From a virus, in the IMG/VR virus record IMGVR_UViG_3300031841_004520, positions 59,593 through 123,592 of that record: a DNA stretch of 64,000 nucleotides; one strand, 5' to 3'. Positions within the stretch are counted from its first letter, which is position 1; the number at the start of each line of letters is the position of its first letter. The notes under the pieces are model-generated. The model had not been told where the DNA came from and searched no databases. It was given only the letters and a program-made list of their open reading frames with translations. Below are positions 1 through 64,000 of the stretch, piece by piece. The position numbers and the translations under genes were made by a program.

Positions 1-452
1 AATATATAATTAACCTTGTCATTATTGATAGTGGCCCCTAAGTTCGAATTAAATCTTTTATTAGAGCTTATAATAACTATAGATTTTTTAATTCTATATT
101 TTATCTTTAACCAAAATGACTTACTTACTATACAGTTTGTATTAAAAACTATACACTTCGTATTGGTACAGCAACTTAATCCTTGTTTTAAGCTTTGTGT
201 TTCATTAGAGTGAGTATATATTTCATGTTGTGTAAATTTTACTCTCTTGTACTTATCTATAAGTTTTTGCATTTTTTTACTCTCAAATCCACCAACGACT
301 ATAATTTCTGCAGTAGGAAACACCGATGTGATGTTGATAATATGTTTCTCTATTATGGTTTGTTTTTTGTTTGCAGCTAGTAAACCAACATTACCTATTG
401 ATTTCATTCCTTTGGTAGGTAAAGAACTTATTAATATAAATGATAGATTCAT
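1..452 (-). CDS. Sugar nucleotidyltransferase-like protein, 3' end beyond window
   Basis: The minus frame opens at the ATG at 452-450 and stays open to the left edge (about 150 codons), so the gene is cut by the window. The start overlaps the upstream stop as ATGA. The N-terminus has hydrophobic strand LSFILISS, a glycine/lysine segment, then KQTIIEKHIINI and a second strand AEIIVVGG. This is the layout of NTP-transferase/GT-A Rossmann folds that load sugars onto nucleotides. The canonical GGxGTR loop is not clear, so activity is uncertain. It is followed by a methyltransferase-like and several glycosyltransferase genes, which supports a sugar-activation role. Confidence 0.5.
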   Translation of the reverse strand, partial: MNLSFILISSLPTKGMKSIGNVGLLAANKKQTIIEKHIINITSVFPTAEIIVVGGFESKKMQKLIDKYKRVKFTQHEIYTHSNETQSLKQGLSCCTNTKCIVFNTNCIVSKSFWLKIKYRIKKSIVIISSNKRFNSNLGATINNDKVNYI

Positions 453-865
453 GCTGTCTTACTGCAAATAAAGAGGTATTCAAATACATTTACATATTTC
501 TGTGTCATTATGATATAGTTATTATGTTCTAATATATCTTTAATGTTATTAGCAGTGTGTAAAAACAGTCTGCTTTTGTACAGAATGAGTTGGGCTATTT
601 CTATTTTAATTTTATCAAATGTCATCGCAATTGCTAATTGTTTTAAATCAGGGGCTTGTATATGTAGCATTCCGTTTGGTTTTAATTTATTAAAGATCAC
701 CTGTAGCAATTCTGAATGCTGGTCTATAATAACAAAGTCTAAGCAGTCATGTAAATAGATATTATCTACAGAATTGTCTTCTATTTCCTTTACGTCTTGA
801 AAGTATATATTCTGAGCGTTAGGTACTTCTATATTGTTTTTATGATATATGCTTATATTATTCAT
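449..865 (-). CDS. Class I SAM methyltransferase-like protein (short)
   Basis: 138 residues. The central pattern (DNIYLHDCLDFV, then LLQVIFNKLKPNGMLHIQAPD) matches the motif II/III half of type-11 methyltransferases, where the catalytic-domain strand precedes a 'LKPGG' turn. The usual N-terminal SAM-binding GxGxG is missing, so this is a short or degenerate form. It overlaps its upstream neighbour by 8 bp and its downstream neighbour by 4 bp, so it is translationally coupled within the glycan genes at the left edge. The substrate is unknown; a sugar or glycosyltransferase product is the contextual guess. Confidence 0.5.
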   Translation of the reverse strand: MNNISIYHKNNIEVPNAQNIYFQDVKEIEDNSVDNIYLHDCLDFVIIDQHSELLQVIFNKLKPNGMLHIQAPDLKQLAIAMTFDKIKIEIAQLILYKSRLFLHTANNIKDILEHNNYIIMTQKYVNVFEYLFICSKTA

Positions 866-1304
866 ATTTATATATTAGTTTTCTGGTTGTGTCTATAAAT
901 TCTTGCCAAGTATTTTTATCAGAATTTTCGTTTAAAATTAATTCATGAATATCCCCCCAGGATTGTTTAATTTGTTTAGAAAACGCAATTTGTTTGACTA
1001 TGGGGATATTGTTGATCTTTTCTTGAAATTTATTTGAATCTATCATATCAGATTTTGGTTCGTGGTCAATCAATATCAATGGGCATTGATGATATTTCGT
1101 AAGTTTAATAATTTTTTCTAAGTGTTTAGTCTTATCGTTTGATATAATTAACTCCGGAATAAAACTACCCAAATATATTTGGTCTAAAGCAAATAGACAT
1201 ACTCTTAGTGTTTTAAAAAACTCTTCAAACTCTCTGTTGTCACTAGGTATCCATAGTATATTATTTATGATGTTTGTTTCTCTTGCTAGTAAACTAGAAA
1301 TCAC
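858..1304 (-). CDS. Unknown protein, possibly an N-terminal glycosyltransferase half-domain
   Basis: 148 residues with no motif I can assign firmly. The order of strands and the phrase CPLILIDHEPK resemble the N-terminal Rossmann half of phage GT-B glycosyltransferases, but the C-terminal donor-binding half is absent. It starts 4 bp inside the upstream glycosyltransferase gene (ATGA-type overlap) and ends inside the methyltransferase-like gene, so it belongs to the same transcription unit. Treat the functional link as inference from position. Confidence 0.45.
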   Translation of the reverse strand: MISSLLARETNIINNILWIPSDNREFEEFFKTLRVCLFALDQIYLGSFIPELIISNDKTKHLEKIIKLTKYHQCPLILIDHEPKSDMIDSNKFQEKINNIPIVKQIAFSKQIKQSWGDIHELILNENSDKNTWQEFIDTTRKLIYKYE

Positions 1305-2365
1305 AATATATACCTGCTGAAATTTGTGTTGTCAAAAATATTTATGTCAATCTTGCTTATCTTTTTTTGTTTTTCTGATGCAGATAAGGACACAGCTTTT
1401 CTCATTTGTGACTTAATAGATTGTATGTTTGGATTATTCCAAGTCTCATATATGTTAGATATATTATGTGTAGAATATTTACATGCAGATAATATATTCT
1501 CCCTATCACTATCTACTAGAAAACCGTTGTCTTTTGTTACATAAGAAGAGTTTGCTGTTCCATTTGTAACTATACATAGCTTTTTATGTATCAGGGCTTC
1601 TATGCACGAAGCTGTAGTATATGATCCTTTTGAAACGTCTATATAACAATCACAATTATTAAATAATTGATGCATTTTATGTTCTTCCACATCTCCCACA
1701 ACCACTACAGGTTCGTTTACAGCCTCACTGCTTTTCTTGGTTATGCGATACGCATTATACATTAAATTTTTAATTTCTGTTTCATCATCCCCATTTGTTT
1801 TTATTATCAGTCTAGTATTATCCTCTTTGTCAAATTCCGTCATGTATGCTACTAGAAGAGATATTAGACTGTCTTTATCGTCACTAGATGACATTGTGTA
1901 GAAATTAAATTCTTTATCTGTATCTAATTTTTTTTGGGTTTTTATATTGATGTCAAAGGGTTCAGGCAATACTTTAATCATTTTGACTACTCCAGATTCT
2001 CTCAATGATTTTTCTGCAAAATAAGAGTTTACCCATACTTCGTCCATCATATTTATTTTTTCTATCCAGCCTGTATGCCTTAGGTTTCTAGAGATTATTT
2101 TTGGAACACATATATTGATACCAAATCTGGCATTGTATTCATAATAATCAGGCATGGTATCCTGTATTACTGCGTCGTAGTAATCACTTTTATTGAGTTC
2201 ATTTTCTAGTATTTTACCTTGTATGCCAAATGTTTTTGTTTGTAAATACAAAGGCCTAACAGATAATTTTATATTTTTTACATGTTGTAATGCTGAAATA
2301 TATCTTCTAGAAGAGTGCCCTAGAGCAGAATCCTCTCTATAATGACCTAGATATAAAATATTCAC
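1301..2365 (-). CDS. Glycosyltransferase, GT-B fold (GT4-like)
   Basis: 354 residues. It begins MNILYLGHYREDSALG, a GT4-type acceptor-domain start, and carries the late donor-domain segment NNCDCYIDVSKGSYTTASCIEALIHKKLCIV. That segment corresponds to the 'D..v.pS..E.fg...lEAmA.G.pvv' region of GT4 enzymes, with S in place of the usual first Glu. Predicted to move a sugar from a nucleotide donor to an unknown acceptor in the cytoplasm. It overlaps the next glycosyltransferase gene upstream by 4 bp, and the two are probably co-translated. Confidence 0.75.
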   Translation of the reverse strand: MNILYLGHYREDSALGHSSRRYISALQHVKNIKLSVRPLYLQTKTFGIQGKILENELNKSDYYDAVIQDTMPDYYEYNARFGINICVPKIISRNLRHTGWIEKINMMDEVWVNSYFAEKSLRESGVVKMIKVLPEPFDINIKTQKKLDTDKEFNFYTMSSSDDKDSLISLLVAYMTEFDKEDNTRLIIKTNGDDETEIKNLMYNAYRITKKSSEAVNEPVVVVGDVEEHKMHQLFNNCDCYIDVSKGSYTTASCIEALIHKKLCIVTNGTANSSYVTKDNGFLVDSDRENILSACKYSTHNISNIYETWNNPNIQSIKSQMRKAVSLSASEKQKKISKIDINIFDNTNFSRYIL

Positions 2366-3996
2366 GAGTAATCTACTATATATTTAAGACCATCTGGAAC
2401 TGGCGTTTTACCAGATCTGACTGATTCCCATAAGGTTTGATTATTCATGCTGTCTTCTAAAATCTTCATAGCTTGTTGAAAAGTAAACGGAGTAATATTT
2501 GTTCCATCTTGCTGATACCCTAAGTCTAAATTCCTAATTAATTGTTGAGCAGAAGCAGTTTTCATCATGTGTGGGTTTTTAATGATATTTTCTACTATAA
2601 ATTGTATTATTCTTCTGTGACTACCTAAAGGAGGTACTTTAATGTCATGTCTAGTTATTCTTTCTGCTGTTTCCCACTTGCCTTGTAGTCCTGTAAGTTT
2701 TATATTGTCAAAAATATTTTCGAAAGATTTTGCTGTTTTGTCCCAGTCATATTCCTTGATGCTTTTTTCTCTAACGGATTCCGCTAGTTTCATGCGATCA
2801 ATAAAACCCAGCCCATTTATTTCTTTGTATTTATCTATTAAAATATCACAACACTTTTTATCATCAGGATACACTCTGTCTGCACCTGTTTCTAATTCTC
2901 TAAAGCTACAGCTCAAAGGGACAATATCTGCACCTATAGCCCTACCTATCTCTGCCATAGCTCCATGGTCTATAGTAACTACAGGAACTCCGCATGCAGC
3001 TGCTTCTACAGGAGGAATACCAAACCCTTCGCAGATAGCATATTGTATATATACGTCAAAAGCATTAAATATATTAGCAAGCTCTGGTTCTGATATTCCG
3101 TTAGCAACACTGCAGAAACCCGCTGAGTTTTTTTTGCAATGAGGGCAAGCTATTGGTGATTCAGAATATGTTCCAGAAAAGTTTTTGTGACATTGTGAAC
3201 ACTTGTAAGAGAAGTATACTAAATTCTCAGCACCATGCTCAATAAGTAAAGAAGGTAGATCCCAACCGTTCATATCAGGATAGCTGGTATGTAAATATAG
3301 TTTAGCATTAGGTACAACCTTGGCAACATTTTTAATAATTTTAATTAGATTAGGTATCAATTTGCGTTTTTGATTACGCATCACAGAACCTATGATAAAA
3401 TCATTAGGATTAAGTCCTAATTGCAATTTAATGTTATCCTTACTCTGACTGCTTATCTTAAATGTATCGATGTTTACTGCATCATTTACTGGCTCTACTA
3501 GATTCATAGGAATCTGTGTAGACCTTAAGTAGTCTATGCCCCATTGGGTGTGTCCAGAAACCGTATCGGCATTAGAAAAAGTTTGTAGCCATTCTTTTTT
3601 TTGTGGCGCAGAGTCTATTGTTGGTGCTATCATCCAATGGTAAAAAGGTCTATATGGAGAATTTTCTGGAAAATTCAACATCCAATAATCTCTGACATCA
3701 AAAACAATATCTGGTTTGAAGTCTTGCACAGCAGTCTCAAAAGCCCAAGACCCAAATGCATGGTGCGGTTTGCTGGCGTATGTCTTAAGCAACTCTTGAT
3801 CGCTTTTGGGAGGCACAACAGGATATAATTTCCATGAGACATTATTTTTCATATCAGGGGTTCTGTACGCAGACAGTTCAGCAATTTCGTACTTGCCTGT
3901 TGCGTACAGTCTGGAAAGAACATTTCTAGTATAATTACCAAAGCCTGAGTCAATGTGACTAGACTCTGCACACATAAATATTCTTTTTTTGCCCAT
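2362..3996 (-). CDS. GT4-type glycosyltransferase with an inserted zinc ribbon
   Basis: 544 residues. The N-terminal half (SGFGNYTRNVLSRL) and the donor-site motif EGFGIPPVEAAACG (about residues 323-336) are typical GT4. Between the two halves, at about residues 266-287, sits a four-cysteine knuckle pair, CSQC and CPHC, 14 residues apart. This looks like a zinc ribbon inserted in the donor domain, which is unusual for GT4 enzymes. The C-terminal 130 residues do not match the core fold. A good ribosome-binding site (AGGA, 6 nt from ATG) supports the start. Only 25 bp separate it from ssb upstream. Confidence 0.8.
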   Translation of the reverse strand: MGKKRIFMCAESSHIDSGFGNYTRNVLSRLYATGKYEIAELSAYRTPDMKNNVSWKLYPVVPPKSDQELLKTYASKPHHAFGSWAFETAVQDFKPDIVFDVRDYWMLNFPENSPYRPFYHWMIAPTIDSAPQKKEWLQTFSNADTVSGHTQWGIDYLRSTQIPMNLVEPVNDAVNIDTFKISSQSKDNIKLQLGLNPNDFIIGSVMRNQKRKLIPNLIKIIKNVAKVVPNAKLYLHTSYPDMNGWDLPSLLIEHGAENLVYFSYKCSQCHKNFSGTYSESPIACPHCKKNSAGFCSVANGISEPELANIFNAFDVYIQYAICEGFGIPPVEAAACGVPVVTIDHGAMAEIGRAIGADIVPLSCSFRELETGADRVYPDDKKCCDILIDKYKEINGLGFIDRMKLAESVREKSIKEYDWDKTAKSFENIFDNIKLTGLQGKWETAERITRHDIKVPPLGSHRRIIQFIVENIIKNPHMMKTASAQQLIRNLDLGYQQDGTNITPFTFQQAMKILEDSMNNQTLWESVRSGKTPVPDGLKYIVDYS

Positions 3997-4021
3997 GATA
4001 ATTCCTGAAGTTATTTAAAAA

Positions 4022-4411
4022 CTAAAATGCTAGAGATTCTTTGTCAGACTGACTTTTCTTACTAGCATTTCTAGTAATTTTAGCAAAGTTGCTGACACGA
4101 ATCTTCATAGTGGATTGCTTGATCTTTTCTCCGGACTCTAGCTCTTTTTCCCAGCTGTCTTTCCTTAAAGAACCTTCAAGCATGACCAGATCTCCTTTGC
4201 GAAAAGACGATCCGATATTTTCTGCACCAGTATCCCATGCTTCACAAGGGACAAATGTTGTGACCTGATCGGTCTTACCATCAGCCTTGGTATACTCCCT
4301 AGACACCGCTACTGTAAAGTTAACCACAGATGTAGATTTGCCGTTAGAAGTATTAATATTACGCAATTCTGGATCTCTAGCTAAATTTCCCTTCAATAAA
4401 ACTAAATTCAT
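4022..4411 (-). CDS. ssb: Single-stranded DNA-binding protein
   Basis: 129 residues from the ATG at 4411, which follows AAGGAG by 5 nt. A longer frame to 4444 has no such site. The OB-fold pattern MNLVLLKGNLARDPELR, then NFTVAVSREY, FVPCEAWDTGAENI and GDLVMLEGSL is bacterial-type SSB, not T4 gp32. The C-terminus ends acidic-hydrophobic (DKESLAF), a shortened form of the partner-binding tip. It is the first gene after a strong promoter (4451-4478) and is probably expressed at high level and early. Confidence 0.93.
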   Translation of the reverse strand: MNLVLLKGNLARDPELRNINTSNGKSTSVVNFTVAVSREYTKADGKTDQVTTFVPCEAWDTGAENIGSSFRKGDLVMLEGSLRKDSWEKELESGEKIKQSTMKIRVSNFAKITRNASKKSQSDKESLAF

Positions 4412-4450
4412 AGTTTCTCCTTTTTCAAAAATAAAGTAACACAATAAGCT

Positions 4451-4478
4451 ATTATATCAAACATAGATATAATGTCAA
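4451..4478 (-). promoter_or_regulatory. Sigma70 promoter of ssb with an embedded palindrome
   Basis: Reading the minus strand, TTGACA (4478-4473) and TATAAT (4456-4451) are both exact consensus with a 16-bp spacer. The leader then runs about 34 nt to the ssb start. An exact 8-bp inverted repeat, ATTATATC and GATATAAT, separated by 7 nt, lies at 4451-4473 and covers the spacer and the -10 box, so it looks like an operator. The repressor is unknown. Confidence 0.8.
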
Positions 4479-4479
4479 G

Positions 4480-6057
4480 CTACACTTGCCATACCTTTTT
4501 TATTATCATTCCGTCTTTCTTCTTGGACTGTTCTAGTTTCATCACAGCCGTATTGTCAATAGACAAAAGGTTTTTAAAGGTTTTGAATTCTTCTGGGAAG
4601 ATGACAGCATCCAAAGAACCTGTGCTATCTGTAACTTTTACAAATGCCATTTCTTGTCCTGGATTTGCTCCTCTTTTTGTTTTAATAATATTAACATCTT
4701 TTATTTCTATACCAATCATTATATTATTAGATGCTATTTTAGATTCTTTAAGTGTTCTGCAATCTGTGTTAACAAAATTTAGATCACATTCGTCAATCTT
4801 AGAGCAAGATACAGCGATCCCTAGTAGTTGGTTTTCTGTGTCTGCTATCCAAGGTATAGTGTCTGACAGGCTATATGCTGGTTTTTTAACAGAACTCAAT
4901 ATTGACTCTACCGACTTTTTTCTTCTGGCATTAACTTTGGTCAGAACGCCTTCAATACATTGAGTAATATTCTTATATCCTGCTATATTAGTGATTACAA
5001 ATTCTTTTTCTTTTTTGGTTAAGTTTGTTATTGCATCAAAATCAAATAACATTCGTTTTCTATCTACCTTAAAATAATCAAAGCATCCTACGGATATCAT
5101 ATTTTTTGCAGCCGTTTTGTTTATGTTGTCTAAAACTATAAATAGTATCTGTAGATATGAAGCGTCTTTTATATCTATTTTAATTTCTTGTAGTTTGTTA
5201 AATACTGAAGCGCCAACCCCCTTAATGTTGGTCAGTCCAAAGTATATACATTTATCTTTTAATACAAAGTCTTTATTTAATAATTTAAAATTAGGATTAC
5301 AAACCTCAATAGCCATTTCTCTACAATTGCTGACTAATTCATATATTTCTCTTAAAGGATCTATCTTATCTTTGGCAAACTTTAAATACGATACAAAAAA
5401 TCTAGAAGGGAAATGAGCTTTGACATATGCAGATAGGTAAGCATTCATAGCATAGCTGACGGCATGGCTTTTATTAAAACTATATCTTTGACTTTTTTCA
5501 ATCCACCCAAAGATTTCTTCAGCTTCTTCTTCATTGACAATGTTTGCTTCCTTAGCACCATCAATAAACTGCTTTTTAACTTGAGCCATTAGGTCGGCTT
5601 TTTTCTTACCAATAGCTTTACGAAGAACATCAGCATCCTGCAAATTAAAGCCTGCTATTTTCTGAGCGATTTGCATAGCTTGTTCTTGATAAATCATTTC
5701 TCCATATGTAGACGACAGTATATCTTTTAAACTATCATGATAATGATCTACAGTTTCTAGGCCGTTCTTTTTATCTATGTAATGATTAGAGACATTCTTA
5801 CCGTCTCGATAAGCCTCTAAACATCCTGGGCGTAGAATAGATATAAGAGCAGAAAGCTGTTCTATATTTTGTGGTTTGAGTTTTTTAGACATAGTTTGAC
5901 CAAGTCTAGACTCTAGCTGAAAACAACCTTTTGTATTGCCTTCTCCAATTAAATGCCAAGTGGTTTTACAGTCTAGATCTAAATTCTCAAGAGTAAGGTC
6001 TAAATCTATCTTACCTTCGTGTTTTTTAAATCTACAATCACATCTTCTTTTATTCAT
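4480..6057 (-). CDS. dnaE-C: DNA polymerase III alpha, C-terminal part (fingers, helix-hairpin-helix, OB)
   Basis: 525 residues from the ATG at 6057, which overlaps the exonuclease stop. The sequence picks up bacterial DnaE exactly after the palm: MNKRR, then a short linker, GCFQLES (44-50), ISILRPG, YGEMIYQEQAMQIAQ, LRKAIGKKK and FNKSHAVSYAM (194-204). A C-terminal OB-like region follows (MIGIEIKDVNIIKTKRG...GSLDAVIFPEEF). The PHP domain and the three catalytic aspartates are in the separate gene at 6970-8820, so the two products must associate. No intein motifs are visible at its N-terminus. Confidence 0.92.
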   Translation of the reverse strand: MNKRRCDCRFKKHEGKIDLDLTLENLDLDCKTTWHLIGEGNTKGCFQLESRLGQTMSKKLKPQNIEQLSALISILRPGCLEAYRDGKNVSNHYIDKKNGLETVDHYHDSLKDILSSTYGEMIYQEQAMQIAQKIAGFNLQDADVLRKAIGKKKADLMAQVKKQFIDGAKEANIVNEEEAEEIFGWIEKSQRYSFNKSHAVSYAMNAYLSAYVKAHFPSRFFVSYLKFAKDKIDPLREIYELVSNCREMAIEVCNPNFKLLNKDFVLKDKCIYFGLTNIKGVGASVFNKLQEIKIDIKDASYLQILFIVLDNINKTAAKNMISVGCFDYFKVDRKRMLFDFDAITNLTKKEKEFVITNIAGYKNITQCIEGVLTKVNARRKKSVESILSSVKKPAYSLSDTIPWIADTENQLLGIAVSCSKIDECDLNFVNTDCRTLKESKIASNNIMIGIEIKDVNIIKTKRGANPGQEMAFVKVTDSTGSLDAVIFPEEFKTFKNLLSIDNTAVMKLEQSKKKDGMIIKKVWQV

Positions 6058-6793
6058 CTTTAAAACAATTCTTAAACTGTATCCTTTGTGCAAGGTTTTT
6101 ATGTAATTTCAAAAATCTGATTAGTATATTGGCACAATCCGTAACATCTTTGAATGCGTCGTGAGCATTAGAAGAATCTATTCCCATGTAAGTCCTAATA
6201 GAATCTAATGAAATAGATTTGATTTCTGGAACATACATCAGCCATAAGCCTATAACATACATTAGATCAATCCTATCTCTAGGATGAAATATAGATGAAC
6301 TTTTTTCTTTTGCATCAAAATTGTCATACGTTTCACTCAATCTGTCTACAATCTTCATATCAAACTTATTAATATTATATCCACAGGCTATAGGTGCGGT
6401 AAATTTACTTTTTTTACTTTTGCCAGACCCTACTAAGTGATAGTTGTCTAGATACCCTATAAATTGTTGCCAAGAGTGTTTTTGCTCTGGATATTTCAGC
6501 CATTCATTAAGAATTTGACTCTTATCAACACCCTTAACTTTCCCGTGCCAATCTAAAATATCAGAATCGGTGTAAGGATGATTATCTATTGTGACAGCCT
6601 TGGACTTCTCTTGCAATTCAAAATCAGCTAACTTAATAGGCTTAAGGTTTATATTAAATTCAGAGTCCTTGACTATCTCCAACCTGTAGGGGTCAACCAT
6701 AACGGCGGCTAGTTGAACAGGACTACACTCGTTAGGATTGGCCCCATCGGTTTCAAAATCAAATACACATATCTTATTCTTGTTTATGTTCAT
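6050..6793 (-). CDS. DnaQ-like 3'-5' exonuclease (proofreading, DEDDh)
   Basis: 247 residues. ExoI motif FDFETDG (about 11-17), ExoII CGYNINKFDMKIV and ExoIII NAHDAFKDVTDC give the DEDDh set with the His and Asp of ExoIII. Such enzymes act as the epsilon proofreading subunit of Pol III. The gene lies between the two halves of the alpha-subunit gene and overlaps the C-terminal half by 8 bp and the small gene upstream by 20 bp, so the three parts are probably made together. Length is close to E. coli epsilon without its long C-terminal alpha-binding tail. Confidence 0.9.
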   Translation of the reverse strand: MNINKNKICVFDFETDGANPNECSPVQLAAVMVDPYRLEIVKDSEFNINLKPIKLADFELQEKSKAVTIDNHPYTDSDILDWHGKVKGVDKSQILNEWLKYPEQKHSWQQFIGYLDNYHLVGSGKSKKSKFTAPIACGYNINKFDMKIVDRLSETYDNFDAKEKSSSIFHPRDRIDLMYVIGLWLMYVPEIKSISLDSIRTYMGIDSSNAHDAFKDVTDCANILIRFLKLHKNLAQRIQFKNCFKDE

Positions 6794-6968
6794 CTTCTAT
6801 AGTTTCTACTTCCTTATTTCCATCGATAATTAAATCCTTGTCACCATCAAGAATTGCTGCATTTCTTTTTAGCTTACAGCAACTAATCTTTTGAGGCTGA
6901 ACTTTTACACACTCTTTACCATCATGTAAAAACTTAGCGCCAATACTTAACCTACCGAACTTAGTCAT
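6774..6968 (-). CDS. Small conserved-type phage protein
   Basis: 64 residues. The N-terminus, TKFGRLSIGAKFLHDGKECVKV, resembles a small beta-rich family found beside replication genes in phages and bacteria ('F..l..G..F..dG..y.K'). The C-terminal third is acidic. It sits 1 bp downstream of the polymerase N-terminal gene and overlaps the exonuclease start, inside the replisome operon. Function unknown. Confidence 0.6.
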   Translation of the reverse strand: MTKFGRLSIGAKFLHDGKECVKVQPQKISCCKLKRNAAILDGDKDLIIDGNKEVETIEDEHKQE

Positions 6969-6969
6969 A

Positions 6970-8820
6970 TCATACTCCTTGTAATAGTGATTGTACGCCC
7001 ATCATTTTATCTAACAGGCCGATACCTAATATATCAAACTTTACTACACCAATAGACTCCAGGTCATTCATCTCTAACCCTGCGATATTCTTTTTTGTTT
7101 TGGTGTCATAGATCATTGGACAGATTGAGGATAGGCTACTTTGTGATATCGCTATACCCGCTGCGTGTTTAGACTGATTACATTTAGTTCCTTCTAGTCT
7201 AATAGCCTGCTCAAATCTTTTTGCAAGTGGGCCGACTAATTTATCGTCTTTTAAATGACACCAATCTTTAAGGGGTTTTGGGTTGTTTTCTAAAGCCCAC
7301 TTAATTATAGAAGCGTCTTTCATTTCCTGTAATTCGTCTGCGATCTTAGCTTCGTCTGGTATATGCTTTGTGATTTGATTCATTTCTTCAAAAGAAATAT
7401 TGCTATAAACCCTCAACACCTCCTTGAGTGAACCTCTACCCTTTAGGGTGTTATATGTAATCATTTGGGAAACCTTGTCTTGACCATATGTATCTTTAAT
7501 ATAATCAATGATGTTTTCTCTTTGATCCATAGGTACGTCTACATCGATATCTGGCATGGATACTCTACCGCCAGTATTCCTGCCAGCATTGTAAAATCTT
7601 TCAAAAATTAAGTCATATTTAATAGGATCTATAGCGGTAATACCAATAAGATAGGAAACCAGACATCCAGCAGCACTACCTCTTCCTGGTCCAGGTAGCC
7701 ACTTCTGTTTACGGACATGATCAACAATATCCTGTACAATCAAGAAGTAGCTAGACAAATCTGCTCCTTGTAGTACGTCTAACTCGTATTTAATTCTGTC
7801 CACATATTGAGAATGCAATTCTTTGTCTACATTATTGACTATTTTGTTTTTCCAGCCATCTCTACAAAGCTGTCTCAGGTATTGGGCTGGATCGTATCCT
7901 TCTGGACACTTAAAGTCTGGAAGGTTAGGTGTTTCTAAAATATCATAGTCTTCACACATACTGTCTACTAGATTAGTATTATCTATTTCGTCTTCTGTGT
8001 TTACTTCATTCATTTCTTCATGAGACAACAGGTGATAGCTGTCAGACTTGAAAAAAGAATCTAAACCAAAACTTTCTCCGGTAGAGAGCTTACTAGCTAC
8101 TTGAGGTAAAGTCATTTTGAGATTACTACACAGTAAAATCCTTTGGTCTACGGCGTCATATCGTTCACAATAATGAGAATCTATACTAGATATTTTAGGT
8201 ATCTTGTTTAAGTTACAAATATCTCTTAGTTTTTTGCCAATAATTTGTTGATATTCATTCTCTTGGTCCATTAGTTGAACTTCAACAAAAAAATTATCTT
8301 TACCAAAAATTTCGGATAATTCGCCCACCTCTTTCTCTATCTGTGAGTCTGAAACAAACTTCTCCTCTTTATATATTTTATTAGCCAAATAAGAACCAGG
8401 ATGTCCACTCATGCCAATAATATTGCCTTGAGATAACCTATCTTTTAATTTCGCTATATCTAATCTAGGTTTGTAATAATAGTTATCTGGCCTATTTGAT
8501 TCTGACACTATTTCAATTAAATTCTTCCAACCAGCTAGATTTTTAGACAACAGAAGCATGTGTGATAATTTTCTGTTTTCTTTAGATTGTATATTACTGT
8601 CTTGATCTGATATATACAATTCAACGCCAAGGATAGGTTTGATTTTGTTGTGTTTCATAGTTTGGAAAAAATTGATACACCCAGAGATGGATCCATGATC
8701 GGTAACAGCACAACTGGTCATATTTAATTTATGACATCTTTTAGCAACATCCTCTGGCTTAGAAAGACCATCCAATAAAGAGTAATGCGTATGCAAATGC
8801 AAAGGCGTATAGTGTTTCAT
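6970..8820 (-). CDS. dnaE-N: DNA polymerase III alpha, N-terminal part (PHP and palm)
   Basis: 616 residues. An intact PHP domain opens the protein (HLHTHYSLLDG at 8-18, VTDHG at 39-43, DSHY at 214-217). Then come GPGRGSAAGCLVSY (377-390), SMPDIDVDV with the first two catalytic aspartates (D424, D426), and GVVKFDILG with the third (D596). It stops 20 residues later at a natural stop codon, precisely where the palm joins the fingers in bacterial DnaE. With the product of 4480-6057 it makes a nearly full alpha subunit of about 1,140 residues. It abuts the nuclease gene upstream. Confidence 0.94.
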   Translation of the reverse strand: MKHYTPLHLHTHYSLLDGLSKPEDVAKRCHKLNMTSCAVTDHGSISGCINFFQTMKHNKIKPILGVELYISDQDSNIQSKENRKLSHMLLLSKNLAGWKNLIEIVSESNRPDNYYYKPRLDIAKLKDRLSQGNIIGMSGHPGSYLANKIYKEEKFVSDSQIEKEVGELSEIFGKDNFFVEVQLMDQENEYQQIIGKKLRDICNLNKIPKISSIDSHYCERYDAVDQRILLCSNLKMTLPQVASKLSTGESFGLDSFFKSDSYHLLSHEEMNEVNTEDEIDNTNLVDSMCEDYDILETPNLPDFKCPEGYDPAQYLRQLCRDGWKNKIVNNVDKELHSQYVDRIKYELDVLQGADLSSYFLIVQDIVDHVRKQKWLPGPGRGSAAGCLVSYLIGITAIDPIKYDLIFERFYNAGRNTGGRVSMPDIDVDVPMDQRENIIDYIKDTYGQDKVSQMITYNTLKGRGSLKEVLRVYSNISFEEMNQITKHIPDEAKIADELQEMKDASIIKWALENNPKPLKDWCHLKDDKLVGPLAKRFEQAIRLEGTKCNQSKHAAGIAISQSSLSSICPMIYDTKTKKNIAGLEMNDLESIGVVKFDILGIGLLDKMMGVQSLLQGV

Positions 8821-9852
8821 TCAATCAGTACTTCCAGGAGCTTGGTAATATCCTACATGATAGCCGGGTACAGTGTACTCGTCAACCACAGAATCTATTC
8901 CATTCATTTCTACATCATGTTTTACTTGTTCACACATAGTCATAAATTCTCCTTGTTCACACAACTTACCTTCACGATATTCAATCATTGGGGTTACATT
9001 TGTGCCATTAAAAGAATTTTTACCATAATGACATAACTTTTTACATTTCCAGCTTTTGCTTAACTGTGGTTTTTTACATTTTTTAATTTTTTCAAATTTT
9101 GTCCTAAGCAAATTTTCTGTTGCTATAATGTCTGACTTATCAAAAGTCATACTAAAAGGACCACCATCATTAATAAAATATATTGTTACAATACAGTGTT
9201 TAATTTCAGGATATAGTTTTTGTGCAGCATAGAAGTAGATCATAAGTTGGGGATCTTTTTCTAGTTTTTCTTGTGTCTTCTCTTCTCCTGTAGCCCAGTT
9301 AAGCCTACGTCCAGTTTTCCAATCAATAATCTCTAAGGTGTCTTCATTAACCCTAGTAATTAAATCTATTGTACCTTTCATAGCTAGGTTACCTTTAAGG
9401 TCACCATAATCATATTTAGCCCATGGTTTGTCTATAGTAATATCAAACTGCTGTTCAGGATAAAGAATGTCTCTGTTTCTAGGATCAAACATACCATCAG
9501 CATATGTGATGGCTTTGTGGGCCCATTTAAAACAATCTTTTTTGTCTTTTTCAGACCATTCATGATGGTCAAAATTAGATGTATAGTAATCATATACTTG
9601 TGTACTTAATTCAGTCAGATCGTAATCGTTTACATCAACTTCACCCACAATATCATCTGTAAAAGTTTTTTCTCCTTTTTGTTTAGTGAACTGTACAAAA
9701 GCTAATATTTCTAATATCTTGTGGACTATAGTGCCTTTATCTGCTTTTTTATTAGAAGGAGACCTATAGCCTAAAACATAATCAAAAAAGTATTGTTGTT
9801 CACACATACAATGGGTATTATATGATGAGCTGCGGAAATAAGTAATTATCAT
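8821..9852 (-). CDS. PD-(D/E)XK nuclease, Cas4/RecB-like with probable Fe-S cysteines
   Basis: 343 residues. The nuclease core is GTIDLI, then LEIIDWKTGR (D, ExK), followed by the QLMIYFYA helix (QxxxY motif). One conserved Cys lies near the N-terminus in CEQQYFFDY and three lie at the C-terminal end (WKCKKLC, KLCEQ). This is the split arrangement that holds a 4Fe-4S cluster in Cas4, AddB and Dna2-type enzymes. Likely an exonuclease processing DNA ends for recombination or replication. It overlaps the dNMP kinase gene by one base. Confidence 0.85.
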   Translation of the reverse strand: MIITYFRSSSYNTHCMCEQQYFFDYVLGYRSPSNKKADKGTIVHKILEILAFVQFTKQKGEKTFTDDIVGEVDVNDYDLTELSTQVYDYYTSNFDHHEWSEKDKKDCFKWAHKAITYADGMFDPRNRDILYPEQQFDITIDKPWAKYDYGDLKGNLAMKGTIDLITRVNEDTLEIIDWKTGRRLNWATGEEKTQEKLEKDPQLMIYFYAAQKLYPEIKHCIVTIYFINDGGPFSMTFDKSDIIATENLLRTKFEKIKKCKKPQLSKSWKCKKLCHYGKNSFNGTNVTPMIEYREGKLCEQGEFMTMCEQVKHDVEMNGIDSVVDEYTVPGYHVGYYQAPGSTD

Positions 9853-10481
9853 TATGTTGCCTTATTTTTTGTATGAACTAGGTATTTTTGGTTCTTGGGT
9901 GAGGTTATATGTTTTTTTAGAAAGTCAATAATTAATTTATTTCTGTCATCAATAGATATGTCGGGATTGTCTATAACTAAATCAAAATTAGATTGGTCGT
10001 ATTTATCCTCGTCTAGTGCTGTTTCGCTTGCGTGTGTAGAGCTATAAAGGTTTCTATTAAGTTTGACTACTAGACCACCAGCATTTTTAACAGCCTCAAC
10101 CTCATTCGGAAATCGACAATCAGCAATTAAGGATAATCCTCTCCCGTGTTTTTGGATTAATCTGATAGTAGCCGCTGCCCAGACATCGTGCTGCATTCTT
10201 CTAAAAACATCCGTTCCAACATACTGGAGTACTTCTCTGGCTGTCATTTGTGCGTCAATACCGGGCCAATAGCAATCCACAGTTTCATTTTTGTTTTCAT
10301 CTGTACCATAACATTGTTCTTCTGTTAAGCCCAATATATTGATACAAAGTTGTTTTAAAGGATCTGCAAAATTGTATATCTGTGAGCATCCTAGAGGTGT
10401 GTGTTCATCAAACAAATTTTTAACAAATTCACAAGATGTAGTTTTACCAGATTGTTTTCTGCCAGCAAACGCTATAATCAT
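9852..10481 (-). CDS. Deoxynucleoside monophosphate kinase (T4 gp1-like)
   Basis: 209 residues with P-loop GRKQSGKTT at 7-15, then YNFADPLKQLC, TAREVLQYVGTDVFR and LIADCRFPNEVEAVKNAGG. This order is characteristic of phage dNMP kinases that phosphorylate dNMPs to dNDPs. It acts in the cytoplasm beside RNR, dCMP deaminase and ThyX in the same genome. The start overlaps the primase stop as ATGA. Confidence 0.9.
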   Translation of the reverse strand: MIIAFAGRKQSGKTTSCEFVKNLFDEHTPLGCSQIYNFADPLKQLCINILGLTEEQCYGTDENKNETVDCYWPGIDAQMTAREVLQYVGTDVFRRMQHDVWAAATIRLIQKHGRGLSLIADCRFPNEVEAVKNAGGLVVKLNRNLYSSTHASETALDEDKYDQSNFDLVIDNPDISIDDRNKLIIDFLKKHITSPKNQKYLVHTKNKAT

Positions 10482-11638
10482 AAATACTCCTGTATGGTTT
10501 TTTTGATTTCTGTGTCAATTTGATTAGAAGTCATGTCGGCAATATCATTAGCAGATATTCCTATATTATATACATTATATGTACGATTGCAATTTTTGGA
10601 AATATTTTGAGCTGCCTTACGACCAGCATCATCATTGTCCATAATTGTAAATATGCACATTGCTCCACTAGAATCTAGTAGTAGCTTTTGTTGATTACTA
10701 AGATTAGTGCCAAATATAGCTACGCTATTATGAATACCATTTTCTTCTAACTTCCACACATTACCAGGACTCTCTACTAGAATTACATACATACTTTTTT
10801 TAATATGCTGTTTAGCAAACCAAAAGTTATATAAGTATTCTTGTGTTTTAAATCCACCATTGTGTTTCCACTTAGAATATTTCCATAGGTTTTCGGCAGA
10901 AGGGCAAGGGTCTGATGGATCATGAAAACCTCCACACCTATCACACTTTTCATATATACTTCTACCGGTACAGCCCACCATCGTTTCATAATTCATGTCG
11001 TAAATAGGTACGACAACCCTGTTGTACATCTCCCTTTTAGGATTAGAACATAGTCCAACATCATATTTGTCCATAATGTTTTGGCTATATCCTCTGTCTA
11101 TGTAGTATTGAGCAGGTATTGCTAGACTACTTCTCACCGTGTTTCTAGTAACAGCAGGCTTGTTAGACTTTGCTGTTTTTTGCATAGATCGCATAGCAAT
11201 ATTAAATTTATGCTTGCTTTGCTGGGTTCTATTAATTCTGATGTTTTGTAATTTGGTATTTGTAAACTCTTCACAGAATTGTAAAGTTTCTTTAAAGCTA
11301 CAAGTTTCGTCACCCGACTTAGACCAGTTGTATTTTTTGTTAGACAAAAGCCCTCTAACGAAACCTATAATAGATGGCTGAAAAACTTCTTCACAATTAT
11401 GTGTTCTACACTTCCAGTTACCTCTATATGATTCTCCTTCTGGATATATGTTAATTGCTGATGGATTGTCACCACCATGAATAGGGCAGCACATACTATA
11501 AAATCTACCATTATCTTTATGGTCAATTTCAAAATAATCGAATAAATCTTCTGCTTTATCGCATAAGTTGTCGCAGAGTATCTTTAATTTTTGTTGTTGA
11601 TTTTTATTCGAATGGGATTGCTTCTTCACTGTCTTCAT
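10478..11638 (-). CDS. DNA primase (CHC2 zinc finger plus Toprim)
   Basis: 386 residues from the ATG at 11638, which follows GAGGAG by 4 nt; an upstream TTG is less likely. An N-terminal zinc-binding region (CCPIHGGDNPSA, then WKCRTHNCEE) is followed by a Toprim domain (YVILVESPGNVWKL, IMDNDDAGRKAA with the DxD metal pair). The large RNA-polymerase middle domain of DnaG is reduced. It lays RNA primers for lagging-strand synthesis. It overlaps the helicase gene by 35 bp, which suggests coupled translation of primase and helicase. Confidence 0.88.
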   Translation of the reverse strand: MKTVKKQSHSNKNQQQKLKILCDNLCDKAEDLFDYFEIDHKDNGRFYSMCCPIHGGDNPSAINIYPEGESYRGNWKCRTHNCEEVFQPSIIGFVRGLLSNKKYNWSKSGDETCSFKETLQFCEEFTNTKLQNIRINRTQQSKHKFNIAMRSMQKTAKSNKPAVTRNTVRSSLAIPAQYYIDRGYSQNIMDKYDVGLCSNPKREMYNRVVVPIYDMNYETMVGCTGRSIYEKCDRCGGFHDPSDPCPSAENLWKYSKWKHNGGFKTQEYLYNFWFAKQHIKKSMYVILVESPGNVWKLEENGIHNSVAIFGTNLSNQQKLLLDSSGAMCIFTIMDNDDAGRKAAQNISKNCNRTYNVYNIGISANDIADMTSNQIDTEIKKTIQEYL

Positions 11639-13052
11639 CAAACTCCTCAATACTATCAGGTTTTTGCATTAGTTCCAATCTGGTTTTGCCTTCGCTAATC
11701 TTAGCACACCAACCCTTCATGTTACAATTAATATAATCATTGTCATCCAACCCTCCTCCATGCCTGCTGACCAGAGGTAATAGTTTTCTATTTCCGTTAT
11801 CTGGACCATCTTCTGCTATTTCCTCATCTGTCTTACGTTTGAATATAGTGAAGTTGCTACAAAGCCAAATAATTCTATCTGATCCACTGGCGGTATCTGT
11901 GCTCTCTTTGGTGATACCATCCCTGTTAAGCTGAACAAATGCTACTATAGGGACTTTATACCTAGTAGCAAAGTTATGTAAGGCTGTCATCATGAATCCT
12001 AGAACCTGATATTCTTTCATGTCTTGACTCATGCCTTGGCTGTCCATGAGTTTTAAGTAGTCGTAAAATATTACGCAGTCCTTAGCTGATCCGTCTTCAT
12101 TTAGTCCAACTTCTTTAATCAACCATCGTCGCATCAAGGAGATTTGATCTTCAAAAGGTTGTCCAGCAATAGACTTGTGATATATACCCATATCTTTGAG
12201 TTGCTCTGCTGCTTTTTGTATTTTGTTTTTCTTGTTTGGAGATTGAGCAAACTTACCGGTTTCGATGCTACTAATATCCACTTCTGTCATCATGGCCAGT
12301 ATCCTATTTATGTGATCCTCTTTCATCATTTCTGTATCTAAATTTAGGATTGGTACTTTTGATTTAGAAGCAACATTAAATCCAATATTATCTGACAATA
12401 AAGTTTTCCCTGTTTTAGGTCTAGCAGCAATTACATTTACTGTACCTCTACGCAAACCGCCTCCAATAGCCTGATCATAGATAGGGAATCCTGTAGGTAT
12501 ACCTATTTGGTCTATAGGATTATCAATTAATGACTGTATATATTCGTCAACATCCTGACCAACGGTTGTGGGGTGATTCTCTGTGTCATTAAGAAGAGAA
12601 GAAAAATTAAATATGACGTCTTCTGCAATACCGACGATACTGCCAACAGGTTCGGTTCCTTTTACTTCTGAAACCTTACTTTTAGCTTCGTCTAACTGTT
12701 TTTCTAATAGTCTAGCTATTTCTAGCTTTCTAACTTTTGCAGCAAACTTTCTAACATTGTCTAATTCTACTGGGAAGCTGGTAATTGCCTGCAAATGTTG
12801 AACTTCTTCTTTTTTAGTAACTATTGAGGATAGATGTAATTCCTCAGCAGCTGAAAAAATAGTAGCTATATCCAATTTAGTGTTTGGATTTTTCTCAAAA
12901 ACATATTTAAAGCATTTGTATAAAACAATATTGCTATCTATAGTAAATGAGCTTTCTTGTAGCAGATCTGCTACATCATAGTAAGCATCTTCACCGTAGT
13001 TAAATATACCTGACAGAACCGCACGTTCTGCTGACGCATCTGATAATTTCAT
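11604..13052 (-). CDS. dnaB: Replicative DNA helicase, DnaB family
   Basis: 482 residues. The N-terminal DnaB domain (SDASAERAVLSGIF) is followed by the RecA-like motor with Walker A ARPKTGKTLL (210-219), Walker B-like CVIFYDYLKLM, the VPIVAFVQLNRDG arm and the usual 'SGSDRI' segment. It should form the hexameric fork helicase that works with the adjacent primase and Pol III. It sits 1 bp from the small zinc-finger gene upstream, which may be a loader or accessory factor. Confidence 0.92.
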   Translation of the reverse strand: MKLSDASAERAVLSGIFNYGEDAYYDVADLLQESSFTIDSNIVLYKCFKYVFEKNPNTKLDIATIFSAAEELHLSSIVTKKEEVQHLQAITSFPVELDNVRKFAAKVRKLEIARLLEKQLDEAKSKVSEVKGTEPVGSIVGIAEDVIFNFSSLLNDTENHPTTVGQDVDEYIQSLIDNPIDQIGIPTGFPIYDQAIGGGLRRGTVNVIAARPKTGKTLLSDNIGFNVASKSKVPILNLDTEMMKEDHINRILAMMTEVDISSIETGKFAQSPNKKNKIQKAAEQLKDMGIYHKSIAGQPFEDQISLMRRWLIKEVGLNEDGSAKDCVIFYDYLKLMDSQGMSQDMKEYQVLGFMMTALHNFATRYKVPIVAFVQLNRDGITKESTDTASGSDRIIWLCSNFTIFKRKTDEEIAEDGPDNGNRKLLPLVSRHGGGLDDNDYINCNMKGWCAKISEGKTRLELMQKPDSIEEFDEDSEEAIPFE

Positions 13053-13053
13053 T

Positions 13054-13431
13054 TTACCCAGCCATTGTAGAACATTTATTACACTTATAACGATCTATAG
13101 ATTCCACCACCCCTGCATTTACTTCTTCCTTTTTGCCACAAACACGACAGGTTACATTTACCGGAGTATAGCTTCTCGTTCTAGGTACAGGAGACTGTTT
13201 TGATACTTTTTTATCAAATTCCACATCCTCTTTATGCATATTAAATTCTGCCATCTGTTCAAACTTATTTACTCTTGCACTTTTCCTATCTATATTTTTA
13301 GATTTAATTGCAGAGTTGCTGAACTGTGGTTCTGACTGTTGTTCTACTGCTGGTTCATCATCTTCAGGCAGCATAGCAGACAACATCTTAATCATTTGTT
13401 TGATCTGTTTTGGGCTTAAGTTATCATCCAT
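13054..13431 (-). CDS. Unknown protein with C-terminal zinc ribbon, beside the helicase
   Basis: 125 residues. An acidic, flexible N-terminal half precedes a basic stretch and ends with CRVCGKKEEV...YKCNKC, a four-cysteine zinc ribbon. It lies immediately upstream of dnaB and overlaps the gene above by 8 bp. Position suggests a replication accessory or DNA-binding protein; no known family was recognised. Confidence 0.6.
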   Translation of the reverse strand: MDDNLSPKQIKQMIKMLSAMLPEDDEPAVEQQSEPQFSNSAIKSKNIDRKSARVNKFEQMAEFNMHKEDVEFDKKVSKQSPVPRTRSYTPVNVTCRVCGKKEEVNAGVVESIDRYKCNKCSTMAG

Positions 13432-13915
13432 TTTTAATCATCCCCTTTGCTCTTTGTGTAGAAATTAAAATATCTGATAAATTTTTAAGTGTACTTGAGA
13501 GATAGGTTAATCTATCTGATCTTTGTTTAGCATATTTTTTTATTTGGTTTAGCTTGATTGCTCTTTCATTGTGCTTGATTGCCTGTAAGGATTTTTCTAC
13601 ATATCCGTAACCCTTATAATTATTAATTTCGTCAGCTATAGTTTCTTTAATAGTCTCATCAGCCCAATTGTATCTAGCCATTTCTCTATTTAAACTTCTT
13701 TGTATATGGAAACCAAATTGACCAATCCTGTATGCGATCTCAGCACATTCTGTAACAGTAAGTTTTTCTAGAACGTCCCTATTCATAGTAAGGTATTCTT
13801 GTAGTTCCGCTTCTGGCAAGCTATCTCCGGCATATGCTGGGATACCAATACCCTTTTCGTATTCGTCTAATATGTTGTCCCAATGGGTTATTTCTTCTTT
13901 AGCCGTTCTGCTCAT
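13424..13915 (-). CDS. Unknown helical protein in the recombination-replication block
   Basis: 163 residues, almost entirely helical and charged. One region (CAEIAYRIGQFGFHIQRSLNRE) is well structured, and the C-terminus is basic. No catalytic motif is visible. It is translationally coupled between a nuclease-like gene and the zinc-ribbon gene. Its place suggests a structural or adaptor role in replication or recombination, but this is inference. Confidence 0.6.
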   Translation of the reverse strand: MSRTAKEEITHWDNILDEYEKGIGIPAYAGDSLPEAELQEYLTMNRDVLEKLTVTECAEIAYRIGQFGFHIQRSLNREMARYNWADETIKETIADEINNYKGYGYVEKSLQAIKHNERAIKLNQIKKYAKQRSDRLTYLSSTLKNLSDILISTQRAKGMIKNG

Positions 13916-14309
13916 TTATTATATCTTTCCATTCTGATATTTTATTATAAGGCAATTCTATAAAACCAATCTCGTTTGTTTCACACCAGTTTTTCTTTTC
14001 TCTGTCTCTTTTTTTATGTTTTAAAAAATTTAGTTTGTTTTGATGGAAAAATGGAACATACTTATAGTGCTGTTCGCCATGAACCTCTATACAAATTTTA
14101 GCAAGAGGTAGGTAAAAGTCAAGATATAAAATTTCGGTTCTTCTCAAAGGTATCGGAACTTCCTCTAAAATCTGATAAGTAGGAAAAATATTTCTTATGA
14201 CTTCCCTAGCTTGTAAATGTAGTTCAGATTTATTCTGTCTACTACCTTTAGCTATGTGTCCTGTTAATTGCCATTTTTGTAATTTACCATCTAAATCAAT
14301 AATCTCCAT
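13899..14309 (-). CDS. Vsr/DUF559-like PD-(D/E)XK nuclease
   Basis: 136 residues. The core ILYLDFYLP...ICIEVHGEQHYKY matches the 'lDFylp...iaIEvDG.qH' signature of DUF559/Vsr-type endonucleases, with D in the first strand and E-x-H in place of the usual E-x-K/D. It lies 4 bp downstream of the RecA-like gene, a common place for Holliday-junction or repair nucleases. It could also be a free-standing restriction-type nuclease. Activity is not certain. Confidence 0.65.
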   Translation of the reverse strand: MEIIDLDGKLQKWQLTGHIAKGSRQNKSELHLQAREVIRNIFPTYQILEEVPIPLRRTEILYLDFYLPLAKICIEVHGEQHYKYVPFFHQNKLNFLKHKKRDREKKNWCETNEIGFIELPYNKISEWKDIINEQNG

Positions 14310-14313
14310 ACCA

Positions 14314-15360
14314 TCACATACCCATTGTGTCTTTCACTTGATTCCAAAGAGTGTCATATACTTCTGGATTAGAAGCAATATAATTTCTAGCTTTTTCTTC
14401 ACCTTGGAATTTAGGGGTGTCTTCTACACAAGAAATAGTATACCAAGCGCCAGCCTGATCTACCAATCCAATATCTTTAGCTAAATTAAATACTTCCATC
14501 GCTCTGTCTATACCTTCTCCATACCGTAAGAAACTTGTAATCTTACCACCAGGAGGACCTAAAGCAGAACAATTTACCATCCAATGTATTTTTTGTCCAA
14601 TCTGAGTATCTTCTTTACCCACTCTCCATGGCTCAAAATAAGTAGCTCTTAGTTTAACATCAGTTTGATAAGCAATAGCTTGTCCAGATTTTTCCTTAAA
14701 CTCTACATTACCGTGACCCGGATTACCCATTAGGTGAGTAATGCCAATGACAACATTTTTATTAACAGGAATTACATTTGCTACTTTTCTGCAAAACTTA
14801 GCCAATAGCTTTGCTCCATCTGCTCTTTGCATTTTACCCATGTCAGCAGTAATTTCAGCTTCTGTACATAGTGCTGAATAAGAATCTATAATTAGTACAG
14901 ATCCTGGTTCTTCATTAATGATTCTTTCTCCGATAGATAAATACTCTTCAGCATGTAGTATCTTACCTTGCTGAGATCCTATGACATGAAACTTATCTAG
15001 ATTCAAACCTGGAATACCTTCTAAATCCCTCTTCTTCAATCTACCTTCTATGTTTAGATAATACACATCTCTACCATCTGCAAACGAACTGTGTGCATAT
15101 TCTTTTCTTTGTGCTGTAGCAGCGAAGTCTAACGATGTTGTTGTCTTGCCACACTTAGGATGTCCGGTGAAAATCATAAAGCTACCCTCTGGGACACCAC
15201 CATTCAACACAAGGTCTAGGCAAGGAGATACAGGGATAGTTATGAGGTTTTGGTCTACCACGGAATTAGCAGATAGCATGATGCCGTCCCCAAATTGTTT
15301 TTTGACCCCATCTTGGATTTTGTTTTTCGTTGTTGGGGTTTTACTTTTGGTTTTGCTCAT
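14314..15360 (-). CDS. recA/uvsX: RecA/UvsX recombinase
   Basis: 348 residues. Walker A GHPKCGKTTT at 66-75, Walker B SVLIIDSYSALC, and the loop AKFCRKVANVIPVNKNVVIGITH are RecA-family features. An N-terminal KNKIQDGVKKQFGDGIMLS segment is RecA-like, while the C-terminal domain differs from bacterial RecA and is closer in style to phage UvsX. It should form filaments on SSB-coated ssDNA for strand exchange. It overlaps the basic unknown gene upstream by 20 bp. Confidence 0.92.
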   Translation of the reverse strand: MSKTKSKTPTTKNKIQDGVKKQFGDGIMLSANSVVDQNLITIPVSPCLDLVLNGGVPEGSFMIFTGHPKCGKTTTSLDFAATAQRKEYAHSSFADGRDVYYLNIEGRLKKRDLEGIPGLNLDKFHVIGSQQGKILHAEEYLSIGERIINEEPGSVLIIDSYSALCTEAEITADMGKMQRADGAKLLAKFCRKVANVIPVNKNVVIGITHLMGNPGHGNVEFKEKSGQAIAYQTDVKLRATYFEPWRVGKEDTQIGQKIHWMVNCSALGPPGGKITSFLRYGEGIDRAMEVFNLAKDIGLVDQAGAWYTISCVEDTPKFQGEEKARNYIASNPEVYDTLWNQVKDTMGM

Positions 15361-15766
15361 CTTCTAAATCCTTAAGTTTTGATAAAATATTTTTAGTAGT
15401 TTTGTATTTCTTGTAAGTAGACTTATCTCTACCCAAGTCTATTGTAACATCTTTATTCTGTTTAGACAAGATCTTTTCATGCTTCTGTATTACCGGTGTC
15501 AAAAATTTAGATCTTAGAGAGTAGGTTCTATAGCACTTCTTATCCTTGATAGCTGCTATAATTGCCTTAGCACTATGCTTTTTCAAAAGCCTGTGTGCTG
15601 TAAAAATTTGACTTTTATAAAATGACGACCATTCCTTATTATTCCAAAATCTGTAATGTAAATCCTTTTGTTCAATTCTTGCCTTATTCTCACAAATCAA
15701 TTCCGTAATATACTGAGCAGCAGATACTTCTTTGCCGTTCGAATATTTAGAAATGTATTTATTCAC
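15341..15766 (-). CDS. Unknown basic protein upstream of recA/uvsX
   Basis: 141 residues, strongly basic (many Lys in the last 60), with the pattern TYSLRSKFLTPVIQKH. No known motif. It overlaps recA/uvsX by 20 bp and the HTH gene by 8 bp. A DNA-binding or recombination-mediator role fits the location and charge, but nothing in the sequence proves it. Confidence 0.55.
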   Translation of the reverse strand: MNKYISKYSNGKEVSAAQYITELICENKARIEQKDLHYRFWNNKEWSSFYKSQIFTAHRLLKKHSAKAIIAAIKDKKCYRTYSLRSKFLTPVIQKHEKILSKQNKDVTIDLGRDKSTYKKYKTTKNILSKLKDLEDEQNQK

Positions 15767-16076
15767 GAGCTTTGTTAATGGCGTTCTTATACTTGGAGTT
15801 TATATTGCTTTCTCTATCGTCAGTTAGTTCAGACGATGCCTGTGTCATTATAGTAACATTTTTGGTTCTTTTGCCAGATGTTTCTTTGATAAAAGAATCG
15901 GCCTTACTAGATACCGTTTTAATGTTCGCATTATTGGAGCTTTCTACGCCGACAACATCTACCACTGTTTGTTCAGACAGATTTAATTCTTTAGCTATTT
16001 GCTTATCCTCCATTTGAATAACTTCTTTCAAATATCGAACAGCATATTCTTTAGTTTTAGATATTTTTGCCATCAT
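15759..16076 (-). CDS. Small HTH-like protein
   Basis: About 105 residues from the ATG at 16076, which overlaps the upstream stop as ATGA. Near residue 20-40, the stretch QMEDKQIAKELNLSEQTVVDVV has the spacing of a helix-turn-helix, so DNA binding is likely. The rest is polar and possibly disordered. It could be a regulator of the replication genes or a small structural protein; no family was assigned. Confidence 0.55.
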   Translation of the reverse strand: MMAKISKTKEYAVRYLKEVIQMEDKQIAKELNLSEQTVVDVVGVESSNNANIKTVSSKADSFIKETSGKRTKNVTIMTQASSELTDDRESNINSKYKNAINKARE

Positions 16077-16444
16077 TCCATCTCTCTTTCTGCATTTCTT
16101 AACCATGCAATATTCTTAGTCTTTAAAAAATTTGTATATAGTTCAAATACTCTAGGCGATACCGACTTAAACTCCCACGCCTTCTTGCCAATTTTAGATA
16201 AGAACTTATTTGATGTTCCTTCTGAATACATTCCGATAGGATTGTATATTTTGCCGTGTGATCCTAGCTTCAAAAAATATCTGGTACTATTACCTAAAGT
16301 AATACTTTTGGCTAGGACATCTCCAGTACCGTCCTCTAGTCTTGGAAAATTTTTATTATCTAAATAATCATGCTGTCCAAATACTGTGTAGTATTCATAT
16401 GTCTTGTTATCAGGCTCATGATTATTAATCTGTCTTGTACTCAT
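16073..16444 (-). CDS. Unknown protein
   Basis: 123 residues, mixed alpha/beta, with a central RYFLKLGSHGKIYNPIGMYSEG strand-turn region. No recognised motif. It sits between the FmdB-like zinc-ribbon gene and the HTH gene with 1-bp and 4-bp junctions, so it is part of the replication operon. Confidence 0.55.
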   Translation of the reverse strand: MSTRQINNHEPDNKTYEYYTVFGQHDYLDNKNFPRLEDGTGDVLAKSITLGNSTRYFLKLGSHGKIYNPIGMYSEGTSNKFLSKIGKKAWEFKSVSPRVFELYTNFLKTKNIAWLRNAEREME

Positions 16445-16445
16445 A

Positions 16446-16793
16446 TTATTTGGGCCAAATTGTTTTTGGCTTCCTTTCTATTCTAGACATTCCATCAGGC
16501 AAAACGGTGTTAGGATCTTCTTTGCCTCTATTAGAATAATGTTTCCTTTGTAGTTCAGCTTTATAGTCGTCACTAAATTTTTCTGTGTTTCTCTGAGCCA
16601 AGTCTCCTAAGGTTTTTAGTTCAGAATCACTTTTCTTTACAGAGCTGTTTAAGGTAAGCATATCTTCCTGATAGTCTCTACCACAAATTTCGTTACAGCT
16701 ATCGCACTTTACTCTGTCTTTGTAGTCGTTGATATTAGCAAAGAGATCAAATGATTTATTGCAGGATTCACAAAAATATGTATATGTTGGCAT
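16446..16793 (-). CDS. FmdB-family zinc-ribbon protein
   Basis: 115 residues. It begins MPTYTYFCESCNKSFD and continues KCDSCNEICGRD, the classic FmdB/CxxC regulatory zinc ribbon of about 40 residues. A charged tail rich in Lys, Arg and Glu follows. Members of this family often act as small regulators or accompany nucleic-acid enzymes. It lies 1 bp downstream of the HNH endonuclease gene. Exact function unknown. Confidence 0.75.
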   Translation of the reverse strand: MPTYTYFCESCNKSFDLFANINDYKDRVKCDSCNEICGRDYQEDMLTLNSSVKKSDSELKTLGDLAQRNTEKFSDDYKAELQRKHYSNRGKEDPNTVLPDGMSRIERKPKTIWPK

Positions 16794-16794
16794 A

Positions 16795-17361
16795 TTAATT
16801 TATAAAATTAGAAACGTATTCCATCCACTCTTCTGGTATTTCTTTTATTGTAAGTAAGTACTGTGCTATTGGCAAGTATTTTTCGCTCTTAGATGGAATA
16901 TATGGTTTTTTTATTAGAGGCATCTTAGCTTGTTGTGGGGTTTTATCTCCTTTTTTTAAATTACAACTTAGACATGCGGTGGTTATATTATGCCACCCAG
17001 TTGCTTTTAAAGAACTGTGAACCGGCCATTTAGACTTGGGTATAACATGGTCATAAGTTAGCTTTCTTGATTTCTTGCCACAATACTGGCATGTATAATT
17101 ATCTCTAATGAATATATTCTTCCTGCAGAATTTTATTTCTTCTTTAAAGAAATTATAAAACTTAGTTAATTTAATTACAGAGGGTATAGATATATCTTTA
17201 TACACAGACTTGATACTATCTTTGTAGTAAGATACAACCTCTACATTGCTTTTGTATCCTTTAGAACTACCATACCATAGCACCATAGCCTTTTGCCAAG
17301 ATATGGTGCATAGTGGTGTGTAGTTACAGTTTATAATTAAACAGTCTTTGTGCTTAGACAT
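16795..17361 (-). CDS. HNH endonuclease
   Basis: 188 residues. A zinc-binding HNH core CQYCGKK...YDHVIPKSK...NITTACLSCNLKKGDKTP lies at about residues 90-145. The N-terminal part (ISWQKAMVLWYGSSKG) is the usual lead-in of HNH_5-type nucleases. Such phage enzymes nick DNA for packaging or recombination, or act as free-standing homing nucleases. It is in frame with the operon and 1 bp from PhoH, with no sign that it interrupts another gene. Confidence 0.85.
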   Translation of the reverse strand: MSKHKDCLIINCNYTPLCTISWQKAMVLWYGSSKGYKSNVEVVSYYKDSIKSVYKDISIPSVIKLTKFYNFFKEEIKFCRKNIFIRDNYTCQYCGKKSRKLTYDHVIPKSKWPVHSSLKATGWHNITTACLSCNLKKGDKTPQQAKMPLIKKPYIPSKSEKYLPIAQYLLTIKEIPEEWMEYVSNFIN

Positions 17362-17362
17362 T

Positions 17363-18049
17363 TTAAAGCCTATGTACTATCTCTGCTATGATTGGATTTC
17401 TAACGATGTCGGAAATTTCTAAATGAGAAAAACCCACACCATTGGCTCCTTGCAATCTATCTATAATAGATCCAAAACCACCCTTTTGAGTAGCATGTAG
17501 ATCTGATTGGTCTAGATCACCAGTAAGCACCATTTTACTATTCATGCCGATTCTAGTCAACAGCATTTTCAATTGATCATAAGAAGCGTTTTGACATTCA
17601 TCCGCTACAATAAAAGAGTCATGAAAACTTCTACCTCTCATTAAACCTAGAGGCACAATTTCTATTGCCCTACCAGACTTAAGTTTGTGGAAATGTTCCA
17701 TTTTAAGAAAATAATTGACTTCATCAAATAATGGCAATAAGTATGGGTGTAGTTTTTCTTCAGCACTACCCGGCAAAAAGCCTAGCTTTTCTCCTGCTTC
17801 GACAACAGGTCTAGTGATAACTATCTTTTGGACCTTATAATCTAATAGATATTCTAGAGCCATACCAACAGCGATATGCGTTTTACCACTCCCAGGAACA
17901 CCCTGACAGAAAGTGATAGTGCTTTCCGCTACAGTTCTAATATAATCTTTTTGATTTATAGATCTTGGCTTAAGTCTATTTTTAAATCCAACAATATGTT
18001 CTTCAGGGGCTAGCTTGTCAGCAGCCTTTTTAATTTTGCGTTTTCTCAA
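17363..18049 (-). CDS. phoH: PhoH-like ATPase
   Basis: 228 residues. Walker A GVPGSGKTHIA (50-60), KIVITRPVVEAGEKLGFLPGS, then FIVADECQNA (Walker B) and KMVLTGDLDQSDL give a full PhoH core. The family consists of RNA/nucleotide-binding ATPases common in phages; the role in infection is unclear. It is only 24 bp downstream of the RNR gene. Confidence 0.93.
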   Translation of the reverse strand: MRKRKIKKAADKLAPEEHIVGFKNRLKPRSINQKDYIRTVAESTITFCQGVPGSGKTHIAVGMALEYLLDYKVQKIVITRPVVEAGEKLGFLPGSAEEKLHPYLLPLFDEVNYFLKMEHFHKLKSGRAIEIVPLGLMRGRSFHDSFIVADECQNASYDQLKMLLTRIGMNSKMVLTGDLDQSDLHATQKGGFGSIIDRLQGANGVGFSHLEISDIVRNPIIAEIVHRL

Positions 18050-18073
18050 GGTTATACCTCTCTAGGAGTAGAA

Positions 18074-20272
18074 CTAAATCAGACATGCGCCGCCAGCACA
18101 GCTAATTTCCTCTATCCCTGTGGTATTGTCCTCTGTTTCCAATAGCTGTGTATAATCAACTTTTGCGAAACTGTTATATAGATCTGTGTATATCTTCCAA
18201 TTATATACGTCTTTCATACAGTAGGTCAATCTCTTTAGGTCGTCATCGAAATATTTTTTAGCAAATCTTTGCATTTTTATGGCAAATAGTTTTTTGTCTT
18301 CCGAGTCTTTGTCAGATGATTGCTCTAGGGTCATATAGTCGCAAGCAGCCCATAGATTTAAACCAAAGGCATTCAGACCCAATTCAATTAAACCAGAACA
18401 CCATAGTGACGCATCTCCATATTCTTTGGCTATTTCTTTGGGAGTGTATACTGTGGTGAATGGTGCTTGTGGATAATCCTTATCTCCACTTTGTGGAATA
18501 AGACTAATACCAGCAAAGAACCGCCTATTATTATATATAAACTTTGTAACATCTTGCCATTCATCAGGCTGCACGGTAACGGTATTGCTAACATTATGGC
18601 TTAGAAAATCTTGAGTGCATAAGGATCTGTTCTTTCCAGAATGGACCCAATTCTTCTGAGCTTCTTTTACAACACCCAGCATTTCTAAAGCTGGTAATTG
18701 ATTTTTTAGCTTAGAGCCATCAGGAACTTCAATAGGAAATTTTACAACCTCGTCTGTATCATTGGCAGACCAAGATGATTTTTCACACGCTTGAGGATTA
18801 TAACTTTTAAAGTGTTGATAGGGAGCTTCTAGAATATTGGCTTGTACATGCCTAATGTATCTTTTTGCATGATGCGGATGGATACCAGAACTTGTTCCCA
18901 GCATGCTACTACTAGTACCTTCAGGCTTTAAGCACGTAACTCTTGCTGCCTGATTGATGCCTATCTTTTTAGAAAGTTCTTTATTGGTATCAACAGCAAT
19001 TTTTGCGCCTTTTTTCAAAACTTTTTCCGTTAATACTAACTCATGCTTTTCCATAATCCCTGTTAAAGAAACACCAAGTAAAGCCTCTCGCTCAAAAATA
19101 GTCTTGCTATCATCTCCTAAATAATCTAATGCAGTAAATCCAGCCTGTAAAGTTCCAATAATTGCAGCAGCTTTGCAGCGTTCATAAAAATCTTCTTCAT
19201 CAGATAATGAAGAACAGTTAATGGTAGAAAGATTACATCCCTGCCAGCCTGATCTGCCAGACTCTTCGTTTACAGGCCACATACCCACTTCAACACATGG
19301 ATTAAACGTCATTTCTGTAGAGTCACTCCAAATAAAACCTGGCTCACCAAACTCTTTTACAGAATCCATTAGTATTTGGAATTGTTCATATGTTGTATTG
19401 TCTTTTAGCAATAAGGCCGAATTATTGCTTCTGGCTCTCTGTGGATTGTCTACATACCAGTTACCAGTTTTAGCCTTTGCCATCTCTTCATCATCTGGAC
19501 TAAATAACGCTAGTGACGCACTTCTGCGAACGCCACCAGATAGTACAGCATCGCTTGAGTGCATAATAATATCATAAGCATCAATCGGTCTGAGTTTTTT
19601 CTGTTTTCTTTCAACGCACACCTCCAATAATTCTCTAATTTTTTCTAATCCATTTTGTAATGGTTCAAACCCAGGAGCTTTGCCTACGCCAGAAGACAGG
19701 GTTGATCCCTTTTCTCTGATGTTACTATAATCAAAAACGATATATTGATCTTTGTATTCTTTAAATTTATTTTCGGCAGGCTTTGTGAAATATGAACTCA
19801 ATAACACCCCCAAGGCATCTGCCCAACCTTCAATACTATCTTCTATTTTATACTTTACGCCCTTACGCTTATCTTTTGTGTTCGGAGAAAGTGTTGGTAA
19901 TTTGGCGATGTGGTGTTTTTGAACACTAAACCCTGTGCCACTACCACACAGCAATAGCCAGAAACATTCTTGAAAAAATCTCAATCGATCACAGTATGAG
20001 CTTGTACAATTGTAGATCTTGGCATGTCTTTTTAAAATAGGTTCTCCACCGAATTGTAAGGCCCTCTGGCTACCCAATACTTTTTTCTTCAGCATGAGGT
20101 CGTAGGCCCAATTAATATCTTCTGTGATATCATTATCGTCATATTGAGTATGCATCATGTTTTGCACACGCTCAACCGCTTCTTTCCAGGTCTCTCTACG
20201 ATTCTTGTCTCCCAACCATCTAGCGTATTTAGAAACGAAAGTATAGTTTTGAAGTTCTTGAAGCGCAGACAT
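18074..20272 (-). CDS. nrdJ: B12-dependent (class II) ribonucleotide reductase
   Basis: 732 residues, the monomeric Lactobacillus RTPR-like form. Radical-site motif FNPCVEV (Cys at 326, Glu at 328) is followed by GCNLSTIN (Cys at 346), and the C-terminal redox tail is SCAGGACLI. SGGVRRSASLALFS and CGSGTGFSVQ are further family marks. It reduces ribonucleotides to deoxy forms using adenosylcobalamin, so it depends on host or scavenged B12. A strong RBS (AAGGAG) precedes the ATG. A promoter lies about 100 bp upstream. Confidence 0.95.
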   Translation of the reverse strand: MSALQELQNYTFVSKYARWLGDKNRRETWKEAVERVQNMMHTQYDDNDITEDINWAYDLMLKKKVLGSQRALQFGGEPILKRHAKIYNCTSSYCDRLRFFQECFWLLLCGSGTGFSVQKHHIAKLPTLSPNTKDKRKGVKYKIEDSIEGWADALGVLLSSYFTKPAENKFKEYKDQYIVFDYSNIREKGSTLSSGVGKAPGFEPLQNGLEKIRELLEVCVERKQKKLRPIDAYDIIMHSSDAVLSGGVRRSASLALFSPDDEEMAKAKTGNWYVDNPQRARSNNSALLLKDNTTYEQFQILMDSVKEFGEPGFIWSDSTEMTFNPCVEVGMWPVNEESGRSGWQGCNLSTINCSSLSDEEDFYERCKAAAIIGTLQAGFTALDYLGDDSKTIFEREALLGVSLTGIMEKHELVLTEKVLKKGAKIAVDTNKELSKKIGINQAARVTCLKPEGTSSSMLGTSSGIHPHHAKRYIRHVQANILEAPYQHFKSYNPQACEKSSWSANDTDEVVKFPIEVPDGSKLKNQLPALEMLGVVKEAQKNWVHSGKNRSLCTQDFLSHNVSNTVTVQPDEWQDVTKFIYNNRRFFAGISLIPQSGDKDYPQAPFTTVYTPKEIAKEYGDASLWCSGLIELGLNAFGLNLWAACDYMTLEQSSDKDSEDKKLFAIKMQRFAKKYFDDDLKRLTYCMKDVYNWKIYTDLYNSFAKVDYTQLLETEDNTTGIEEISCAGGACLI

Positions 20273-20372
20273 ATTTTCTCCTTAAAATAATTCAGGATAC
20301 AGCGACGGCGAAAGAAATAACATAAAGGCCATCAGCTAGGTAAGTGTTAATAAAATTTACAGTCATGATAGT

Positions 20373-20400
20373 ATTATAGTACACCGAACAGATCTTGCAA
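20373..20400 (-). promoter_or_regulatory. Sigma70-like promoter upstream of nrdJ
   Basis: On the minus strand TTGCAA (20400-20395) is 16 bp from an exact TATAAT (20378-20373). The -10 box overlaps the stop codon of the dCMP deaminase gene. A leader of about 95 nt runs to the nrdJ ATG, in a genome where most junctions are under 10 bp. It probably gives nrdJ and the replication genes below their own start. Confidence 0.6.
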
Positions 20401-20841
20401 CCAAGAAACATTCGGTTTTGTTTTTATAATCTCTATCTTACTCTGTTTAACAAAAAGGTTGAATTTTTTTTGTTCTTTTTCATTGAATAATTTTGTTCCG
20501 TGGCTGTCCCACATTATTACTTTTTTTATTCCTTCTTGGTGTAGGGCGAGTATGCAGTCGTTGCAACACTGACCTGTAATATACGCAATACCGTTGTCTG
20601 GACGTACAACACAATTAGACAAAGCATTGCGTTCAGCATGAATCATCCAATCATATTTTTCTGGACGAGTTTTTGGTAAGGATTCGTCATCCATACCTTT
20701 AGGGAAACCATTGTAGCCAACACCCAATATTCTGTTGTGTTGATCTGTAATCACGCAGCCGTGTTGGGTATGAATGTCATGACTACGTTGCGATGCAACT
20801 TTTGCAATTCCTAAAAAATAATCTGTCCAGTTTGGTCTCAT
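20374..20841 (-). CDS. dCMP deaminase
   Basis: 155 residues. Zinc-site motifs HAERNAL and CCNDC (in place of the common PCxxC) and the GVGYNGFPKGMDD loop identify a ComEB/dCMP deaminase. It converts dCMP to dUMP, the substrate of ThyX, which is encoded at 57188-57829 here. It is 3 bp downstream of the sulfotransferase-like gene and marks the boundary between the glycan block and the replication block. Confidence 0.9.
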   Translation of the reverse strand: MRPNWTDYFLGIAKVASQRSHDIHTQHGCVITDQHNRILGVGYNGFPKGMDDESLPKTRPEKYDWMIHAERNALSNCVVRPDNGIAYITGQCCNDCILALHQEGIKKVIMWDSHGTKLFNEKEQKKFNLFVKQSKIEIIKTKPNVSWLQDLFGVL

Positions 20842-20844
20842 ATT

Positions 20845-21801
20845 TTATACTATTGGTATCTCAGTTTGGATATTGGGAAAATCTTTTAAAAACTCTTCAG
20901 GGTTATTGAAATTATCTTCTAATGGCTGTTCTTTAGACTGCTTAATTGTTACATGATCTATTTCTTCTGGTTTTATTTTTATATTTATTCCGTTTTGATC
21001 ATAGACTTCCTGAAGGTATTCCAGTTTATTTTTCTGTGCGTGTAACACTTCATAATTTATTATGCACTTAGGTCCATCGAAGTTGTTATATATTTCAGCA
21101 ATTTTTTCTTGAGCGTTTTTTATCTGATTAAATTTACCTAAATATGCTTCTTTATTCCACGTAATCTTTAGCTTTTTGCATTCTTGTATTCTGTTCATAT
21201 TTTTTTCGTTAGTGTCAATATACCACACATTATTTAGGTTTCCTTTAACTTCGCTAATATGCGTCAACAAAGCACTTTTCCTGTGTGGTATTATTAAAGC
21301 ATTGCAGTGTTTTAGTATTTTGTTTATATCTATATTATTATTCATCCTGTCTGTTTCTTCTAAAGATGTTTGACCTAGGAAAACTTTTACTATTGTATTT
21401 TTATTCACAGTTTTGTTTAAAAACTTTACACTTACTCCATACAATTCTTCGTTAGATGGTTCGATAAATCTTTCCATCTCTTCGATAAGTTCCTGTATAG
21501 GTACTGAGTGATATTCACGAACTAAGCTTGATAAATTCCTAAGTAAAAACTCCTGATGTGCATCAAGCCATCCCGCATACTTATATATATAATTGCTTTT
21601 GTGAGCAGCCATTAACTGTACAACTTTTGTTTTTATGTACATATTCCAAAAGATATGATTGAAAAATTCACCCAAACAAAACCATTCTTTAAAATTTGAA
21701 CGAATTGTTGACAGTATGAAATTTGTACCAACTCTACCACAAGCTGACAACATGATAGCATTTGTCTTGTTACAGCTTGGAGAAGTGTTCTTTGATTTCA
21801 T
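20845..21801 (-). CDS. Sulfotransferase-like P-loop protein
   Basis: 318 residues from the ATG at 21801 (AAAGG 8 nt upstream). It opens with AIMLSACGRVGTNFILSTIRS, the position and shape of the PAPS 5'-phosphosulfate loop of carbohydrate sulfotransferases. Further on, ALIIPHRKSALLTH could serve as the 3'-phosphate site. It would transfer sulfate to a sugar made by the neighbouring glycosyltransferases. Similarity is by motif only. It overlaps the upstream GT gene by 32 bp. Confidence 0.6.
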   Translation of the reverse strand: MKSKNTSPSCNKTNAIMLSACGRVGTNFILSTIRSNFKEWFCLGEFFNHIFWNMYIKTKVVQLMAAHKSNYIYKYAGWLDAHQEFLLRNLSSLVREYHSVPIQELIEEMERFIEPSNEELYGVSVKFLNKTVNKNTIVKVFLGQTSLEETDRMNNNIDINKILKHCNALIIPHRKSALLTHISEVKGNLNNVWYIDTNEKNMNRIQECKKLKITWNKEAYLGKFNQIKNAQEKIAEIYNNFDGPKCIINYEVLHAQKNKLEYLQEVYDQNGINIKIKPEEIDHVTIKQSKEQPLEDNFNNPEEFLKDFPNIQTEIPIV

Positions 21802-22612
21802 CAAATTTACCTTTATTATTCAGTTTATACAGCCCGTTGCTATCCATTTCCAGATCTTTAATATCAAAATCATGAGTAAGTATTTTTTCTCTAGAATTAT
21901 ATCCTCTATATTTGTAGTCTCCGTGATATAAATGCTCTACGACACCTTTACAATAGCCAACATCTACGCCAGAAGATTTGTCTAAATTTTGATAATAATT
22001 TAAAAAATCTTGTATCAAATTATTAGGCATTGCGAATATCTTGTAATTAACAATATCGCCTAACCAAGCATATAATTGTAAGCCATCATTACTACCCATA
22101 ATATGTTTATCATAAAAGCCGTTTGGTAAAAGTGATCTGCGACATCCCCAGGATAGTCCAACAGCCAAGCTGCGTCCTATAGGTTCATTATGATGTATGT
22201 AAGAGTGTAGTAGTTTGGCATAAGAAAAGCAGTTGAGATTATGATTAAAATGATTGTCTAGCTCTACCACTCTTTCAAACGGTTGACCAAAACACTTTTC
22301 ATCTAATAATTTATCTAATTCCGTAAGCCAATCGTCATTATGAAATACTACATCTGTATCTACCCATACAATTTTATCTACACTATCAGGCAAAGTTTCT
22401 AAAGCTATATTGAAACATCTTTCCTTTTGCCATAAAAAATTTTCAGGCTTAGCTACAATTTGTATAGCATCATCTATAAAAAAATGAGATGCGTCTGTAG
22501 CTAATTCTACTGTAATTAGATCATGGGCAAAGTTTTTTCTAAATTTCTCATAGTTAGATTTTCTAACAGGATTATTATTATAATTAAAATATGAGCATAT
22601 TGCCTTAATCAT
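21770..22612 (-). CDS. GT-A glycosyltransferase, paralogue A of a three-copy family
   Basis: 280 residues. The ATG at 22612 was chosen because the protein then aligns with its two paralogues at 33999-34844 and 35479-36294 (IxSYFNxxNxxxR start). WVDTDVVF (83-90) gives a clean DxD metal motif, WQKERCFNI precedes it, and VEHLYHGD near the C-terminus provides a likely metal-binding His. Predicted nucleotide-sugar transferase; donor and acceptor unknown. Confidence 0.75.
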   Translation of the reverse strand: MIKAICSYFNYNNNPVRKSNYEKFRKNFAHDLITVELATDASHFFIDDAIQIVAKPENFLWQKERCFNIALETLPDSVDKIVWVDTDVVFHNDDWLTELDKLLDEKCFGQPFERVVELDNHFNHNLNCFSYAKLLHSYIHHNEPIGRSLAVGLSWGCRRSLLPNGFYDKHIMGSNDGLQLYAWLGDIVNYKIFAMPNNLIQDFLNYYQNLDKSSGVDVGYCKGVVEHLYHGDYKYRGYNSREKILTHDFDIKDLEMDSNGLYKLNNKGKFDEIKEHFSKL

Positions 22613-23033
22613 TGAAGTCATGTTCCTGTATACGTTTTTCTATATCAAGATTAAATGCAACCGACTTAACTAAGTTAATGTTGAAGTCTCCATCTTCGTT
22701 AGAGTCGCACACATGCGGATTGTATGTGGTAGTCCTAATAAAATTTACGATCATTTTTAGTAGCCGTTCTTTTTGTTGATGTGCATAGGCTATCTCTTCA
22801 AAAAGGAAAGCTAAAAATTTGTGTATGTCTGTTGTTTTGCAGGGTAGCATGCCCATATTTATACCGTAGCATACCCAATGAAAATACAGTCTTTCTTTTT
22901 CTGTCACGCTATGTTCTTTACAATAAGGTTGATAAAAATCAGAAACCTCAGGGTATTGTTCTGAGTATGTAACTTCATCAAAAAATTGATTACATTTATT
23001 CTTTTTATAAAAATCTTTTAGTGTTATTTCCAT
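22605..23033 (-). CDS. Unknown protein with a polysaccharide-type 'FDxxxYxxxYPxV' domain
   Basis: 142 residues. The first half, FFDEVTYSEQYPEV...YFHWVCYGINMGM, resembles the short 'Fd..yYl..yPdv...Hy..yG...gr' module found in polysaccharide-biosynthesis proteins. The rest is helical. It is coupled to the GT downstream (8 bp) and the methyltransferase upstream. A small targeting or accessory role to a glycosyltransferase is plausible but unproven. Confidence 0.5.
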   Translation of the reverse strand: MEITLKDFYKKNKCNQFFDEVTYSEQYPEVSDFYQPYCKEHSVTEKERLYFHWVCYGINMGMLPCKTTDIHKFLAFLFEEIAYAHQQKERLLKMIVNFIRTTTYNPHVCDSNEDGDFNINLVKSVAFNLDIEKRIQEHDFND

Positions 23034-23036
23034 AAT

Positions 23037-23675
23037 TTAATTTTTGTAGGCAAAAAACCTATGAAAAGGACAGTCCATAATACCAATAATTCTGTCCATC
23101 AATAACTGCTCAGTAATATCTACCAAAATATTACTATTACATACATCAACAACTCCTTGATATACATCTTGGTTTCCAGGTATATCATCAATAACAACTA
23201 TGGTGTCAGTATGAGCGAATTTTTTACAATCATGGACATCTTGAATTAAATCGTCTGTACTATGACCTCCATCAATATGAATTAAATCATATTTTTGTGT
23301 CGGAATATGTTTTTTTATAGTGGTATGACTGTTACCAGCAGTAAATATGCAGTCATAATTCTGTGCTAAATAATCGCAACTACCCTTGGTATAAGGATGG
23401 CTAAATAAATCAAAACCTAGTACTTTTAATTTTGGATTAGCGTACAAACACAAGCCTACAGAATGTCCTCCATTAATTCCTACTTGAACTAAACTTTCAG
23501 AAACTCTAGACAAATTGTATAAATTGTTTCTTAGTGAATACTTCTCTGTATCTAAAACAAAATGGCTGGCATGATTGTATAGGCAATTTCCCTCAAAGTC
23601 AGGCAAATATGGTTTTACAGATTTATTTAAGTTTTTGACTATTTCAGAATCAAGAAATTCGTTGTCATTAAGCAT
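23037..23675 (-). CDS. Class I SAM methyltransferase (Methyltransf_24-like)
   Basis: 212 residues. VQVGINGGHSVGLCL is the SAM-binding loop, VLGFDLF the acidic strand end, and YDLIHIDGGHSTDDLIQDV followed by IVVIDDIPG the family-typical pair of aspartates. The family often methylates sugars or small acceptors. It lies in the glycan operon between GT-like genes (8-bp overlap upstream), so sugar O-methylation is the likely job. Confidence 0.8.
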   Translation of the reverse strand: MLNDNEFLDSEIVKNLNKSVKPYLPDFEGNCLYNHASHFVLDTEKYSLRNNLYNLSRVSESLVQVGINGGHSVGLCLYANPKLKVLGFDLFSHPYTKGSCDYLAQNYDCIFTAGNSHTTIKKHIPTQKYDLIHIDGGHSTDDLIQDVHDCKKFAHTDTIVVIDDIPGNQDVYQGVVDVCNSNILVDITEQLLMDRIIGIMDCPFHRFFAYKN

Positions 23676-24423
23676 TAATTATTTCCTTTGCCATTTCTAA
23701 TCTATATTGATTAATTTGATTGTGTGTGTAACCAAGCCTCTCTGCTCTTTTCCACGATGTGCCGTGACCTAAATGATATATTTCCATATTAGGAAAATCT
23801 TTTTCTTCCGGATCGTAGTGCCTACAGATCTTGGTATGATGTCTTGAAATATTAAATACTTTCATTACATCAGAAAGTGTGTTTTGATGATATACAGCTT
23901 CAAGAAAGTCTTGATCTCCAAAACATCTCCTGTTTCTTTCTTCATAATGTTTCTTGCACCAATTAACAATATTATTTTTTTGTGCAATTAAGAATAAGAT
24001 ATATTTCTCCCAACCATGACTGTCTGCAGAGGCAAAGCATGAACAACATTCGTCTCTCCAATATAATTTACTATCTATCTTGTGATCAAATCTAAATCTT
24101 TTATTTATTACATCATAATCAGATATAAAAGAAGGTTCTTGTATTGTGTGGAAAGCAGCTATTTCTCTTTGTGCAGCCAACCAATATCTATGAACTGGAT
24201 TTTTTTGTTTTAGTCCTGCACCTCCCCTAACTTCTATATGTACTTCTTGCACTAAGTCCATATATTGATTAAATAGTGATGATTTTTTGGCATCATCAAT
24301 AGACAAAATGATAGGATCAAAACCTTGCTTTTTCCAGCTCTCTTCCCACACACCTAGCAAGCTCTCATGCATTTCTTGATCTGGATCATTTAGATTTTCA
24401 TAATATGTATATATTTTTGTCAT
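23668..24423 (-). CDS. Probable glycosyltransferase, GT-A-like
   Basis: 251 residues. MTKIYTYYENL and FISDYDVINKRF give a GT-A-type start and a DYDV stretch in the place of the DxD motif. Later CFGDQDFLEAVYHQ resembles the acceptor-side 'DQ..l' of glycan transferases. No exact family is recognised. It overlaps its upstream gene by 4 bp. Confidence 0.55.
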   Translation of the reverse strand: MTKIYTYYENLNDPDQEMHESLLGVWEESWKKQGFDPIILSIDDAKKSSLFNQYMDLVQEVHIEVRGGAGLKQKNPVHRYWLAAQREIAAFHTIQEPSFISDYDVINKRFRFDHKIDSKLYWRDECCSCFASADSHGWEKYILFLIAQKNNIVNWCKKHYEERNRRCFGDQDFLEAVYHQNTLSDVMKVFNISRHHTKICRHYDPEEKDFPNMEIYHLGHGTSWKRAERLGYTHNQINQYRLEMAKEIINA

Positions 24424-25613
24424 AGCGTATTGATTTCACAAGGGACATCAAAAATTTTACTAATCCAATAAACAAAACCAGACCCCCAATCATACACACT
24501 GTAAGATATATTACTTTTGCTTTCAGAAAGAATCTTTACATCTAAAGCTGTGTGTAATAATTTTTCATCTTCTATGTCTTGATTTTGAAAATCAGTAAAA
24601 GTAAGGGTAGAAGGAGCATAGGATGTATGAGTGCTCTTTTCGTGTATAATGTGTATCTTTTTGCTCTTGTTGACCTTCTTAAAGTATGCTTTTAAATCAT
24701 TGCAGTCCGACATAATGATTAGATTTTTACACTTACTATCTTTCAAATATTTTTTTGCCATTTTGTAGTATTCACTATAGTCATGATCAAAAGATTTGTA
24801 ATTAGGATTTTCTTTAATATACTCTGGCAAATCAGATATTTGCTCGTCTAAGTGAGATACGCTTTTTCTGTCGCCTAGCCTAAAGTGTAAAACATGATAG
24901 TCTTTTATATTAAGTGTTTGATAAAGATTTTCTACATCTTTATGAAAGTAAATATGAAATTTAAAATATCTTTTGCATTTATCTGTTAGGTTGTAGTTTT
25001 GTAAGAAACATCTAGCATTTCTGTCATAGTGCGGCACAATTAGAACATCATGATAAAATGAAGATATTGCTAGATCTTTTGAACTACTTATGGTCTCGTT
25101 AAGTATCTTTTTCATGTGCATAGACCAATTTTGGGAACCTCTATTGGATTCTGCTTCTACTTCTAAATCTATGGGCTCTGATTGCGTTTCAGGGGCTGTG
25201 GTTAAAATAAACTTACCGATAGGGTGCTGTTTAAAATCAAGGGTTACAGAGGCTTGTGTGTGATGACACAAGTTTTCAAATAGATGCACAGAACCTCTGA
25301 GAAAATCCCCTATACCACCACTAAATCTCTTAGTGTAGCAATTAGTTACACTTTTTAAATTTGATACATTTACAGGATATATACTAGACAGCTCAAAATG
25401 AGATAAGTCATGATCATCTCTATATAGTTGTAAAATAAAATTATACAAGATATCCATATGATGTCTTTGTGTAATCACCAATATGGATTTTACCAACCAT
25501 TCATCTAACTGAGACTTATCTTTGCAATAGTCATACTGTAAAAAGTATTCAGCAAAAGTTACTAAGTCTCCAGTATTAACAAAGTCATTAAGTATCTCTT
25601 TAGGTTCGGCCAT
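24420..25613 (-). CDS. Fucosyltransferase-like GT-B protein
   Basis: 397 residues. SGGIGDFLRGSVHLFENL (98-115) resembles the glycine-rich N-terminal start of GT11-type enzymes. HVLHFRLGDR (240-249) carries the HxRxGD-type motif I that binds GDP-fucose phosphate in fucosyltransferase families GT11, GT23 and GT65. It overlaps the epimerase gene, whose product is a GDP-hexose, so a GDP-linked donor would be available. The assignment rests on motif and context, and the rest of the protein is divergent. Confidence 0.6.
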   Translation of the reverse strand: MAEPKEILNDFVNTGDLVTFAEYFLQYDYCKDKSQLDEWLVKSILVITQRHHMDILYNFILQLYRDDHDLSHFELSSIYPVNVSNLKSVTNCYTKRFSGGIGDFLRGSVHLFENLCHHTQASVTLDFKQHPIGKFILTTAPETQSEPIDLEVEAESNRGSQNWSMHMKKILNETISSSKDLAISSFYHDVLIVPHYDRNARCFLQNYNLTDKCKRYFKFHIYFHKDVENLYQTLNIKDYHVLHFRLGDRKSVSHLDEQISDLPEYIKENPNYKSFDHDYSEYYKMAKKYLKDSKCKNLIIMSDCNDLKAYFKKVNKSKKIHIIHEKSTHTSYAPSTLTFTDFQNQDIEDEKLLHTALDVKILSESKSNISYSVYDWGSGFVYWISKIFDVPCEINTL

Positions 25614-26574
25614 TTTGTTCCTGTATCCATTTATATGTCTTCTCTAATCCATTATAAAGTGTCATAGAGGGTTGCCAACCTAATTCTTTTTGTAAAAGTC
25701 TATTATCAGAATTTCTACCATTAACACCCACGGGACCATCTACATTTTTGTATTTAACATTCTTGCCAGACAATTTAATAATCATTTCTGCAAACTGATT
25801 GATGCTCACCATTTCTTCACTACCAATATTAACTGGTCCAGCAAAATCTGATCGTGTTAATCTTAATGTGCCTTCTATACACTCATCAATATATAGGAAT
25901 GATCTTGTTTGCTTACCCGTTCCCCAAATTTCAATAGTATCTCCTTCTTCTGCCCTAATAACTTTTCTACACAATGCAGCAGGAGCTTTCTCTTTGCCTC
26001 CATCCCAAGTGCCTTCTGGCCCAAAGATATTATGATACCTAGCTATGCTTACGTCTAATCCATGATTTCTTTGTAATGCTAAATAAAATCTTTCACTAAA
26101 TAGTTTTTCCCATCCATATTCACTATCTGGTGCGGCTGGATATGCAGAATCTTCGCTACATTTTGGGTTGTCTGGATCTTCTTGATTATATGCTGGATAC
26201 ATGCAGGCACTGCTGCTATAGAACAGCTTACCGACTTTTTTGCTAACAGCTATTGAGCCTATATTAAGATTAATTTGTGCAGAATTATGCATGATACCCG
26301 CATCGTTCTCTCCAGTGAAAATATATCCTGCTCCACCCATATCTGCTGCTAGTTGATAAACTTCGTCAAACACTTCTCCATTAGGTAAAGACATTACTCT
26401 TTCAGCATTTCTAAAATTACACAAATCTCCTAGTGCAAAATCATCAGCTTCTGTTGTAGAGAAATCTGGTATCTTTAGATCCGCACCTCTAACCCAGTAT
26501 CCATCTGCCTTTAATCTTTTAACAAGATGCGATCCTATGAATCCACCGGCTCCACACACTAATGCTGTTTTCAT
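25600..26574 (-). CDS. gme: GDP-mannose 3,5-epimerase-like
   Basis: 324 residues. An extended SDR with NAD loop GAGGFIGSH (8-16) and YGWEK (153-157). Its sequence follows plant GME closely: LAADMGGAGYI, YSSSACMYP with the epimerising Cys (124), GTWDGGKEKAPAA with the Lys (196), TRSFLYIDECIEGTLRLTRSDF, VNIGSEEMVS and NGRNSDNRL. Expected to turn GDP-D-mannose into GDP-L-galactose or GDP-L-gulose. Both key catalytic residues known from the family are present. It overlaps genes on both sides and is the central sugar-nucleotide enzyme of the block. Confidence 0.88.
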   Translation of the reverse strand: MKTALVCGAGGFIGSHLVKRLKADGYWVRGADLKIPDFSTTEADDFALGDLCNFRNAERVMSLPNGEVFDEVYQLAADMGGAGYIFTGENDAGIMHNSAQINLNIGSIAVSKKVGKLFYSSSACMYPAYNQEDPDNPKCSEDSAYPAAPDSEYGWEKLFSERFYLALQRNHGLDVSIARYHNIFGPEGTWDGGKEKAPAALCRKVIRAEEGDTIEIWGTGKQTRSFLYIDECIEGTLRLTRSDFAGPVNIGSEEMVSINQFAEMIIKLSGKNVKYKNVDGPVGVNGRNSDNRLLQKELGWQPSMTLYNGLEKTYKWIQEQNGRT

Positions 26575-27527
26575 CTAGCTTGCCTCTTTTTTTCTATTTC
26601 TTTTTGTAACATAGATAAGAATTGATTATTTAATTGTCTTATGTTGTCTAGCTGCCAATTAACCACACTTTCGTAGTAATCGATATTTTTTTCTAGCTCT
26701 TCTATTTTGTCTTGTACACAAGTTATATTATTACAAATCATGTCTGGGTGCAAGAAATGACTATTATCATTAGCGGTTTGTCCTATACACACTGTGTTTA
26801 ATGAGCTTGCGTCATGGAAAAATTGACCATGTCTTTGACTAATACATATTGCATATTTAGATTTTGATAAATTGCTATAATATTGTTTCGATTCACCCTC
26901 TATAATATTAGTAGGACAATAATATGAAGTATTTTTTACTGGAGAATTATTGTTGTTTGGCATATCTAACATATATTCGTCTTTATCTCTATTGTCTAAA
27001 AAGTACCCATGCTTGTTTGTAACATTAAACATTTTTTGCATAGCTTCTATATCTCTAGGAAAAGTAAAGAACTTTTCATTAATATGTCTTTGCTGTTGAT
27101 GATTAATATGTTGCAAAAATACGTCGTAGTCTTGACTATATTTAGCATCAAAATGCTCAGCATTAAAATATAAAAATAGAGTATTGGGGTATCTATCAAT
27201 AATATTTTTTTGTATTATTGCATCTTCTGATATTACTACATCATATTGACCAAAATCTACATCATCAATATTCACTGTATTTTGTGTGTGTTGCTTTACG
27301 GTGTCGAACAAATGAGAAATCTCTCTCATCCAGGGCATAGCAATAGTTTCATTAATTATTGCACAGTCCATTTGTAACAATAATATCATTTGCAAAGGAT
27401 GTCCAGCTTTAGCATAAAATTTTGAAAGTATAAATTCTGGACTAACATCATTAAACTTAAATGATGACCACGGGCCACCTATGTGTATTTTTTGCTTAAC
27501 ATACAGACTTTTCACAACATGCCCCAA
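26571..27527 (-). CDS. Unknown, possibly GT-B glycosyltransferase
   Basis: 318 residues. IHIGGPWSS, YDVVISEDAIIQ, TLFLYFNAEHFD and YAICISQRHGQFFHDASSLNTVCIG have the strand spacing of a GT-B protein with a donor-site end, but no diagnostic motif. The C-terminus is a charged helix. It is flanked and overlapped by the epimerase and the UDP-sugar dehydrogenase, so it is part of the same sugar pathway. Confidence 0.5.
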   Translation of the reverse strand: MGHVVKSLYVKQKIHIGGPWSSFKFNDVSPEFILSKFYAKAGHPLQMILLLQMDCAIINETIAMPWMREISHLFDTVKQHTQNTVNIDDVDFGQYDVVISEDAIIQKNIIDRYPNTLFLYFNAEHFDAKYSQDYDVFLQHINHQQQRHINEKFFTFPRDIEAMQKMFNVTNKHGYFLDNRDKDEYMLDMPNNNNSPVKNTSYYCPTNIIEGESKQYYSNLSKSKYAICISQRHGQFFHDASSLNTVCIGQTANDNSHFLHPDMICNNITCVQDKIEELEKNIDYYESVVNWQLDNIRQLNNQFLSMLQKEIEKKRQAR

Positions 27528-28717
27528 GGATCAACGACTTTTTTATTATAAAAATTTAATCCAGCAAATCTTTTATCTGGATGCATAATTATTATGCAAT
27601 CACTTTTATTAATTAGGTCTTCTGGCGTTTGTTCCATAAAAATATTTAAATTTTCAGATGTTTGCACTATGTAATCAAATACCCGCACTTGTTTTTGTAT
27701 TCTTTTTAGAAGTGATACAGATGGCGACCCTATGGTAACTGGTGAGTCAGGTTTAAAAGATAAACCAAGAATGCCTATGTTTTGATATTTATCACACTCT
27801 TTAGCTATACTATTTAAAACCATATCGTTAACTTCTTGTGCAAATATTAGATTTTTAGCTATATGATTCCTGTCTTTAGCGAATTTTACAAAAGCGGTGG
27901 CATCTCTGGGAAAACAGGTACCTCCATATGGAGCACCCGCGCCAAAAAACTTATTACCAATTCTTTGGTCCATACCTACAACATTAGTAATATTATGGAC
28001 ATTGACATTTGGCAAGCCTTTACAAAGCTCTCCTAAAAAATTAGCAAAAGTAATTTTACTTACTATATATGCATTTAAAGCAACCTTAGCTATTTCAGTT
28101 TCTTCTAAGGTTAAAGATTCATGACTACAATTGTTTTGGTGCATTTTAGACCAAACTTTATGTACAGTTTCTAAATCTCTAACATTATTAGATCCGACTA
28201 GGAAAAAGTCTGGATTTTTAAAATCTTTAATAACGCTGCCTAATTTTACAAAATCAGGTACATACGCAAAGCCAAAATCATCCTCAAATTTTTTACCAGA
28301 AATTTTCTCTATGTCAGATATTAATTTTTTAATACTACCAGGTAAAACAGTTGAAGATAGAACTATGGTATGATACGGCTTTTCTATCTTTTTCAAGTTT
28401 ACAGCTATATCAGACATAGCAGCTTCTACAAAATCAGCAGCATAGCCATCATCTCCCAACTGTGTATTAACTAAAATTATAGATACGTCTGTCTCTTTAA
28501 TTGCCTGTTCATATGAGTCTGTAAATTTTAAAAATCTATGCTTGCAGCTATTAAACAATTCTTCAAGACCCGGTTCATAAAATGGAAGCTGTCCATTTTT
28601 TAAACTATCTAATATATATTCGTTTTTATCAACAGCAACTATACTATTCCCTATTTCTGCTAAACAGCTTGCCAAAGGTAGTCCTAGTTTTCCCAAACCT
28701 ATAAAACTTATATTCAT
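27512..28717 (-). CDS. UDP-glucose/GDP-mannose dehydrogenase family protein
   Basis: 401 residues. NAD-binding MNISFIGLGKLGLPLA, SSTVLPGS, the catalytic-domain helix with ETEIAKVALNAYIVSKITFANFLGE (Lys 211, Asn 215) and the active-site GAPYGGTCFPRD (Cys 268) are all intact. The C-terminal domain has GLSFKPDSP, matching 'GlaFKpdTdD'. It oxidises an NDP-hexose at C6 to an NDP-uronic acid. The FAYVPDFVKLGSVIKDF segment departs slightly from the usual NPEFLREG, so the substrate may not be UDP-glucose. Confidence 0.9.
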   Translation of the reverse strand: MNISFIGLGKLGLPLASCLAEIGNSIVAVDKNEYILDSLKNGQLPFYEPGLEELFNSCKHRFLKFTDSYEQAIKETDVSIILVNTQLGDDGYAADFVEAAMSDIAVNLKKIEKPYHTIVLSSTVLPGSIKKLISDIEKISGKKFEDDFGFAYVPDFVKLGSVIKDFKNPDFFLVGSNNVRDLETVHKVWSKMHQNNCSHESLTLEETEIAKVALNAYIVSKITFANFLGELCKGLPNVNVHNITNVVGMDQRIGNKFFGAGAPYGGTCFPRDATAFVKFAKDRNHIAKNLIFAQEVNDMVLNSIAKECDKYQNIGILGLSFKPDSPVTIGSPSVSLLKRIQKQVRVFDYIVQTSENLNIFMEQTPEDLINKSDCIIIMHPDKRFAGLNFYNKKVVDPWGML

Positions 28718-29754
28718 TGTAATACCTGTAATATTTTTTTGGTTAGATCTAAAGGTCCTATAGATACCCTAAAACAATTTTGCAATCCCTCCAAGTAACT
28801 CCTATCTCTGACTAAAATTTTATTTTCTGCTAAAACCTTTAGTGTATTTTTAATATTATCGGTTTTAACAATTATAAAGTTTCCGTAACCCTTTAGTGTT
28901 TGGTACGATGTGTTTAAATTATCATAAAAATATTGCTTAGACAATTCCGTTTGCTCAACACATGAGTTCAAATAATCAATATCAGACAATGCAGCTATTC
29001 CAGCAAGTTGAGCAATTGAGTTTACACTTTTGCCATTTTTAATTTTTTGTAAAGATTTTATATTTTCTTTATTAGATATAATATATCCTAGTCTAAATGA
29101 AGCTAAGCCAAATGCCTTAGAGAAAGTTCTTGTCACAACAATATTAGAAAATTGTTTTGTTAATTGCACACAACTTGTTTTACAAAACTCATAATAGGCT
29201 TCATCTATAATAAATAGAGTATTTGGATTATCTTTTAGTAAACTTTCAATAACAGATATGGGTATCAAATGTCCAGTTGGATTATTAGGATTAACTATAT
29301 ATACAACATTATGCTTTGAGCATTCTTCAAAGTCGTATTCATGTTTATCAAAAATATTATTTATTAAAGAGCTTGTGTGGTTGGCTGTATTAATATCAAT
29401 AAAGGTATCTACCTGAGTATATGATGGTGCATAGGTCAGAACACTGGTGCTTTCATCTACAAACACAGAAAATATGTCTTTTAAAGCATCGTCAGATCCA
29501 TTGTATACCTCAATATTTTCTTTTGGAACATCAACATACTCAGATATTTTGCTTTTAAGTTGTTGTTGTGTGATATCAGGATATAGTCTAAAATTAATTT
29601 GTTTGGTTAAACTGTCAAAAACTTCTGTTACCTTGGCACTAGGAGCAAACAAAGACTCGTTCCAATCACAAAGAGTCCACGACTTATCTAAAGTAAATCT
29701 ATTAGATGTAACATATGGTTTAATTGTTGCCAAATGTTTATTGTGCTTAATCAT
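28714..29754 (-). CDS. HisC-like PLP aminotransferase (class I/II)
   Basis: 346 residues. NPNNPTG (155-161), IIDEAYYEF (182-190) and the PLP lysine in TFSKAFGLASFRLG (Lys 213) are clear. Overall it is closest in style to histidinol-phosphate aminotransferase and its CobD relatives. A phage has little use for histidine synthesis, so it probably makes an amino sugar, amino acid or amino alcohol for the glycan. It is ATGA-coupled to the dehydrogenase and the CapK gene. Confidence 0.85.
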   Translation of the reverse strand: MIKHNKHLATIKPYVTSNRFTLDKSWTLCDWNESLFAPSAKVTEVFDSLTKQINFRLYPDITQQQLKSKISEYVDVPKENIEVYNGSDDALKDIFSVFVDESTSVLTYAPSYTQVDTFIDINTANHTSSLINNIFDKHEYDFEECSKHNVVYIVNPNNPTGHLIPISVIESLLKDNPNTLFIIDEAYYEFCKTSCVQLTKQFSNIVVTRTFSKAFGLASFRLGYIISNKENIKSLQKIKNGKSVNSIAQLAGIAALSDIDYLNSCVEQTELSKQYFYDNLNTSYQTLKGYGNFIIVKTDNIKNTLKVLAENKILVRDRSYLEGLQNCFRVSIGPLDLTKKILQVLQ

Positions 29755-31082
29755 TTTTCTGTAAAGATGTTTCTTATTTTACCTGTTTCAGTACTTCTTT
29801 TAATTTCATCAACTATTGCAATATTCAGTGGTAGCGAACCTACTCTGCTAGACATACCTTTTCTAATTTCGGTTTCCGTTTTTTCGCAAAATTTCTCATT
29901 CTTAACAATATTCATTGTAAGACTACGGTCTGCTTTTTGAAAAATTTGGAACATTTTAACACCATCTATCTTATACATCATAGTGTAAAAGTTAACCCCT
30001 GGCAATCTACAACCATCTTTAGATATTAGTATATCGTCACATCTACCATCTATATCTAACATAGTGTAACATGTGCTTTTGTCATTGTTTATGATTCCTA
30101 CATCGTTTGTTTTATATCTAAGAAAAGGCATATAGTAATTATTAAACCCTGTACCAACTATTACATTTTGATCATTTTCTTGCACAAATTCAGTAATACC
30201 ATATTCAAAATTTTCATAATAGTGGTCCGACTCACTAGTTTGATGATGAAACACAACTTTTTCTTGTAGTCCATAGTGCGCTTTGGGTTTGATGCCAAAA
30301 GCCTTATATATTTTGTTAGACCATTCTTCTAACATTTTTTCTGAGGCTACATGTATTTGCGATATGTTTAATGATAAATTATGGTCTTCACATAAACATG
30401 CTAGTATGTAAATGCTAGACGGATACCCAACCAGTGTGTGATAATTTCCTGCATTTATTTTTTTTACATAATCATGTACAGTCTTATCATTAACATGATA
30501 TGCTGACATGTATAGTCTTCTTAATTCATAGTCATAATTCCATAACATATTTTCTTTAGGGGGCACAAATCTACGCAGCCAAACACTAGGCTTGTCGTAC
30601 ATTGTTGCTCCATGGTCATTAAAAGCCCTTAGTACAAAAGCGGCTTCTTTTTTGTATAAATCATCAGTGCCATAAAAAATTAATTTTTTACCTGTTGATC
30701 CACTAGTTCTAAATTCAAAACATTTTTGTCCAATCATATTAGAAGCAATAAGATCTTTTGTATTATCTCTAATAATATCTTTTGTAAGTATTGGCAGTAA
30801 AGAGATATCAGAAGCAGATTTGAATGATTGTGGACAAAGCCCACGGTCTAACATCACATTTTTATAGTAAGGCACATTATTGTAGCAGTGTGTAATGAGT
30901 TTCTTGAACTCTAAATATTGATAGTCTAATAATTGTTGTTTGTTCCATGTTCTAGATGTCATTAAGTTTTGAAAAGTTTCTACAAAAATCTTACCATACC
31001 TACGATTGAAAGGCACGCAATTGTAGTATGCTCTTTTTAGAAAACCAGGACAAACTTTAATTATTTTGTTTACACTACCCAT
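29751..31082 (-). CDS. CapK/PaaK-like adenylate-forming enzyme
   Basis: 443 residues from the ATG at 31082, chosen because it overlaps the HAD stop by 8 bp. FEFRTSGSTGKKLIFYGT is the phosphate-binding loop of the phenylacetate-CoA ligase/CapK family. Further on, AHYGLQEKVVFHHQ and RYKTNDVGIINND resemble the late adenylate motifs. Relatives in capsule clusters activate carboxylates or attach them to polysaccharides. With the dehydrogenase and aminotransferase it could form an amide or amine decoration on a uronic acid; that is inference. Confidence 0.8.
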   Translation of the reverse strand: MGSVNKIIKVCPGFLKRAYYNCVPFNRRYGKIFVETFQNLMTSRTWNKQQLLDYQYLEFKKLITHCYNNVPYYKNVMLDRGLCPQSFKSASDISLLPILTKDIIRDNTKDLIASNMIGQKCFEFRTSGSTGKKLIFYGTDDLYKKEAAFVLRAFNDHGATMYDKPSVWLRRFVPPKENMLWNYDYELRRLYMSAYHVNDKTVHDYVKKINAGNYHTLVGYPSSIYILACLCEDHNLSLNISQIHVASEKMLEEWSNKIYKAFGIKPKAHYGLQEKVVFHHQTSESDHYYENFEYGITEFVQENDQNVIVGTGFNNYYMPFLRYKTNDVGIINNDKSTCYTMLDIDGRCDDILISKDGCRLPGVNFYTMMYKIDGVKMFQIFQKADRSLTMNIVKNEKFCEKTETEIRKGMSSRVGSLPLNIAIVDEIKRSTETGKIRNIFTEK

Positions 31083-31413
31083 TATGAAAAAAGTCTTCGC
31101 TGTTAATAGCTTTGTCGTCAATATAATAATCTGCCATATACTTTACTCCACTTCTCAGGTGATCAAATTTTAATCCCCAATCTTTTAGTTGATTTAACGT
31201 TTTAAAAAACCAAGACCTACCTGAATTATTACCTCTGGCTGTTTCAATGATGATTATATGTCCCTCATCATGTAATTCGTTAATTTTATTAATTCTGTCA
31301 GATATAGGCTTAGAATCAAAATACTGCGGACCACTCTTACCGTCTGGGCCCACACCCATTTCAGTTCTACATAACGTGTCGTCTAAATCTACTACATAAA
31401 TTAATCTTTTCAT
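31075..31413 (-). CDS. HAD-family phosphatase, capsule-type
   Basis: 112 residues, a minimal HAD: VVDLDDTLCRTEMG carries the DxDxT nucleophile motif, IIIIETARGNN gives motif II, and ADYYIDDKAINS the late DD pair. No cap domain, as in the small HAD proteins found in capsule and CapK-associated clusters. It probably dephosphorylates a sugar phosphate. It overlaps the CapK gene and abuts the next upstream gene. Confidence 0.8.
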   Translation of the reverse strand: MKRLIYVVDLDDTLCRTEMGVGPDGKSGPQYFDSKPISDRINKINELHDEGHIIIIETARGNNSGRSWFFKTLNQLKDWGLKFDHLRSGVKYMADYYIDDKAINSEDFFHNG

Positions 31414-32192
31414 TATAAAGGTGCTTTTACATTTACTCCTGGAAAATTTGGAATTACATGCGTTGATTGATTAAATTTTCGCATAGCTTCTACCAAAAGT
31501 CTTTCATTTTCTCTAAACTGTGGCCAGAATGAAGGTCTAGAACTTTTGTAAGGGCCTCTAACGTCTCCACCTTCTTCGTGATGTAAAGCATAAATATTTT
31601 CACTACAATCTATACTATCATAGCCTATTTGTCTTGGAAGCCATAACATACACCTATCAAAAGATCCTCTAGCTATTAAGAAATTTGGAAAGAAATTTTT
31701 AGAATTTAAATTTAAATATACGTCTTTGTGAAAACAAAAATAGTCACAATGTTCTGTGTTTCTGAATGGCAGGTCACCAGCAATTTCCATGATTTGCTCA
31801 TCAGACAAATTATTAATATCTAAATCACAATAATCTACCCAATCTCTTCTTTTGCCTACCATTTGAAAGGGCTTATCATATTTATCTTTTATATGCTTAA
31901 AAGTTTCACAAAAATCTGATAAAAATATTATATCGCTATTTACATAGCAAAGATATTGATTATCGGTTTTATCTATAGCATCTAGGAAAAGATCTTTGAT
32001 TGAAGGTGGATCTAAAGGCTTGAGTTCTTTAGGATATTTTCTAGCAACAACTTTAGGATGTTCTAAAATCTGACTAGTTTCTAAAGACGTATACACTACA
32101 ATTTCATGGACGCAATCTAGTTTTGTCCATGATAGTAGTGAGTTTTTTTCTCTATACAAGAATTGTTCTAGAGTAGTAAAGAATGTTATCAT
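31413..32192 (-). CDS. Probable GT-A-like glycosyltransferase
   Basis: 259 residues. MITFFTTLEQF, then QYLCYVNSDIIFLSDF, place an xSD/DxD-type acidic site where GT-A enzymes bind metal, and ALHHEEGGDVRGPY may be the late His-containing loop. An unusual 'DPPSIKDLFLDAI' segment precedes the acidic site. It starts with ATG overlapping the stop of the GT upstream (4 bp) and is part of the glycan operon. Confidence 0.6.
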   Translation of the reverse strand: MITFFTTLEQFLYREKNSLLSWTKLDCVHEIVVYTSLETSQILEHPKVVARKYPKELKPLDPPSIKDLFLDAIDKTDNQYLCYVNSDIIFLSDFCETFKHIKDKYDKPFQMVGKRRDWVDYCDLDINNLSDEQIMEIAGDLPFRNTEHCDYFCFHKDVYLNLNSKNFFPNFLIARGSFDRCMLWLPRQIGYDSIDCSENIYALHHEEGGDVRGPYKSSRPSFWPQFRENERLLVEAMRKFNQSTHVIPNFPGVNVKAPL

Positions 32193-33079
32193 TTTAAAAA
32201 CTTAGCTTTGCATAATGTCCTAATTTTTTCTTTTACGCCATCGTCCCATAAAAATTCCTTTACCATTTTATTATATGGCTTATAGTTTTTCCAATTTTGT
32301 GCATAGTGGTCTGCGTTGCTATGCTCTCCCCATTCTCCAATATACTGTGCATTCATAGTAAAGGTGGATATTTTAATAAAATTATTTAAGGCTAGAAAAC
32401 CACTCATAACACTATCTTGACTAGTTACTACTTTGGTTGGGTCCATGCCATATTGTTCACAGTATCCCAATATTTGTTGATGCGGCCTACCCCTATAGTC
32501 ATCTGGTAGCATAGCATAGTAACCTTCCATAAAAGGAGCCACAACATCATATGCTCTTTTAAAAAACCCATATCCCCAAATATGCTCCATTTGCATAAAT
32601 TTGTTATTATTTCTCTCTTGCTGTTTATCCCAATCGTCGTATCTTGTAAGATAGTCACAATACTTAAAAACATCTGTGTGTCTATGAATTTCACCAAAAC
32701 AACTCACCATACTGACGTCTTTATCATCCTGGAATTTATCCATTAATAAATTTAACTGTTCTAGATAATAGTCATTTAATACTATATCGTCTTCTATAAA
32801 TATAGCAGAATCTGCTCTATCAAAAATAAATTCTCTTGCTCTTTTTTGATTAAAAGCAACGCCTAAGTTGCATTCACTAGCAAAGACTTTGGATTTAGGA
32901 AAATGCTTACTAAAAACATCTACACTGTTTTTTACTTTGGGCTTATCATCCGTTAGTATTCTTGCACCATCTTGAAACAAAAAAACCTCAGCGTCCTTGA
33001 CTTGAGGCTTTAATGCTTGCAATACTTTATCTAAATAATCTGGACGATTATACGCATATACTACTATTGGTCTTGACAT
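32189..33079 (-). CDS. GNT-I-like glycosyltransferase
   Basis: 296 residues. IVVYAYNRPDYLDKVLQAL is a typical glycosyltransferase start and AIFIEDDIVLNDYYLEQL holds the EDD metal site used by GNT-I (family GT13) and related enzymes. ASECNLGVAFNQKRA matches the 'n.g.a.ar' donor-side motif. In eukaryotes GT13 adds GlcNAc to mannose, but the phage donor is unknown. It is the first gene of the glycan run below a set of membrane-protein genes. Confidence 0.75.
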   Translation of the reverse strand: MSRPIVVYAYNRPDYLDKVLQALKPQVKDAEVFLFQDGARILTDDKPKVKNSVDVFSKHFPKSKVFASECNLGVAFNQKRAREFIFDRADSAIFIEDDIVLNDYYLEQLNLLMDKFQDDKDVSMVSCFGEIHRHTDVFKYCDYLTRYDDWDKQQERNNNKFMQMEHIWGYGFFKRAYDVVAPFMEGYYAMLPDDYRGRPHQQILGYCEQYGMDPTKVVTSQDSVMSGFLALNNFIKISTFTMNAQYIGEWGEHSNADHYAQNWKNYKPYNKMVKEFLWDDGVKEKIRTLCKAKFLK

Positions 33080-33104
33080 TATAATCCTAGATACTGTAGT
33101 GAAG

Positions 33105-33353
33105 TTAACTCTTGGTTAGTTTATTATAAACTAAAAGAGCAACCACGCCACCACCAATTCCCATAAAAATTCCCGCAGGCTCTAACGCACTATAAAACCC
33201 TAATAAATAAGATGCTGCTCCGCCGCAATACGATCCAGCAACACCAAGGGCTACGGTTTGAAAAAACCCTAATTTTTCTTCACCAGGAACTATACTCTTA
33301 GCAATAGACCCTACAAAAATACCATATACGCACCATATTAATAAACTAAACAT
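33105..33353 (-). CDS. GlsB/YeaQ/YmgE-family membrane protein
   Basis: 82 residues with three predicted membrane segments (about 1-20, 28-52, 58-77) and the family pattern GSIAKSIVPGEEKLGF. This transglycosylase-associated family occurs in bacterial stress genes and sometimes in phages. Its role in infection is unknown; an envelope or lysis-related role would fit the neighbours. Confidence 0.75.
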   Translation of the reverse strand: MFSLLIWCVYGIFVGSIAKSIVPGEEKLGFFQTVALGVAGSYCGGAASYLLGFYSALEPAGIFMGIGGGVVALLVYNKLTKS

Positions 33354-33732
33354 TACTTACCTCTATTAAAGAATGAACTTGTTCGTGACTCAAATCGCTT
33401 GCAGCATCCAATATTTTCTCACACAAAACACTTCCATGTTTTTTATATTCTTCCCTTGGCATATTTTTCCGTAATATTTTTTTAAGACGCATTTTGGTAT
33501 ACCATCCACGCCTTACGCTTAATGTTTTAATATGACTAGCATAAGCAGTACATTTTTGTTCAGTACTAGTCAGCATTTTGAGTTCTGTTTTATTACAGTC
33601 TTGTATGACTCTGATCAAAGTAAGAAATACCCCAATCAACATAATAACAACTATGACACTACCAAAGTTAGCCTTCGGATCTATGTCAGAATCTATAGCA
33701 ATTTTTTCTGCAATTTTTTCTAATTCATTCAT
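33346..33732 (-). CDS. Single-pass membrane protein of unknown function
   Basis: 128 residues: an acidic N-terminus, one membrane segment at about 24-44 (VIVVIMLIGVFLTLI), then a basic soluble tail. The orientation rule suggests the basic tail is inside. It overlaps the GlsB-like gene by 8 bp. Could be a holin-type or spanin-like component, but no motif supports either. Confidence 0.55.
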   Translation of the reverse strand: MNELEKIAEKIAIDSDIDPKANFGSVIVVIMLIGVFLTLIRVIQDCNKTELKMLTSTEQKCTAYASHIKTLSVRRGWYTKMRLKKILRKNMPREEYKKHGSVLCEKILDAASDLSHEQVHSLIEVSNV

Positions 33733-33736
33733 GATA

Positions 33737-34006
33737 TTACTTCGGCCTTATGTTAATATAAAATTTACCATCCCTGGCGCCAGTTTTTAAAATACCATCC
33801 GATGTTATTTGTGCTTTAGCTTCAACTGGCGGACCTCCGCCTATGACTGTAGGAGGATACCCAGCAGTATTCGTTCCAAAAACAGGGTTGTACCCTGCAG
33901 TATTGTACGCTGCAGTATTATACCCTGCAGTACTATACACTATATTGTCGTCAATATTATTTATAGTCGTTTGTAAAATTTTGTTGAATAGTTCTTTATT
34001 ACTCAT
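33737..34006 (-). CDS. Small repeat protein sharing an N-terminal module with the fibre-like protein
   Basis: 89 residues from the ATG at 34006. The start MSNKELFNKIL...DDNIVYS closely matches the start of the protein at 47874-49592 (MSSNKEIYNKIL...DDNIVFT). A pentapeptide repeat Y-N/S-T-A-G/A follows (about four copies), then a glycine/proline linker and a short beta-rich end. Probably a virion or fibre component using the common module for attachment. It lies among glycan genes, away from the other structural-type genes. Confidence 0.6.
   Translation of the reverse strand: MSNKELFNKILQTTINNIDDNIVYSTAGYNTAAYNTAGYNPVFGTNTAGYPPTVIGGGPPVEAKAQITSDGILKTGARDGKFYINIRPK
33858..33935. repeat. 15-bp tandem repeat encoding Tyr-Asn-Thr-Ala-Gly
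   Basis: Three adjacent 15-nt units (33891-33905, 33906-33920, 33921-33935) share TAC-CTGCAGTA with two or three changes. A fourth, more diverged copy lies at 33858-33872. All are in frame in the gene at 33737-34006 and encode its pentapeptide repeat. Such repeats can expand or contract by slippage. Confidence 0.75.
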
Positions 34007-34844
34007 CATCTTTTCTGTCTATAAAATATTGAGCTATGTCCTGTTTAAACTCTGGCTTGTTGGGCAGCAACTCTATAAGACCATCTGTAATTTTTATGTC
34101 TGTATATGGGTCATATTTGTGATTCTGTAGTATTTTGTTCTTTTCCCAATACTGTCTATTGTCAGTATTCCCATGATACAAATGCTCTACACTCCCTTTA
34201 ATACACCCAATTTGACCGTTGACGTTTTCATTATTGCTTAAGGCCCATAATAGGTATTTACGCCTCATTCTTGGAGGCAGAACCAATACTTGCTGATGGT
34301 CCCACAGTCCCAACCAAGCTATTAGCTGTAAAGCGTCATTGTTCCCCAACACATCGCAATCAAACAATCCACCATCTATCACATTTTTTCTCATAGCCCA
34401 ACTAAAACCTATAGCTGGCCAATCTTGTTTCTTTGTATTAAGGTAGTCTCTAGCAAAAGAAATGTTATTATGTGTGCTGTTTTCTGATTTCTCATAAACG
34501 CTTTCAAAACATTGTGCAACAGGGTAACGATTTAAAGTTTTATCTATGTCTTTTAGTATATCTTTATTATTAAAGATAATGTCACAGTCCACCCAAACCA
34601 CAATATCTGTACTATTTGGAAGACTATCAATTAATATATTTAGAAGTCTTTCTTTTTGCCAGACTATATTAGAAGTTGTTCCTTTTAGCTTTATGCTGTC
34701 TTCTATAAAAAAATCTTGATCATCAATGGTGAGTTCTGCTGTATGAATTTTATATGGAAAATGTCTACGAAACTCTATATAGTTATTCTTAATCCTATTA
34801 GAGTTTGTAAAATTGAAGTACGAAGTTATAAATGATATACTCAC
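33999..34844 (-). CDS. GT-A glycosyltransferase, paralogue B of a three-copy family
   Basis: 281 residues. It aligns end to end with the protein at 21770-22612: ITSYFNFTNSNR start, FFIEDSIKLKG, NIVWQKERLLNI, WVDCDIIF (84-91, intact DxD) and GSVEHLYHGNTDNRQY near the end. Both copies keep the metal site and the late His, so both are probably active on related substrates. It is coupled by 4 bp to the methyltransferase-like gene upstream. Confidence 0.75.
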   Translation of the reverse strand: MSISFITSYFNFTNSNRIKNNYIEFRRHFPYKIHTAELTIDDQDFFIEDSIKLKGTTSNIVWQKERLLNILIDSLPNSTDIVVWVDCDIIFNNKDILKDIDKTLNRYPVAQCFESVYEKSENSTHNNISFARDYLNTKKQDWPAIGFSWAMRKNVIDGGLFDCDVLGNNDALQLIAWLGLWDHQQVLVLPPRMRRKYLLWALSNNENVNGQIGCIKGSVEHLYHGNTDNRQYWEKNKILQNHKYDPYTDIKITDGLIELLPNKPEFKQDIAQYFIDRKDDE

Positions 34845-35482
34845 AGTTTCTTATATTCTAAAATAATCTGTGTTGGATATTCTAATATACCTAAGTTTAA
34901 GGGGTTGTCTTTACTTGATCCCAAATACTTTAGTTCTTCATCGTTGTAGTCAAGTTGTTTATTGGGCAAAATTGGCCTGAGGTTATTCGATGCATTGATA
35001 ACTTTAAATATGTTGTCTAACTGTATTCCAGGCAAACAATCATCAATTAAAATTATAGCAGAATCGTTGAGAAAATTATTTGGATGATTTAAAATAACAG
35101 TGAGTACTATATCTTTAGCTACAGCATCAATAAAAAGGAAATCATAACTACTATTGTTAGACGATATAGTAGTAAACTGACATTCATTGTGCAGTGTAGT
35201 ATACTCTGAGAGTTGCATTTCATGTAATACGCCTTTAGCCCAATTATAATTATCTTTATTAACTTCTATTGAATAAAATTCAAACCCAAATATTCTTGAA
35301 AGTTGTGCAAAAGTAACGGTGCTCCAACCCTCATTTGTCGAGTCTTTACGCATTGTGCCAAACTCTATTATTTTTTCTGGTTTTCTATCTAAGATTAATT
35401 CAATCGCATGATTAAATGAATTATATCTGCAATTACCTGCTAAAAAACCTTTTTGTTTTGGTTTGTTGTCTTCTTCCGTCAT
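34841..35482 (-). CDS. Class I SAM methyltransferase-like protein
   Basis: 213 residues. EKIIEFGTMRKDSTNEGWSTV takes the place of the SAM loop, FYSIEVNKDNYNWAK gives the acidic ribose-binding residue, and DFLFIDAVAKD with ILIDDCLPG are the following strands, as in the small sugar/cephalosporin-type methyltransferases. It lies between two GT paralogues with 4-bp overlaps, so it probably methylates the same glycan. Confidence 0.7.
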   Translation of the reverse strand: MTEEDNKPKQKGFLAGNCRYNSFNHAIELILDRKPEKIIEFGTMRKDSTNEGWSTVTFAQLSRIFGFEFYSIEVNKDNYNWAKGVLHEMQLSEYTTLHNECQFTTISSNNSSYDFLFIDAVAKDIVLTVILNHPNNFLNDSAIILIDDCLPGIQLDNIFKVINASNNLRPILPNKQLDYNDEELKYLGSSKDNPLNLGILEYPTQIILEYKKL

Positions 35483-36294
35483 AAAATATCTTTAATTTCA
35501 TTGTGCAATTCTGTTTTATCGCTAGACCATTGCCATAAACCATTACTACCTAATTCAATATCCTCACTGATATCAAACAGATGTTTGTTTAATATGTGTG
35601 TATAAATTGGACGTTGACTACTAGTGGTGGTAATTTTAATGTCATTTAAATTATTTAATTTATTTTGCACAACCATAAAGTCATCGATAGCTTTGGCTAA
35701 TAGGGGTAGGCTAATATCTTGATGGAAGTCACGACAAAAACTGTTATTCCAAGCTCCTTGCCAAGTAACAATTTGATGTAATTCATTATTGCCTACAATA
35801 GAAAAATCATACAAGCCCTTAGGCAAAGCATCTCTTCTTGCAGCCCAAGCCAAATCATACCTACCTACATTAGATATGACAGGATTATTCTTTAGACTAT
35901 ATTTTTCACCTTCCTGTTTGATTTTTGCTAGATATCCCAACTCATCATTAACATGACTAAAAAGTTGGCATATAGGATATTCGTCTAATGCCACTGTTGC
36001 CCTTTTGTACCATGACAAATCTTCAAAAATAATATTGGGATCTAACCAAGCTACTTGATCAACAGAAGACCTTAGTGATTCTACACCTATATTAATTAAT
36101 CTTTGTGGTTGCCAAAGCATATTAGATTCGTTGGCAGATATCCTAATAGAATCATCAATCCAAAAATATTGATCGGCAAAAGCAACTTCTACTACAGTTA
36201 AGGGAGCATTTAGATTATTTTTAAATTCTATAAAATCCTGTCTAACTTTGTCAGAATTATTAGGATTAAAATAGTAGCTTATACATCGTAACAT
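35479..36294 (-). CDS. Diverged GT-A paralogue C with damaged metal site
   Basis: 271 residues. It shares the family start (ISYYFNPNNSDK), FWIDDSIRIS, MLWQPQRLINIGVESL and VAWLDPNIIF with the two paralogues. Here the DxD has become D-P-N, and the late VEHLYHG segment is replaced by a different sequence. It has probably lost normal metal-dependent transfer, and may be a binding or regulatory partner, or use another mechanism. Length is kept and the frame is open, so it is not a decayed gene. Confidence 0.65.
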   Translation of the reverse strand: MLRCISYYFNPNNSDKVRQDFIEFKNNLNAPLTVVEVAFADQYFWIDDSIRISANESNMLWQPQRLINIGVESLRSSVDQVAWLDPNIIFEDLSWYKRATVALDEYPICQLFSHVNDELGYLAKIKQEGEKYSLKNNPVISNVGRYDLAWAARRDALPKGLYDFSIVGNNELHQIVTWQGAWNNSFCRDFHQDISLPLLAKAIDDFMVVQNKLNNLNDIKITTTSSQRPIYTHILNKHLFDISEDIELGSNGLWQWSSDKTELHNEIKDIL

Positions 36295-36296
36295 GG

Positions 36297-36569
36297 TTAT
36301 CTATAAATTATATTACTTGTTTTTTCTAACCCATCTTCTGGTTCACAATAGTTGCAATCTATTTTCTTAATTCCATCACCACTGATATACCACCCCTTGC
36401 CTTTACACACTGGACAGTCTTTGCGTTTGGGTTTTTTAATGTTCACGCTGTCACCCGCAGCAGCTTTTAAAACAGCTCCAGACAAAGTCACCACAGAAGT
36501 TGTACTATATTTAGGTGTTGCAGCAAACGCTACGGTCATCATTAATGCTACACAAAATAATTTATTCAT
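36297..36569 (-). CDS. Small secreted protein with DnaJ-type zinc ribbon
   Basis: 90 residues. The first 17 residues (MNKLFCVALMMTVAFAA) look like a Sec signal peptide. The mature part carries CPVCKGKGW and CNYC, one CxxCxGxG unit as in the DnaJ zinc domain, paired with a second CxxC. A secreted metal-binding module in a phage is uncommon; it may act in the periplasm during entry or lysis. It is 2 bp from the GT gene downstream and overlaps the gene upstream. Confidence 0.6.
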   Translation of the reverse strand: MNKLFCVALMMTVAFAATPKYSTTSVVTLSGAVLKAAAGDSVNIKKPKRKDCPVCKGKGWYISGDGIKKIDCNYCEPEDGLEKTSNIIYR

Positions 36570-36748
36570 TTCTTAAGCCACCTATCTAACAAATCTCTTA
36601 ATGGTCTTTTTGGTTTTGTGATATGTTTGTCTGTACTGAATAATTTCATAATACCTAATATAAAATCCGTTAGAATTCTAATTAATTGATTCATAAGAAG
36701 CTGATCTATCCAGCCACCTTTATGCTCGTCTTTCTGTTCGTCTGTCAT
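36566..36748 (-). CDS. Small amphipathic protein
   Basis: 60 residues with charged ends and a central hydrophobic helix (LLMNQLIRILTDFILGIMKLF, split by polar residues). A membrane-surface role is possible. It is coupled by 4 bp to the papain-like protease gene upstream and to the zinc-ribbon gene downstream. Function unknown. Confidence 0.5.
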   Translation of the reverse strand: MTDEQKDEHKGGWIDQLLMNQLIRILTDFILGIMKLFSTDKHITKPKRPLRDLLDRWLKK

Positions 36749-37671
36749 AGATAACTCTCAAATCCGTAGTCAGGAAGTTTTTGTGGTGGAAATCCATTAA
36801 AATCACTAAAGGCGTAAGCTCCGTTTTGCCTTAACATACCAGCCGCTACATCTGCGTGTATTAAAAAAGAACCATCAGGAATAGGACCCCAATCTGGATG
36901 TCCTCCAGAGTTCCATTTACCCCAGCTATTTTGAACAAGAAAGGCTGGCTCATCACCAGTATCATCGCAAGCCGTCCAAGCCATTGCGTGAGCCCATGAC
37001 CCACTTTTACGAGCAAATCCCTTAGAGCTACGCTTGTTAGAAAATCCATAGCCGCTACAAACACTTAATCCATACCCATTAGCTAATGCGTCCCTAGCTT
37101 CTTCTATTGTTCGAATTAACGAGACTGTTCTAATCTGATGATCATCTGCTTTTGCTAAAACCTTATCCGGCACTCCACGACCACCCCAGTTTGTGCCTAT
37201 CTTACTATTGTACTTGCTGAAGTCGGCCACCCCAGGATAATTTTTACGCACAAGAACGCCGCCTGTTTGACTCACAAATGTAGCAGCACGACTACAACTC
37301 ATACCCTGTCCAGTATGACCTCTAGCGCCGTATATTGCTTCTGTAGCACCTCTAGCAAGCCAGCTTTCTTTGTCTCCCTTCACATCTATTTCTACAGCTC
37401 TAGTTACATCACATCCATTTCGTGTAGCATGTGAAACGCAATCGCCCGTAGTCTGTCGTTCTGTGTAGGCATTTTTGTCAAATTTCAACACAGACTTATA
37501 TGGTGTTGACAGTTTACCCTTACCGCTATTTTTTATTCTCTTAGCGCCGTCTGTAAAGTAGGCGTATTTAGATGTAGCAATTAAGTCGTCATAGACATGC
37601 TGTTCCCAAAGGCATCCGCTAAAGCCTTTTTTGTATTCATTGTATAATTGTTCTGGTGTCATTCTTGCCAT
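36745..37671 (-). CDS. Papain-like (C1) cysteine protease
   Basis: 308 residues. Oxyanion Gln and nucleophile in QTTGDCVSHATRNG (Gln 73, Cys 78), His in GSWAHAMAWTACDDTG (His 228) and Asn in LVQNSWGKWN (Asn 248) give a complete papain set. No signal peptide or long pro-region is seen. It could mature virion proteins, act in lysis, or be a virion-carried enzyme. Its neighbours are small membrane proteins, which favours an envelope-linked role. Confidence 0.82.
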   Translation of the reverse strand: MARMTPEQLYNEYKKGFSGCLWEQHVYDDLIATSKYAYFTDGAKRIKNSGKGKLSTPYKSVLKFDKNAYTERQTTGDCVSHATRNGCDVTRAVEIDVKGDKESWLARGATEAIYGARGHTGQGMSCSRAATFVSQTGGVLVRKNYPGVADFSKYNSKIGTNWGGRGVPDKVLAKADDHQIRTVSLIRTIEEARDALANGYGLSVCSGYGFSNKRSSKGFARKSGSWAHAMAWTACDDTGDEPAFLVQNSWGKWNSGGHPDWGPIPDGSFLIHADVAAGMLRQNGAYAFSDFNGFPPQKLPDYGFESYL

Positions 37672-38171
37672 TATTTACTACCTTGATAGAATGCCCAGCT
37701 TAAAGCCCTGAAAGCTTCAGCAGACTTGGATCTTAAATCATCACTTAACGACACATCATCATCCCCAATAGCAGTAACTACCAAAGACCTAGAGGCTTCT
37801 GCAAGGTTAGGGTACTTATCTTTGATATCTAATCTCAGCATATTGCCAGCAATAGAATTAACTTGCCTAATAGCATTAGTGTCTTTAACTACTTGATCTT
37901 CTCCATCTAGCTCTATTAGTGTTGCTATGTCTGCATATAAAGAAGATAATTTTAAGGCATCTGATTTTCTAGTAGAATCTTCAGATGATTGCAGTATTTC
38001 TTTGATTTCTCTTGCTTTTTCTAGTAGATCAGTGTCTGAAGGAGCATCTACAACATATGATTCAACAACAGACACATTATCTGAAGGCGTAAAAATATTA
38101 CCCAAATCTGGCTTAACTAAACCAAACAATACTAGAATTGCACCTATCGCTAATAATACTTTATTCTGCAT
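37671..38171 (-). CDS. Membrane-anchored protein of unknown function
   Basis: 166 residues from the ATG at 38171 (GGAG 9 nt upstream; a GTG at 38186 is less likely). One N-terminal membrane segment (KVLLAIGAILVLFGLV) is followed by a helical, acidic domain. It overlaps the protease gene by one base. May present the protease or form part of an envelope complex; no family was recognised. Confidence 0.6.
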   Translation of the reverse strand: MQNKVLLAIGAILVLFGLVKPDLGNIFTPSDNVSVVESYVVDAPSDTDLLEKAREIKEILQSSEDSTRKSDALKLSSLYADIATLIELDGEDQVVKDTNAIRQVNSIAGNMLRLDIKDKYPNLAEASRSLVVTAIGDDDVSLSDDLRSKSAEAFRALSWAFYQGSK

Positions 38172-38529
38172 CGTCTTGATCTCCACACACTGTTGGGCTT
38201 AAATAAGGAAACATAGTATCGGCTACTTCAACAGCTCTTTTGCACCCACTTTTTTCTGCTAAATCTCTGGTCTGCTTCCAAGAAACAACCAGATCGAAAA
38301 ACAGATTTTCAGTCTTAGCATTTTTTACAACAGATGGCACTTTGACAACTACTGTTGATGAGCCTGTTTTACTTTTAATCTTATCTACCAAATCCATAAT
38401 AAATTTTTGTACAGGGCTTAGCTGATCCTTAAATAGCACCCATATAATTATACCAGCACCAGCATATAAAGCCAAATCCATTGTGCTTAATTTAGAACTA
38501 AATTCATTAAAACTGTCTGTAAAATTCAT
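38161..38529 (-). CDS. Small membrane protein
   Basis: 122 residues with one membrane segment at about 17-34 (LALYAGAGIIIWVLF) and a mixed soluble tail containing two cysteines near the C-terminus. No motif recognised. It overlaps the next gene downstream by 11 bp and is 1 bp from the gene upstream, within a run of similar membrane proteins. Confidence 0.55.
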   Translation of the reverse strand: MNFTDSFNEFSSKLSTMDLALYAGAGIIIWVLFKDQLSPVQKFIMDLVDKIKSKTGSSTVVVKVPSVVKNAKTENLFFDLVVSWKQTRDLAEKSGCKRAVEVADTMFPYLSPTVCGDQDDAE

Positions 38530-38530
38530 A

Positions 38531-38923
38531 TCACCCCTCTACTTTTTTCTTTATAAATATTCCGGTTTCCCTAAACGTGGTAACTAACGCATCAATGGTT
38601 GATCCAACCAATATCATTAAAAATGCTTTTACAGATTGATGGAATAAAGGTTCTAAAAAATTAGGAATCATAGGTATGTCTACTGATTTAAAAACCTTAT
38701 CATAAAAATTAGATATAGCATCTAACGCTACTTTCTTCTTTTCTGGACCACTTAGATCTGTGCCAATTTTTTCAATTATCTGGATAATACTAGCTGTGGC
38801 TAGTTGTAAAATTTTCCAAGCCTCACCAACAGCAATCCTTTTGGCGTCATTTAAGGCTTCTTTTATATTCTTTGTTAGCTCATCTACTTCACCATAAATT
38901 AATTCTTTTTTTTCTTCGCTCAT
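38531..38923 (-). CDS. Helical protein with C-terminal membrane segment
   Basis: 130 residues, mostly helical; a hydrophobic stretch (AFLMILVGSTIDALVTTF) lies near residues 95-115 and the tail is basic (FIKKKVEG). The shape would allow a holin-like protein, but the single segment and long soluble part make this unsure. It lies 10 bp from the HhH membrane protein upstream. Confidence 0.5.
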   Translation of the reverse strand: MSEEKKELIYGEVDELTKNIKEALNDAKRIAVGEAWKILQLATASIIQIIEKIGTDLSGPEKKKVALDAISNFYDKVFKSVDIPMIPNFLEPLFHQSVKAFLMILVGSTIDALVTTFRETGIFIKKKVEG

Positions 38924-38933
38924 TATTATTACC

Positions 38934-39395
38934 TTAATGTAGTGTTATATAGGGCTGTATATCTTTATATGTGGAACCACCAATACCATTTATATCTATC
39001 AACTGTTCAACGTAATCAAATCCGTCATTTTGTTCTCTGTATTGCAGAATTTTTTCAGCAATAGACGGGCCTATGTGTGGAAGTTGTATTAATTCGCCTA
39101 AGTTTGCTGTATTTATATTAATTTGATTATATTCTTTGTCAACCCCTACATACTCTTCTAGTTCTCTACGGTGTTGTTCTGAAGCCTTTTGTTTATTCCT
39201 ACCCTGTATATATCTGTAGAATATAGCAGTCTGTCCACCAATCAGTATGACGGACTCTACAGCATGAGTGACAACTGTAATCAGTGTATCTTTTGTATCA
39301 CTTTCTGTAATGATACCAGCTAAGAACAGACCACTAAATATGAAGCTTACTAAAGTAAACCAAAATTCACTGGTCTGATATCCTTTAGTTTTCAT
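38934..39395 (-). CDS. Membrane-anchored ComEA-like helix-hairpin-helix protein
   Basis: 153 residues. Two membrane segments (about 11-28 and 38-60) are followed by a basic linker and a ComEA-type domain, ININTANLGELIQLPHIGPSIAEKIL (split by a loop) and DINGIGGSTYKDI. ComEA domains bind duplex DNA without sequence preference. In a phage, a membrane-bound DNA-binding protein may help DNA entry or hold the genome at the membrane. It lies among other small membrane proteins. Confidence 0.75.
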   Translation of the reverse strand: MKTKGYQTSEFWFTLVSFIFSGLFLAGIITESDTKDTLITVVTHAVESVILIGGQTAIFYRYIQGRNKQKASEQHRRELEEYVGVDKEYNQININTANLGELIQLPHIGPSIAEKILQYREQNDGFDYVEQLIDINGIGGSTYKDIQPYITLH

Positions 39396-39404
39396 TTATT
39401 TACC

Positions 39405-39614
39405 TTATGAGGCTGTGTCCCCAGAATAGTAACGAGTATCATCAAATCTATTGGTATATTTTGTTTCTACATCAGTAGCAACAGGCTGAGTGAGAGGATA
39501 GTCGTTACGAGTTCTTTTTGCTTTTACATTAGCAAAAGTATCTGATCTACTAGGTTGAGTAACGATAGAACCTTGACGAGCTGTATTGTCTCGTAATACG
39601 TCGGAAGTTGCCAT
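39405..39614 (-). CDS. Small polar protein, possibly virion
   Basis: 69 residues, rich in Thr, Asp and Arg, without hydrophobic core, similar in texture to the small probable virion proteins at 40689-43960. A good 49-bp gap precedes it. No motif recognised. Confidence 0.5.
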   Translation of the reverse strand: MATSDVLRDNTARQGSIVTQPSRSDTFANVKAKRTRNDYPLTQPVATDVETKYTNRFDDTRYYSGDTAS

Positions 39615-39663
39615 GATAATGCCTCACTGGTTAATAATTTAAAAGCTAGTATAATATACACCA

Positions 39664-40275
39664 TTATGCCTGCATGAAATCCCATCTAGCCATATCTATT
39701 GCATAATATTCTTGAATTTGATCAATTTGAGATTTAGTTAATACTGGTTTTTCTGCTGTTTTTGATGGGTTGATTCTTTTTAACGGAAAGTCTAAGTCCA
39801 ATAATTCTGCTGCTTTTTCTAGCTGATCATGCATTCTAAAATAATGTAGATCTTTAGCATGAAATCTCTCCTGAATTAAAAAGTGTATATTTTTATATAT
39901 CGGTGTGCAAAAACGGTGATACATTATTCTTTTGTTGGTGTGTTTTGCTATTTTAAGTACCTTGTCTGTTTCGTTGATTAGGTCTTCTATAATTTCTTCC
40001 ACTGTAACTATTTGTAGTAATTCTAAAAAAGCTACGGATGATTTAAATTTTTCTACGGGATCACGAAATATTTGTATCACCGGCCTGTCAGGATGGAACC
40101 TTTTGGGTACTTTGTTATGGTACGCTAGTTGATCTGTAGCTAGTCTTTGGGGATTAATCTTCTTTAGAAATTCTGGGTAATATCTTTTGAGTATCGCATA
40201 AGCAAAGCTATTGCTGGCACACTTAGGATTAAAAGCAAGCAGCCAGTTTTCGTTACATATAAAGTATTTACTCAT
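39664..40275 (-). CDS. Sulfotransferase family protein
   Basis: 203 residues. AFNPKCASNSFAYAIL is the 5'-phosphosulfate loop and IQIFRDPVEKFKSSVAFL the 3'-phosphate loop (RDP..k..S) of carbohydrate sulfotransferases (Sulfotransfer_2-like). Both PAPS-binding sites are present, so it is probably active and would sulfate a sugar on the phage or host surface. It is placed outside the main glycan block, beside virion-type genes. Confidence 0.78.
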   Translation of the reverse strand: MSKYFICNENWLLAFNPKCASNSFAYAILKRYYPEFLKKINPQRLATDQLAYHNKVPKRFHPDRPVIQIFRDPVEKFKSSVAFLELLQIVTVEEIIEDLINETDKVLKIAKHTNKRIMYHRFCTPIYKNIHFLIQERFHAKDLHYFRMHDQLEKAAELLDLDFPLKRINPSKTAEKPVLTKSQIDQIQEYYAIDMARWDFMQA

Positions 40276-40289
40276 TTATGTTTTGAGAT

Positions 40290-40607
40290 TTAATTCTCTA
40301 GTGCTTCAATAGCTTTAGCCAGTGTAGCTATCTGTATTTTAAGATCATTCATGACCTCTGTATTCTTTTCCAATGCCCTAAACAAGATATTACTATCTTC
40401 TTTATGCGTATTTAATCTTTCCATAATAAACTGCCTATCTTTAGAATACTGACTTGCTTCTGACTGTGCTGCCAACATTGCTTCTACATCCTTGCGATTC
40501 ACTAAACCTTTAATAAAAGTTGTCCAGAATCCTACCAATGCTATAATAATACTAAGCATAGACATTGTTAGGTTTTCAAAGAAATGACCCACAGTTGGTT
40601 CTGCCAT
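40290..40607 (-). CDS. Small membrane protein with coiled-coil tail, possibly holin
   Basis: 105 residues from the ATG at 40607 (GGAG 7 nt upstream; an upstream ATG at 40643 lies in the terminator region). One membrane segment at about 14-34 (MLSIIIALVGFWTTFI) and a long coiled coil to the C-terminus. This shape is seen in some phage lysis or entry proteins. It lies just below a transcription terminator. Confidence 0.6.
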   Translation of the reverse strand: MAEPTVGHFFENLTMSMLSIIIALVGFWTTFIKGLVNRKDVEAMLAAQSEASQYSKDRQFIMERLNTHKEDSNILFRALEKNTEVMNDLKIQIATLAKAIEALEN

Positions 40608-40627
40608 TTTTATCTCCAAGTAAATAT

Positions 40628-40667
40628 AAAAAAAATAGACCAATAGTTTTTACACCACAGGTCTACT
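40628..40667 (-). terminator. Rho-independent terminator
   Basis: On the minus strand, a 6-bp stem TAGACC/GGTCTA (40665-40660 and 40641-40636) with an 18-nt loop is followed at once by eight T residues (40635-40628). It lies directly after the gene at 40689-41213 and before the next start codon, so it probably ends the structural transcript in part. Confidence 0.65.
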
Positions 40668-40688
40668 TTTAAAGTCAAAATATTAAGA

Positions 40689-41213
40689 TTAAGTAGTCTT
40701 AGCTTCGTAATCTACGCTTGATGGATTCTTAGCACCAGTTCTGAATGTAAGCTCACCAGCACCACCAACACCACCATTAACAGCTTGGTCAATAGGTGTA
40801 TCTCCAACAGTTGTAGCATTGTATGCTGTAGTTACTCCACTAGGAACTGTGCTAAAGTTACTTGTTTGACCGGATATGCCAAACATATTAAAATCACCAG
40901 CACGAATACGGGTTGTGGTGTCAGCTACCTTTTGACTAACTAGTTTATGAACAGATACTGTAGAAGGTCTAACTGGTGTTTCGTAAAGCTCACCAATACT
41001 TGCTACGGTATTAAGTATAGCTCCACCTAAACCAATTTGTCTTACATCAGCAGATGCTACAGATACTGTCGATCCGTGTACAGTTACTGTGTCATCAGAT
41101 GATTTTAAGGTTTTAGTTATAGGACTATCACTAGATGTAGTTCCGGTATTAATAGCAGAACCACCATCATTCACCGTTGTGGTGATTGAGCTATGTGCTT
41201 TTCTTGTACTCAT
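40689..41213 (-). CDS. Probable virion protein, Ser/Thr-rich
   Basis: 174 residues, low in charge and rich in Ser, Thr, Val and Gly, with the beta-rich texture of small virion or decoration proteins. A good RBS (GGAG) precedes the ATG. A terminator follows it. Its neighbours upstream have the same character. No family recognised. Confidence 0.55.
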   Translation of the reverse strand: MSTRKAHSSITTTVNDGGSAINTGTTSSDSPITKTLKSSDDTVTVHGSTVSVASADVRQIGLGGAILNTVASIGELYETPVRPSTVSVHKLVSQKVADTTTRIRAGDFNMFGISGQTSNFSTVPSGVTTAYNATTVGDTPIDQAVNGGVGGAGELTFRTGAKNPSSVDYEAKTT

Positions 41214-41286
41214 TATTAATCTCCATGGTTAAATAGGCATATATGCAATAGTGCTATACCCCAAAATGGCTGATATTGGCTTAATT

Positions 41287-41817
41287 TTATGAAGAGTATC
41301 TATACTGGGCATTAGAACCAAAATACCCATCATAAGGATTGGGTGTTGTAAACCAAGCTGCTTCTTGTCCAGAAGGAAGCGTGGCCGCATGAAGTATACA
41401 TTCTGTTTGGTTCTTAATGAATGGTAAAGCCACATATACCGAGTCAGGATCTAGTGCTGCAGCACCATTGGGTGAGGTGCAACTATCATCTGGGCAGGCG
41501 GCTTCGTACTCATCATATGTGTCCCATATTGCTGGGCCATACCAAACGGCAGTATATTCAGATTCAGGATCGCTAGGATCTCTACCACTGACAATCCATC
41601 CTGGACCTTGATAATCTAAATAATCATCACCAGTAAGCGAGCCACCAATCTCTCCTACAGCTCTCCACTTTTTTTTTCTACACTCTCCACAAACACCGCA
41701 ATGCTTAGGTTTGCATGTATCTGTACCACTAATATTAATCCCCAAATTAAACAACGGAGTGTCATAAGAAGGGGGTGACACAGGATCTGGTTTTCTAGAA
41801 AAATTTAAATTAGCCAT
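41287..41817 (-). CDS. Cysteine-containing probable virion protein
   Basis: 176 residues from the ATG at 41817 (AAAGG upstream). CKPKHCGVCGECRKKKW is a cysteine-rich, perhaps metal-binding loop near residue 35, and more cysteines follow (CPDDSC). The remainder is acidic and Tyr/Trp/Gly-rich, suggesting a stable beta protein. It starts inside the last 10 codons region of the large protein upstream by position, but in another frame with its own RBS. Confidence 0.55.
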   Translation of the reverse strand: MANLNFSRKPDPVSPPSYDTPLFNLGINISGTDTCKPKHCGVCGECRKKKWRAVGEIGGSLTGDDYLDYQGPGWIVSGRDPSDPESEYTAVWYGPAIWDTYDEYEAACPDDSCTSPNGAAALDPDSVYVALPFIKNQTECILHAATLPSGQEAAWFTTPNPYDGYFGSNAQYRYSS

Positions 41818-41843
41818 ATTTGTTAAAACCTTTTGTAAATTTA

Positions 41844-43487
41844 TTAGGAGGATTCGCCTAGACAGAAAGTAATTGTTTTTGTACACCCATTCAAATCATT
41901 TAACAAAGCGTCTTGTTGGTCAGGTGTTAAATCTACGATACCTTTAGCTTTTTTAGCCTTCTCTTTAGCGGCATCATCTAGCACAATTTTTACGGTAGCA
42001 TTTAGAGTAACAGGATAAGAATATGTTTTGCCTTCACTCGTATCTCCTCTAGCAGCGCAGCATGCCTTATCTGCTGGATAAGTGGTGTTTACATGGCTAC
42101 CTGGACCTGTATCGAAGCTAGTCATACCTGCTGCATTTGTTGTAGTAAACATCTGCGGACCAAACACGCCAGACGCTAATGGATATCTTTGAGGTATTAC
42201 TTGTGTACCGCAAGGTACTCTATGTGTAGTATTTACAGTTTCTCGTATAGAACTTCTTATTACCTGTCCTAGTCCTTGCTCAATAGCGTTTTTATTTTGA
42301 GTTGCATTTTCTGCTATCTCCTCATCAAGTGCTGCTTTCTCAGCTACAATTGCAGCTCTGTCTTTTGTCAAGTCTTCTTTATATCTCATAGCATAGCGCA
42401 GGTTATCTCTTTGTACCGCAACTTGTTTTTCGTATTCTGCTATTGCCTCTGTGAAAGCCTGATCTGCTATATTTCTAAATGCGGTACTTGCCTTTCTCAC
42501 CTTGGGACGTTTCATTGTTGGCAGGTTTTGTTCGACTTTGAAAAGATCTCTACAAAAAGCTTCTACGTTTGGAAATTGTTTTTTTATGTGGTCTGACATC
42601 TTTTTTTCGCCAAGACTAATGGTGTTGTATTCTTCTACGCTAAAACAGTGAAAAGTTTGTGTTGGTATGTCTGTTACACCACTACACTCTGGGAATGGTG
42701 GAGGATTAAAAACAGTAGGTCCTCCGCTAGAAAAAGGACCAGGTAAAGTAATGTTTAGTATATTAGCTAACGTTGAAGCACTTGTTGCCTGCTCATAAAA
42801 TAACGTTGCAAACCTATCACTTGCGCTCTGACTAACAGATGAGCCCCAGCCAGTAACAGTAATTTCTCTATTATTACCAGAACCTGCTTCAGTATACGAC
42901 AAATTGCCACTGTATTTTATATTGTACTGAAGTATAGCAACTAGAGTGGATGCTCTGAACCCATCATATATTTGATCTAGTTGGTATTGATAACTTCCTG
43001 AAGGATCGTTCCAAGTGTTATATTGTTTTCTGGCATCTGTCACCATCTTTAGTTTACTCTCAAAACAGCTTCCAATCTGATTTATACGAGTTTGCATTGC
43101 GACTAGAAGATTATCAACATAATCTAGTTGCGTGTCTAGATCACAACAACGTTTTTTATATTTTATGTTGGTATCACAGTTTGATTCAGGTATCGTAACA
43201 CAGCTTAAAAAGTTTACTCCAGCATTACTACAATTGCTAGTATCTTCGCAGCCTTCTTGTCTAAAATTTAAATGCAACGTATCGATCTGTTTGTCGGTTT
43301 CTTTTACAAGTGCTGCTGCCGCATTCTTAGCATCTAGCAACTTTGTGCATTCAGGCGTTGAAAAATAATGGTCTGGGCAACCTGCACTTTCATATGCTTG
43401 TCTAGCACTATTTAATGCGCCTATTTGTATTGTTCGTGTTTCAACTTTTGATAAAATACTATTAACTATAGTGTTGCAATCTGGCAT
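41844..43487 (-). CDS. Large cysteine-rich probable structural protein
   Basis: 547 residues. The N-terminal 150 residues hold many cysteines in CxxxxC pairs within helices, and a central beta/Pro-rich part (PGPFSSGGPTVFNPPPFPE) follows. A coiled coil at about residues 340-420 (RYAMRYKEDLTKDRAAI) and a beta-rich C-terminal end complete it. It looks like a fibre, whisker or neck protein. Disulfides or metal could hold it together outside the cell. No known family was recognised. Confidence 0.6.
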   Translation of the reverse strand: MPDCNTIVNSILSKVETRTIQIGALNSARQAYESAGCPDHYFSTPECTKLLDAKNAAAALVKETDKQIDTLHLNFRQEGCEDTSNCSNAGVNFLSCVTIPESNCDTNIKYKKRCCDLDTQLDYVDNLLVAMQTRINQIGSCFESKLKMVTDARKQYNTWNDPSGSYQYQLDQIYDGFRASTLVAILQYNIKYSGNLSYTEAGSGNNREITVTGWGSSVSQSASDRFATLFYEQATSASTLANILNITLPGPFSSGGPTVFNPPPFPECSGVTDIPTQTFHCFSVEEYNTISLGEKKMSDHIKKQFPNVEAFCRDLFKVEQNLPTMKRPKVRKASTAFRNIADQAFTEAIAEYEKQVAVQRDNLRYAMRYKEDLTKDRAAIVAEKAALDEEIAENATQNKNAIEQGLGQVIRSSIRETVNTTHRVPCGTQVIPQRYPLASGVFGPQMFTTTNAAGMTSFDTGPGSHVNTTYPADKACCAARGDTSEGKTYSYPVTLNATVKIVLDDAAKEKAKKAKGIVDLTPDQQDALLNDLNGCTKTITFCLGESS

Positions 43488-43510
43488 TGTTATTAACCTT
43501 TATTTTGACA

Positions 43511-43960
43511 TTAAAAATATGTAATAAACCCAGCAAAATTTCGACTTCTGATATATTGTATTTTTGACTCTTCACCAAAAAAAGTATATCCAGGATAATT
43601 ATTATCCTGTACAGGGAATGACATGGTTTTTGTTTGATTTTGTCCTTTTACCACGGCATCTCTAACTATACTGCCACCATAACTGATAGTTGTACCAGCA
43701 GATTTGTCAGCAGCTCTTGAATTTCTGCCTTCAGTAACACTAAGGTTTCCTCCAGTAAAATCAAATCCGCTAGGTGATGCAGTAAAGTTGGACACCACTA
43801 CTTCTGGATTACCGCCATCACTAAAAATACCACTACCTGTATTGATGACAGGTTCGCTTACTACAGCTTTATTTACATCAGTATTTGCAGAATGTGCTGT
43901 AGTTAACGCAGTAAACTGCTGCAACGTATAATTGTTAAATCCTAAAGAAAATGTTGCCAT
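43511..43960 (-). CDS. Probable small virion protein
   Basis: 149 residues, rich in Gly, Ser, Thr and Asn, with no long helix and a beta-rich C-terminus (YPGYTFFGEESKIQYIR). It is similar in texture to the protein at 40689-41213. An inverted repeat lies just upstream. Structural role inferred from composition and position. Confidence 0.5.
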   Translation of the reverse strand: MATFSLGFNNYTLQQFTALTTAHSANTDVNKAVVSEPVINTGSGIFSDGGNPEVVVSNFTASPSGFDFTGGNLSVTEGRNSRAADKSAGTTISYGGSIVRDAVVKGQNQTKTMSFPVQDNNYPGYTFFGEESKIQYIRSRNFAGFITYF

Positions 43961-43977
43961 CTTAAAACCCTTAAGTA

Positions 43978-44013
43978 TAATTGTGTAAGCTTACGTCTTT
44001 CTATACACAATTA
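43978..44013 (-). repeat. Exact 10-bp inverted repeat between deoC-like and virion genes
   Basis: TAATTGTGTA and TACACAATTA lie 16 bp apart; the arm on the upstream side overlaps the last codons of the deoC-like gene. The loop also contains the palindrome GTAAGCTTAC. It could form an RNA hairpin that marks the start of the virion-type genes. No T-run follows, so it is not a standard terminator. Confidence 0.55.
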
Positions 44014-44657
44014 CTACTCAAAGCTTCTAAAGTGAGAATATTGTTCGTTTTATAGCCATATATATCTGTTTTTTGAATAAGATTGAGCTGCTTCTCATTC
44101 CAAGCATTACCATTTACAATAACATTAATATAAGGCACTTTCTTTGCGATCATCATAGATGCTATCAAATTATCTACTATATTATCTAACATATAATTAT
44201 TGGAAGGATAAATAGTATCAATCTGATGTGCTGCAACCATTGTGGTAATTTTGTAGAGCATATATTCTGTATATGTTCTATAATCTATAACATATCTAAG
44301 TTCAGCATTATGTCTATCACAAAGAGCTTTTTGTTCGTTAATGTCCTTCCTAAATTTATCGTACTTTTTATTACACAAGGCGTGATTAGGTGCTACAAGT
44401 TCTATCATTTTAGCCCCGGCCTTTAAAGCGTTTTCTGTCTCTACTCTTCTTGATTCTATAGAAGACAGACCAAAAGGATAGTCTATAACAGTAGAAAGAA
44501 TAGTCTCAGAGTCTTTTAGAAGATTCTTAATAGCCCTAAGGTAAGACGGCAATACAGACACCACATCAACAGACAGCTTAACTGCCTTGGCAACATTTTG
44601 TTTTACTTCTATATCGTTGGACGCTACATCGTAGTATCCATACTCTAAAATATTCAT
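44001..44657 (-). CDS. DeoC-fold protein lacking aldolase catalytic residues
   Basis: 218 residues. VVSVLPSYLRAIKNLL, then STVIDYPFG, ENALKAGAKMIELV, and later IDTIYPSN follow the strand order of deoxyribose-phosphate aldolase. The three residues that DeoC uses are absent: the Asp of 'EIDMV' is Glu here, the Lys of 'DFVKTSTG' is Tyr, and the Lys of 'VKASGG' is replaced in VIVNGN. It is therefore unlikely to be an aldolase and may bind a sugar phosphate or act structurally. Coupled by 4 bp to clpP. Confidence 0.6.
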   Translation of the reverse strand: MNILEYGYYDVASNDIEVKQNVAKAVKLSVDVVSVLPSYLRAIKNLLKDSETILSTVIDYPFGLSSIESRRVETENALKAGAKMIELVAPNHALCNKKYDKFRKDINEQKALCDRHNAELRYVIDYRTYTEYMLYKITTMVAAHQIDTIYPSNNYMLDNIVDNLIASMMIAKKVPYINVIVNGNAWNEKQLNLIQKTDIYGYKTNNILTLEALSSNCV

Positions 44658-45328
44658 GACGCTATATCTTTAATTGATTTAATATCAGGATGTTTTCTAT
44701 CTCCTAATACACCATCAGCGAACCCATAGCTAACAGCTTCTTCTGCATTAATATACCAATCTCCTTGTTTTAGTTTTGTGTTTAAAAAGTTTTTAACTTT
44801 AGTTGTTGTTAATTTATCACCATACTTATCTTTGAAGAATTGTCCATTTGCACATTGACCAGCATATACATCTAACATAACGCTACATATATGCTTTTCA
44901 TAAGCTACCCAATTTTGCACGCTAAGGTATTCACCACCGGCATCGGTTGATCCATAATGACTCATAAAATAAGCGTTAGGCATCATTATTCTAGTGTCAG
45001 CAGCCTGTAGAATAATACTACTCATGCTTTCTGCTTGACCATAAACCAAAACGCTTACATAAGACTTACAATTAATAATAGCGTCATATATAGCCATACC
45101 ATCTGACCACTCTCCTCCAACACTTTGCATGTGTATTAAAATATGATTGTGGTTGGTATAGTCCAAAGCTCTTATGTTTTTAATAAAAGTATTGGCCATT
45201 CTATATTCTACGCCAGGATTCCCATCATCTGCTACAAAATGATTATGCAAAAATATCTCTCTTGTTTTCATACTAGAAGAATAATTGTGTAGATCAAAAA
45301 GTAGATCATTTTGCTCGTTATTATTCAT
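44654..45328 (-). CDS. clpP: ClpP-like serine protease
   Basis: 224 residues. HMQSVGGEWSDGMAIYDAI is the ClpP substrate-strand region; GQAESMSSIIL has the nucleophile (Ser 101), MSHYGS the His (124), and QGDWYINAEEAVSYG the Asp (190). The triad is complete. It may act as the prohead protease, as in lambda-like phages, or pair with a host ClpX-type unfoldase. Its place near virion genes favours the first option. Confidence 0.85.
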   Translation of the reverse strand: MNNNEQNDLLFDLHNYSSSMKTREIFLHNHFVADDGNPGVEYRMANTFIKNIRALDYTNHNHILIHMQSVGGEWSDGMAIYDAIINCKSYVSVLVYGQAESMSSIILQAADTRIMMPNAYFMSHYGSTDAGGEYLSVQNWVAYEKHICSVMLDVYAGQCANGQFFKDKYGDKLTTTKVKNFLNTKLKQGDWYINAEEAVSYGFADGVLGDRKHPDIKSIKDIAS

Positions 45329-45725
45329 GTAGATATATTCCTACTAGTTTATTGACGGTATTCATCACATTTCTATCTATAAAGTTTTTACCTATAGCTA
45401 TTCTGAAACGATATCTAGTAAATATATCTAAAATTTCAATACCATCAGTCTGTTCTATGATATTAGAAATTTGATTAGTAATATTAAAGTTGGTGTGGCC
45501 TACCCAAAAATTAAATACTTTACTAGGTGCGCTATATTCATTATAAGGAATTATTCCCATAGGCGAAGATATTGCATACATTAAATGTTTTTGCACTTCT
45601 GCATCTTGAGATTCTTCGTCTTCATCTAAATGATTTTCCTCATTTGCATTTTCTGGCCATGCTGGTTCTTCGTAATTTGGTAGATATGGATCTGTCCATT
45701 TTTCCCATATGATTTTATTCTTCAT
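45321..45725 (-). CDS. Unknown acidic protein upstream of clpP
   Basis: 134 residues. An acidic, disordered stretch (residues about 20-40) precedes a compact alpha/beta part with the NFWVGHTNFNIT strand. No motif recognised. It overlaps clpP by 8 bp and the next upstream gene by 11 bp; a substrate or scaffold for the protease is possible. Confidence 0.5.
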   Translation of the reverse strand: MKNKIIWEKWTDPYLPNYEEPAWPENANEENHLDEDEESQDAEVQKHLMYAISSPMGIIPYNEYSAPSKVFNFWVGHTNFNITNQISNIIEQTDGIEILDIFTRYRFRIAIGKNFIDRNVMNTVNKLVGIYLHE

Positions 45726-46068
45726 TTTTATTAATACTATAGCTAAAATCAGAAGGTCTGACCATAGGTATTTCTTTAGATGTTTGTAATTTGGTTATTG
45801 CTTTTAAGTTAAATAGTGTTTGTTTTATAAATTTTTCAGAACTTTTATCTTCCTGCATAGCATTAGACAATATATCTAAAACAGAATCAGTATAGCTACC
45901 ATTATTTATATTATATAAAAGTGTAGCTAGTATTACACTAATAGAGTCTTCATCACTAACCCAGTCTATAGTAACGTCAACCTCATTAAAAGGATCTACC
46001 TTAAAAGTGACGCTTACTACAGATTGGTCTTCTAGTTCTAGATTTCTTTTTTTAAAAAAATTAAACAT
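45715..46068 (-). CDS. Unknown small protein
   Basis: 117 residues with a basic start (MFNFFKKRNLE), two beta strands and a helical end. It adjoins the sigma-factor gene with no gap. No motif recognised. Confidence 0.5.
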   Translation of the reverse strand: MFNFFKKRNLELEDQSVVSVTFKVDPFNEVDVTIDWVSDEDSISVILATLLYNINNGSYTDSVLDILSNAMQEDKSSEKFIKQTLFNLKAITKLQTSKEIPMVRPSDFSYSINKNEE

Positions 46069-46638
46069 TTATACTAGATTTTTAATGTTTCTTAACGCTT
46101 TGTGTATATTTTGCCTAACGGCCTCTCTAGTTATATTAAAGCGTTGTCCTACTTTTTCAAGTGTATAGCCCTCAAAGTAATACAACTTGATGAACTCTCT
46201 TTGGTTGTCTGTCACTAAATTAGAGTTTAATATATTATATATATCATTATGAAGAATATCTTCCGATTCTTTTTCTATAGCGATAGCACAAGGATCTTTT
46301 TCCTTAGAGGGTATAGTGTCCTTAATATTAGAAGAATCTTCGTCTTTAGCAAAGTCTAATGAGGATTTCTTAGGTGCTTTATATTTTTTGGTAGCATAGG
46401 TCTGAATTGCCCAAATAGCACATTGGTTTCTATACGAATACCTAGTCTTTTTTTGACCGGTTTTACCAGTTCTGTTTGCATCCCACTTCCAATCTCCTTG
46501 CATAATTGCACTAGCAACATCAGAGATAGCATCTTCACTCTTCAGCATTTCTTTAGCTAAGGAACCTCCGAACTTATTGATTGTTTTCTTAGCCAAGTTT
46601 AGATATATCTTCAAATCATCAAATTCAACATTTTCCAT
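46069..46638 (-). CDS. Sigma-70-family RNA polymerase sigma factor
   Basis: 189 residues from the ATG at 46638 (AAGGA 8 nt upstream; a TTG at 46644 is less likely). The N-terminal half has a region-2-like helix set ending RYSYRNQCAIWAIQTYA. The last 55 residues are a clear region 4, EFIKLYYFEGYTLEKVGQ and REAVRQNIHKALRNI, with the HTH that reads the -35 box. Probably directs host polymerase to late phage genes, like T4 gp55 in role. Confidence 0.85.
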   Translation of the reverse strand: MENVEFDDLKIYLNLAKKTINKFGGSLAKEMLKSEDAISDVASAIMQGDWKWDANRTGKTGQKKTRYSYRNQCAIWAIQTYATKKYKAPKKSSLDFAKDEDSSNIKDTIPSKEKDPCAIAIEKESEDILHNDIYNILNSNLVTDNQREFIKLYYFEGYTLEKVGQRFNITREAVRQNIHKALRNIKNLV

Positions 46639-46665
46639 TATCAAAATCCTTTGGTTCTAAATTAA

Positions 46666-47085
46666 TTATTTACTTTTCTTCTGAGCCCTTTTCAAAGCTT
46701 CTGGCGATGGTCTGTCCTTATCTCCAGGTTTAGCTGGTCTATAATTTTTACCTTCACGAAGCTTTTTCTTTCTAATGTTCTCCCACAAACTTGCAGGAGT
46801 CATACCTTCTTTATCGTCATCAGAAGGACTAAACTTTACAAAATCATGAATAGTTGTCATGTAGTCTTCTGTTATAGCAATTTTACCCTGTAACCAACTC
46901 TCTGTCAAGTTGTTTTTAATTTTTTCGTCTTCAAGTGACATAAGTATTGATTGGGCATTTCTCATGATAGAATTTAACGAACCCACACTCATTTCTAAAA
47001 AGTCTTTTTTGTATTCATTTATATTATCTTCTGCCTTACTTTTTAATTCTTTCTCAACTCCAGATAAAATGTTTTTATAACTCAT
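46666..47085 (-). CDS. Helical charged protein, possible scaffold or head-associated
   Basis: 139 residues, helical and charged, with a basic Pro-rich end (KNYRPAKPGDKDRPSPEALKRA). The shape is seen in phage scaffold or prohead-core proteins, and it lies in the structural-type part with the sigma factor and ClpP. No family recognised; function inferred only from context. It overlaps the PAP2 gene by 11 bp. Confidence 0.5.
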   Translation of the reverse strand: MSYKNILSGVEKELKSKAEDNINEYKKDFLEMSVGSLNSIMRNAQSILMSLEDEKIKNNLTESWLQGKIAITEDYMTTIHDFVKFSPSDDDKEGMTPASLWENIRKKKLREGKNYRPAKPGDKDRPSPEALKRAQKKSK

Positions 47086-47761
47086 GACCTACTCCTGCGT
47101 AATACTTTTTAAGTTCTGGGTAAATTGTTTTTATAATTGTTTTAGCTACAGTGTTGTCTGAAGGATAATGTACTCCTTGCAATTCTCTAGCCTTACCACA
47201 AAGATCAACTAAGTTAGTAAATTCTTTTGTGTATTGTGGATACTTATCAGATAAGATTTCTGATATTAAAGCAGCATACATTGTGTGTCCGCTGGGATAT
47301 GATGGCGTCTTGTGTGTTTTAGTAATAATTCTATTGATTGACATATCATAGTATTCTGCAAGCTGATAGGGTCTGGGTCTATTATAGTAAAACTTTAAAT
47401 GATCTATAATAGCTATGACGGATGTATAATATACTGTTGTAAAAAATCTTACAGGAAAGTCTAAATTATATTTGGTTATTACTTTCTTGAATGAATGTAT
47501 AGGATCATCATCTATACTATAGATTAGATCTAAATCAGCCTTACTTCTGTTATTTGTAATATTTTGTAAGTATTGAAGCTCTTTTTTAGTCTCTTCGCTA
47601 GAGTTTTTGTTTGGCTCTGACACTATCTTGAACAAGTCTATCTTACCTACTTCTGGGAAATCCATAGAGGCATAGCGAGAGTTTTTATATTCAAAATTAT
47701 CAATATATCTAATTTTGTCTATATTTATATGCTCATTTATTTTTTTAATAAGATTAATCAT
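47075..47761 (-). CDS. PAP2-family phosphatase
   Basis: 228 residues. The three PAP2 signatures are present: KFYYNRPRP (KX6RP), YPSGHTM (PSGH) and ARELQGVHYPSD (RX5HX3D). They hydrolyse lipid or sugar-lipid phosphates, such as undecaprenyl pyrophosphate. No full set of membrane segments is visible, so it may be a soluble PAP2 like bacterial acid phosphatases. In this genome it could serve the glycan genes or phosphate supply. Confidence 0.85.
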   Translation of the reverse strand: MINLIKKINEHINIDKIRYIDNFEYKNSRYASMDFPEVGKIDLFKIVSEPNKNSSEETKKELQYLQNITNNRSKADLDLIYSIDDDPIHSFKKVITKYNLDFPVRFFTTVYYTSVIAIIDHLKFYYNRPRPYQLAEYYDMSINRIITKTHKTPSYPSGHTMYAALISEILSDKYPQYTKEFTNLVDLCGKARELQGVHYPSDNTVAKTIIKTIYPELKKYYAGVGHEL

Positions 47762-47873
47762 ATTTAAGTATTAAAAGCAGGAGTTACTTTAATTGTAAGG
47801 TTTTCAATAGCTATAGGCGTAACCATAGCAGAGAATACATAAGGCCATTTTCAGCAACTGCTTTTGCATATCA

Positions 47874-49592
47874 TTATGAATACCACTCAGGAATGACATA
47901 TGTAGTATATCTATTAATTGCGACTGGCAATATATGATCTGTATTGAACTCTAATACTTTTATCTCCGTACCTATTGGATTATTGTGGTTTTGAGGAGGC
48001 CTACTATGACGGCCTAAAGCACCAGAATTTAGAATTTCGATTGTTCTAGAATATTTGAAGGAAGCTGTTTTAATTTCTGTATTAGAAAATGTTTTATCCT
48101 TGCTGGTGTAACCTATGAGTTCTGAGGTTCTATAGTGATCTTTTTGGTAAGTAGCAATTTTAATTCTTCTACTAGCATCAATCTTTGGGAGCACATAATA
48201 GAAAATAGTGCCTTCAAAATATACTTTTAGTCGTAATAATCCTTTTTGAAAGTCACCATTAGATTGTCTTAGTGACCTACGACTATAGCCAAATACATGT
48301 GTCATCACATGCTGCGTAAATGCCCGACGATAGTGCCTTCGTTGGGTAAATGACAAAGGTATATAGTTTACGTTAAGCTTGGAAATGGATGTACCCAAAC
48401 CAATAACGCTATACCCATTGGAAAGGTTCCCATCTCTTAATGGAGATCCAACTACATCGCCCCCACTTCCTTCCTCACGAGTGGGGAAAAGAAGTTTTCC
48501 AGCACCAGGTACATGATATTCATTTATACTACTTCCGCCAAGGTACATGTTGTCTACAATGCTAGTATAATTAACTTCACTATGAGCATTAAATCCACTA
48601 ATGCATCTGTTTGTTCTTAGATTTGCTCCATCATCTAATATTGAGCTCTCAGCCCTCGCTGACTCAATTAAATAGTCTCCTGGTGCAATCCAACCATGAT
48701 ACATATTGGGCGGTCTCTTGGATGCATGTATATCTATTCTTCTAATACTACTGTAAAAACCACCAGATAATGTTAAAGGGTCTGTAATAGGATCAGGCAT
48801 AGACACAACGGAACTATTTATTGCATAAACTACGCTTGGAGGCGCAGGCTGATCTGGATCTTGAGGTCTATTTGGTGATGTTGGTGGGTCAAAAGTTCCA
48901 GTAGGAGGGTCTTGTGGAGCCGGTGGTGCAGGCGGTTTGTTTGGAGGAAGTTCAGGATCTGGTTCTGGTGCTGGAGGCTTTGGCACTGGTGGAGGAGCTG
49001 GAATTTGTGGAACATCTGGTGCTTTAGGCCGTTCTGGTCTTGGTGGATCAACAGGATCTTGAGGGGGTCGGGCAGGAAAATTTGGACCAAAATCGGTTTT
49101 AGGATCATAAACATCTGTAGGAGGCCATCCACTTAAACCTACACCACATACACCACGCTTGTAATCCAACACGTCGTCTACACTAGGTCTGAACCATTTA
49201 TTTATTGATGGTCTACCAGCCGCTTCCCATGCTAGTCTTCTTGCTTTATCGACAGGATCTTCTGAAACACCTGAAGGATTACCACTGGTAGGGAATTTAG
49301 TTGGGTTTGTTTCAAGCCAGTAATTTGGTACACTACCTGATGGACTACCATAAGGGAAAGGAGGGTGGCCTGACGCTGCAACACATCCCGCATGTTCAAC
49401 CGCATCAAGTCTTTCTTCTTTATTAGGGAAAAGACGGTCTTCAGGAGTTTCTTTAGGTCTCAATCCTGGACCATATGATGCAGTATTATACTTTCTTGGA
49501 TGCACGGGCAAGTACGATAACAAACTTGTAAATACAATATTGTCGTCTACACCTTCTAATATTTTATTATATATTTCTTTGTTGCTACTCAT
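47874..49592 (-). CDS. Proline-rich fibre-like virion protein
   Basis: 572 residues. The N-terminal module MSSNKEIYNKILEG..DDNIVF is shared with the protein at 33737-34006, and KYNTASYG echoes its repeat. About residues 180-255 are almost half proline (PPAPEPDPELPPNKPPAP), a stiff rod. The rest is beta-rich (SVIGLGTSISKLNVNY). This looks like a tail fibre or spike with a docking N-terminus and a receptor-binding C-terminus. No enzymatic motif is seen. Confidence 0.7.
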   Translation of the reverse strand: MSSNKEIYNKILEGVDDNIVFTSLLSYLPVHPRKYNTASYGPGLRPKETPEDRLFPNKEERLDAVEHAGCVAASGHPPFPYGSPSGSVPNYWLETNPTKFPTSGNPSGVSEDPVDKARRLAWEAAGRPSINKWFRPSVDDVLDYKRGVCGVGLSGWPPTDVYDPKTDFGPNFPARPPQDPVDPPRPERPKAPDVPQIPAPPPVPKPPAPEPDPELPPNKPPAPPAPQDPPTGTFDPPTSPNRPQDPDQPAPPSVVYAINSSVVSMPDPITDPLTLSGGFYSSIRRIDIHASKRPPNMYHGWIAPGDYLIESARAESSILDDGANLRTNRCISGFNAHSEVNYTSIVDNMYLGGSSINEYHVPGAGKLLFPTREEGSGGDVVGSPLRDGNLSNGYSVIGLGTSISKLNVNYIPLSFTQRRHYRRAFTQHVMTHVFGYSRRSLRQSNGDFQKGLLRLKVYFEGTIFYYVLPKIDASRRIKIATYQKDHYRTSELIGYTSKDKTFSNTEIKTASFKYSRTIEILNSGALGRHSRPPQNHNNPIGTEIKVLEFNTDHILPVAINRYTTYVIPEWYS

Positions 49593-49598
49593 AAAATT

Positions 49599-49997
49599 CT
49601 AAAACTCTGTTACATATACGGGAGGAGTAAAATTACCGCTTCCATGAACTACATCATATATTTCTGCAAATGTTGTCTGGTATCCTACATTGCCCAGAAG
49701 AGGTAGATACAAACCCTCTTTCATTAATCTATTGACTACGAAGGTTGTATTGACAGAAGCTGGATGGTATGCATTTGGTCGTAATGTATTTAGAGGTGGT
49801 CTTACAGTGCCTGAAGCTTCTATTTCTGGTATCTCAACGCTATTATCTGCCCTTCTTACGTCTTCGGTCTCTACGACAACAGAACCAGCATTGACACCTT
49901 GCTCTTTGGTAAGCTGCTTCATGTGTAGGCCGTATTTAATTCTTTCACGGTTTAAACCTAAATAAAAACCGGTGCTAGATCTAGCTTTGTTTATCAT
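49599..49997 (-). CDS. Probable small virion protein
   Basis: 132 residues; a basic start, then beta-rich with LPLLGNVGYQTTFAEIY near the end. It lies 6 bp upstream of the fibre-like gene and 1 bp from the next gene, so it may be part of the same structure, such as a fibre connector. No family recognised. Confidence 0.5.
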   Translation of the reverse strand: MINKARSSTGFYLGLNRERIKYGLHMKQLTKEQGVNAGSVVVETEDVRRADNSVEIPEIEASGTVRPPLNTLRPNAYHPASVNTTFVVNRLMKEGLYLPLLGNVGYQTTFAEIYDVVHGSGNFTPPVYVTEF

Positions 49998-50369
49998 TTA
50001 CCACGCTTTACAAGACCAATATCTTGCCTTCCATTTAGGACCCGGATTAGAACAATTATGTCTAGCACGAAAACTTTTACGTCTTGCTGGATCAGACTTT
50101 TTAATTTTCATGTTAGGGTCACCAAAGTTTACTTTAACAACATTACCTTTGTCGTTTTTTACATACACACTACGTTTTTTGGGCCCATCAGGAGTTAAGA
50201 AAGGTTTATTTAGCTGTACTTTTCTACCTTGGTATTCTGCACCAAGAGCTTTACCCTCCTCATCATATATCTCAGAGGCTTCGATTTCTGAAACATACTC
50301 ATTCCATTCTTCGTCCCAATGGCATTTAGCAGAAAGTAGATTTTCTTTAATCTTTTCTATTAATGACAT
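49998..50369 (-). CDS. Conserved-type phage protein with basic Cys/Trp end
   Basis: 123 residues. The last 60 (FGDPNMKIKKSDPARRKSF, then RHNCSNPGPKWKARYWSCKAW) form a compact, basic, aromatic-rich domain that I recall seeing attached to phage head or prohead-protease proteins. No catalytic residues are apparent. An AAGGA site precedes its ATG. Virion or maturation role is a contextual guess. Confidence 0.55.
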   Translation of the reverse strand: MSLIEKIKENLLSAKCHWDEEWNEYVSEIEASEIYDEEGKALGAEYQGRKVQLNKPFLTPDGPKKRSVYVKNDKGNVVKVNFGDPNMKIKKSDPARRKSFRARHNCSNPGPKWKARYWSCKAW

Positions 50370-50408
50370 TATACATATTCCTTTAGTGGTTAGGATAGAT
50401 ATAGTTAC

Positions 50409-51482
50409 TTACACCAAAAATAGCTCGTCATGTATAATTTTAGAGGTGTTAGCCCAAGTTAATGCTGCTGCTGTATCTAATCCAGCTTTATTTGAGCGTA
50501 TATTGTTCTTATAAACATATCTCATATGTTCGACAATTTGCTCCATTTGCTTAACCCCTAGCTTTGCCCACTTTCCAGAACCATCAAACCAGATACCATC
50601 TACAGCGGGCTCTAATTCATCTACATCCACCAAAAAACTGTTGTCTTTATTGCAGTATGCTGTGTGAGCAGAATAATTAGTAGCAATTACAGGCTTATCC
50701 ATAGCCATAGTTTCAGGTATCTCATTGTTCCACCCTTCTGCTCTAGAGATATAAAGCCCACAATCAGCTTGATAAATTACAGAAGCTACCTCAGAATGAG
50801 TTTTTAGTCTATCGAAACATTTAATTTTATCTCCTAGTTTACTTCCCGTGTATAGCTCTTGCCATTGTTGTATTTGTGCAGGCTGTAAGAATGGATTATG
50901 ATTAACCATCCACAACTCAACATCATCATCCTTTGTAAAGGCTTCGTTAAATAGATGTACAAGGATGTCGTGACCTTTCCTAACTTCCCATTTGCCTATA
51001 TTAATAAAGCGATATGTGGAGCCCTCACTTTTAGGAGGTTTTGTACTGATGTTGAATATGCTATGGTCTACACCCAATGGGCAGATTTTAATTTTAGATT
51101 CATCAATACCATGATTGGCAATAATTTTTTTAGACCATTCACAAGTCGTAAACACAACATCAGCATGTTTTAGTCCTGCTACTTCTACTTCTTTAAGTTT
51201 GTCTATTTCGAAAAACGGAAAGACACCATATTTACCATTCCCAATCCTACTAAACAGGTCGTGCATATGCCATATCTTTAAACACGGAGCACCTCTAGTA
51301 TCTCCAGATATAGTGTTGTTTATATCTTCCTGCAAAAGTTTTCCGTCATTAGGATTTTCTAGAGATATATCACCTACGGGATAAACAGAAATGTCTGTTT
51401 TTTTTCTAATGTTTTTCCAAATGTTGGTAGAAGTAATACCATATCCGGTTGTATTGTTTATAGGCGCTAAAAAATTAATCAT
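50409..51482 (-). CDS. GT4-type glycosyltransferase
   Basis: 357 residues. NTTGYGITSTNIW is the GT4 acceptor-side loop, RFINIGKWEVRKGHDIL starts the donor domain, and ISRAEGWNNEIPETMAMDKPVIAT has the E(x7)E donor site (Glu 249). A complete GT-B glycosyltransferase. It is separated from the main glycan block and coupled (4 bp) to GMP reductase; it may modify a virion protein since it lies beside them. Confidence 0.85.
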   Translation of the reverse strand: MINFLAPINNTTGYGITSTNIWKNIRKKTDISVYPVGDISLENPNDGKLLQEDINNTISGDTRGAPCLKIWHMHDLFSRIGNGKYGVFPFFEIDKLKEVEVAGLKHADVVFTTCEWSKKIIANHGIDESKIKICPLGVDHSIFNISTKPPKSEGSTYRFINIGKWEVRKGHDILVHLFNEAFTKDDDVELWMVNHNPFLQPAQIQQWQELYTGSKLGDKIKCFDRLKTHSEVASVIYQADCGLYISRAEGWNNEIPETMAMDKPVIATNYSAHTAYCNKDNSFLVDVDELEPAVDGIWFDGSGKWAKLGVKQMEQIVEHMRYVYKNNIRSNKAGLDTAAALTWANTSKIIHDELFLV

Positions 51483-52513
51483 GGATATATCCTATTGTGA
51501 GTATTGTTTACTTTAATAAATGTTGTATTCTTCCCCATGTCTTTTAAGTTTTTAGCACCAATGTATGTGCAACAACTTCTCAGACCTCCTAAAATATCTT
51601 GAATAGTATGTGACGTTTTACCCTTATATGGTATTGTAACACATTTGCCCTCACTAGTTCTATAATCGGCAACTCCACCACTGTGTTTATCCATAGCCTG
51701 TTTGCTACTCATGCCATAAAATTTTAAAGAATGTTTTTCTTTATTCTCATTATAAATCCAATCACCATCACAACAATCGGTTCCAGCAAACATACCTCCA
51801 AGCATAACAAAATCAGAGTTAGCGCAAAATGCTTTACAAACATCAGCAGGTGTAGTACATCCACCATCACTGCAAACATGACCACCTACGCTATGAGCAG
51901 CATCAGCACACTCTATAATAGCAGAAAGTTGAGGGTATCCTATTCCAGTTTTTAGTCTAGTGGTACAAACACTACCTGACCCTATACCTATCTTGACTAT
52001 ATCCACCCCACCATGAAAGATCAACTCTTCTGTCATTTCAGGAGTAACGACATTACCTGCCATAATAATAATATCAGGATACCACTCTCTAATTTTTTTA
52101 ATTGTTGATACAAACTTTTCGTTATATCCGTTAGCTACATCAATACATAGATTGGGTTTCTTCTGTAGATTATCATATACAGAACTTAGTTTTTCCATAT
52201 CAGGTTCTGATATACCCATAGAATAAAAAGCATACTGTCTGGGAAATTCAAAATGATCTAATAGCTTTTTGGATTTGTAGTGTTTGTGCAAACAAGTTAT
52301 GCAGTCGTAACCTGACAAAACCTTGTTCATACTAATAGAACCTGTCGTATCCATGTTCGCTGCCATAATAGGGATACAATTTAATTCTCTATTAGAATGA
52401 GGGAATTTAAATACTCTGTTTAATTCTACCTGTGATCTACTAGATATATTAGATCTTTTAGGTCTTATTAAAACATCACTAAAATCTAATTTTGTGTCTT
52501 CAGATATTTTCAC
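51479..52513 (-). CDS. guaC: GMP reductase
   Basis: 344 residues. It follows E. coli GuaC closely: LDFSDVLIRPKRS, IPIMAANMDTTG, CIDVANGY, GNVVTPEM, KIGIGSGSVCTTR (catalytic Cys 183), GYPQLSAIIECADAAH, SDGGCTTPADV, DFVMLGGMFAG, FYGMSS, GGVADYR and LGGLRS. It reduces GMP to IMP with NADPH. Unlike IMP dehydrogenase, no CBS domains are present. It could shift purine balance toward adenine nucleotides in the infected cell. Confidence 0.93.
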   Translation of the reverse strand: MKISEDTKLDFSDVLIRPKRSNISSRSQVELNRVFKFPHSNRELNCIPIMAANMDTTGSISMNKVLSGYDCITCLHKHYKSKKLLDHFEFPRQYAFYSMGISEPDMEKLSSVYDNLQKKPNLCIDVANGYNEKFVSTIKKIREWYPDIIIMAGNVVTPEMTEELIFHGGVDIVKIGIGSGSVCTTRLKTGIGYPQLSAIIECADAAHSVGGHVCSDGGCTTPADVCKAFCANSDFVMLGGMFAGTDCCDGDWIYNENKEKHSLKFYGMSSKQAMDKHSGGVADYRTSEGKCVTIPYKGKTSHTIQDILGGLRSCCTYIGAKNLKDMGKNTTFIKVNNTHNRIYP

Positions 52514-53460
52514 AACTGAACCCCAACATACATAACCATAGAGGGGTTTGCAAATATATTGAATTCATTGTTGTTATTTACCAAAATATCACCATGAAAA
52601 GTTACATGCTCACAATTAGATCCGTTATACCTACCTGATAAATATTTGTCAGCTTTATATATACAGCAACCTCCAAAGGCACTATTGACTTTAATCGGTG
52701 GAGATCCAGGAAGGGGTAGCCACCATTGGAACCAATACATAAGTCCTCTTGACTGAACATCTGCCCAATGGTTAAGTCTAAACGCCCAAGAGTCGTATCC
52801 TGTCAGTAATATGTCTTTAGACTTATATCCTTCAGTAAAATCTACACGCTTAAACAAAAAAGAGAATCCTGCAATAGCATCTACTTTGCTATTAGAAGCC
52901 AACCATCCCATACTGTTTAATATGCCATCAACTGATAAATCCATAAAGTCTGTATCAATTACAATAACATAATCAACTTTATCTTGTAGAGATTTTACAT
53001 AGTCCTGACATTTATTTCTGGCATGAGCCATATTTTCTGTTCTAACTGTGGACGTAGATAAAGGTAAATACGGAGTCCCTCTTTCTTCAGACTCTATTGT
53101 TGCATTGTTTTTGCCTTCTGCCCATTGGTTTAAAACCTCTACAGTATTATCCTCTGAATCGTTTTCATATGTATAGAAATATACCTTTTTAAATAAGGGC
53201 TCTACATCATCTGAAAGCATTTTTAGATTTCTGCTTAAAGCATCTGCTGAATTTCTAGATATACTAACAATAGCGACAGCGCTATCGTTCGCTAGCTTTT
53301 TGCCAGATTCAATCATACTGAGATACTGAGTATGAAATTCAGTAAGAATATTGTCAGTGTGCATCTTTTCAAAAAAAGACTCGACACTTTTTTCTTTCGT
53401 CAACTTGTGAGCTTGATCTAAATCTCTGAGTTTCTCTTTATCGGTTATAAAATCAGACAT
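52510..53460 (-). CDS. Glycosyltransferase, GT62/GT69-like
   Basis: 316 residues. SISRNSADALSRNLKML, YFYTYENDSEDNTVEVL and VDYVIVIDTDFMDL (metal-binding DTD) resemble the Anp1/CMT1-type mannosyltransferases. GGCCIYKADKYL and CEHVTFHGD follow as the acceptor loop and late His. A mannose-type donor is possible, but substrate is not proven. It overlaps guaC by 4 bp and the next gene upstream by 8 bp. Confidence 0.7.
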   Translation of the reverse strand: MSDFITDKEKLRDLDQAHKLTKEKSVESFFEKMHTDNILTEFHTQYLSMIESGKKLANDSAVAIVSISRNSADALSRNLKMLSDDVEPLFKKVYFYTYENDSEDNTVEVLNQWAEGKNNATIESEERGTPYLPLSTSTVRTENMAHARNKCQDYVKSLQDKVDYVIVIDTDFMDLSVDGILNSMGWLASNSKVDAIAGFSFLFKRVDFTEGYKSKDILLTGYDSWAFRLNHWADVQSRGLMYWFQWWLPLPGSPPIKVNSAFGGCCIYKADKYLSGRYNGSNCEHVTFHGDILVNNNNEFNIFANPSMVMYVGVQL

Positions 53461-53986
53461 AATTAAAAAAGCACCATCTTTCCGTAAGTTCTAAAGACAT
53501 ATTGTTATTTATATCTGTCAGATATTCTTGCACCTCTGACCATTCACTAAAAATCATGTTATGGGGTATTGTGCCGAATAGCCAATCAGGAGTCTTCTTC
53601 TTACCCTGAACAATATGTATAATAATTGGCTTCTTTTGTCTATTAGCCCAAAAGATTTCTTCCAGAGTTCCGCATGGGTGAGTATCAATATCTAAATTTA
53701 CTATTAAAAAATCACTGACATCCACCATTCTTAGGTCTACACTTCTGATACCTCTCATTAACTCTGAAAGCTCATCATACTTTCCTGCTTTCTTTAACTC
53801 TCTTTTGTGTCTAACAACAGAATCGTCTTCTACACCTAAATTAGTGGGTTTTTTAAGAGGATTAAAAACTTCTACGCCTAAAGATTCCAAGAAAGGTGTG
53901 ATGAAATCTCTCCACTGACTACCTCTGTCCGGCACTCTATCTATAGCACCAGCCAAATAACATCTTTGCTTATAAAGTCTTTTCAT
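53453..53986 (-). CDS. Nucleoside 2-deoxyribosyltransferase-like protein
   Basis: 177 residues from the ATG at 53986. CYLAGAIDRVPDRGSQWRDF and VEVFNPLKKPT, then DFLIVNLDIDTHPCGTLEEIFWA, follow the deoxyribosyltransferase fold: the first Asp-loop and the catalytic Glu in a 'GT..E...A' context. Such proteins swap bases on deoxynucleosides or hydrolyse dNMPs. With RNR, ThyX and GMP reductase, it fits nucleotide salvage. Confidence 0.75.
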   Translation of the reverse strand: MKRLYKQRCYLAGAIDRVPDRGSQWRDFITPFLESLGVEVFNPLKKPTNLGVEDDSVVRHKRELKKAGKYDELSELMRGIRSVDLRMVDVSDFLIVNLDIDTHPCGTLEEIFWANRQKKPIIIHIVQGKKKTPDWLFGTIPHNMIFSEWSEVQEYLTDINNNMSLELTERWCFFNYV

Positions 53987-53988
53987 CA

Positions 53989-54150
53989 CTAGTCCATATA
54001 CAGAAAAACTATATTGTCTTTAGATGGCTCTGCGGATGGCAGCTTACCTTCTCTTGTCATCTTAATATTATTCCTACCCTGCTGTATTCCACACCAAGAG
54101 CAATACAAAACAACCAATATAAAACTTATTTCAAACATTTGTTGGCTCAT
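53989..54150 (-). CDS. Small membrane protein
   Basis: 53 residues from the ATG at 54150, inside the macro-domain gene. One membrane segment (FEISFILVVLYCSW) and a basic tail. The start could also be at 54138 or 54186. No motif recognised. It probably relies on coupled translation. Confidence 0.45.
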   Translation of the reverse strand: MSQQMFEISFILVVLYCSWCGIQQGRNNIKMTREGKLPSAEPSKDNIVFLYMD

Positions 54151-54658
54151 AAATAAAACATGAAAAATCTCTTGCCCAAATATCATTAATTAAATTACTG
54201 ATAGTCTTCCAATCGCCTCCCGCAAATCCCGTGCCGAATTTTGGTGAATGGATTTGTATTTTTTTATCTGTGTTGTTAGCTAAAATTTTTGCCTGTGCTC
54301 TAATCTGCAGCATACAGGTAGCTAATGCTCCGTAATCCAACATCCTATTATACTTATTCCTACTGTGTTTGCAATACATATTTGCGCAAATAATTTGATT
54401 TTTATTTTCATTTATACTCACTGGTATAAATTGGATATTCCCTAATCTATTTTTGGTAGAAATATCTATATTGTCTTTTACTATGGGAAATTTTTGATAT
54501 AAAATATTAGAAAATTTAGAATTGTTATTTGTAGTAACACCTATTGCATTTGGTATGATCACGGTAATATCATGGGTATTATTTATATTTTGTGCAATAA
54601 CATAGAACATATCTTTCTTAGAGATAAAGTACTTATTGTCATTATGCTTTAATTTCAT
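54131..54658 (-). CDS. Macro-domain protein (ADP-ribose binding)
   Basis: 175 residues. The late motif SPKFGTGFAGGDWKTISNLI matches the 'P.iGtGlaGG.W..v..li' phosphate loop of macro domains. The N-terminal 'GDI..v.aDaivn.aN' part is diverged (VIIPNAIGVTTNNNSKFSN). Members remove ADP-ribose groups or process ADP-ribose 1''-phosphate. It might counter a host ADP-ribosylation defence or recycle NAD-derived products. No toxin partner is visible nearby. Confidence 0.7.
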   Translation of the reverse strand: MKLKHNDNKYFISKKDMFYVIAQNINNTHDITVIIPNAIGVTTNNNSKFSNILYQKFPIVKDNIDISTKNRLGNIQFIPVSINENKNQIICANMYCKHSRNKYNRMLDYGALATCMLQIRAQAKILANNTDKKIQIHSPKFGTGFAGGDWKTISNLINDIWARDFSCFIYEPTNV

Positions 54659-54659
54659 T

Positions 54660-54908
54660 TTACCATTTTCCTAGAGGGCATTTTTGATCGGCCCAAGCTA
54701 ACTTATTCATAAATTCTTTCTTCTTAGATATGTTGCATCCACACTCAGAACATTCCATAAGGGGTAAGTTTTTAGTGTCAAAAGAATCACAGTCATAACA
54801 TATCTGAAATCTAGTATTGATAGTAAACTGAGTCGCTTTAGGCATCCCCTTGGAGGTATGCTTAAATAAAGATACAGCAAAGTTTTTTATCTTCCTGAAA
54901 ATTGTCAC
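54660..54908 (-). CDS. Small zinc-finger protein
   Basis: 82 residues. A basic start is followed by CYDCDSF and CSECGCNISKK, then ADQKCPLGKW, a cysteine set common in small phage proteins of unknown function. Likely binds one or two zinc ions. It overlaps the next gene upstream by 4 bp and is 1 bp from the macro-domain gene. Confidence 0.65.
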   Translation of the reverse strand: MTIFRKIKNFAVSLFKHTSKGMPKATQFTINTRFQICYDCDSFDTKNLPLMECSECGCNISKKKEFMNKLAWADQKCPLGKW

Positions 54909-55093
54909 TTATAATATTCCCGCCACTCTTTCCACAATTCGTCTTGACACATATCTATTTTTCTGTGTTTAAAATCGTGCTTTTGATGCCTAATGTTTTT
55001 AGACTCAATAGTGTCTATATTCCTCTTCTTAATCTTTACAGTAGTTTGTTTTCTTACACTCTTACTTTCTTCGATTTCTTTCATTTCTTTCAT
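54905..55093 (-). CDS. Small basic leader protein of the operon
   Basis: 62 residues, highly charged with three near-repeats of MKE at the start and many Lys, Arg and His. GAGG lies 6 nt upstream of ATG. It is the first gene after the promoter at 55112-55140, 19 bp from the -10 box. No motif recognised; perhaps an RNA- or DNA-binding protein. Confidence 0.6.
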   Translation of the reverse strand: MKEMKEIEESKSVRKQTTVKIKKRNIDTIESKNIRHQKHDFKHRKIDMCQDELWKEWREYYK

Positions 55094-55111
55094 TTCTTTC
55101 CTCAGTACCTT

Positions 55112-55140
55112 ATTCTATACTAGCCAACACCAAAAGTCAA
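55112..55140 (-). promoter_or_regulatory. Sigma70-like promoter downstream of the subtilase gene
   Basis: TTGACT (55140-55135) and TAGAAT (55117-55112), each five of six consensus, are spaced by exactly 17 bp. A 7-bp inverted repeat (GTCAAGT/ACTTGAC, 55136-55167, loop 18 nt) overlaps the -35 box and ends in TTTT on the minus strand, so it may double as a weak terminator or operator. The downstream ATG is 19 bp from the -10 box. Confidence 0.65.
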
Positions 55141-55184
55141 GTCTATTTTAAAATTTATTTACTTGACAACGCAATGCTTGAGTA

Positions 55185-56099
55185 TTATATATTATGCAGG
55201 TGGTGAGGTTTAATAGGGTGTAAAATCCCATATCCCTCATATCTCTTTTGTCCTGAATACATTGGGTTGGTTAAACTTTGGCAAGTTTGCTGGAAAGCAC
55301 TGACTAATTCAAATCTACTTAACCTTCTGCCTGCACAAGACATAGCCAAGGCTGCACAGCCAACTGCAAATGGATTACTCATGCTTGTACCACTTAATTT
55401 AGCATACCTGTTATTGGGAACACAACTAAGTATATCTTTTCCGGGTGCTAAAAAATCTAAAGTATTACCACTACAACTAAAATTAGTCCTTTTAAAGTCT
55501 ATATCTATAGCCGCTATACTTATTGTAGAAGAGTATTTAGCAGGATACATAATATCTGTTGCTGGGCCACTATTGCCTGCTGCACAGAATATAGCACAAC
55601 CTTTAGAAGAAGCATAATTTACTGCTCTTTCTAAGTGTAAAGAATTCACGGGACTACCTAAGCTCATTGTAATTATATCAGCCCCATTATCAGCAGCCCA
55701 TATCAATCCTTTGCAAATACCTTTGAGGCTACCAGAACCATCATCACCCAATCCTTTGATGGGCATGATTTTAGCTTTTGGTGATACTCCCACCATACCT
55801 AAACTATTATCGCTTGCTGCTATTGTACCGGCTACATGAGTACCATGACAGTTACGGTCTATAGGAGCCTGTCCTTCTTCTATAAAGTTATAACCATCTA
55901 TTAAATTTCTTTTTAAATCATCGTGGTTAAGATCGCATCCAGTATCAATGACAGCAATCTTGACACCTTCTCCCATACTGTATTTCCAATATTTTTGTAT
56001 TTCAAATTTCTGAATTTCCCAACCATAAAATTGACCCGTCTTTGAGTCTAAACCGAAAACATCTTCTCTAATATACGGGAATAATTTAACTTTGCGCAT
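55185..56099 (-). CDS. Subtilisin-like serine protease
   Basis: 304 residues. Triad: Asp in AVIDTGCDLNHD (Asp 52), His in CHGTHVAGTIAA (His 85), Ser in SGTSMSNP (Ser 239); FCAAGNSGP supplies the oxyanion Asn. No signal peptide or pro-domain, so it acts in the cell or from the virion. It overlaps the trypsin-like gene by 14 bp. Two unlike serine proteases in one coupled unit suggest they act together. Confidence 0.92.
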   Translation of the reverse strand: MRKVKLFPYIREDVFGLDSKTGQFYGWEIQKFEIQKYWKYSMGEGVKIAVIDTGCDLNHDDLKRNLIDGYNFIEEGQAPIDRNCHGTHVAGTIAASDNSLGMVGVSPKAKIMPIKGLGDDGSGSLKGICKGLIWAADNGADIITMSLGSPVNSLHLERAVNYASSKGCAIFCAAGNSGPATDIMYPAKYSSTISIAAIDIDFKRTNFSCSGNTLDFLAPGKDILSCVPNNRYAKLSGTSMSNPFAVGCAALAMSCAGRRLSRFELVSAFQQTCQSLTNPMYSGQKRYEGYGILHPIKPHHLHNI

Positions 56100-56862
56100 C
56101 TTTTATAATCTCTTCTAAAAGTTTTTGTGTTTTAATTATCCATTCAGCATAATCGCTTATTCTTGTACTACACCCTACGTCGCCAAAATCAGAGTCACTT
56201 CTACCATCAGTTGCATATACATAAGAATTTATACCTGCAATTTTTTTATCTATAAATAAACCACCGCCACTATCTCCTGGCGATATTAAAAATTCTAATG
56301 TTGTTTTGGGTTCTGTATGAACAGAATAGGTTAAACAATTATCATCAATAGCATCTATAACATTTGATCCTGCTCGTCTTTTGTTATCGAAAGTGGTTGT
56401 AGAAAATCCACTATTAAAGTCTCCATGATACCCATAGCCAGCTAATCCACAGACCTTACTCTTTTCATCTTGTTTGGTATATAATTCTGGATAATAATCT
56501 AACTTTAGTGGTCTTTGTAATCTAGCTATGGCAATGTCATGCTTGCCCATAACCTTGCTATCATAATCAATATGAACAGCTACTATAGAACAAGGATATG
56601 CTTTACCTTTATACAAAACATGCTGGCTGATAGAGCCTGTGACTACATGAGCAGCAGTCAATATGTAATATTCATCTATAACAACACAGGATGCTCTAAA
56701 CTGAGTATTTAATTGATCTCCTAAAACACCCACAAGAGGTAAGACACATTCATATTTTTCGCCATACTCTACATATTTAGAGTCTGCAACAGTAGGGTCG
56801 ATAGTGCCAGCTTCAACCCAAAAGGGCATAAAGACAAGAAGGATGGCTATAAGGTATTTCAT
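56086..56862 (-). CDS. Secreted trypsin-like serine protease
   Basis: 258 residues. The first 18 (MKYLIAILLVFMPFWVEA) form a signal peptide, cut before GT. Triad: ILTAAHVV (His 72), GKHDIAIARL (Asp 109) and ISPGDSGGGLF (Ser 198). At least four cysteines in the mature part can form disulfides, fitting the periplasm. A secreted chymotrypsin-fold enzyme is rare in phages and may act on envelope proteins or exported partners. Confidence 0.92.
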   Translation of the reverse strand: MKYLIAILLVFMPFWVEAGTIDPTVADSKYVEYGEKYECVLPLVGVLGDQLNTQFRASCVVIDEYYILTAAHVVTGSISQHVLYKGKAYPCSIVAVHIDYDSKVMGKHDIAIARLQRPLKLDYYPELYTKQDEKSKVCGLAGYGYHGDFNSGFSTTTFDNKRRAGSNVIDAIDDNCLTYSVHTEPKTTLEFLISPGDSGGGLFIDKKIAGINSYVYATDGRSDSDFGDVGCSTRISDYAEWIIKTQKLLEEIIKDAQS

Positions 56863-56874
56863 ATAATACCCCTT

Positions 56875-57186
56875 TCATTTAAAGGGTTTTCTCTTTACCT
56901 TATGGTAATACACCTTTGAGTCTTCTATTACATTTACATTCCAGCTTTTATAATTCATAAGATGACCAAACATAAAGTGACAGTATTTATCGCATAGCGT
57001 TATAAGATTATCTGGATCAAGTTCTTTTGACGGGTCTAAATGTACTGGAACTATATGATGAACTTCCGGCTTTTTACAAGAACCACACGCTTGGCAACAA
57101 GGCTGGTTTGCTATATGTTGTTTTCTAAGTGCTGACCAGCCGGGACTCCTGACAGCATATCTGACTTCTTTTTTAAACGGCCACAT
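56875..57186 (-). CDS. HNH endonuclease (small)
   Basis: 103 residues. CQACGSC, EVHHIVPVHLDP, LDPDNLITLCDKYCHFMFGH give a complete HNH zinc-finger nuclease. Phage HNH proteins of this size often work with terminase or act as free-standing nickases. It is 1 bp from thyX and 12 bp from the trypsin-like gene, with no sign of an intron. Confidence 0.85.
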   Translation of the reverse strand: MWPFKKEVRYAVRSPGWSALRKQHIANQPCCQACGSCKKPEVHHIVPVHLDPSKELDPDNLITLCDKYCHFMFGHLMNYKSWNVNVIEDSKVYYHKVKRKPFK

Positions 57187-57187
57187 T

Positions 57188-57829
57188 TTACCAACCTAAT
57201 GCTTGAGATATAATTGGGAACTGCTCCACAAAAATATCTTTACACCGATTAGCTATATCCATGTGTTCTTTTTGGGTTCCGTTTGCTGTTCTAAGTTGCA
57301 TGTAGTGCATCCACGACCTCACGCTACCACTCATATATAAACGTGTGGGGGTAGCTAAGGGTAAAACAAAACGAGCGCATTCTTTGGCTATTCCATCTGT
57401 GAGCATGTCGTCATACATAGCTTTAGATTTTGCAAAATGCTCTCTCATCAAAGCATTGTATTTAACAATCATCTCTTGATCTATATCATCAATACTATTT
57501 TGTCGATTCTTATTGTCTTGCGATCTTAATTTAGGTAGAGGAATCTCTTGCCCTAAATGGCTGGCATCAGCATATCTCTGACTAAACTCTTGAAAGGTAA
57601 AACTTCTATGTCTCAATACTTGTGCAGCAATACCTCTGTTAGTATTAATTTCAAGAGTCATAAATGCCATTTCAAATATAGACCAGTGCTGATGATCTAT
57701 ACAGTATTTTAATAATTTAGATATATTTTCATTATCTTGATTGTTAGGATTTGATACTCTTGCACAATAAGCTATATTTTTTTCTGCATCTGGAGTCACA
57801 CTCACTAATTTAGCACTATGTATTTTCAT
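57188..57829 (-). CDS. thyX: Flavin-dependent thymidylate synthase
   Basis: 213 residues. The ThyX motif RHRSFTFQEFSQR (73-85) is complete, and the C-terminal RLYMSGSVRSWMHYMQLR is also family-typical. It makes dTMP from dUMP using FAD, methylene-folate and NADPH, and takes dUMP from the dCMP deaminase at 20374-20841. It begins inside the end of the small membrane-protein gene upstream. Confidence 0.95.
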   Translation of the reverse strand: MKIHSAKLVSVTPDAEKNIAYCARVSNPNNQDNENISKLLKYCIDHQHWSIFEMAFMTLEINTNRGIAAQVLRHRSFTFQEFSQRYADASHLGQEIPLPKLRSQDNKNRQNSIDDIDQEMIVKYNALMREHFAKSKAMYDDMLTDGIAKECARFVLPLATPTRLYMSGSVRSWMHYMQLRTANGTQKEHMDIANRCKDIFVEQFPIISQALGW

Positions 57830-57983
57830 TTTTATTCCACCACTTTACTAATTTATCCCATACTGGCTTAAAGAAAAACAATACAATGTAAGCAACAACT
57901 GCCTCTATTGCTTTTCCTATGATTGTACTCATAGTAATAGATTGCTTTTTAATCGGCTTATCATCACCAAGATGATCTTTCAT
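57816..57983 (-). CDS. 55-residue membrane protein
   Basis: A short gene from the ATG at 57983 to the TAG at 57816 fills the gap between thyX and the gene at 57964. The product has a charged N-terminus (KDHLGDDKPIKK), one membrane segment at about 20-39 (TIIGKAIEAVVAYIVLFFF) and a basic, Trp-rich end (VKWWNKN). It overlaps both neighbours by 14-20 bp, the usual pattern in this genome. Function unknown. Confidence 0.65.
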   Translation of the reverse strand: MKDHLGDDKPIKKQSITMSTIIGKAIEAVVAYIVLFFFKPVWDKLVKWWNKNENT

Positions 57984-58227
57984 AATTTATTTCTTTCTGT
58001 AGTTGTTCTTGAGCATATCTTTTTTGATGTTCTACATGCTTGTTGTCTGTAATATCATTGTAGATATTCATGGCAATTTTACTCAAGCTATTTGTAGTAC
58101 CATGTCTTGCAGGATCATCCAATAATTTCCACTCATAATTATAAGGATTAGCTTCGTCACCAGACTTCTCTCTGTCAACTTTATATCCCTTGTCCTTAGC
58201 CCACTTTTTTATATTAGTCCAATTCAT
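57964..58227 (-). CDS. Small unknown protein
   Basis: 87 residues; mixed helix and strand start (WTNIKKWAKDKGYKVDREK) and a long charged C-terminal helix. The first half has the look of a small phage fold that recurs in early regions. It is coupled to its upstream neighbour by a 4-bp overlap. Confidence 0.5.
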   Translation of the reverse strand: MNWTNIKKWAKDKGYKVDREKSGDEANPYNYEWKLLDDPARHGTTNSLSKIAMNIYNDITDNKHVEHQKRYAQEQLQKEINYERSSW

Positions 58228-58520
58228 TTCTTATAACTCCTAGTATCAGCATCATACTCCTGTATATCCTTATCATATCTTTTCCATGCTTCCATGTGTT
58301 TAACGGCAATTATTTGTTTTTCTTGTTTTAATTGCTGTTTCATCTGCCAATCAATTAAATCGTAAAGATCATTAACATGCCCTCTTATTTCTTGGTTGCC
58401 CACACCATCAAGTACTTGAGATATTCTTTGCCTAACTTCTGGCTGGAAACAAGCATACTTTAAAGGCATCTTGTCCTTCTTGCTCATTTGTTTATATTCT
58501 TCAGACTGTTTGGAGGTCAT
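58224..58520 (-). CDS. Small helical unknown protein
   Basis: 98 residues, helical, charged, with PEVRQRISQVLDG near residue 27. No motif recognised. It overlaps both neighbours and belongs to a run of small early-type genes. Confidence 0.5.
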   Translation of the reverse strand: MTSKQSEEYKQMSKKDKMPLKYACFQPEVRQRISQVLDGVGNQEIRGHVNDLYDLIDWQMKQQLKQEKQIIAVKHMEAWKRYDKDIQEYDADTRSYKK

Positions 58521-58740
58521 TCTTTAATCTTTCATAGGACTTCAAAGCATCTTGTAGACAAGAAATTAGTTTAAACAACTCCATGCTTTGAGTGTTAGTA
58601 ATATCTTCAATAGTATCAAACTCATCTATCATATGTTTAATGATATTATTATATCCCACTATCTTTGCAAAATCTTTAATCTGATTCTTAACATTAAGAT
58701 ATTCTAATTCTTTTCTATCTTTATTTGATAATTTAGGCAT
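58501..58740 (-). CDS. Small helical unknown protein
   Basis: 79 residues from the ATG at 58740 (AAGGA about 10 nt upstream), which overlaps the upstream stop by 8 bp. Helical with no recognised motif. It overlaps the downstream gene by 20 bp. Confidence 0.5.
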   Translation of the reverse strand: MPKLSNKDRKELEYLNVKNQIKDFAKIVGYNNIIKHMIDEFDTIEDITNTQSMELFKLISCLQDALKSYERLKNDLQTV

Positions 58741-59071
58741 AAACCTTCTTTCCTTTGTATAAATAACCACCATGAGGATCGCAGACTTCTAATATTCTAT
58801 CAAAATCTGTAAACAAATTATATCTGGCATCTTTAGCAGGAGCGTTCCAAGTTGCTGCCTTGTAAATATCCAACGTATCATTCTCAAGAAATGCGTGAAC
58901 ACTATCACTACCATGAGTAGTTCTGATAATCTTAGTATATTTCTTATTAATCTTAAACCAAAAGTATGTAGTCTTTTGATTCTTAGAGTATGCACCATGC
59001 TCTCTAGCAAATGCCTTATGCTCTAATACTTCACACCATTCTTCTACAAAATTCATATACTTTTCTAACAT
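58733..59071 (-). CDS. Unknown protein beside ruvB
   Basis: About 112 residues from ATG 59071 (a GTG at 59080 with AAAGG 6 nt upstream is an equal choice). Alpha/beta, with TTYFWFKINKKYTKIIRTTHG in the middle. No motif recognised. It starts beside the stop of ruvB and is probably co-expressed with it. Confidence 0.5.
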   Translation of the reverse strand: MLEKYMNFVEEWCEVLEHKAFAREHGAYSKNQKTTYFWFKINKKYTKIIRTTHGSDSVHAFLENDTLDIYKAATWNAPAKDARYNLFTDFDRILEVCDPHGGYLYKGKKVYA

Positions 59072-59072
59072 A

Positions 59073-59966
59073 TTATACACCGTTTACCTTTCCTAATACT
59101 CTACCTCTTTGGGTTCTTCTAACGTAACCTTTTCTTATCATATAGGGTTCGATACTATTCTCAATAGTTTCCATAGCAATACCTGTAAGACTTGACATAG
59201 CTTTTAGACCAAGAGGATTACCTCTGTTCGACTGCAAAACATTTAAATATTTCTTATCGTTTTCATCGAAACCGTGTTGGTCAATACCTTGCATACCATA
59301 TATCTTTTCCAGATTTTTTTCTTGAGGATAAAAAGATGTATAGCTTTTATACCATTGAAGTCTAGCATTTAAAATTCTAGGAGTACCCTTGCTTCTTTGA
59401 GCAATATCTAATAAATCTTGATCAGATATGTCAATACTCATACTATCACAATTCGACCTTGCTAGTTTTGCTAGGACATCTGGAGTATAAAAAGAAAGAT
59501 GTTCTTTAATTGTAAAACGATCATAGAAAGGTTGACTTAAACTACCACCACTAGTTGTAGCACCCACCATTGTAAAACTTGGAATATCAATAGTTTCTGG
59601 ATCACCTTCAATCACTAAATCCATTTTAAAATCTTCCATTACAGGATACAAAAACTCTTCTACTAATTTAGGCAGTCTATGAATTTCATCAATAAACAGT
59701 ACTGAATTTAATGTCATGGTCATAAGATATGGCAAAATACCTTTTATATTCCTGACATTTGCGGCATTGACTGTATACATATTGACACCTAACTCTGACG
59801 CAATCGCACTTGCTATGGTAGTCTTGCCGAGGCCGGGAGGCCCGTCTATTAAAACATGAGGCATTGAAGTCTGCGGATTTTTACAACCACATACAGAAAT
59901 CTTTAGGCGTTCTACTACAGCGTCTTGACCAATAATATCGTCAAACTTCTGTGGTCTTAGATTCAT
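59073..59966 (-). CDS. ruvB: RuvB Holliday-junction helicase
   Basis: 297 residues. NLRPQKFDDIIGQDAVVERL, Walker A GPPGLGKTT (42-50), Walker B LFIDEIHRLP (90-99), sensor TMVGATTSGG, YDRFTIKEHLSFYT and the arginine-bearing GTPRILNARL match bacterial RuvB, including the C-terminal winged-helix domain. It would drive branch migration of recombination intermediates or forks. It overlaps by 26 bp the gene for a RuvA-domain-III-like protein, its probable partner. Confidence 0.93.
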   Translation of the reverse strand: MNLRPQKFDDIIGQDAVVERLKISVCGCKNPQTSMPHVLIDGPPGLGKTTIASAIASELGVNMYTVNAANVRNIKGILPYLMTMTLNSVLFIDEIHRLPKLVEEFLYPVMEDFKMDLVIEGDPETIDIPSFTMVGATTSGGSLSQPFYDRFTIKEHLSFYTPDVLAKLARSNCDSMSIDISDQDLLDIAQRSKGTPRILNARLQWYKSYTSFYPQEKNLEKIYGMQGIDQHGFDENDKKYLNVLQSNRGNPLGLKAMSSLTGIAMETIENSIEPYMIRKGYVRRTQRGRVLGKVNGV

Positions 59967-60375
59967 CTATCGCTCCAAAATCAAAAACAATCTTCTTAAC
60001 CAATTCAGACACGTTATCTGTATTATACTTGATGTGAGTCTTTTCTGCAAGAGTCCTCGCCTCTTCTTTTTCAAATCCGTAAGAAACTAATGTAATAGCG
60101 CATCTTTGGATTATGTCTAAGCTACTATCGTCTTTTTTAGGTTGTGTCTTGACCTTTTTTGTTTTCTTTGTTTTGTTTTCTTTAACAAATTTAAAGTTTA
60201 TACTATCTATTCTTTTAGGCATAATAATAACGTCACAAGAATAGCAAACTATTTTATATTTAGGGGTCTGGTTTTCTTTCAGACTAATCCAATGTTCTGA
60301 ACCGCAATCATGACAAATATATTTTAAATGAATATCTGCTTCTTTTGGCTTATCATTCTTCTGAGTTTTTATCAT
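59941..60375 (-). CDS. Zinc-ribbon protein with RuvA domain III-like end
   Basis: 144 residues from the ATG at 60375 (ATGA overlap with the gene upstream). The N-terminal 45 residues hold CHDCGSEHW and CYSCD, a zinc ribbon. A Lys-rich linker follows. The last 50, SLDIIQRCAITLVSYGFEKEEA and the following helices, match the 'A..AL..LGY...EA' three-helix domain III of RuvA that docks onto RuvB. The OB and HhH domains that make RuvA bind junctions are absent. It overlaps ruvB. Proposed: a RuvA substitute that recruits RuvB through a different DNA-binding part. Confidence 0.7.
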   Translation of the reverse strand: MIKTQKNDKPKEADIHLKYICHDCGSEHWISLKENQTPKYKIVCYSCDVIIMPKRIDSINFKFVKENKTKKTKKVKTQPKKDDSSLDIIQRCAITLVSYGFEKEEARTLAEKTHIKYNTDNVSELVKKIVFDFGAIDESKTTEV

Positions 60376-60773
60376 TGATTTTTTACCCAAAACACAAAAT
60401 CATTTTTATCATTATCAAATGCAGACTCCACCAAACCTTTGGCAACCAAATCTTTAACAATATTAGATACCATCCTGTGATTCATTTGAATCAGTATTTC
60501 ATCATAGTCATCTTCTTTTATTTTATAATAAAGGTCGTCTTTACTAAGAACCCTGACAAGAAAGGGCTTGAATATTGCTTTGCATTCTCCAAAAGGTAAT
60601 AAAGAGTCCATTTCTTTTTGATTATCGTTGTCTATAGAAGAATCAACTTTTTCTAAAAACTGTCGATCTGTTAAATTATTATTATCTTCATCAAAGTTAT
60701 GATAAATGATCTTTCTGCTAAAGTTGATCAACTTGTCTACGTTGACTACTTCTAGCCATCCTTCTTCTTGCAT
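60372..60773 (-). CDS. Unknown protein with winged-helix-like end
   Basis: 133 residues. The N-terminal half is acidic; the C-terminal RMVSNIVKDLVAKGLVESAFD and DDFVFW-type strand have the form of a winged helix. It may bind DNA near the RuvAB-like module. It is coupled by ATGA to the zinc-ribbon gene downstream. Confidence 0.5.
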   Translation of the reverse strand: MQEEGWLEVVNVDKLINFSRKIIYHNFDEDNNNLTDRQFLEKVDSSIDNDNQKEMDSLLPFGECKAIFKPFLVRVLSKDDLYYKIKEDDYDEILIQMNHRMVSNIVKDLVAKGLVESAFDNDKNDFVFWVKNQ

Positions 60774-60781
60774 AGTAAACC

Positions 60782-61168
60782 TCAGTTTAATATAGTGTGT
60801 AGTCCTTTATAGTGATTTGGCTGTTTTAAAAAGTGTGCTGCGTTTGAAGAAATATGGTTTTTCCACAAAGTATTAATTTCATCAGAAATAAAATATGTTT
60901 TTTTCCATATAGCCTCTTCGTAATGATTACTCCCCAGATACATGAAGTCCGTTTGCTTCGATGTATCTTGGGGAGTCGAATCACTCACAGGAAACTTTTT
61001 AGGTTGAACAATCCAAGTATTGTCATCCTCTTCTATAATGTCTTCTATAGCTTTCTTTAGCCACTTCTCCCAAGCATTCATATCAAATTTGTAATCTGAT
61101 CCATAGTTTTCGTTGGGATAGTAATTATATTCGTCATCATCATAATCGTCGTATTCAGGGTCTTGCAT
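60782..61168 (-). CDS. Acidic unknown protein
   Basis: 128 residues. The first 30 are almost all Asp, Glu, Tyr and Asn; a helical part with MNAWEKWLKKAIEDII follows. DNA-mimic or nucleic-acid-displacing proteins often have this character, but no family is recognised. Its RBS (GAGG) lies at the foot of the strong hairpin at 61182-61216. Confidence 0.5.
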   Translation of the reverse strand: MQDPEYDDYDDDEYNYYPNENYGSDYKFDMNAWEKWLKKAIEDIIEEDDNTWIVQPKKFPVSDSTPQDTSKQTDFMYLGSNHYEEAIWKKTYFISDEINTLWKNHISSNAAHFLKQPNHYKGLHTILN

Positions 61169-61181
61169 ATTTTTACCTCAA

Positions 61182-61216
61182 GGGCCACGGGACAGGAGAC
61201 AGTTGCCCCGTGACCC
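61182..61216 (-). other. GC-rich hairpin between rIIB and the next gene
   Basis: On the minus strand, GGGTCACGGG and CCCGTGGCCC form a 10-bp stem with one G-T pair and a 15-nt loop. It is by far the most GC-rich spot in an AT-rich genome. No T-run follows, and the next gene's RBS is 3 nt after it. Could be a terminator without a T-tract, an mRNA 3'-end stabiliser or a translation control element. Confidence 0.65.
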
Positions 61217-61223
61217 CACTCCA

Positions 61224-62096
61224 TTAATAGTCAGTAAACCGATCAATCAAATCATCCATAGGATCATTGTCGTCGTCATCTTCAAACTGATCCCAATAAT
61301 CATCATCATACTCATCATACACTGTTGAGGCTTCGTCTTCATCAACATAAGAATCTGCTTCAAACTCAGCCTTATAAAGAGGCTTTGGCAGTTCACCTTG
61401 ATAAAGACCAACTACTTCATATTTGCAAGTACGAAGTTTCTCACAGTTACAATCACTAGGGACACTGACAACATCTTCAGGATTGATTTTAACAATCACA
61501 ATGTTATCACCAGCATCAACACTACCATAACTAGCGACATAATTCAATGCCCCTGCATGAAGCCCTTGTGAGCATCCAACTTTGCGGTTGTCGTCTACCT
61601 TTGCTCTACGCATTTCGCAGACCTGACCAACGCTGTTATCGAATACACCCTGCCACTTATCCTTGAAGTCGCTACGGACTGCTTTATATGCAAGGAAACA
61701 TCCGTCCTCAGTCACAGGTAGGTTCTCATGCTCCAAGAAATCATACAGTTCTTGCTGACTCTGCATACTTGGGTTTTGCATAAGGTTCTCTAAGAAATTT
61801 ACAAGAGGTTGAAAAGGCAAGCCTTTGCTCATAAATTCTATAATCCTCTTGCTGATACTTCCATGAACTTCTTCACCCTCAAACATCACTTTACCATTCT
61901 GGATTGATACTTGTCCTTGACTAAAAGTAGCAATAGCTTTCTCAATATCTACCAATTCTAGCAACTCATCTTCTGTTGCTGTTGGTAGTGCTTCCAGAAT
62001 CAACTTGTAATTAGTATGATCTGGAATTACTTGGTGAGCCTTGTTTTTTAAGATCACCGTTAAGTTACCGTCAACCCACATAAAAGGAACGCTCAT
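61224..62096 (-). CDS. rIIB: rIIB-like protein
   Basis: 290 residues. The core PFQPLVNFLENLMQNPSMQSQQELYDFLEH, then LPVTEDGCFLAYKAVRSDF and DNSVGQVCEMRR, and GLHAGALNYV match phage rIIB. The last 45 residues are a very acidic tail. In T4, rIIA and rIIB act at the membrane in lysis control and against the Rex exclusion system. It lies directly below the rIIA-like gene, as in T4. A GC-rich hairpin follows. Confidence 0.85.
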   Translation of the reverse strand: MSVPFMWVDGNLTVILKNKAHQVIPDHTNYKLILEALPTATEDELLELVDIEKAIATFSQGQVSIQNGKVMFEGEEVHGSISKRIIEFMSKGLPFQPLVNFLENLMQNPSMQSQQELYDFLEHENLPVTEDGCFLAYKAVRSDFKDKWQGVFDNSVGQVCEMRRAKVDDNRKVGCSQGLHAGALNYVASYGSVDAGDNIVIVKINPEDVVSVPSDCNCEKLRTCKYEVVGLYQGELPKPLYKAEFEADSYVDEDEASTVYDEYDDDYWDQFEDDDDNDPMDDLIDRFTDY

Positions 62097-62120
62097 TATT
62101 AATCTCCTGTGAAATAAAAC

Positions 62121-64000
62121 CTAAACCAAATTTCCTACTGCTGTTCTCAGTTCGCTGAGTTCAACATTGTCAAACCATTTGTCTCGACCATAGTAACCAT
62201 TGTTGTGAATATCTGTAGGAGCATCATTTTTGATCTTCTCAATATCCAACTCGTCGTTACCACTAACAATATACTTTAGTATCGGTGAACTGTCAATAGC
62301 ACCTTTAAGAATTTCTCTAAGATCACTCATTTTAGGCAGGGTCTTGATGATTGCCTGACTATGTGATTTCTTACCAGATGGTAATTCTTCATAATCATAT
62401 AGTTTCTTAAATTCAAAAAGCATGTTGTCTAGTTTAAGAATCTTAGTGTGAATATCCTTTGCATCTTCTACGATGTTGTATTCACTTGCTATATTATTTA
62501 CATGCTGTTCAAGTCTCTGTCTACTAAATACTCTGAGATTAAAGTATTCACTATTTGCAACTTTAGCAAAGTAGTACATGAGTAGCCATTCATCCATAGC
62601 CTTAGTGACTGTCTCGTTTTTAATATAGTCTTTGTAGTCAAGACCATAGATATTTAAAAGATTAGCCATTACAACTCTGTCTGAACGCTCAGGAGTATTA
62701 GACCATCGTGCTTTCTTTGATAAGTCTGAAGTACAATACTGTTTATCACAGTAGTTTATGACTGCATCATACTTGCCTACTTCCTCTCTTAATTTCTTAG
62801 AGATTTTTGCAGCCTTGGTCTTAAACCATTTGTTAAAGCAAACTAGATTTATGCCTTGCTTTTGTAACTTAGATACGGAACCTTGCTTGATAGCATAGAT
62901 ATTATATCTCTTGAATAGTAAAGCACCTAAGACGTTATCTTTACCCGCTAGACTATAAATCTTATGCAAGGCAGGATAAGGACTAACAGAAGCATACCTA
63001 GTAATAGGAACATAGATTACTTGTTCAGCATCTTCTAGTCCTTCTACCAGACTGTCGCTTAGTTCACTAAGATGGGTAGAATCATTAAGATTATTACCAC
63101 TAAGATCAGAACACTCATCAGGCTGATAATCTTTAGAACTTTTTAGCAGAAAGATTTCGTCCTTACTAATCATACCAGCACCAGTGCCAGTTCTACCCTT
63201 GGTACTAGATTGTAGCAGACTACGGTACTCAGAGATATTCTTGACGTTCTCTTCTCCACCAATATCTTTGATAAGTTGAGAGAAACCCTCACCAGAATCT
63301 TCTGCTGGATTTTGAGTGTCAACCATAAGATATGCCATACAATCATTCTGATTACAATATCTAATAGCAATCTTCTTGGCAGTCTCAGGACTTCTGGTAT
63401 CGCAGACAAAGAAGGCTAGAGGATTACTCTTACGCTTATTATCCCAATAATTAGATGATCTACCTTGTAGACTCTCATGATGGATTTTATGTGTTAGATA
63501 TAGCATTCTCTTAGAACGATGACTAGCAGTACGATAATTAATAACATATAGCTGCTTATGCTTGCCTAGTTTATAATCTAGGTCTTTACCAGCAGACAGA
63601 TCATGCTTCTTACCTTCTGGATCAATCCACTCTGCACCAGCAGTATATCCACCAGCAATATCAGCCAGCTTATAATATGTCTGGTAAGCATCTACAAGAT
63701 TATCACACTCTTCAACCTTGGTTGACATATTGCTCTTGAGTTGCAAATAAATATCTTGGGTCTTTTCTCTAAGAGTTTTAATAACACCCTTGGTATACTG
63801 TAGACCTTCTCTACTAACGTCCATCTCTAGTTCACCAATATCACAGGTGATTTCAAGATACATGCCAGAGTTTAGAATCTCTTTGACTAAGTTAGTCCAG
63901 TTATCTACATCTGCTTTCTTAAATGCTCTGTTCCATCTTTGGATAGCATCACTCTTTTGCTCTTGTTCTTCTTTGCCGATAATTTTATCGGAATCTACTG
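62121..64000 (-). CDS. rIIA: rIIA-like protein, 5' end beyond window
   Basis: The frame remains open through the right edge: the Met at 63863 is internal, preceded by about 45 more codons (RWNRAFKKADVDNWTNLVKEI). The visible part, at least 625 residues, has CDIGELEMDVSREGLQYTKG, the 'G.l.v.psREgL.Yt' segment of rIIA and other GHKL-ATPase proteins. The ATP-binding N-terminal part lies outside the window. It pairs with the rIIB gene 24 bp downstream. Confidence 0.75.
   Translation of the reverse strand, partial: VDSDKIIGKEEQEQKSDAIQRWNRAFKKADVDNWTNLVKEILNSGMYLEITCDIGELEMDVSREGLQYTKGVIKTLREKTQDIYLQLKSNMSTKVEECDNLVDAYQTYYKLADIAGGYTAGAEWIDPEGKKHDLSAGKDLDYKLGKHKQLYVINYRTASHRSKRMLYLTHKIHHESLQGRSSNYWDNKRKSNPLAFFVCDTRSPETAKKIAIRYCNQNDCMAYLMVDTQNPAEDSGEGFSQLIKDIGGEENVKNISEYRSLLQSSTKGRTGTGAGMISKDEIFLLKSSKDYQPDECSDLSGNNLNDSTHLSELSDSLVEGLEDAEQVIYVPITRYASVSPYPALHKIYSLAGKDNVLGALLFKRYNIYAIKQGSVSKLQKQGINLVCFNKWFKTKAAKISKKLREEVGKYDAVINYCDKQYCTSDLSKKARWSNTPERSDRVVMANLLNIYGLDYKDYIKNETVTKAMDEWLLMYYFAKVANSEYFNLRVFSRQRLEQHVNNIASEYNIVEDAKDIHTKILKLDNMLFEFKKLYDYEELPSGKKSHSQAIIKTLPKMSDLREILKGAIDSSPILKYIVSGNDELDIEKIKNDAPTDIHNNGYYGRDKWFDNVELSELRTAVGNLV

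What the first reader, a model, noticed from the sequence alone, without database searches (positions are those of the whole stretch)
20845..36294. A 15-kb glycan-synthesis block inside the phage genome
About 20 consecutive minus-strand genes encode sugar-nucleotide enzymes, nine or so glycosyltransferase-like proteins, two methyltransferases and a sulfotransferase-like protein, nearly all with overlapping starts and stops. This scale suggests a dedicated virion or host-surface glycan, not simple DNA glucosylation.
Basis: partly seen in the sequence, partly recalled or inferred. Interest (0 to 1): 0.75.

Follow-up and report, generated by a model that had tools for sequence, protein, structure and literature searches.

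The report
Swappable sugar-chain genes in marine phages
This uncultured phage carries a 15-kb block of sugar-handling genes whose middle section differs completely between otherwise near-identical phages, much as capsule genes differ between bacterial strains, which suggests that these viruses can switch the sugar chain they build.

Summary
The block is real: 20 minus-strand ORFs at 20845-36294, 16 of 19 junctions overlapping. Five glycosyltransferases are supported (one without its full metal motif) and three more are plausible by eye; "nine or so" is too many. Predicted structures give a GT-A fold (33999) and a fucosyltransferase fold (24420). A GDP-mannose 3,5-epimerase and a UDP-glucose-type dehydrogenase are firm.

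The new result is modularity. In five related phages the stretch between the epimerase (25600-26574) and a GT (32189-33079) holds five different cassettes, two of them in genomes 97% identical on both sides. Borders lie at gene ends, the left one within about 50 bases of the epimerase start. Low silent divergence to phage G004 in only the epimerase and 33105/33346 points to recombination around the cassette. The island sits in one place in related phages (3.6-24 kb); none of 197 ORFs in 12 islands looks like a flippase, polymerase or exporter (hydropathy).

Best reading: a cytoplasmic, K-locus-like "glycotype" island, probably decorating virion protein; host-surface modification is the main rival. 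New variant of a known kind.

The parts
20374..20841 (-). dCMP-deaminase-like gene (named by eye), chassis gene at the left border of the island
   Evidence: Homologue found in 6 of 7 more distant relatives and in G003, G002, G007
20845..21804 (-). Putative sulfotransferase-like protein, by eye only
   Evidence: No Pfam/PHROG/NCBIfam support; homologue in 5 of 12 islands
21770..22621 (-). GT-A glycosyltransferase, paralogue of 33999, DxD present
   Evidence: 35% identity to 33999; DxD aligned
22605..23033 (-). Small conserved protein of unknown function; related to a stretch of larger proteins in G011 and G012
   Evidence: 7 of 12 islands
23037..24426 (-). Exchange site B: methyltransferase 23037-23675 and GT-like 23668-24423 (by eye); replaced in G007 by a sulfotransferase and a methyltransferase-like gene, absent in G004
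24420..25613 (-). Fucosyltransferase-fold glycosyltransferase
   Evidence: Model pLDDT 86.2; all 18 PDB chains at E <= 1e-3 are FUT8, POFUT1 or plant FUT1; NodZ Z 12.3, rmsd 4.2, 230 aligned; homologue in 11 of 12 islands
25600..26574 (-). GDP-mannose 3,5-epimerase; left anchor of the cassette
   Evidence: PDB 2c59 E 7.3e-89; 7 of 12 islands
26575..32188 (-). Exchange site A, the type-specific cassette of this phage: 26571 (GT-like by eye), 27512 UDP-glucose-type dehydrogenase, 28714 HisC-like aminotransferase, 29751 PaaK-like adenylate-forming enzyme, 31075 HAD phosphatase-like, 31413 (GT-like by eye)
   Evidence: replaced by other genes in G002, G003, G004, G007
32189..33079 (-). GT2-like glycosyltransferase; right anchor of the cassette
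   Evidence: Pfam Glycos_transf_2 E 2.2e-4, below the cut-off; 6 of 12 islands
33105..33732 (-). Pair of small membrane-type proteins (33105, 33346), island markers of unknown function
   Evidence: In 12 of 12 islands; the only block proteins with TM-like segments
33737..34009 (-). Small protein with YNTAGYN-type repeats, N-terminus like the fibre-like 47874-49592; possible glycan acceptor (speculative)
   Evidence: 5 of 12 islands
33999..34844 (-). GT-A glycosyltransferase
   Evidence: Model pLDDT 93.0; Foldseek and VIA; 9 of 12 islands carry this family
34841..35482 (-). Exchange site C: methyltransferase, absent in G002, G003, G004, G007
   Evidence: Pfam Methyltransf_24
35479..36294 (-). 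Degenerate GT-A paralogue without full DxD, still under purifying selection
   Evidence: dN/dS 0.19 (to G003) and 0.20 (to G004)
36297..37671 (-). Chassis genes at the right border: small cysteine-rich protein 36297-36569, ORF 36566-36748, papain-like protein 36745-37671 (named by eye)
   Evidence: 36297 homologue in 12 of 12 islands; 36745 homologue in 6 of 7 distant relatives

Best explanation
The block is a phage glycan-assembly island organised like a bacterial capsule or O-antigen locus but without any recognisable export machinery. A constant set of soluble enzymes (GT-A 33999/21770, fucosyltransferase-fold GT 24420, GT2-like 32189, GDP-mannose 3,5-epimerase 25600) makes a core. The epimerase supplies GDP-L-galactose or GDP-L-gulose, and 24420, whose gene overlaps it and whose fold is that of GDP-fucose users, most likely transfers it. 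A cassette between the epimerase and 32189 adds the type-specific part. In this phage that part would be a glucuronic acid (27512), perhaps amidated with an amino-alcohol made by 28714, joined by 29751 and dephosphorylated by 31075; in relatives the cassettes carry nonulosonic-acid and other sugar genes. Cassettes are exchanged between phages by homologous recombination in the shared anchor genes. Because the enzymes are soluble and no flippase, polymerase or exporter is recognisable in any of 12 islands, the chain is most likely built in the cytoplasm on a virion surface protein, so that the phage changes its 'glycotype' by swapping the cassette. Shown: gene order, folds of two GTs (as models), epimerase identity, cassette replacement, borders, purifying selection. 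Inferred: donors, the amide branch, the acceptor, the benefit.
For: Epimerase: PDB 2c59 E 7.3e-89. GT-A and fucosyltransferase folds. Shared island genes between this phage and G003 have dN/dS 0.03-0.28. Site A carries five different cassettes in five phages; G002 and G003 are 97.2% identical over 29,465 bases left and 97.1% over 4,050 bases right of it; of 10 cassette pairs 7 share no nucleotide match at E <= 1e-3 and 3 share one of 83, 25 or 24 bases. To G004, dS is 1.2 to saturated in seven shared island genes but 0.49 in the epimerase and 0.18/0.15 in 33105/33346. No TM-like segment in the candidate enzymes of the block; none of 197 ORFs in 12 islands has more than two. Precedent for soluble virus-encoded glycosyltransferases with a conserved core and variable outer sugars on a capsid: chloroviruses (passages of PMC5408694; abstract of PMC7826918).
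Against: No acceptor is identified; nothing places the glycan on the virion. Phages could borrow the host's export machinery. Relatives of GT 33999 in bacterial contigs lie beside ABC-exporter-like genes (named by eye), which fits cell-surface glycans. Similar marine phage clusters are read in print as host-surface modifiers. Three GTs and the sulfotransferase have no family support. The fold of 24420 does not prove its donor. TM calls rest on a simple hydropathy scan.
Confidence: 0.45

Rival explanations
1. Host-surface modification: the enzymes act in the cytoplasm on the host's lipid-linked LPS or capsule precursors, the host exports the altered chain, and competing phages can no longer adsorb. 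The cassette variety then tracks host surface types.
For: Printed reading for pelagimyophage and cyanophage clusters (passages). GT 33999 relatives in bacterial contigs (L118, L120) lie beside ABC-exporter-like genes, named by eye. Cassette contents (NeuB, cytidylyltransferase, dehydrogenase) are typical of bacterial surface loci.
Against: No flippase, polymerase, exporter or multi-TM GT recognisable in 12 islands. Nothing ties the cassette to a host surface type, and the host is unknown.
Confidence: 0.35
2. Glycosylation of phage DNA: the sugars are added to a hypermodified base for restriction evasion.
For: Clustered phage GTs that decorate DNA are known (recalled; a 2024 paper on this is cited in the passage, the paper itself is not held). 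A dCMP-deaminase-like gene lies beside the island.
Against: No PF00303 match in the record, with 9 of 14 control genomes positive. The sugar-donor variety and the nonulosonate-type genes have no DNA precedent known to me (recalled). The Tet/JBP search was uninformative, and the record may be incomplete.
Confidence: 0.05
3. The different cassettes are assembly artefacts or contaminants joined by the assembler.
For: All genomes are metagenome contigs; G001 is a near-duplicate of this record and no independent support; G007 lies in a MAG whose name may not be the host's.
Against: Four differently named contigs besides this record share the borders with open reading frames on both sides and, at the right border, the same stop/start overlap in four of five; G001 reproduces this phage's cassette at 99.993% over 81.7 kb.
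Confidence: 0.03

Closest known systems
Hypervariable 'host recognition cluster' of pelagimyophages (PMC7029224) and sugar-gene clusters of T4-like cyanophages such as S-SCSM1 (PMC9602691); passages of both seen
   Same: Marine phages with clustered glycosyltransferases, UDP-glucose 6-dehydrogenase or GDP-mannose 3,5-epimerase, NodZ- and POFUT-type fucosyltransferases, in a variable region; the epimerase here is 58-66% identical to cyanophage homologues in the listed near-full-length T4-like hits
   Different: The terminase here matches phrog_2 best and the island lies between a papain-like gene and a dCMP-deaminase/nrdJ-like pair; here one defined cassette is swapped between two fixed anchor genes of near-identical phages
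Bacterial capsule (K) and O-antigen loci with constant flanks and a variable centre
   Same: Constant flanks, type-specific sugar and transferase genes between them, exchange by recombination in the flanks (pattern recalled for bacteria)
   Different: On a phage; no flippase, polymerase, exporter or initiating transferase recognisable in 12 islands
Chlorovirus capsid glycosylation (PBCV-1)
   Same: Mostly soluble virus-encoded glycosyltransferases, conserved glycan core, variable outer sugars
   Different: Chlorovirus genes are scattered and infect algae; virion glycan is proven there and only inferred here
gtr serotype-conversion cassettes of temperate phages (recalled)
   Same: Conserved part plus type-specific part
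   Different: gtr proteins are membrane proteins of prophages (recalled); the candidate enzymes here are soluble by hydropathy and the block is 15 kb
Campylobacter jejuni HS:2 capsule amide pathway (PMC11800397, passages seen)
   Same: Transaminase, ATP-dependent amide ligase and HAD phosphatase acting on glucuronate, compared with 27512, 28714, 29751, 31075
   Different: Analogy of reaction types; sequences were not compared, and whether the ligases are related is unknown

Membership tests
GDP-mannose 3,5-epimerase (25600-26574) | Full-length similarity to characterised enzymes | tested here: met
   PDB 2c59 E 7.3e-89 over residues 6-320; the next family (UDP-glucuronate decarboxylase) is at E 1e-25
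GDP-mannose 3,5-epimerase (25600-26574) | Catalytic Cys and Lys (identity of the residues recalled) | tested here: met
   The Cys of 'ssac-yp' and the Lys of 'ggrekapaa' in 2c59 align with Cys and Lys here
GT-A glycosyltransferase (33999 family) | GT-A fold | tested here: met
   112 PDB chains at E <= 1e-3; of the 50 rows listed all are glycosyltransferases except 3 nucleotidyltransferase rows and one unnamed protein; best VIA Z 13.1, rmsd 2.9, 165 aligned
GT-A glycosyltransferase (33999 family) | DxD motif | tested here: met
   Both Asp invariant in 37 aligned members including 33999 and 21770; 35479 was left out of that alignment
GT-A glycosyltransferase, paralogue 35479 | DxD motif | tested here: not met
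   WLDPNIIF here and WFDPTIIF in G004
Fucosyltransferases of the FUT8/POFUT/NodZ type (24420) | Fold | tested here: met
   unrelated GT-B-like enzymes (UDP-GlcNAc 2-epimerases, a polysialyltransferase) also align over one domain at Z 9-11
Fucosyltransferases of the FUT8/POFUT/NodZ type (24420) | GDP-L-fucose or GDP-L-galactose as donor | not testable with these tools
   Needs an enzyme assay
Bacterial K/O-antigen locus | Constant flanks with a variable, exchangeable centre | tested here: met
Bacterial K/O-antigen locus | Flippase/polymerase or ABC exporter | tested here: not met
   0 of 197 ORFs with more than two TM-like segments in 12 islands, three of them cut by contig ends
Virion glycosylation system (chlorovirus type) | Soluble virus-encoded glycosyltransferases | tested here: met
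   No TM-like segment in the candidate enzymes
Virion glycosylation system (chlorovirus type) | Glycan on a structural protein | not testable with these tools
   Needs virions
gtr serotype-conversion cassette | Membrane-bound glycosyltransferase and flippase | tested here: not met
DNA-glycosylating phages | Enzyme making a hydroxymethylated base (ThyA/dCMP-hydroxymethylase family) | tested here: not met
   0 matches to PF00303 in the 123.6-kb record, which may be incomplete
DNA-glycosylating phages | Tet/JBP hydroxylase | tested here: inconclusive
   No match, but no control genome rang either
T4-like host recognition cluster | Position between vrlC and gp14 of a T4-like phage | not tested
   vrlC and gp14 were not searched for; the island's neighbours are other genes and the terminase matches phrog_2 best

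The most novel reading that the evidence does not exclude
A lineage of marine phages carries a 'glycotype' locus: a constant cytoplasmic glycan core plus an exchangeable cassette, swapped at fixed gene borders, that gives otherwise near-identical virions different sugar coats (glucuronate-, nonulosonate-, fucose-like or sulfated). It would be the viral counterpart of capsule switching, with the coat diversified in addition to the fibres.
Probability: 0.4. Interest if true: 0.85.

Novelty: new variant of a known kind. Interest (0 to 1): 0.66.

Why it matters
Phage glycosyltransferases are usually read as DNA or O-antigen modifiers. A locus in which phages 97% identical on both sides carry unrelated sugar pathways between two fixed genes suggests that the sugar structure itself is under diversifying pressure, and gives a natural allelic series to test what phage glycans are for: shielding, adsorption or exclusion. 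It also offers soluble enzymes for rare sugars.

Tried and rejected
Simple DNA glucosylation: no PF00303 match in the record; the Tet/JBP search cannot count because no control rang.

Finding the focal cassette elsewhere: the PaaK-like protein 29751 had no relative in genome contigs and only the duplicate contig G001 in viral contigs; in the phage collection 3 of 50,697 records match, at 22-26% identity. The HisC-like 28714 matches 21 phage records, the 15 listed at 23-30%. The origin of the cassette is unknown.

'Sialyltransferase-like' proteins of the relatives (L011:12291-12971, L013:13061-13756, L014:15009-15704, and more doubtfully L013:9208-10041): the idea came from motifs read by eye; no Pfam hit and no PDB hit with their profile, so it is not claimed. 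GT candidates 26571 and 31413: no meaningful PDB hit by sequence and, with 23668, no meaningful Pfam hit even at E up to 10. The 33999 and 24420 profiles found nothing meaningful in the PDB by sequence; only the structure models worked.

Phage identity: 1 of 10 further proteins searched found a PHROG (the terminase); no cultured relative; host unknown. Literature searches that showed no such locus in their listings: (open-licence papers only; listings capped at 10-15 rows). They do not prove that it is unpublished.

One search shows that G003 and G007 share the 25 bases before it and that G002 matches G003 at 30 of 49 bases there, so among these three the border lies up to about 50 bases upstream. 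It also shows that the G004 cassette slice used was 15 bases too long at the epimerase end (by the ORF coordinates about as many at the other end), and that the G004 deaminase region matches in several frames.
Full report
WHAT IS THERE. The window is the last 64,000 bases of a 123,592-base IMG/VR virus record. At 20845-36294 there are 20 minus-strand ORFs of at least 75 aa; 16 of 19 neighbouring pairs overlap. The record is a tailed-phage genome: terminase, DNA polymerase split over two ORFs (4480-6093 and 6970-8820), DnaB-like helicase, UvsX-like recombinase and RIIA-like protein. No cultured phage is near: the terminase matches 40 of 50,697 phage records, the listed best at 22-31% identity, GT 33999 matches 1, 24420 none.

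GENES. Firm: GDP-mannose 3,5-epimerase 25600 (PDB 2c59, E 7.3e-89); nucleotide-sugar dehydrogenase of the UDP-glucose type 27512 (above the NCBIfam cut-off of the subfamily); methyltransferases 23037 and 34841. GT 33999: AlphaFold model pLDDT 93.0, 112 PDB chains at E <= 1e-3; of the 50 rows listed all are glycosyltransferases except three nucleotidyltransferase rows and one unnamed protein; best VIA Z 13.1, rmsd 2.9, 165 aligned. Both Asp of the DxD are invariant in 37 aligned family members. 21770 and 35479 are its paralogues; 35479, left out of that alignment, has lost the second Asp but is under purifying selection (dN/dS 0.19 and 0.20). 24420: model pLDDT 86.2; the 18 PDB chains at E <= 1e-3 are FUT8, POFUT1 and plant FUT1, and VIA puts NodZ first (Z 12.3, rmsd 4.2, 230 aligned). 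32189: weak GT2, below the cut-off. 28714: HisC-like, E 1.3e-75 but below the equivalog cut-off. 29751: adenylate-forming, phenylacetate-CoA-ligase-like, below cut-off. 31075: HAD, capsule-phosphatase-like and weak; phrog_1238 at E 4.7e-24. Not supported beyond the eye: 20845, 22605, 23668, 26571, 31413.

THE SWAP. Scans of IMG/VR found relatives. G001 is the same virus (99.993% over 81.7 kb) and is not counted. G002 and G003 align to this record at 90.5-94.9% in all pieces over 500 bases, but in both the alignment stops at 26574 and restarts at 32189. Between G002 and G003 identity is 97.2% over 29,465 bases and 97.1% over 4,050 bases on the two sides of wholly different cassettes, and 91.8% over a further 12,808 bases. 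A fourth chassis member, contig PKDP01000010.1 in a MAG called Flavobacteriales, has the anchors at 93-94% and a fourth cassette; the more diverged G004 (65-81% to this record) has a fifth. Of the 10 pairs of cassettes, 7 share no nucleotide match at E <= 1e-3 and 3 share one match of 83, 25 or 24 bases (the G004 slice was slightly too long at its ends). Borders: to this record, identity starts at the epimerase ATG in the other four; but G003 and G007 share the 25 bases before it, and G002 matches G003 at 30 of 49 there. On the right, the stop of 32189 overlaps the next start as ATGA in four of five, G004 differing. Site B (23037-24426) is replaced in G007 by a sulfotransferase (Sulfotransfer_2) and a methyltransferase-like gene, and is missing in G004. 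Site C is the methyltransferase 34841, missing in the other four.

CASSETTE CONTENT. This phage: 26571, UDP-glucose-type dehydrogenase, HisC-like, PaaK-like, HAD, 31413. G003: HAD-like by eye, SDR, HMGL-like aldolase, cytidylyltransferase, UPF0047, an unknown, FkbM methyltransferase, GT group 1 (weak). G002: class III aminotransferase, methyltransferase, radical SAM/SPASM, cupin and two unknowns. G004: Polysacc_synt_2, PIG-L deacetylase, GT group 1, a HAD like 31075, cupin, SDR, class IV aminotransferase, cytidylyltransferase, NeuB, PhyH (weak), methyltransferases and an unknown. G007: GT-like and methyltransferase-like genes, an SDR and a fucosyltransferase-like protein, all named by eye. Two cassette genes of G003 have homologues beside 32189 in G008 (54% and 58%), so parts circulate within the lineage. 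The large island of G012 has PseB-, PseC-, PseF- and NeuB/PseI-like proteins below the cut-offs and a PseH above its cut-off (98.1 against 93.1 bits).

HOW IT MOVES. To G004, silent divergence is 1.2 to saturated in seven shared island genes but 0.49 in the epimerase and 0.18/0.15 in 33105/33346: the genes beside the cassette were exchanged more recently than their surroundings. Between this phage and G003, dS runs from 0.02 (24420) to 0.82 (33999) inside the island and is 1.35 in the nrdJ-like gene: a mosaic. I infer homologous recombination in the anchors; no mobile element was recognised, but none was searched for specifically.

POSITION AND EXTENT. In the seven more distant relatives, the 36745 homologue was found in 6 of 7 and the dCMP-deaminase-like gene in 6 of 7, the island between them; the misses are the fragment G013 and G008, where the nrdJ-like gene is the border. 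Islands measure 3.6 to 24 kb (G002, G004 and G013 are cut by contig ends). Across 12 islands: 24420 homologues in 11, the 33999 family in 9, epimerase in 7, 32189 in 6, and 33105, 33346 and 36297 in 12. Among 197 ORFs of at least 75 aa none has more than two TM-like segments (hydropathy only).

MECHANISM. The overlap of the epimerase and fucosyltransferase-fold genes suggests an L-galactose-type residue in the core. In this cassette the set dehydrogenase, aminotransferase, adenylate-forming ligase and HAD resembles C. jejuni, where serinol phosphate is joined to glucuronate after its transfer and the product is then dephosphorylated (passages of PMC11800397); this is analogy of reactions, not tested homology. 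Soluble enzymes and absence of recognisable export favour a cytoplasmic acceptor; the best precedent is chlorovirus capsid glycosylation (passages; abstract). The rival reading, host-surface change, is the one printed for similar marine phage clusters (passages) and is favoured by the exporter-like neighbours of 33999 relatives in bacterial contigs (by eye). I put 0.45 on virion protein and 0.35 on host surface; the modular structure itself I hold at about 0.9.

NOVELTY. Phages with GT and sugar clusters, also hypervariable ones, are known. A K-locus-like phage island with cassette replacement between fixed anchor genes did not appear in my literature listings, which cover open-licence papers only. 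Hence new variant of a known kind.

Noticed in passing
window 4480-6093 and 6970-8820: DNA polymerase (phrog_405) encoded as two ORFs, N-terminal and C-terminal parts, with 6050-6793 between them.
   Followed up: no
window 47874-49592 and 41844-43487: Pro-rich fibre-like protein and another structural-looking gene; G003 has a second paralogue of the first (63375-64871 in its contig) and a diverged version of the second, so fibre-like genes vary in the same phages.
   Followed up: partly
window 1301-3996, 50409-51482, 39664-40275: Further glycan-type genes outside the block: phrog_2170 glycosyltransferases at 2362 and 50409, a relative of the latter at 1301, and a sulfotransferase-like protein at 39664 by eye only (no hit).
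   Followed up: partly
L015 14665-16608: In G005 the 36745 homologue is a 647-aa ORF in which the two matching parts are separated by about 1 kb of extra in-frame sequence, possibly intein-like.
   Followed up: no
L116 / contig PKDP01000010.1: A chassis relative is binned in a MAG called Flavobacteriales; a possible but weak host hint.
   Followed up: partly
L102 and L200 (G012 island): Nearly a whole pseudaminic-type nonulosonate gene set in a phage island; PseH passes its cut-off, the others do not.
   Followed up: partly
L117 3717-4007: A small ORF with an N-terminus like 33737 overlaps the end of a 33999-type GT in a Deltaproteobacteria MAG contig, the same arrangement as in the window; the likeness is by eye.
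   Followed up: no
G004 contig, about 10862-11309: The dCMP-deaminase-like region matches in more than one frame, so the gene looks broken or the contig has errors there.
   Followed up: no
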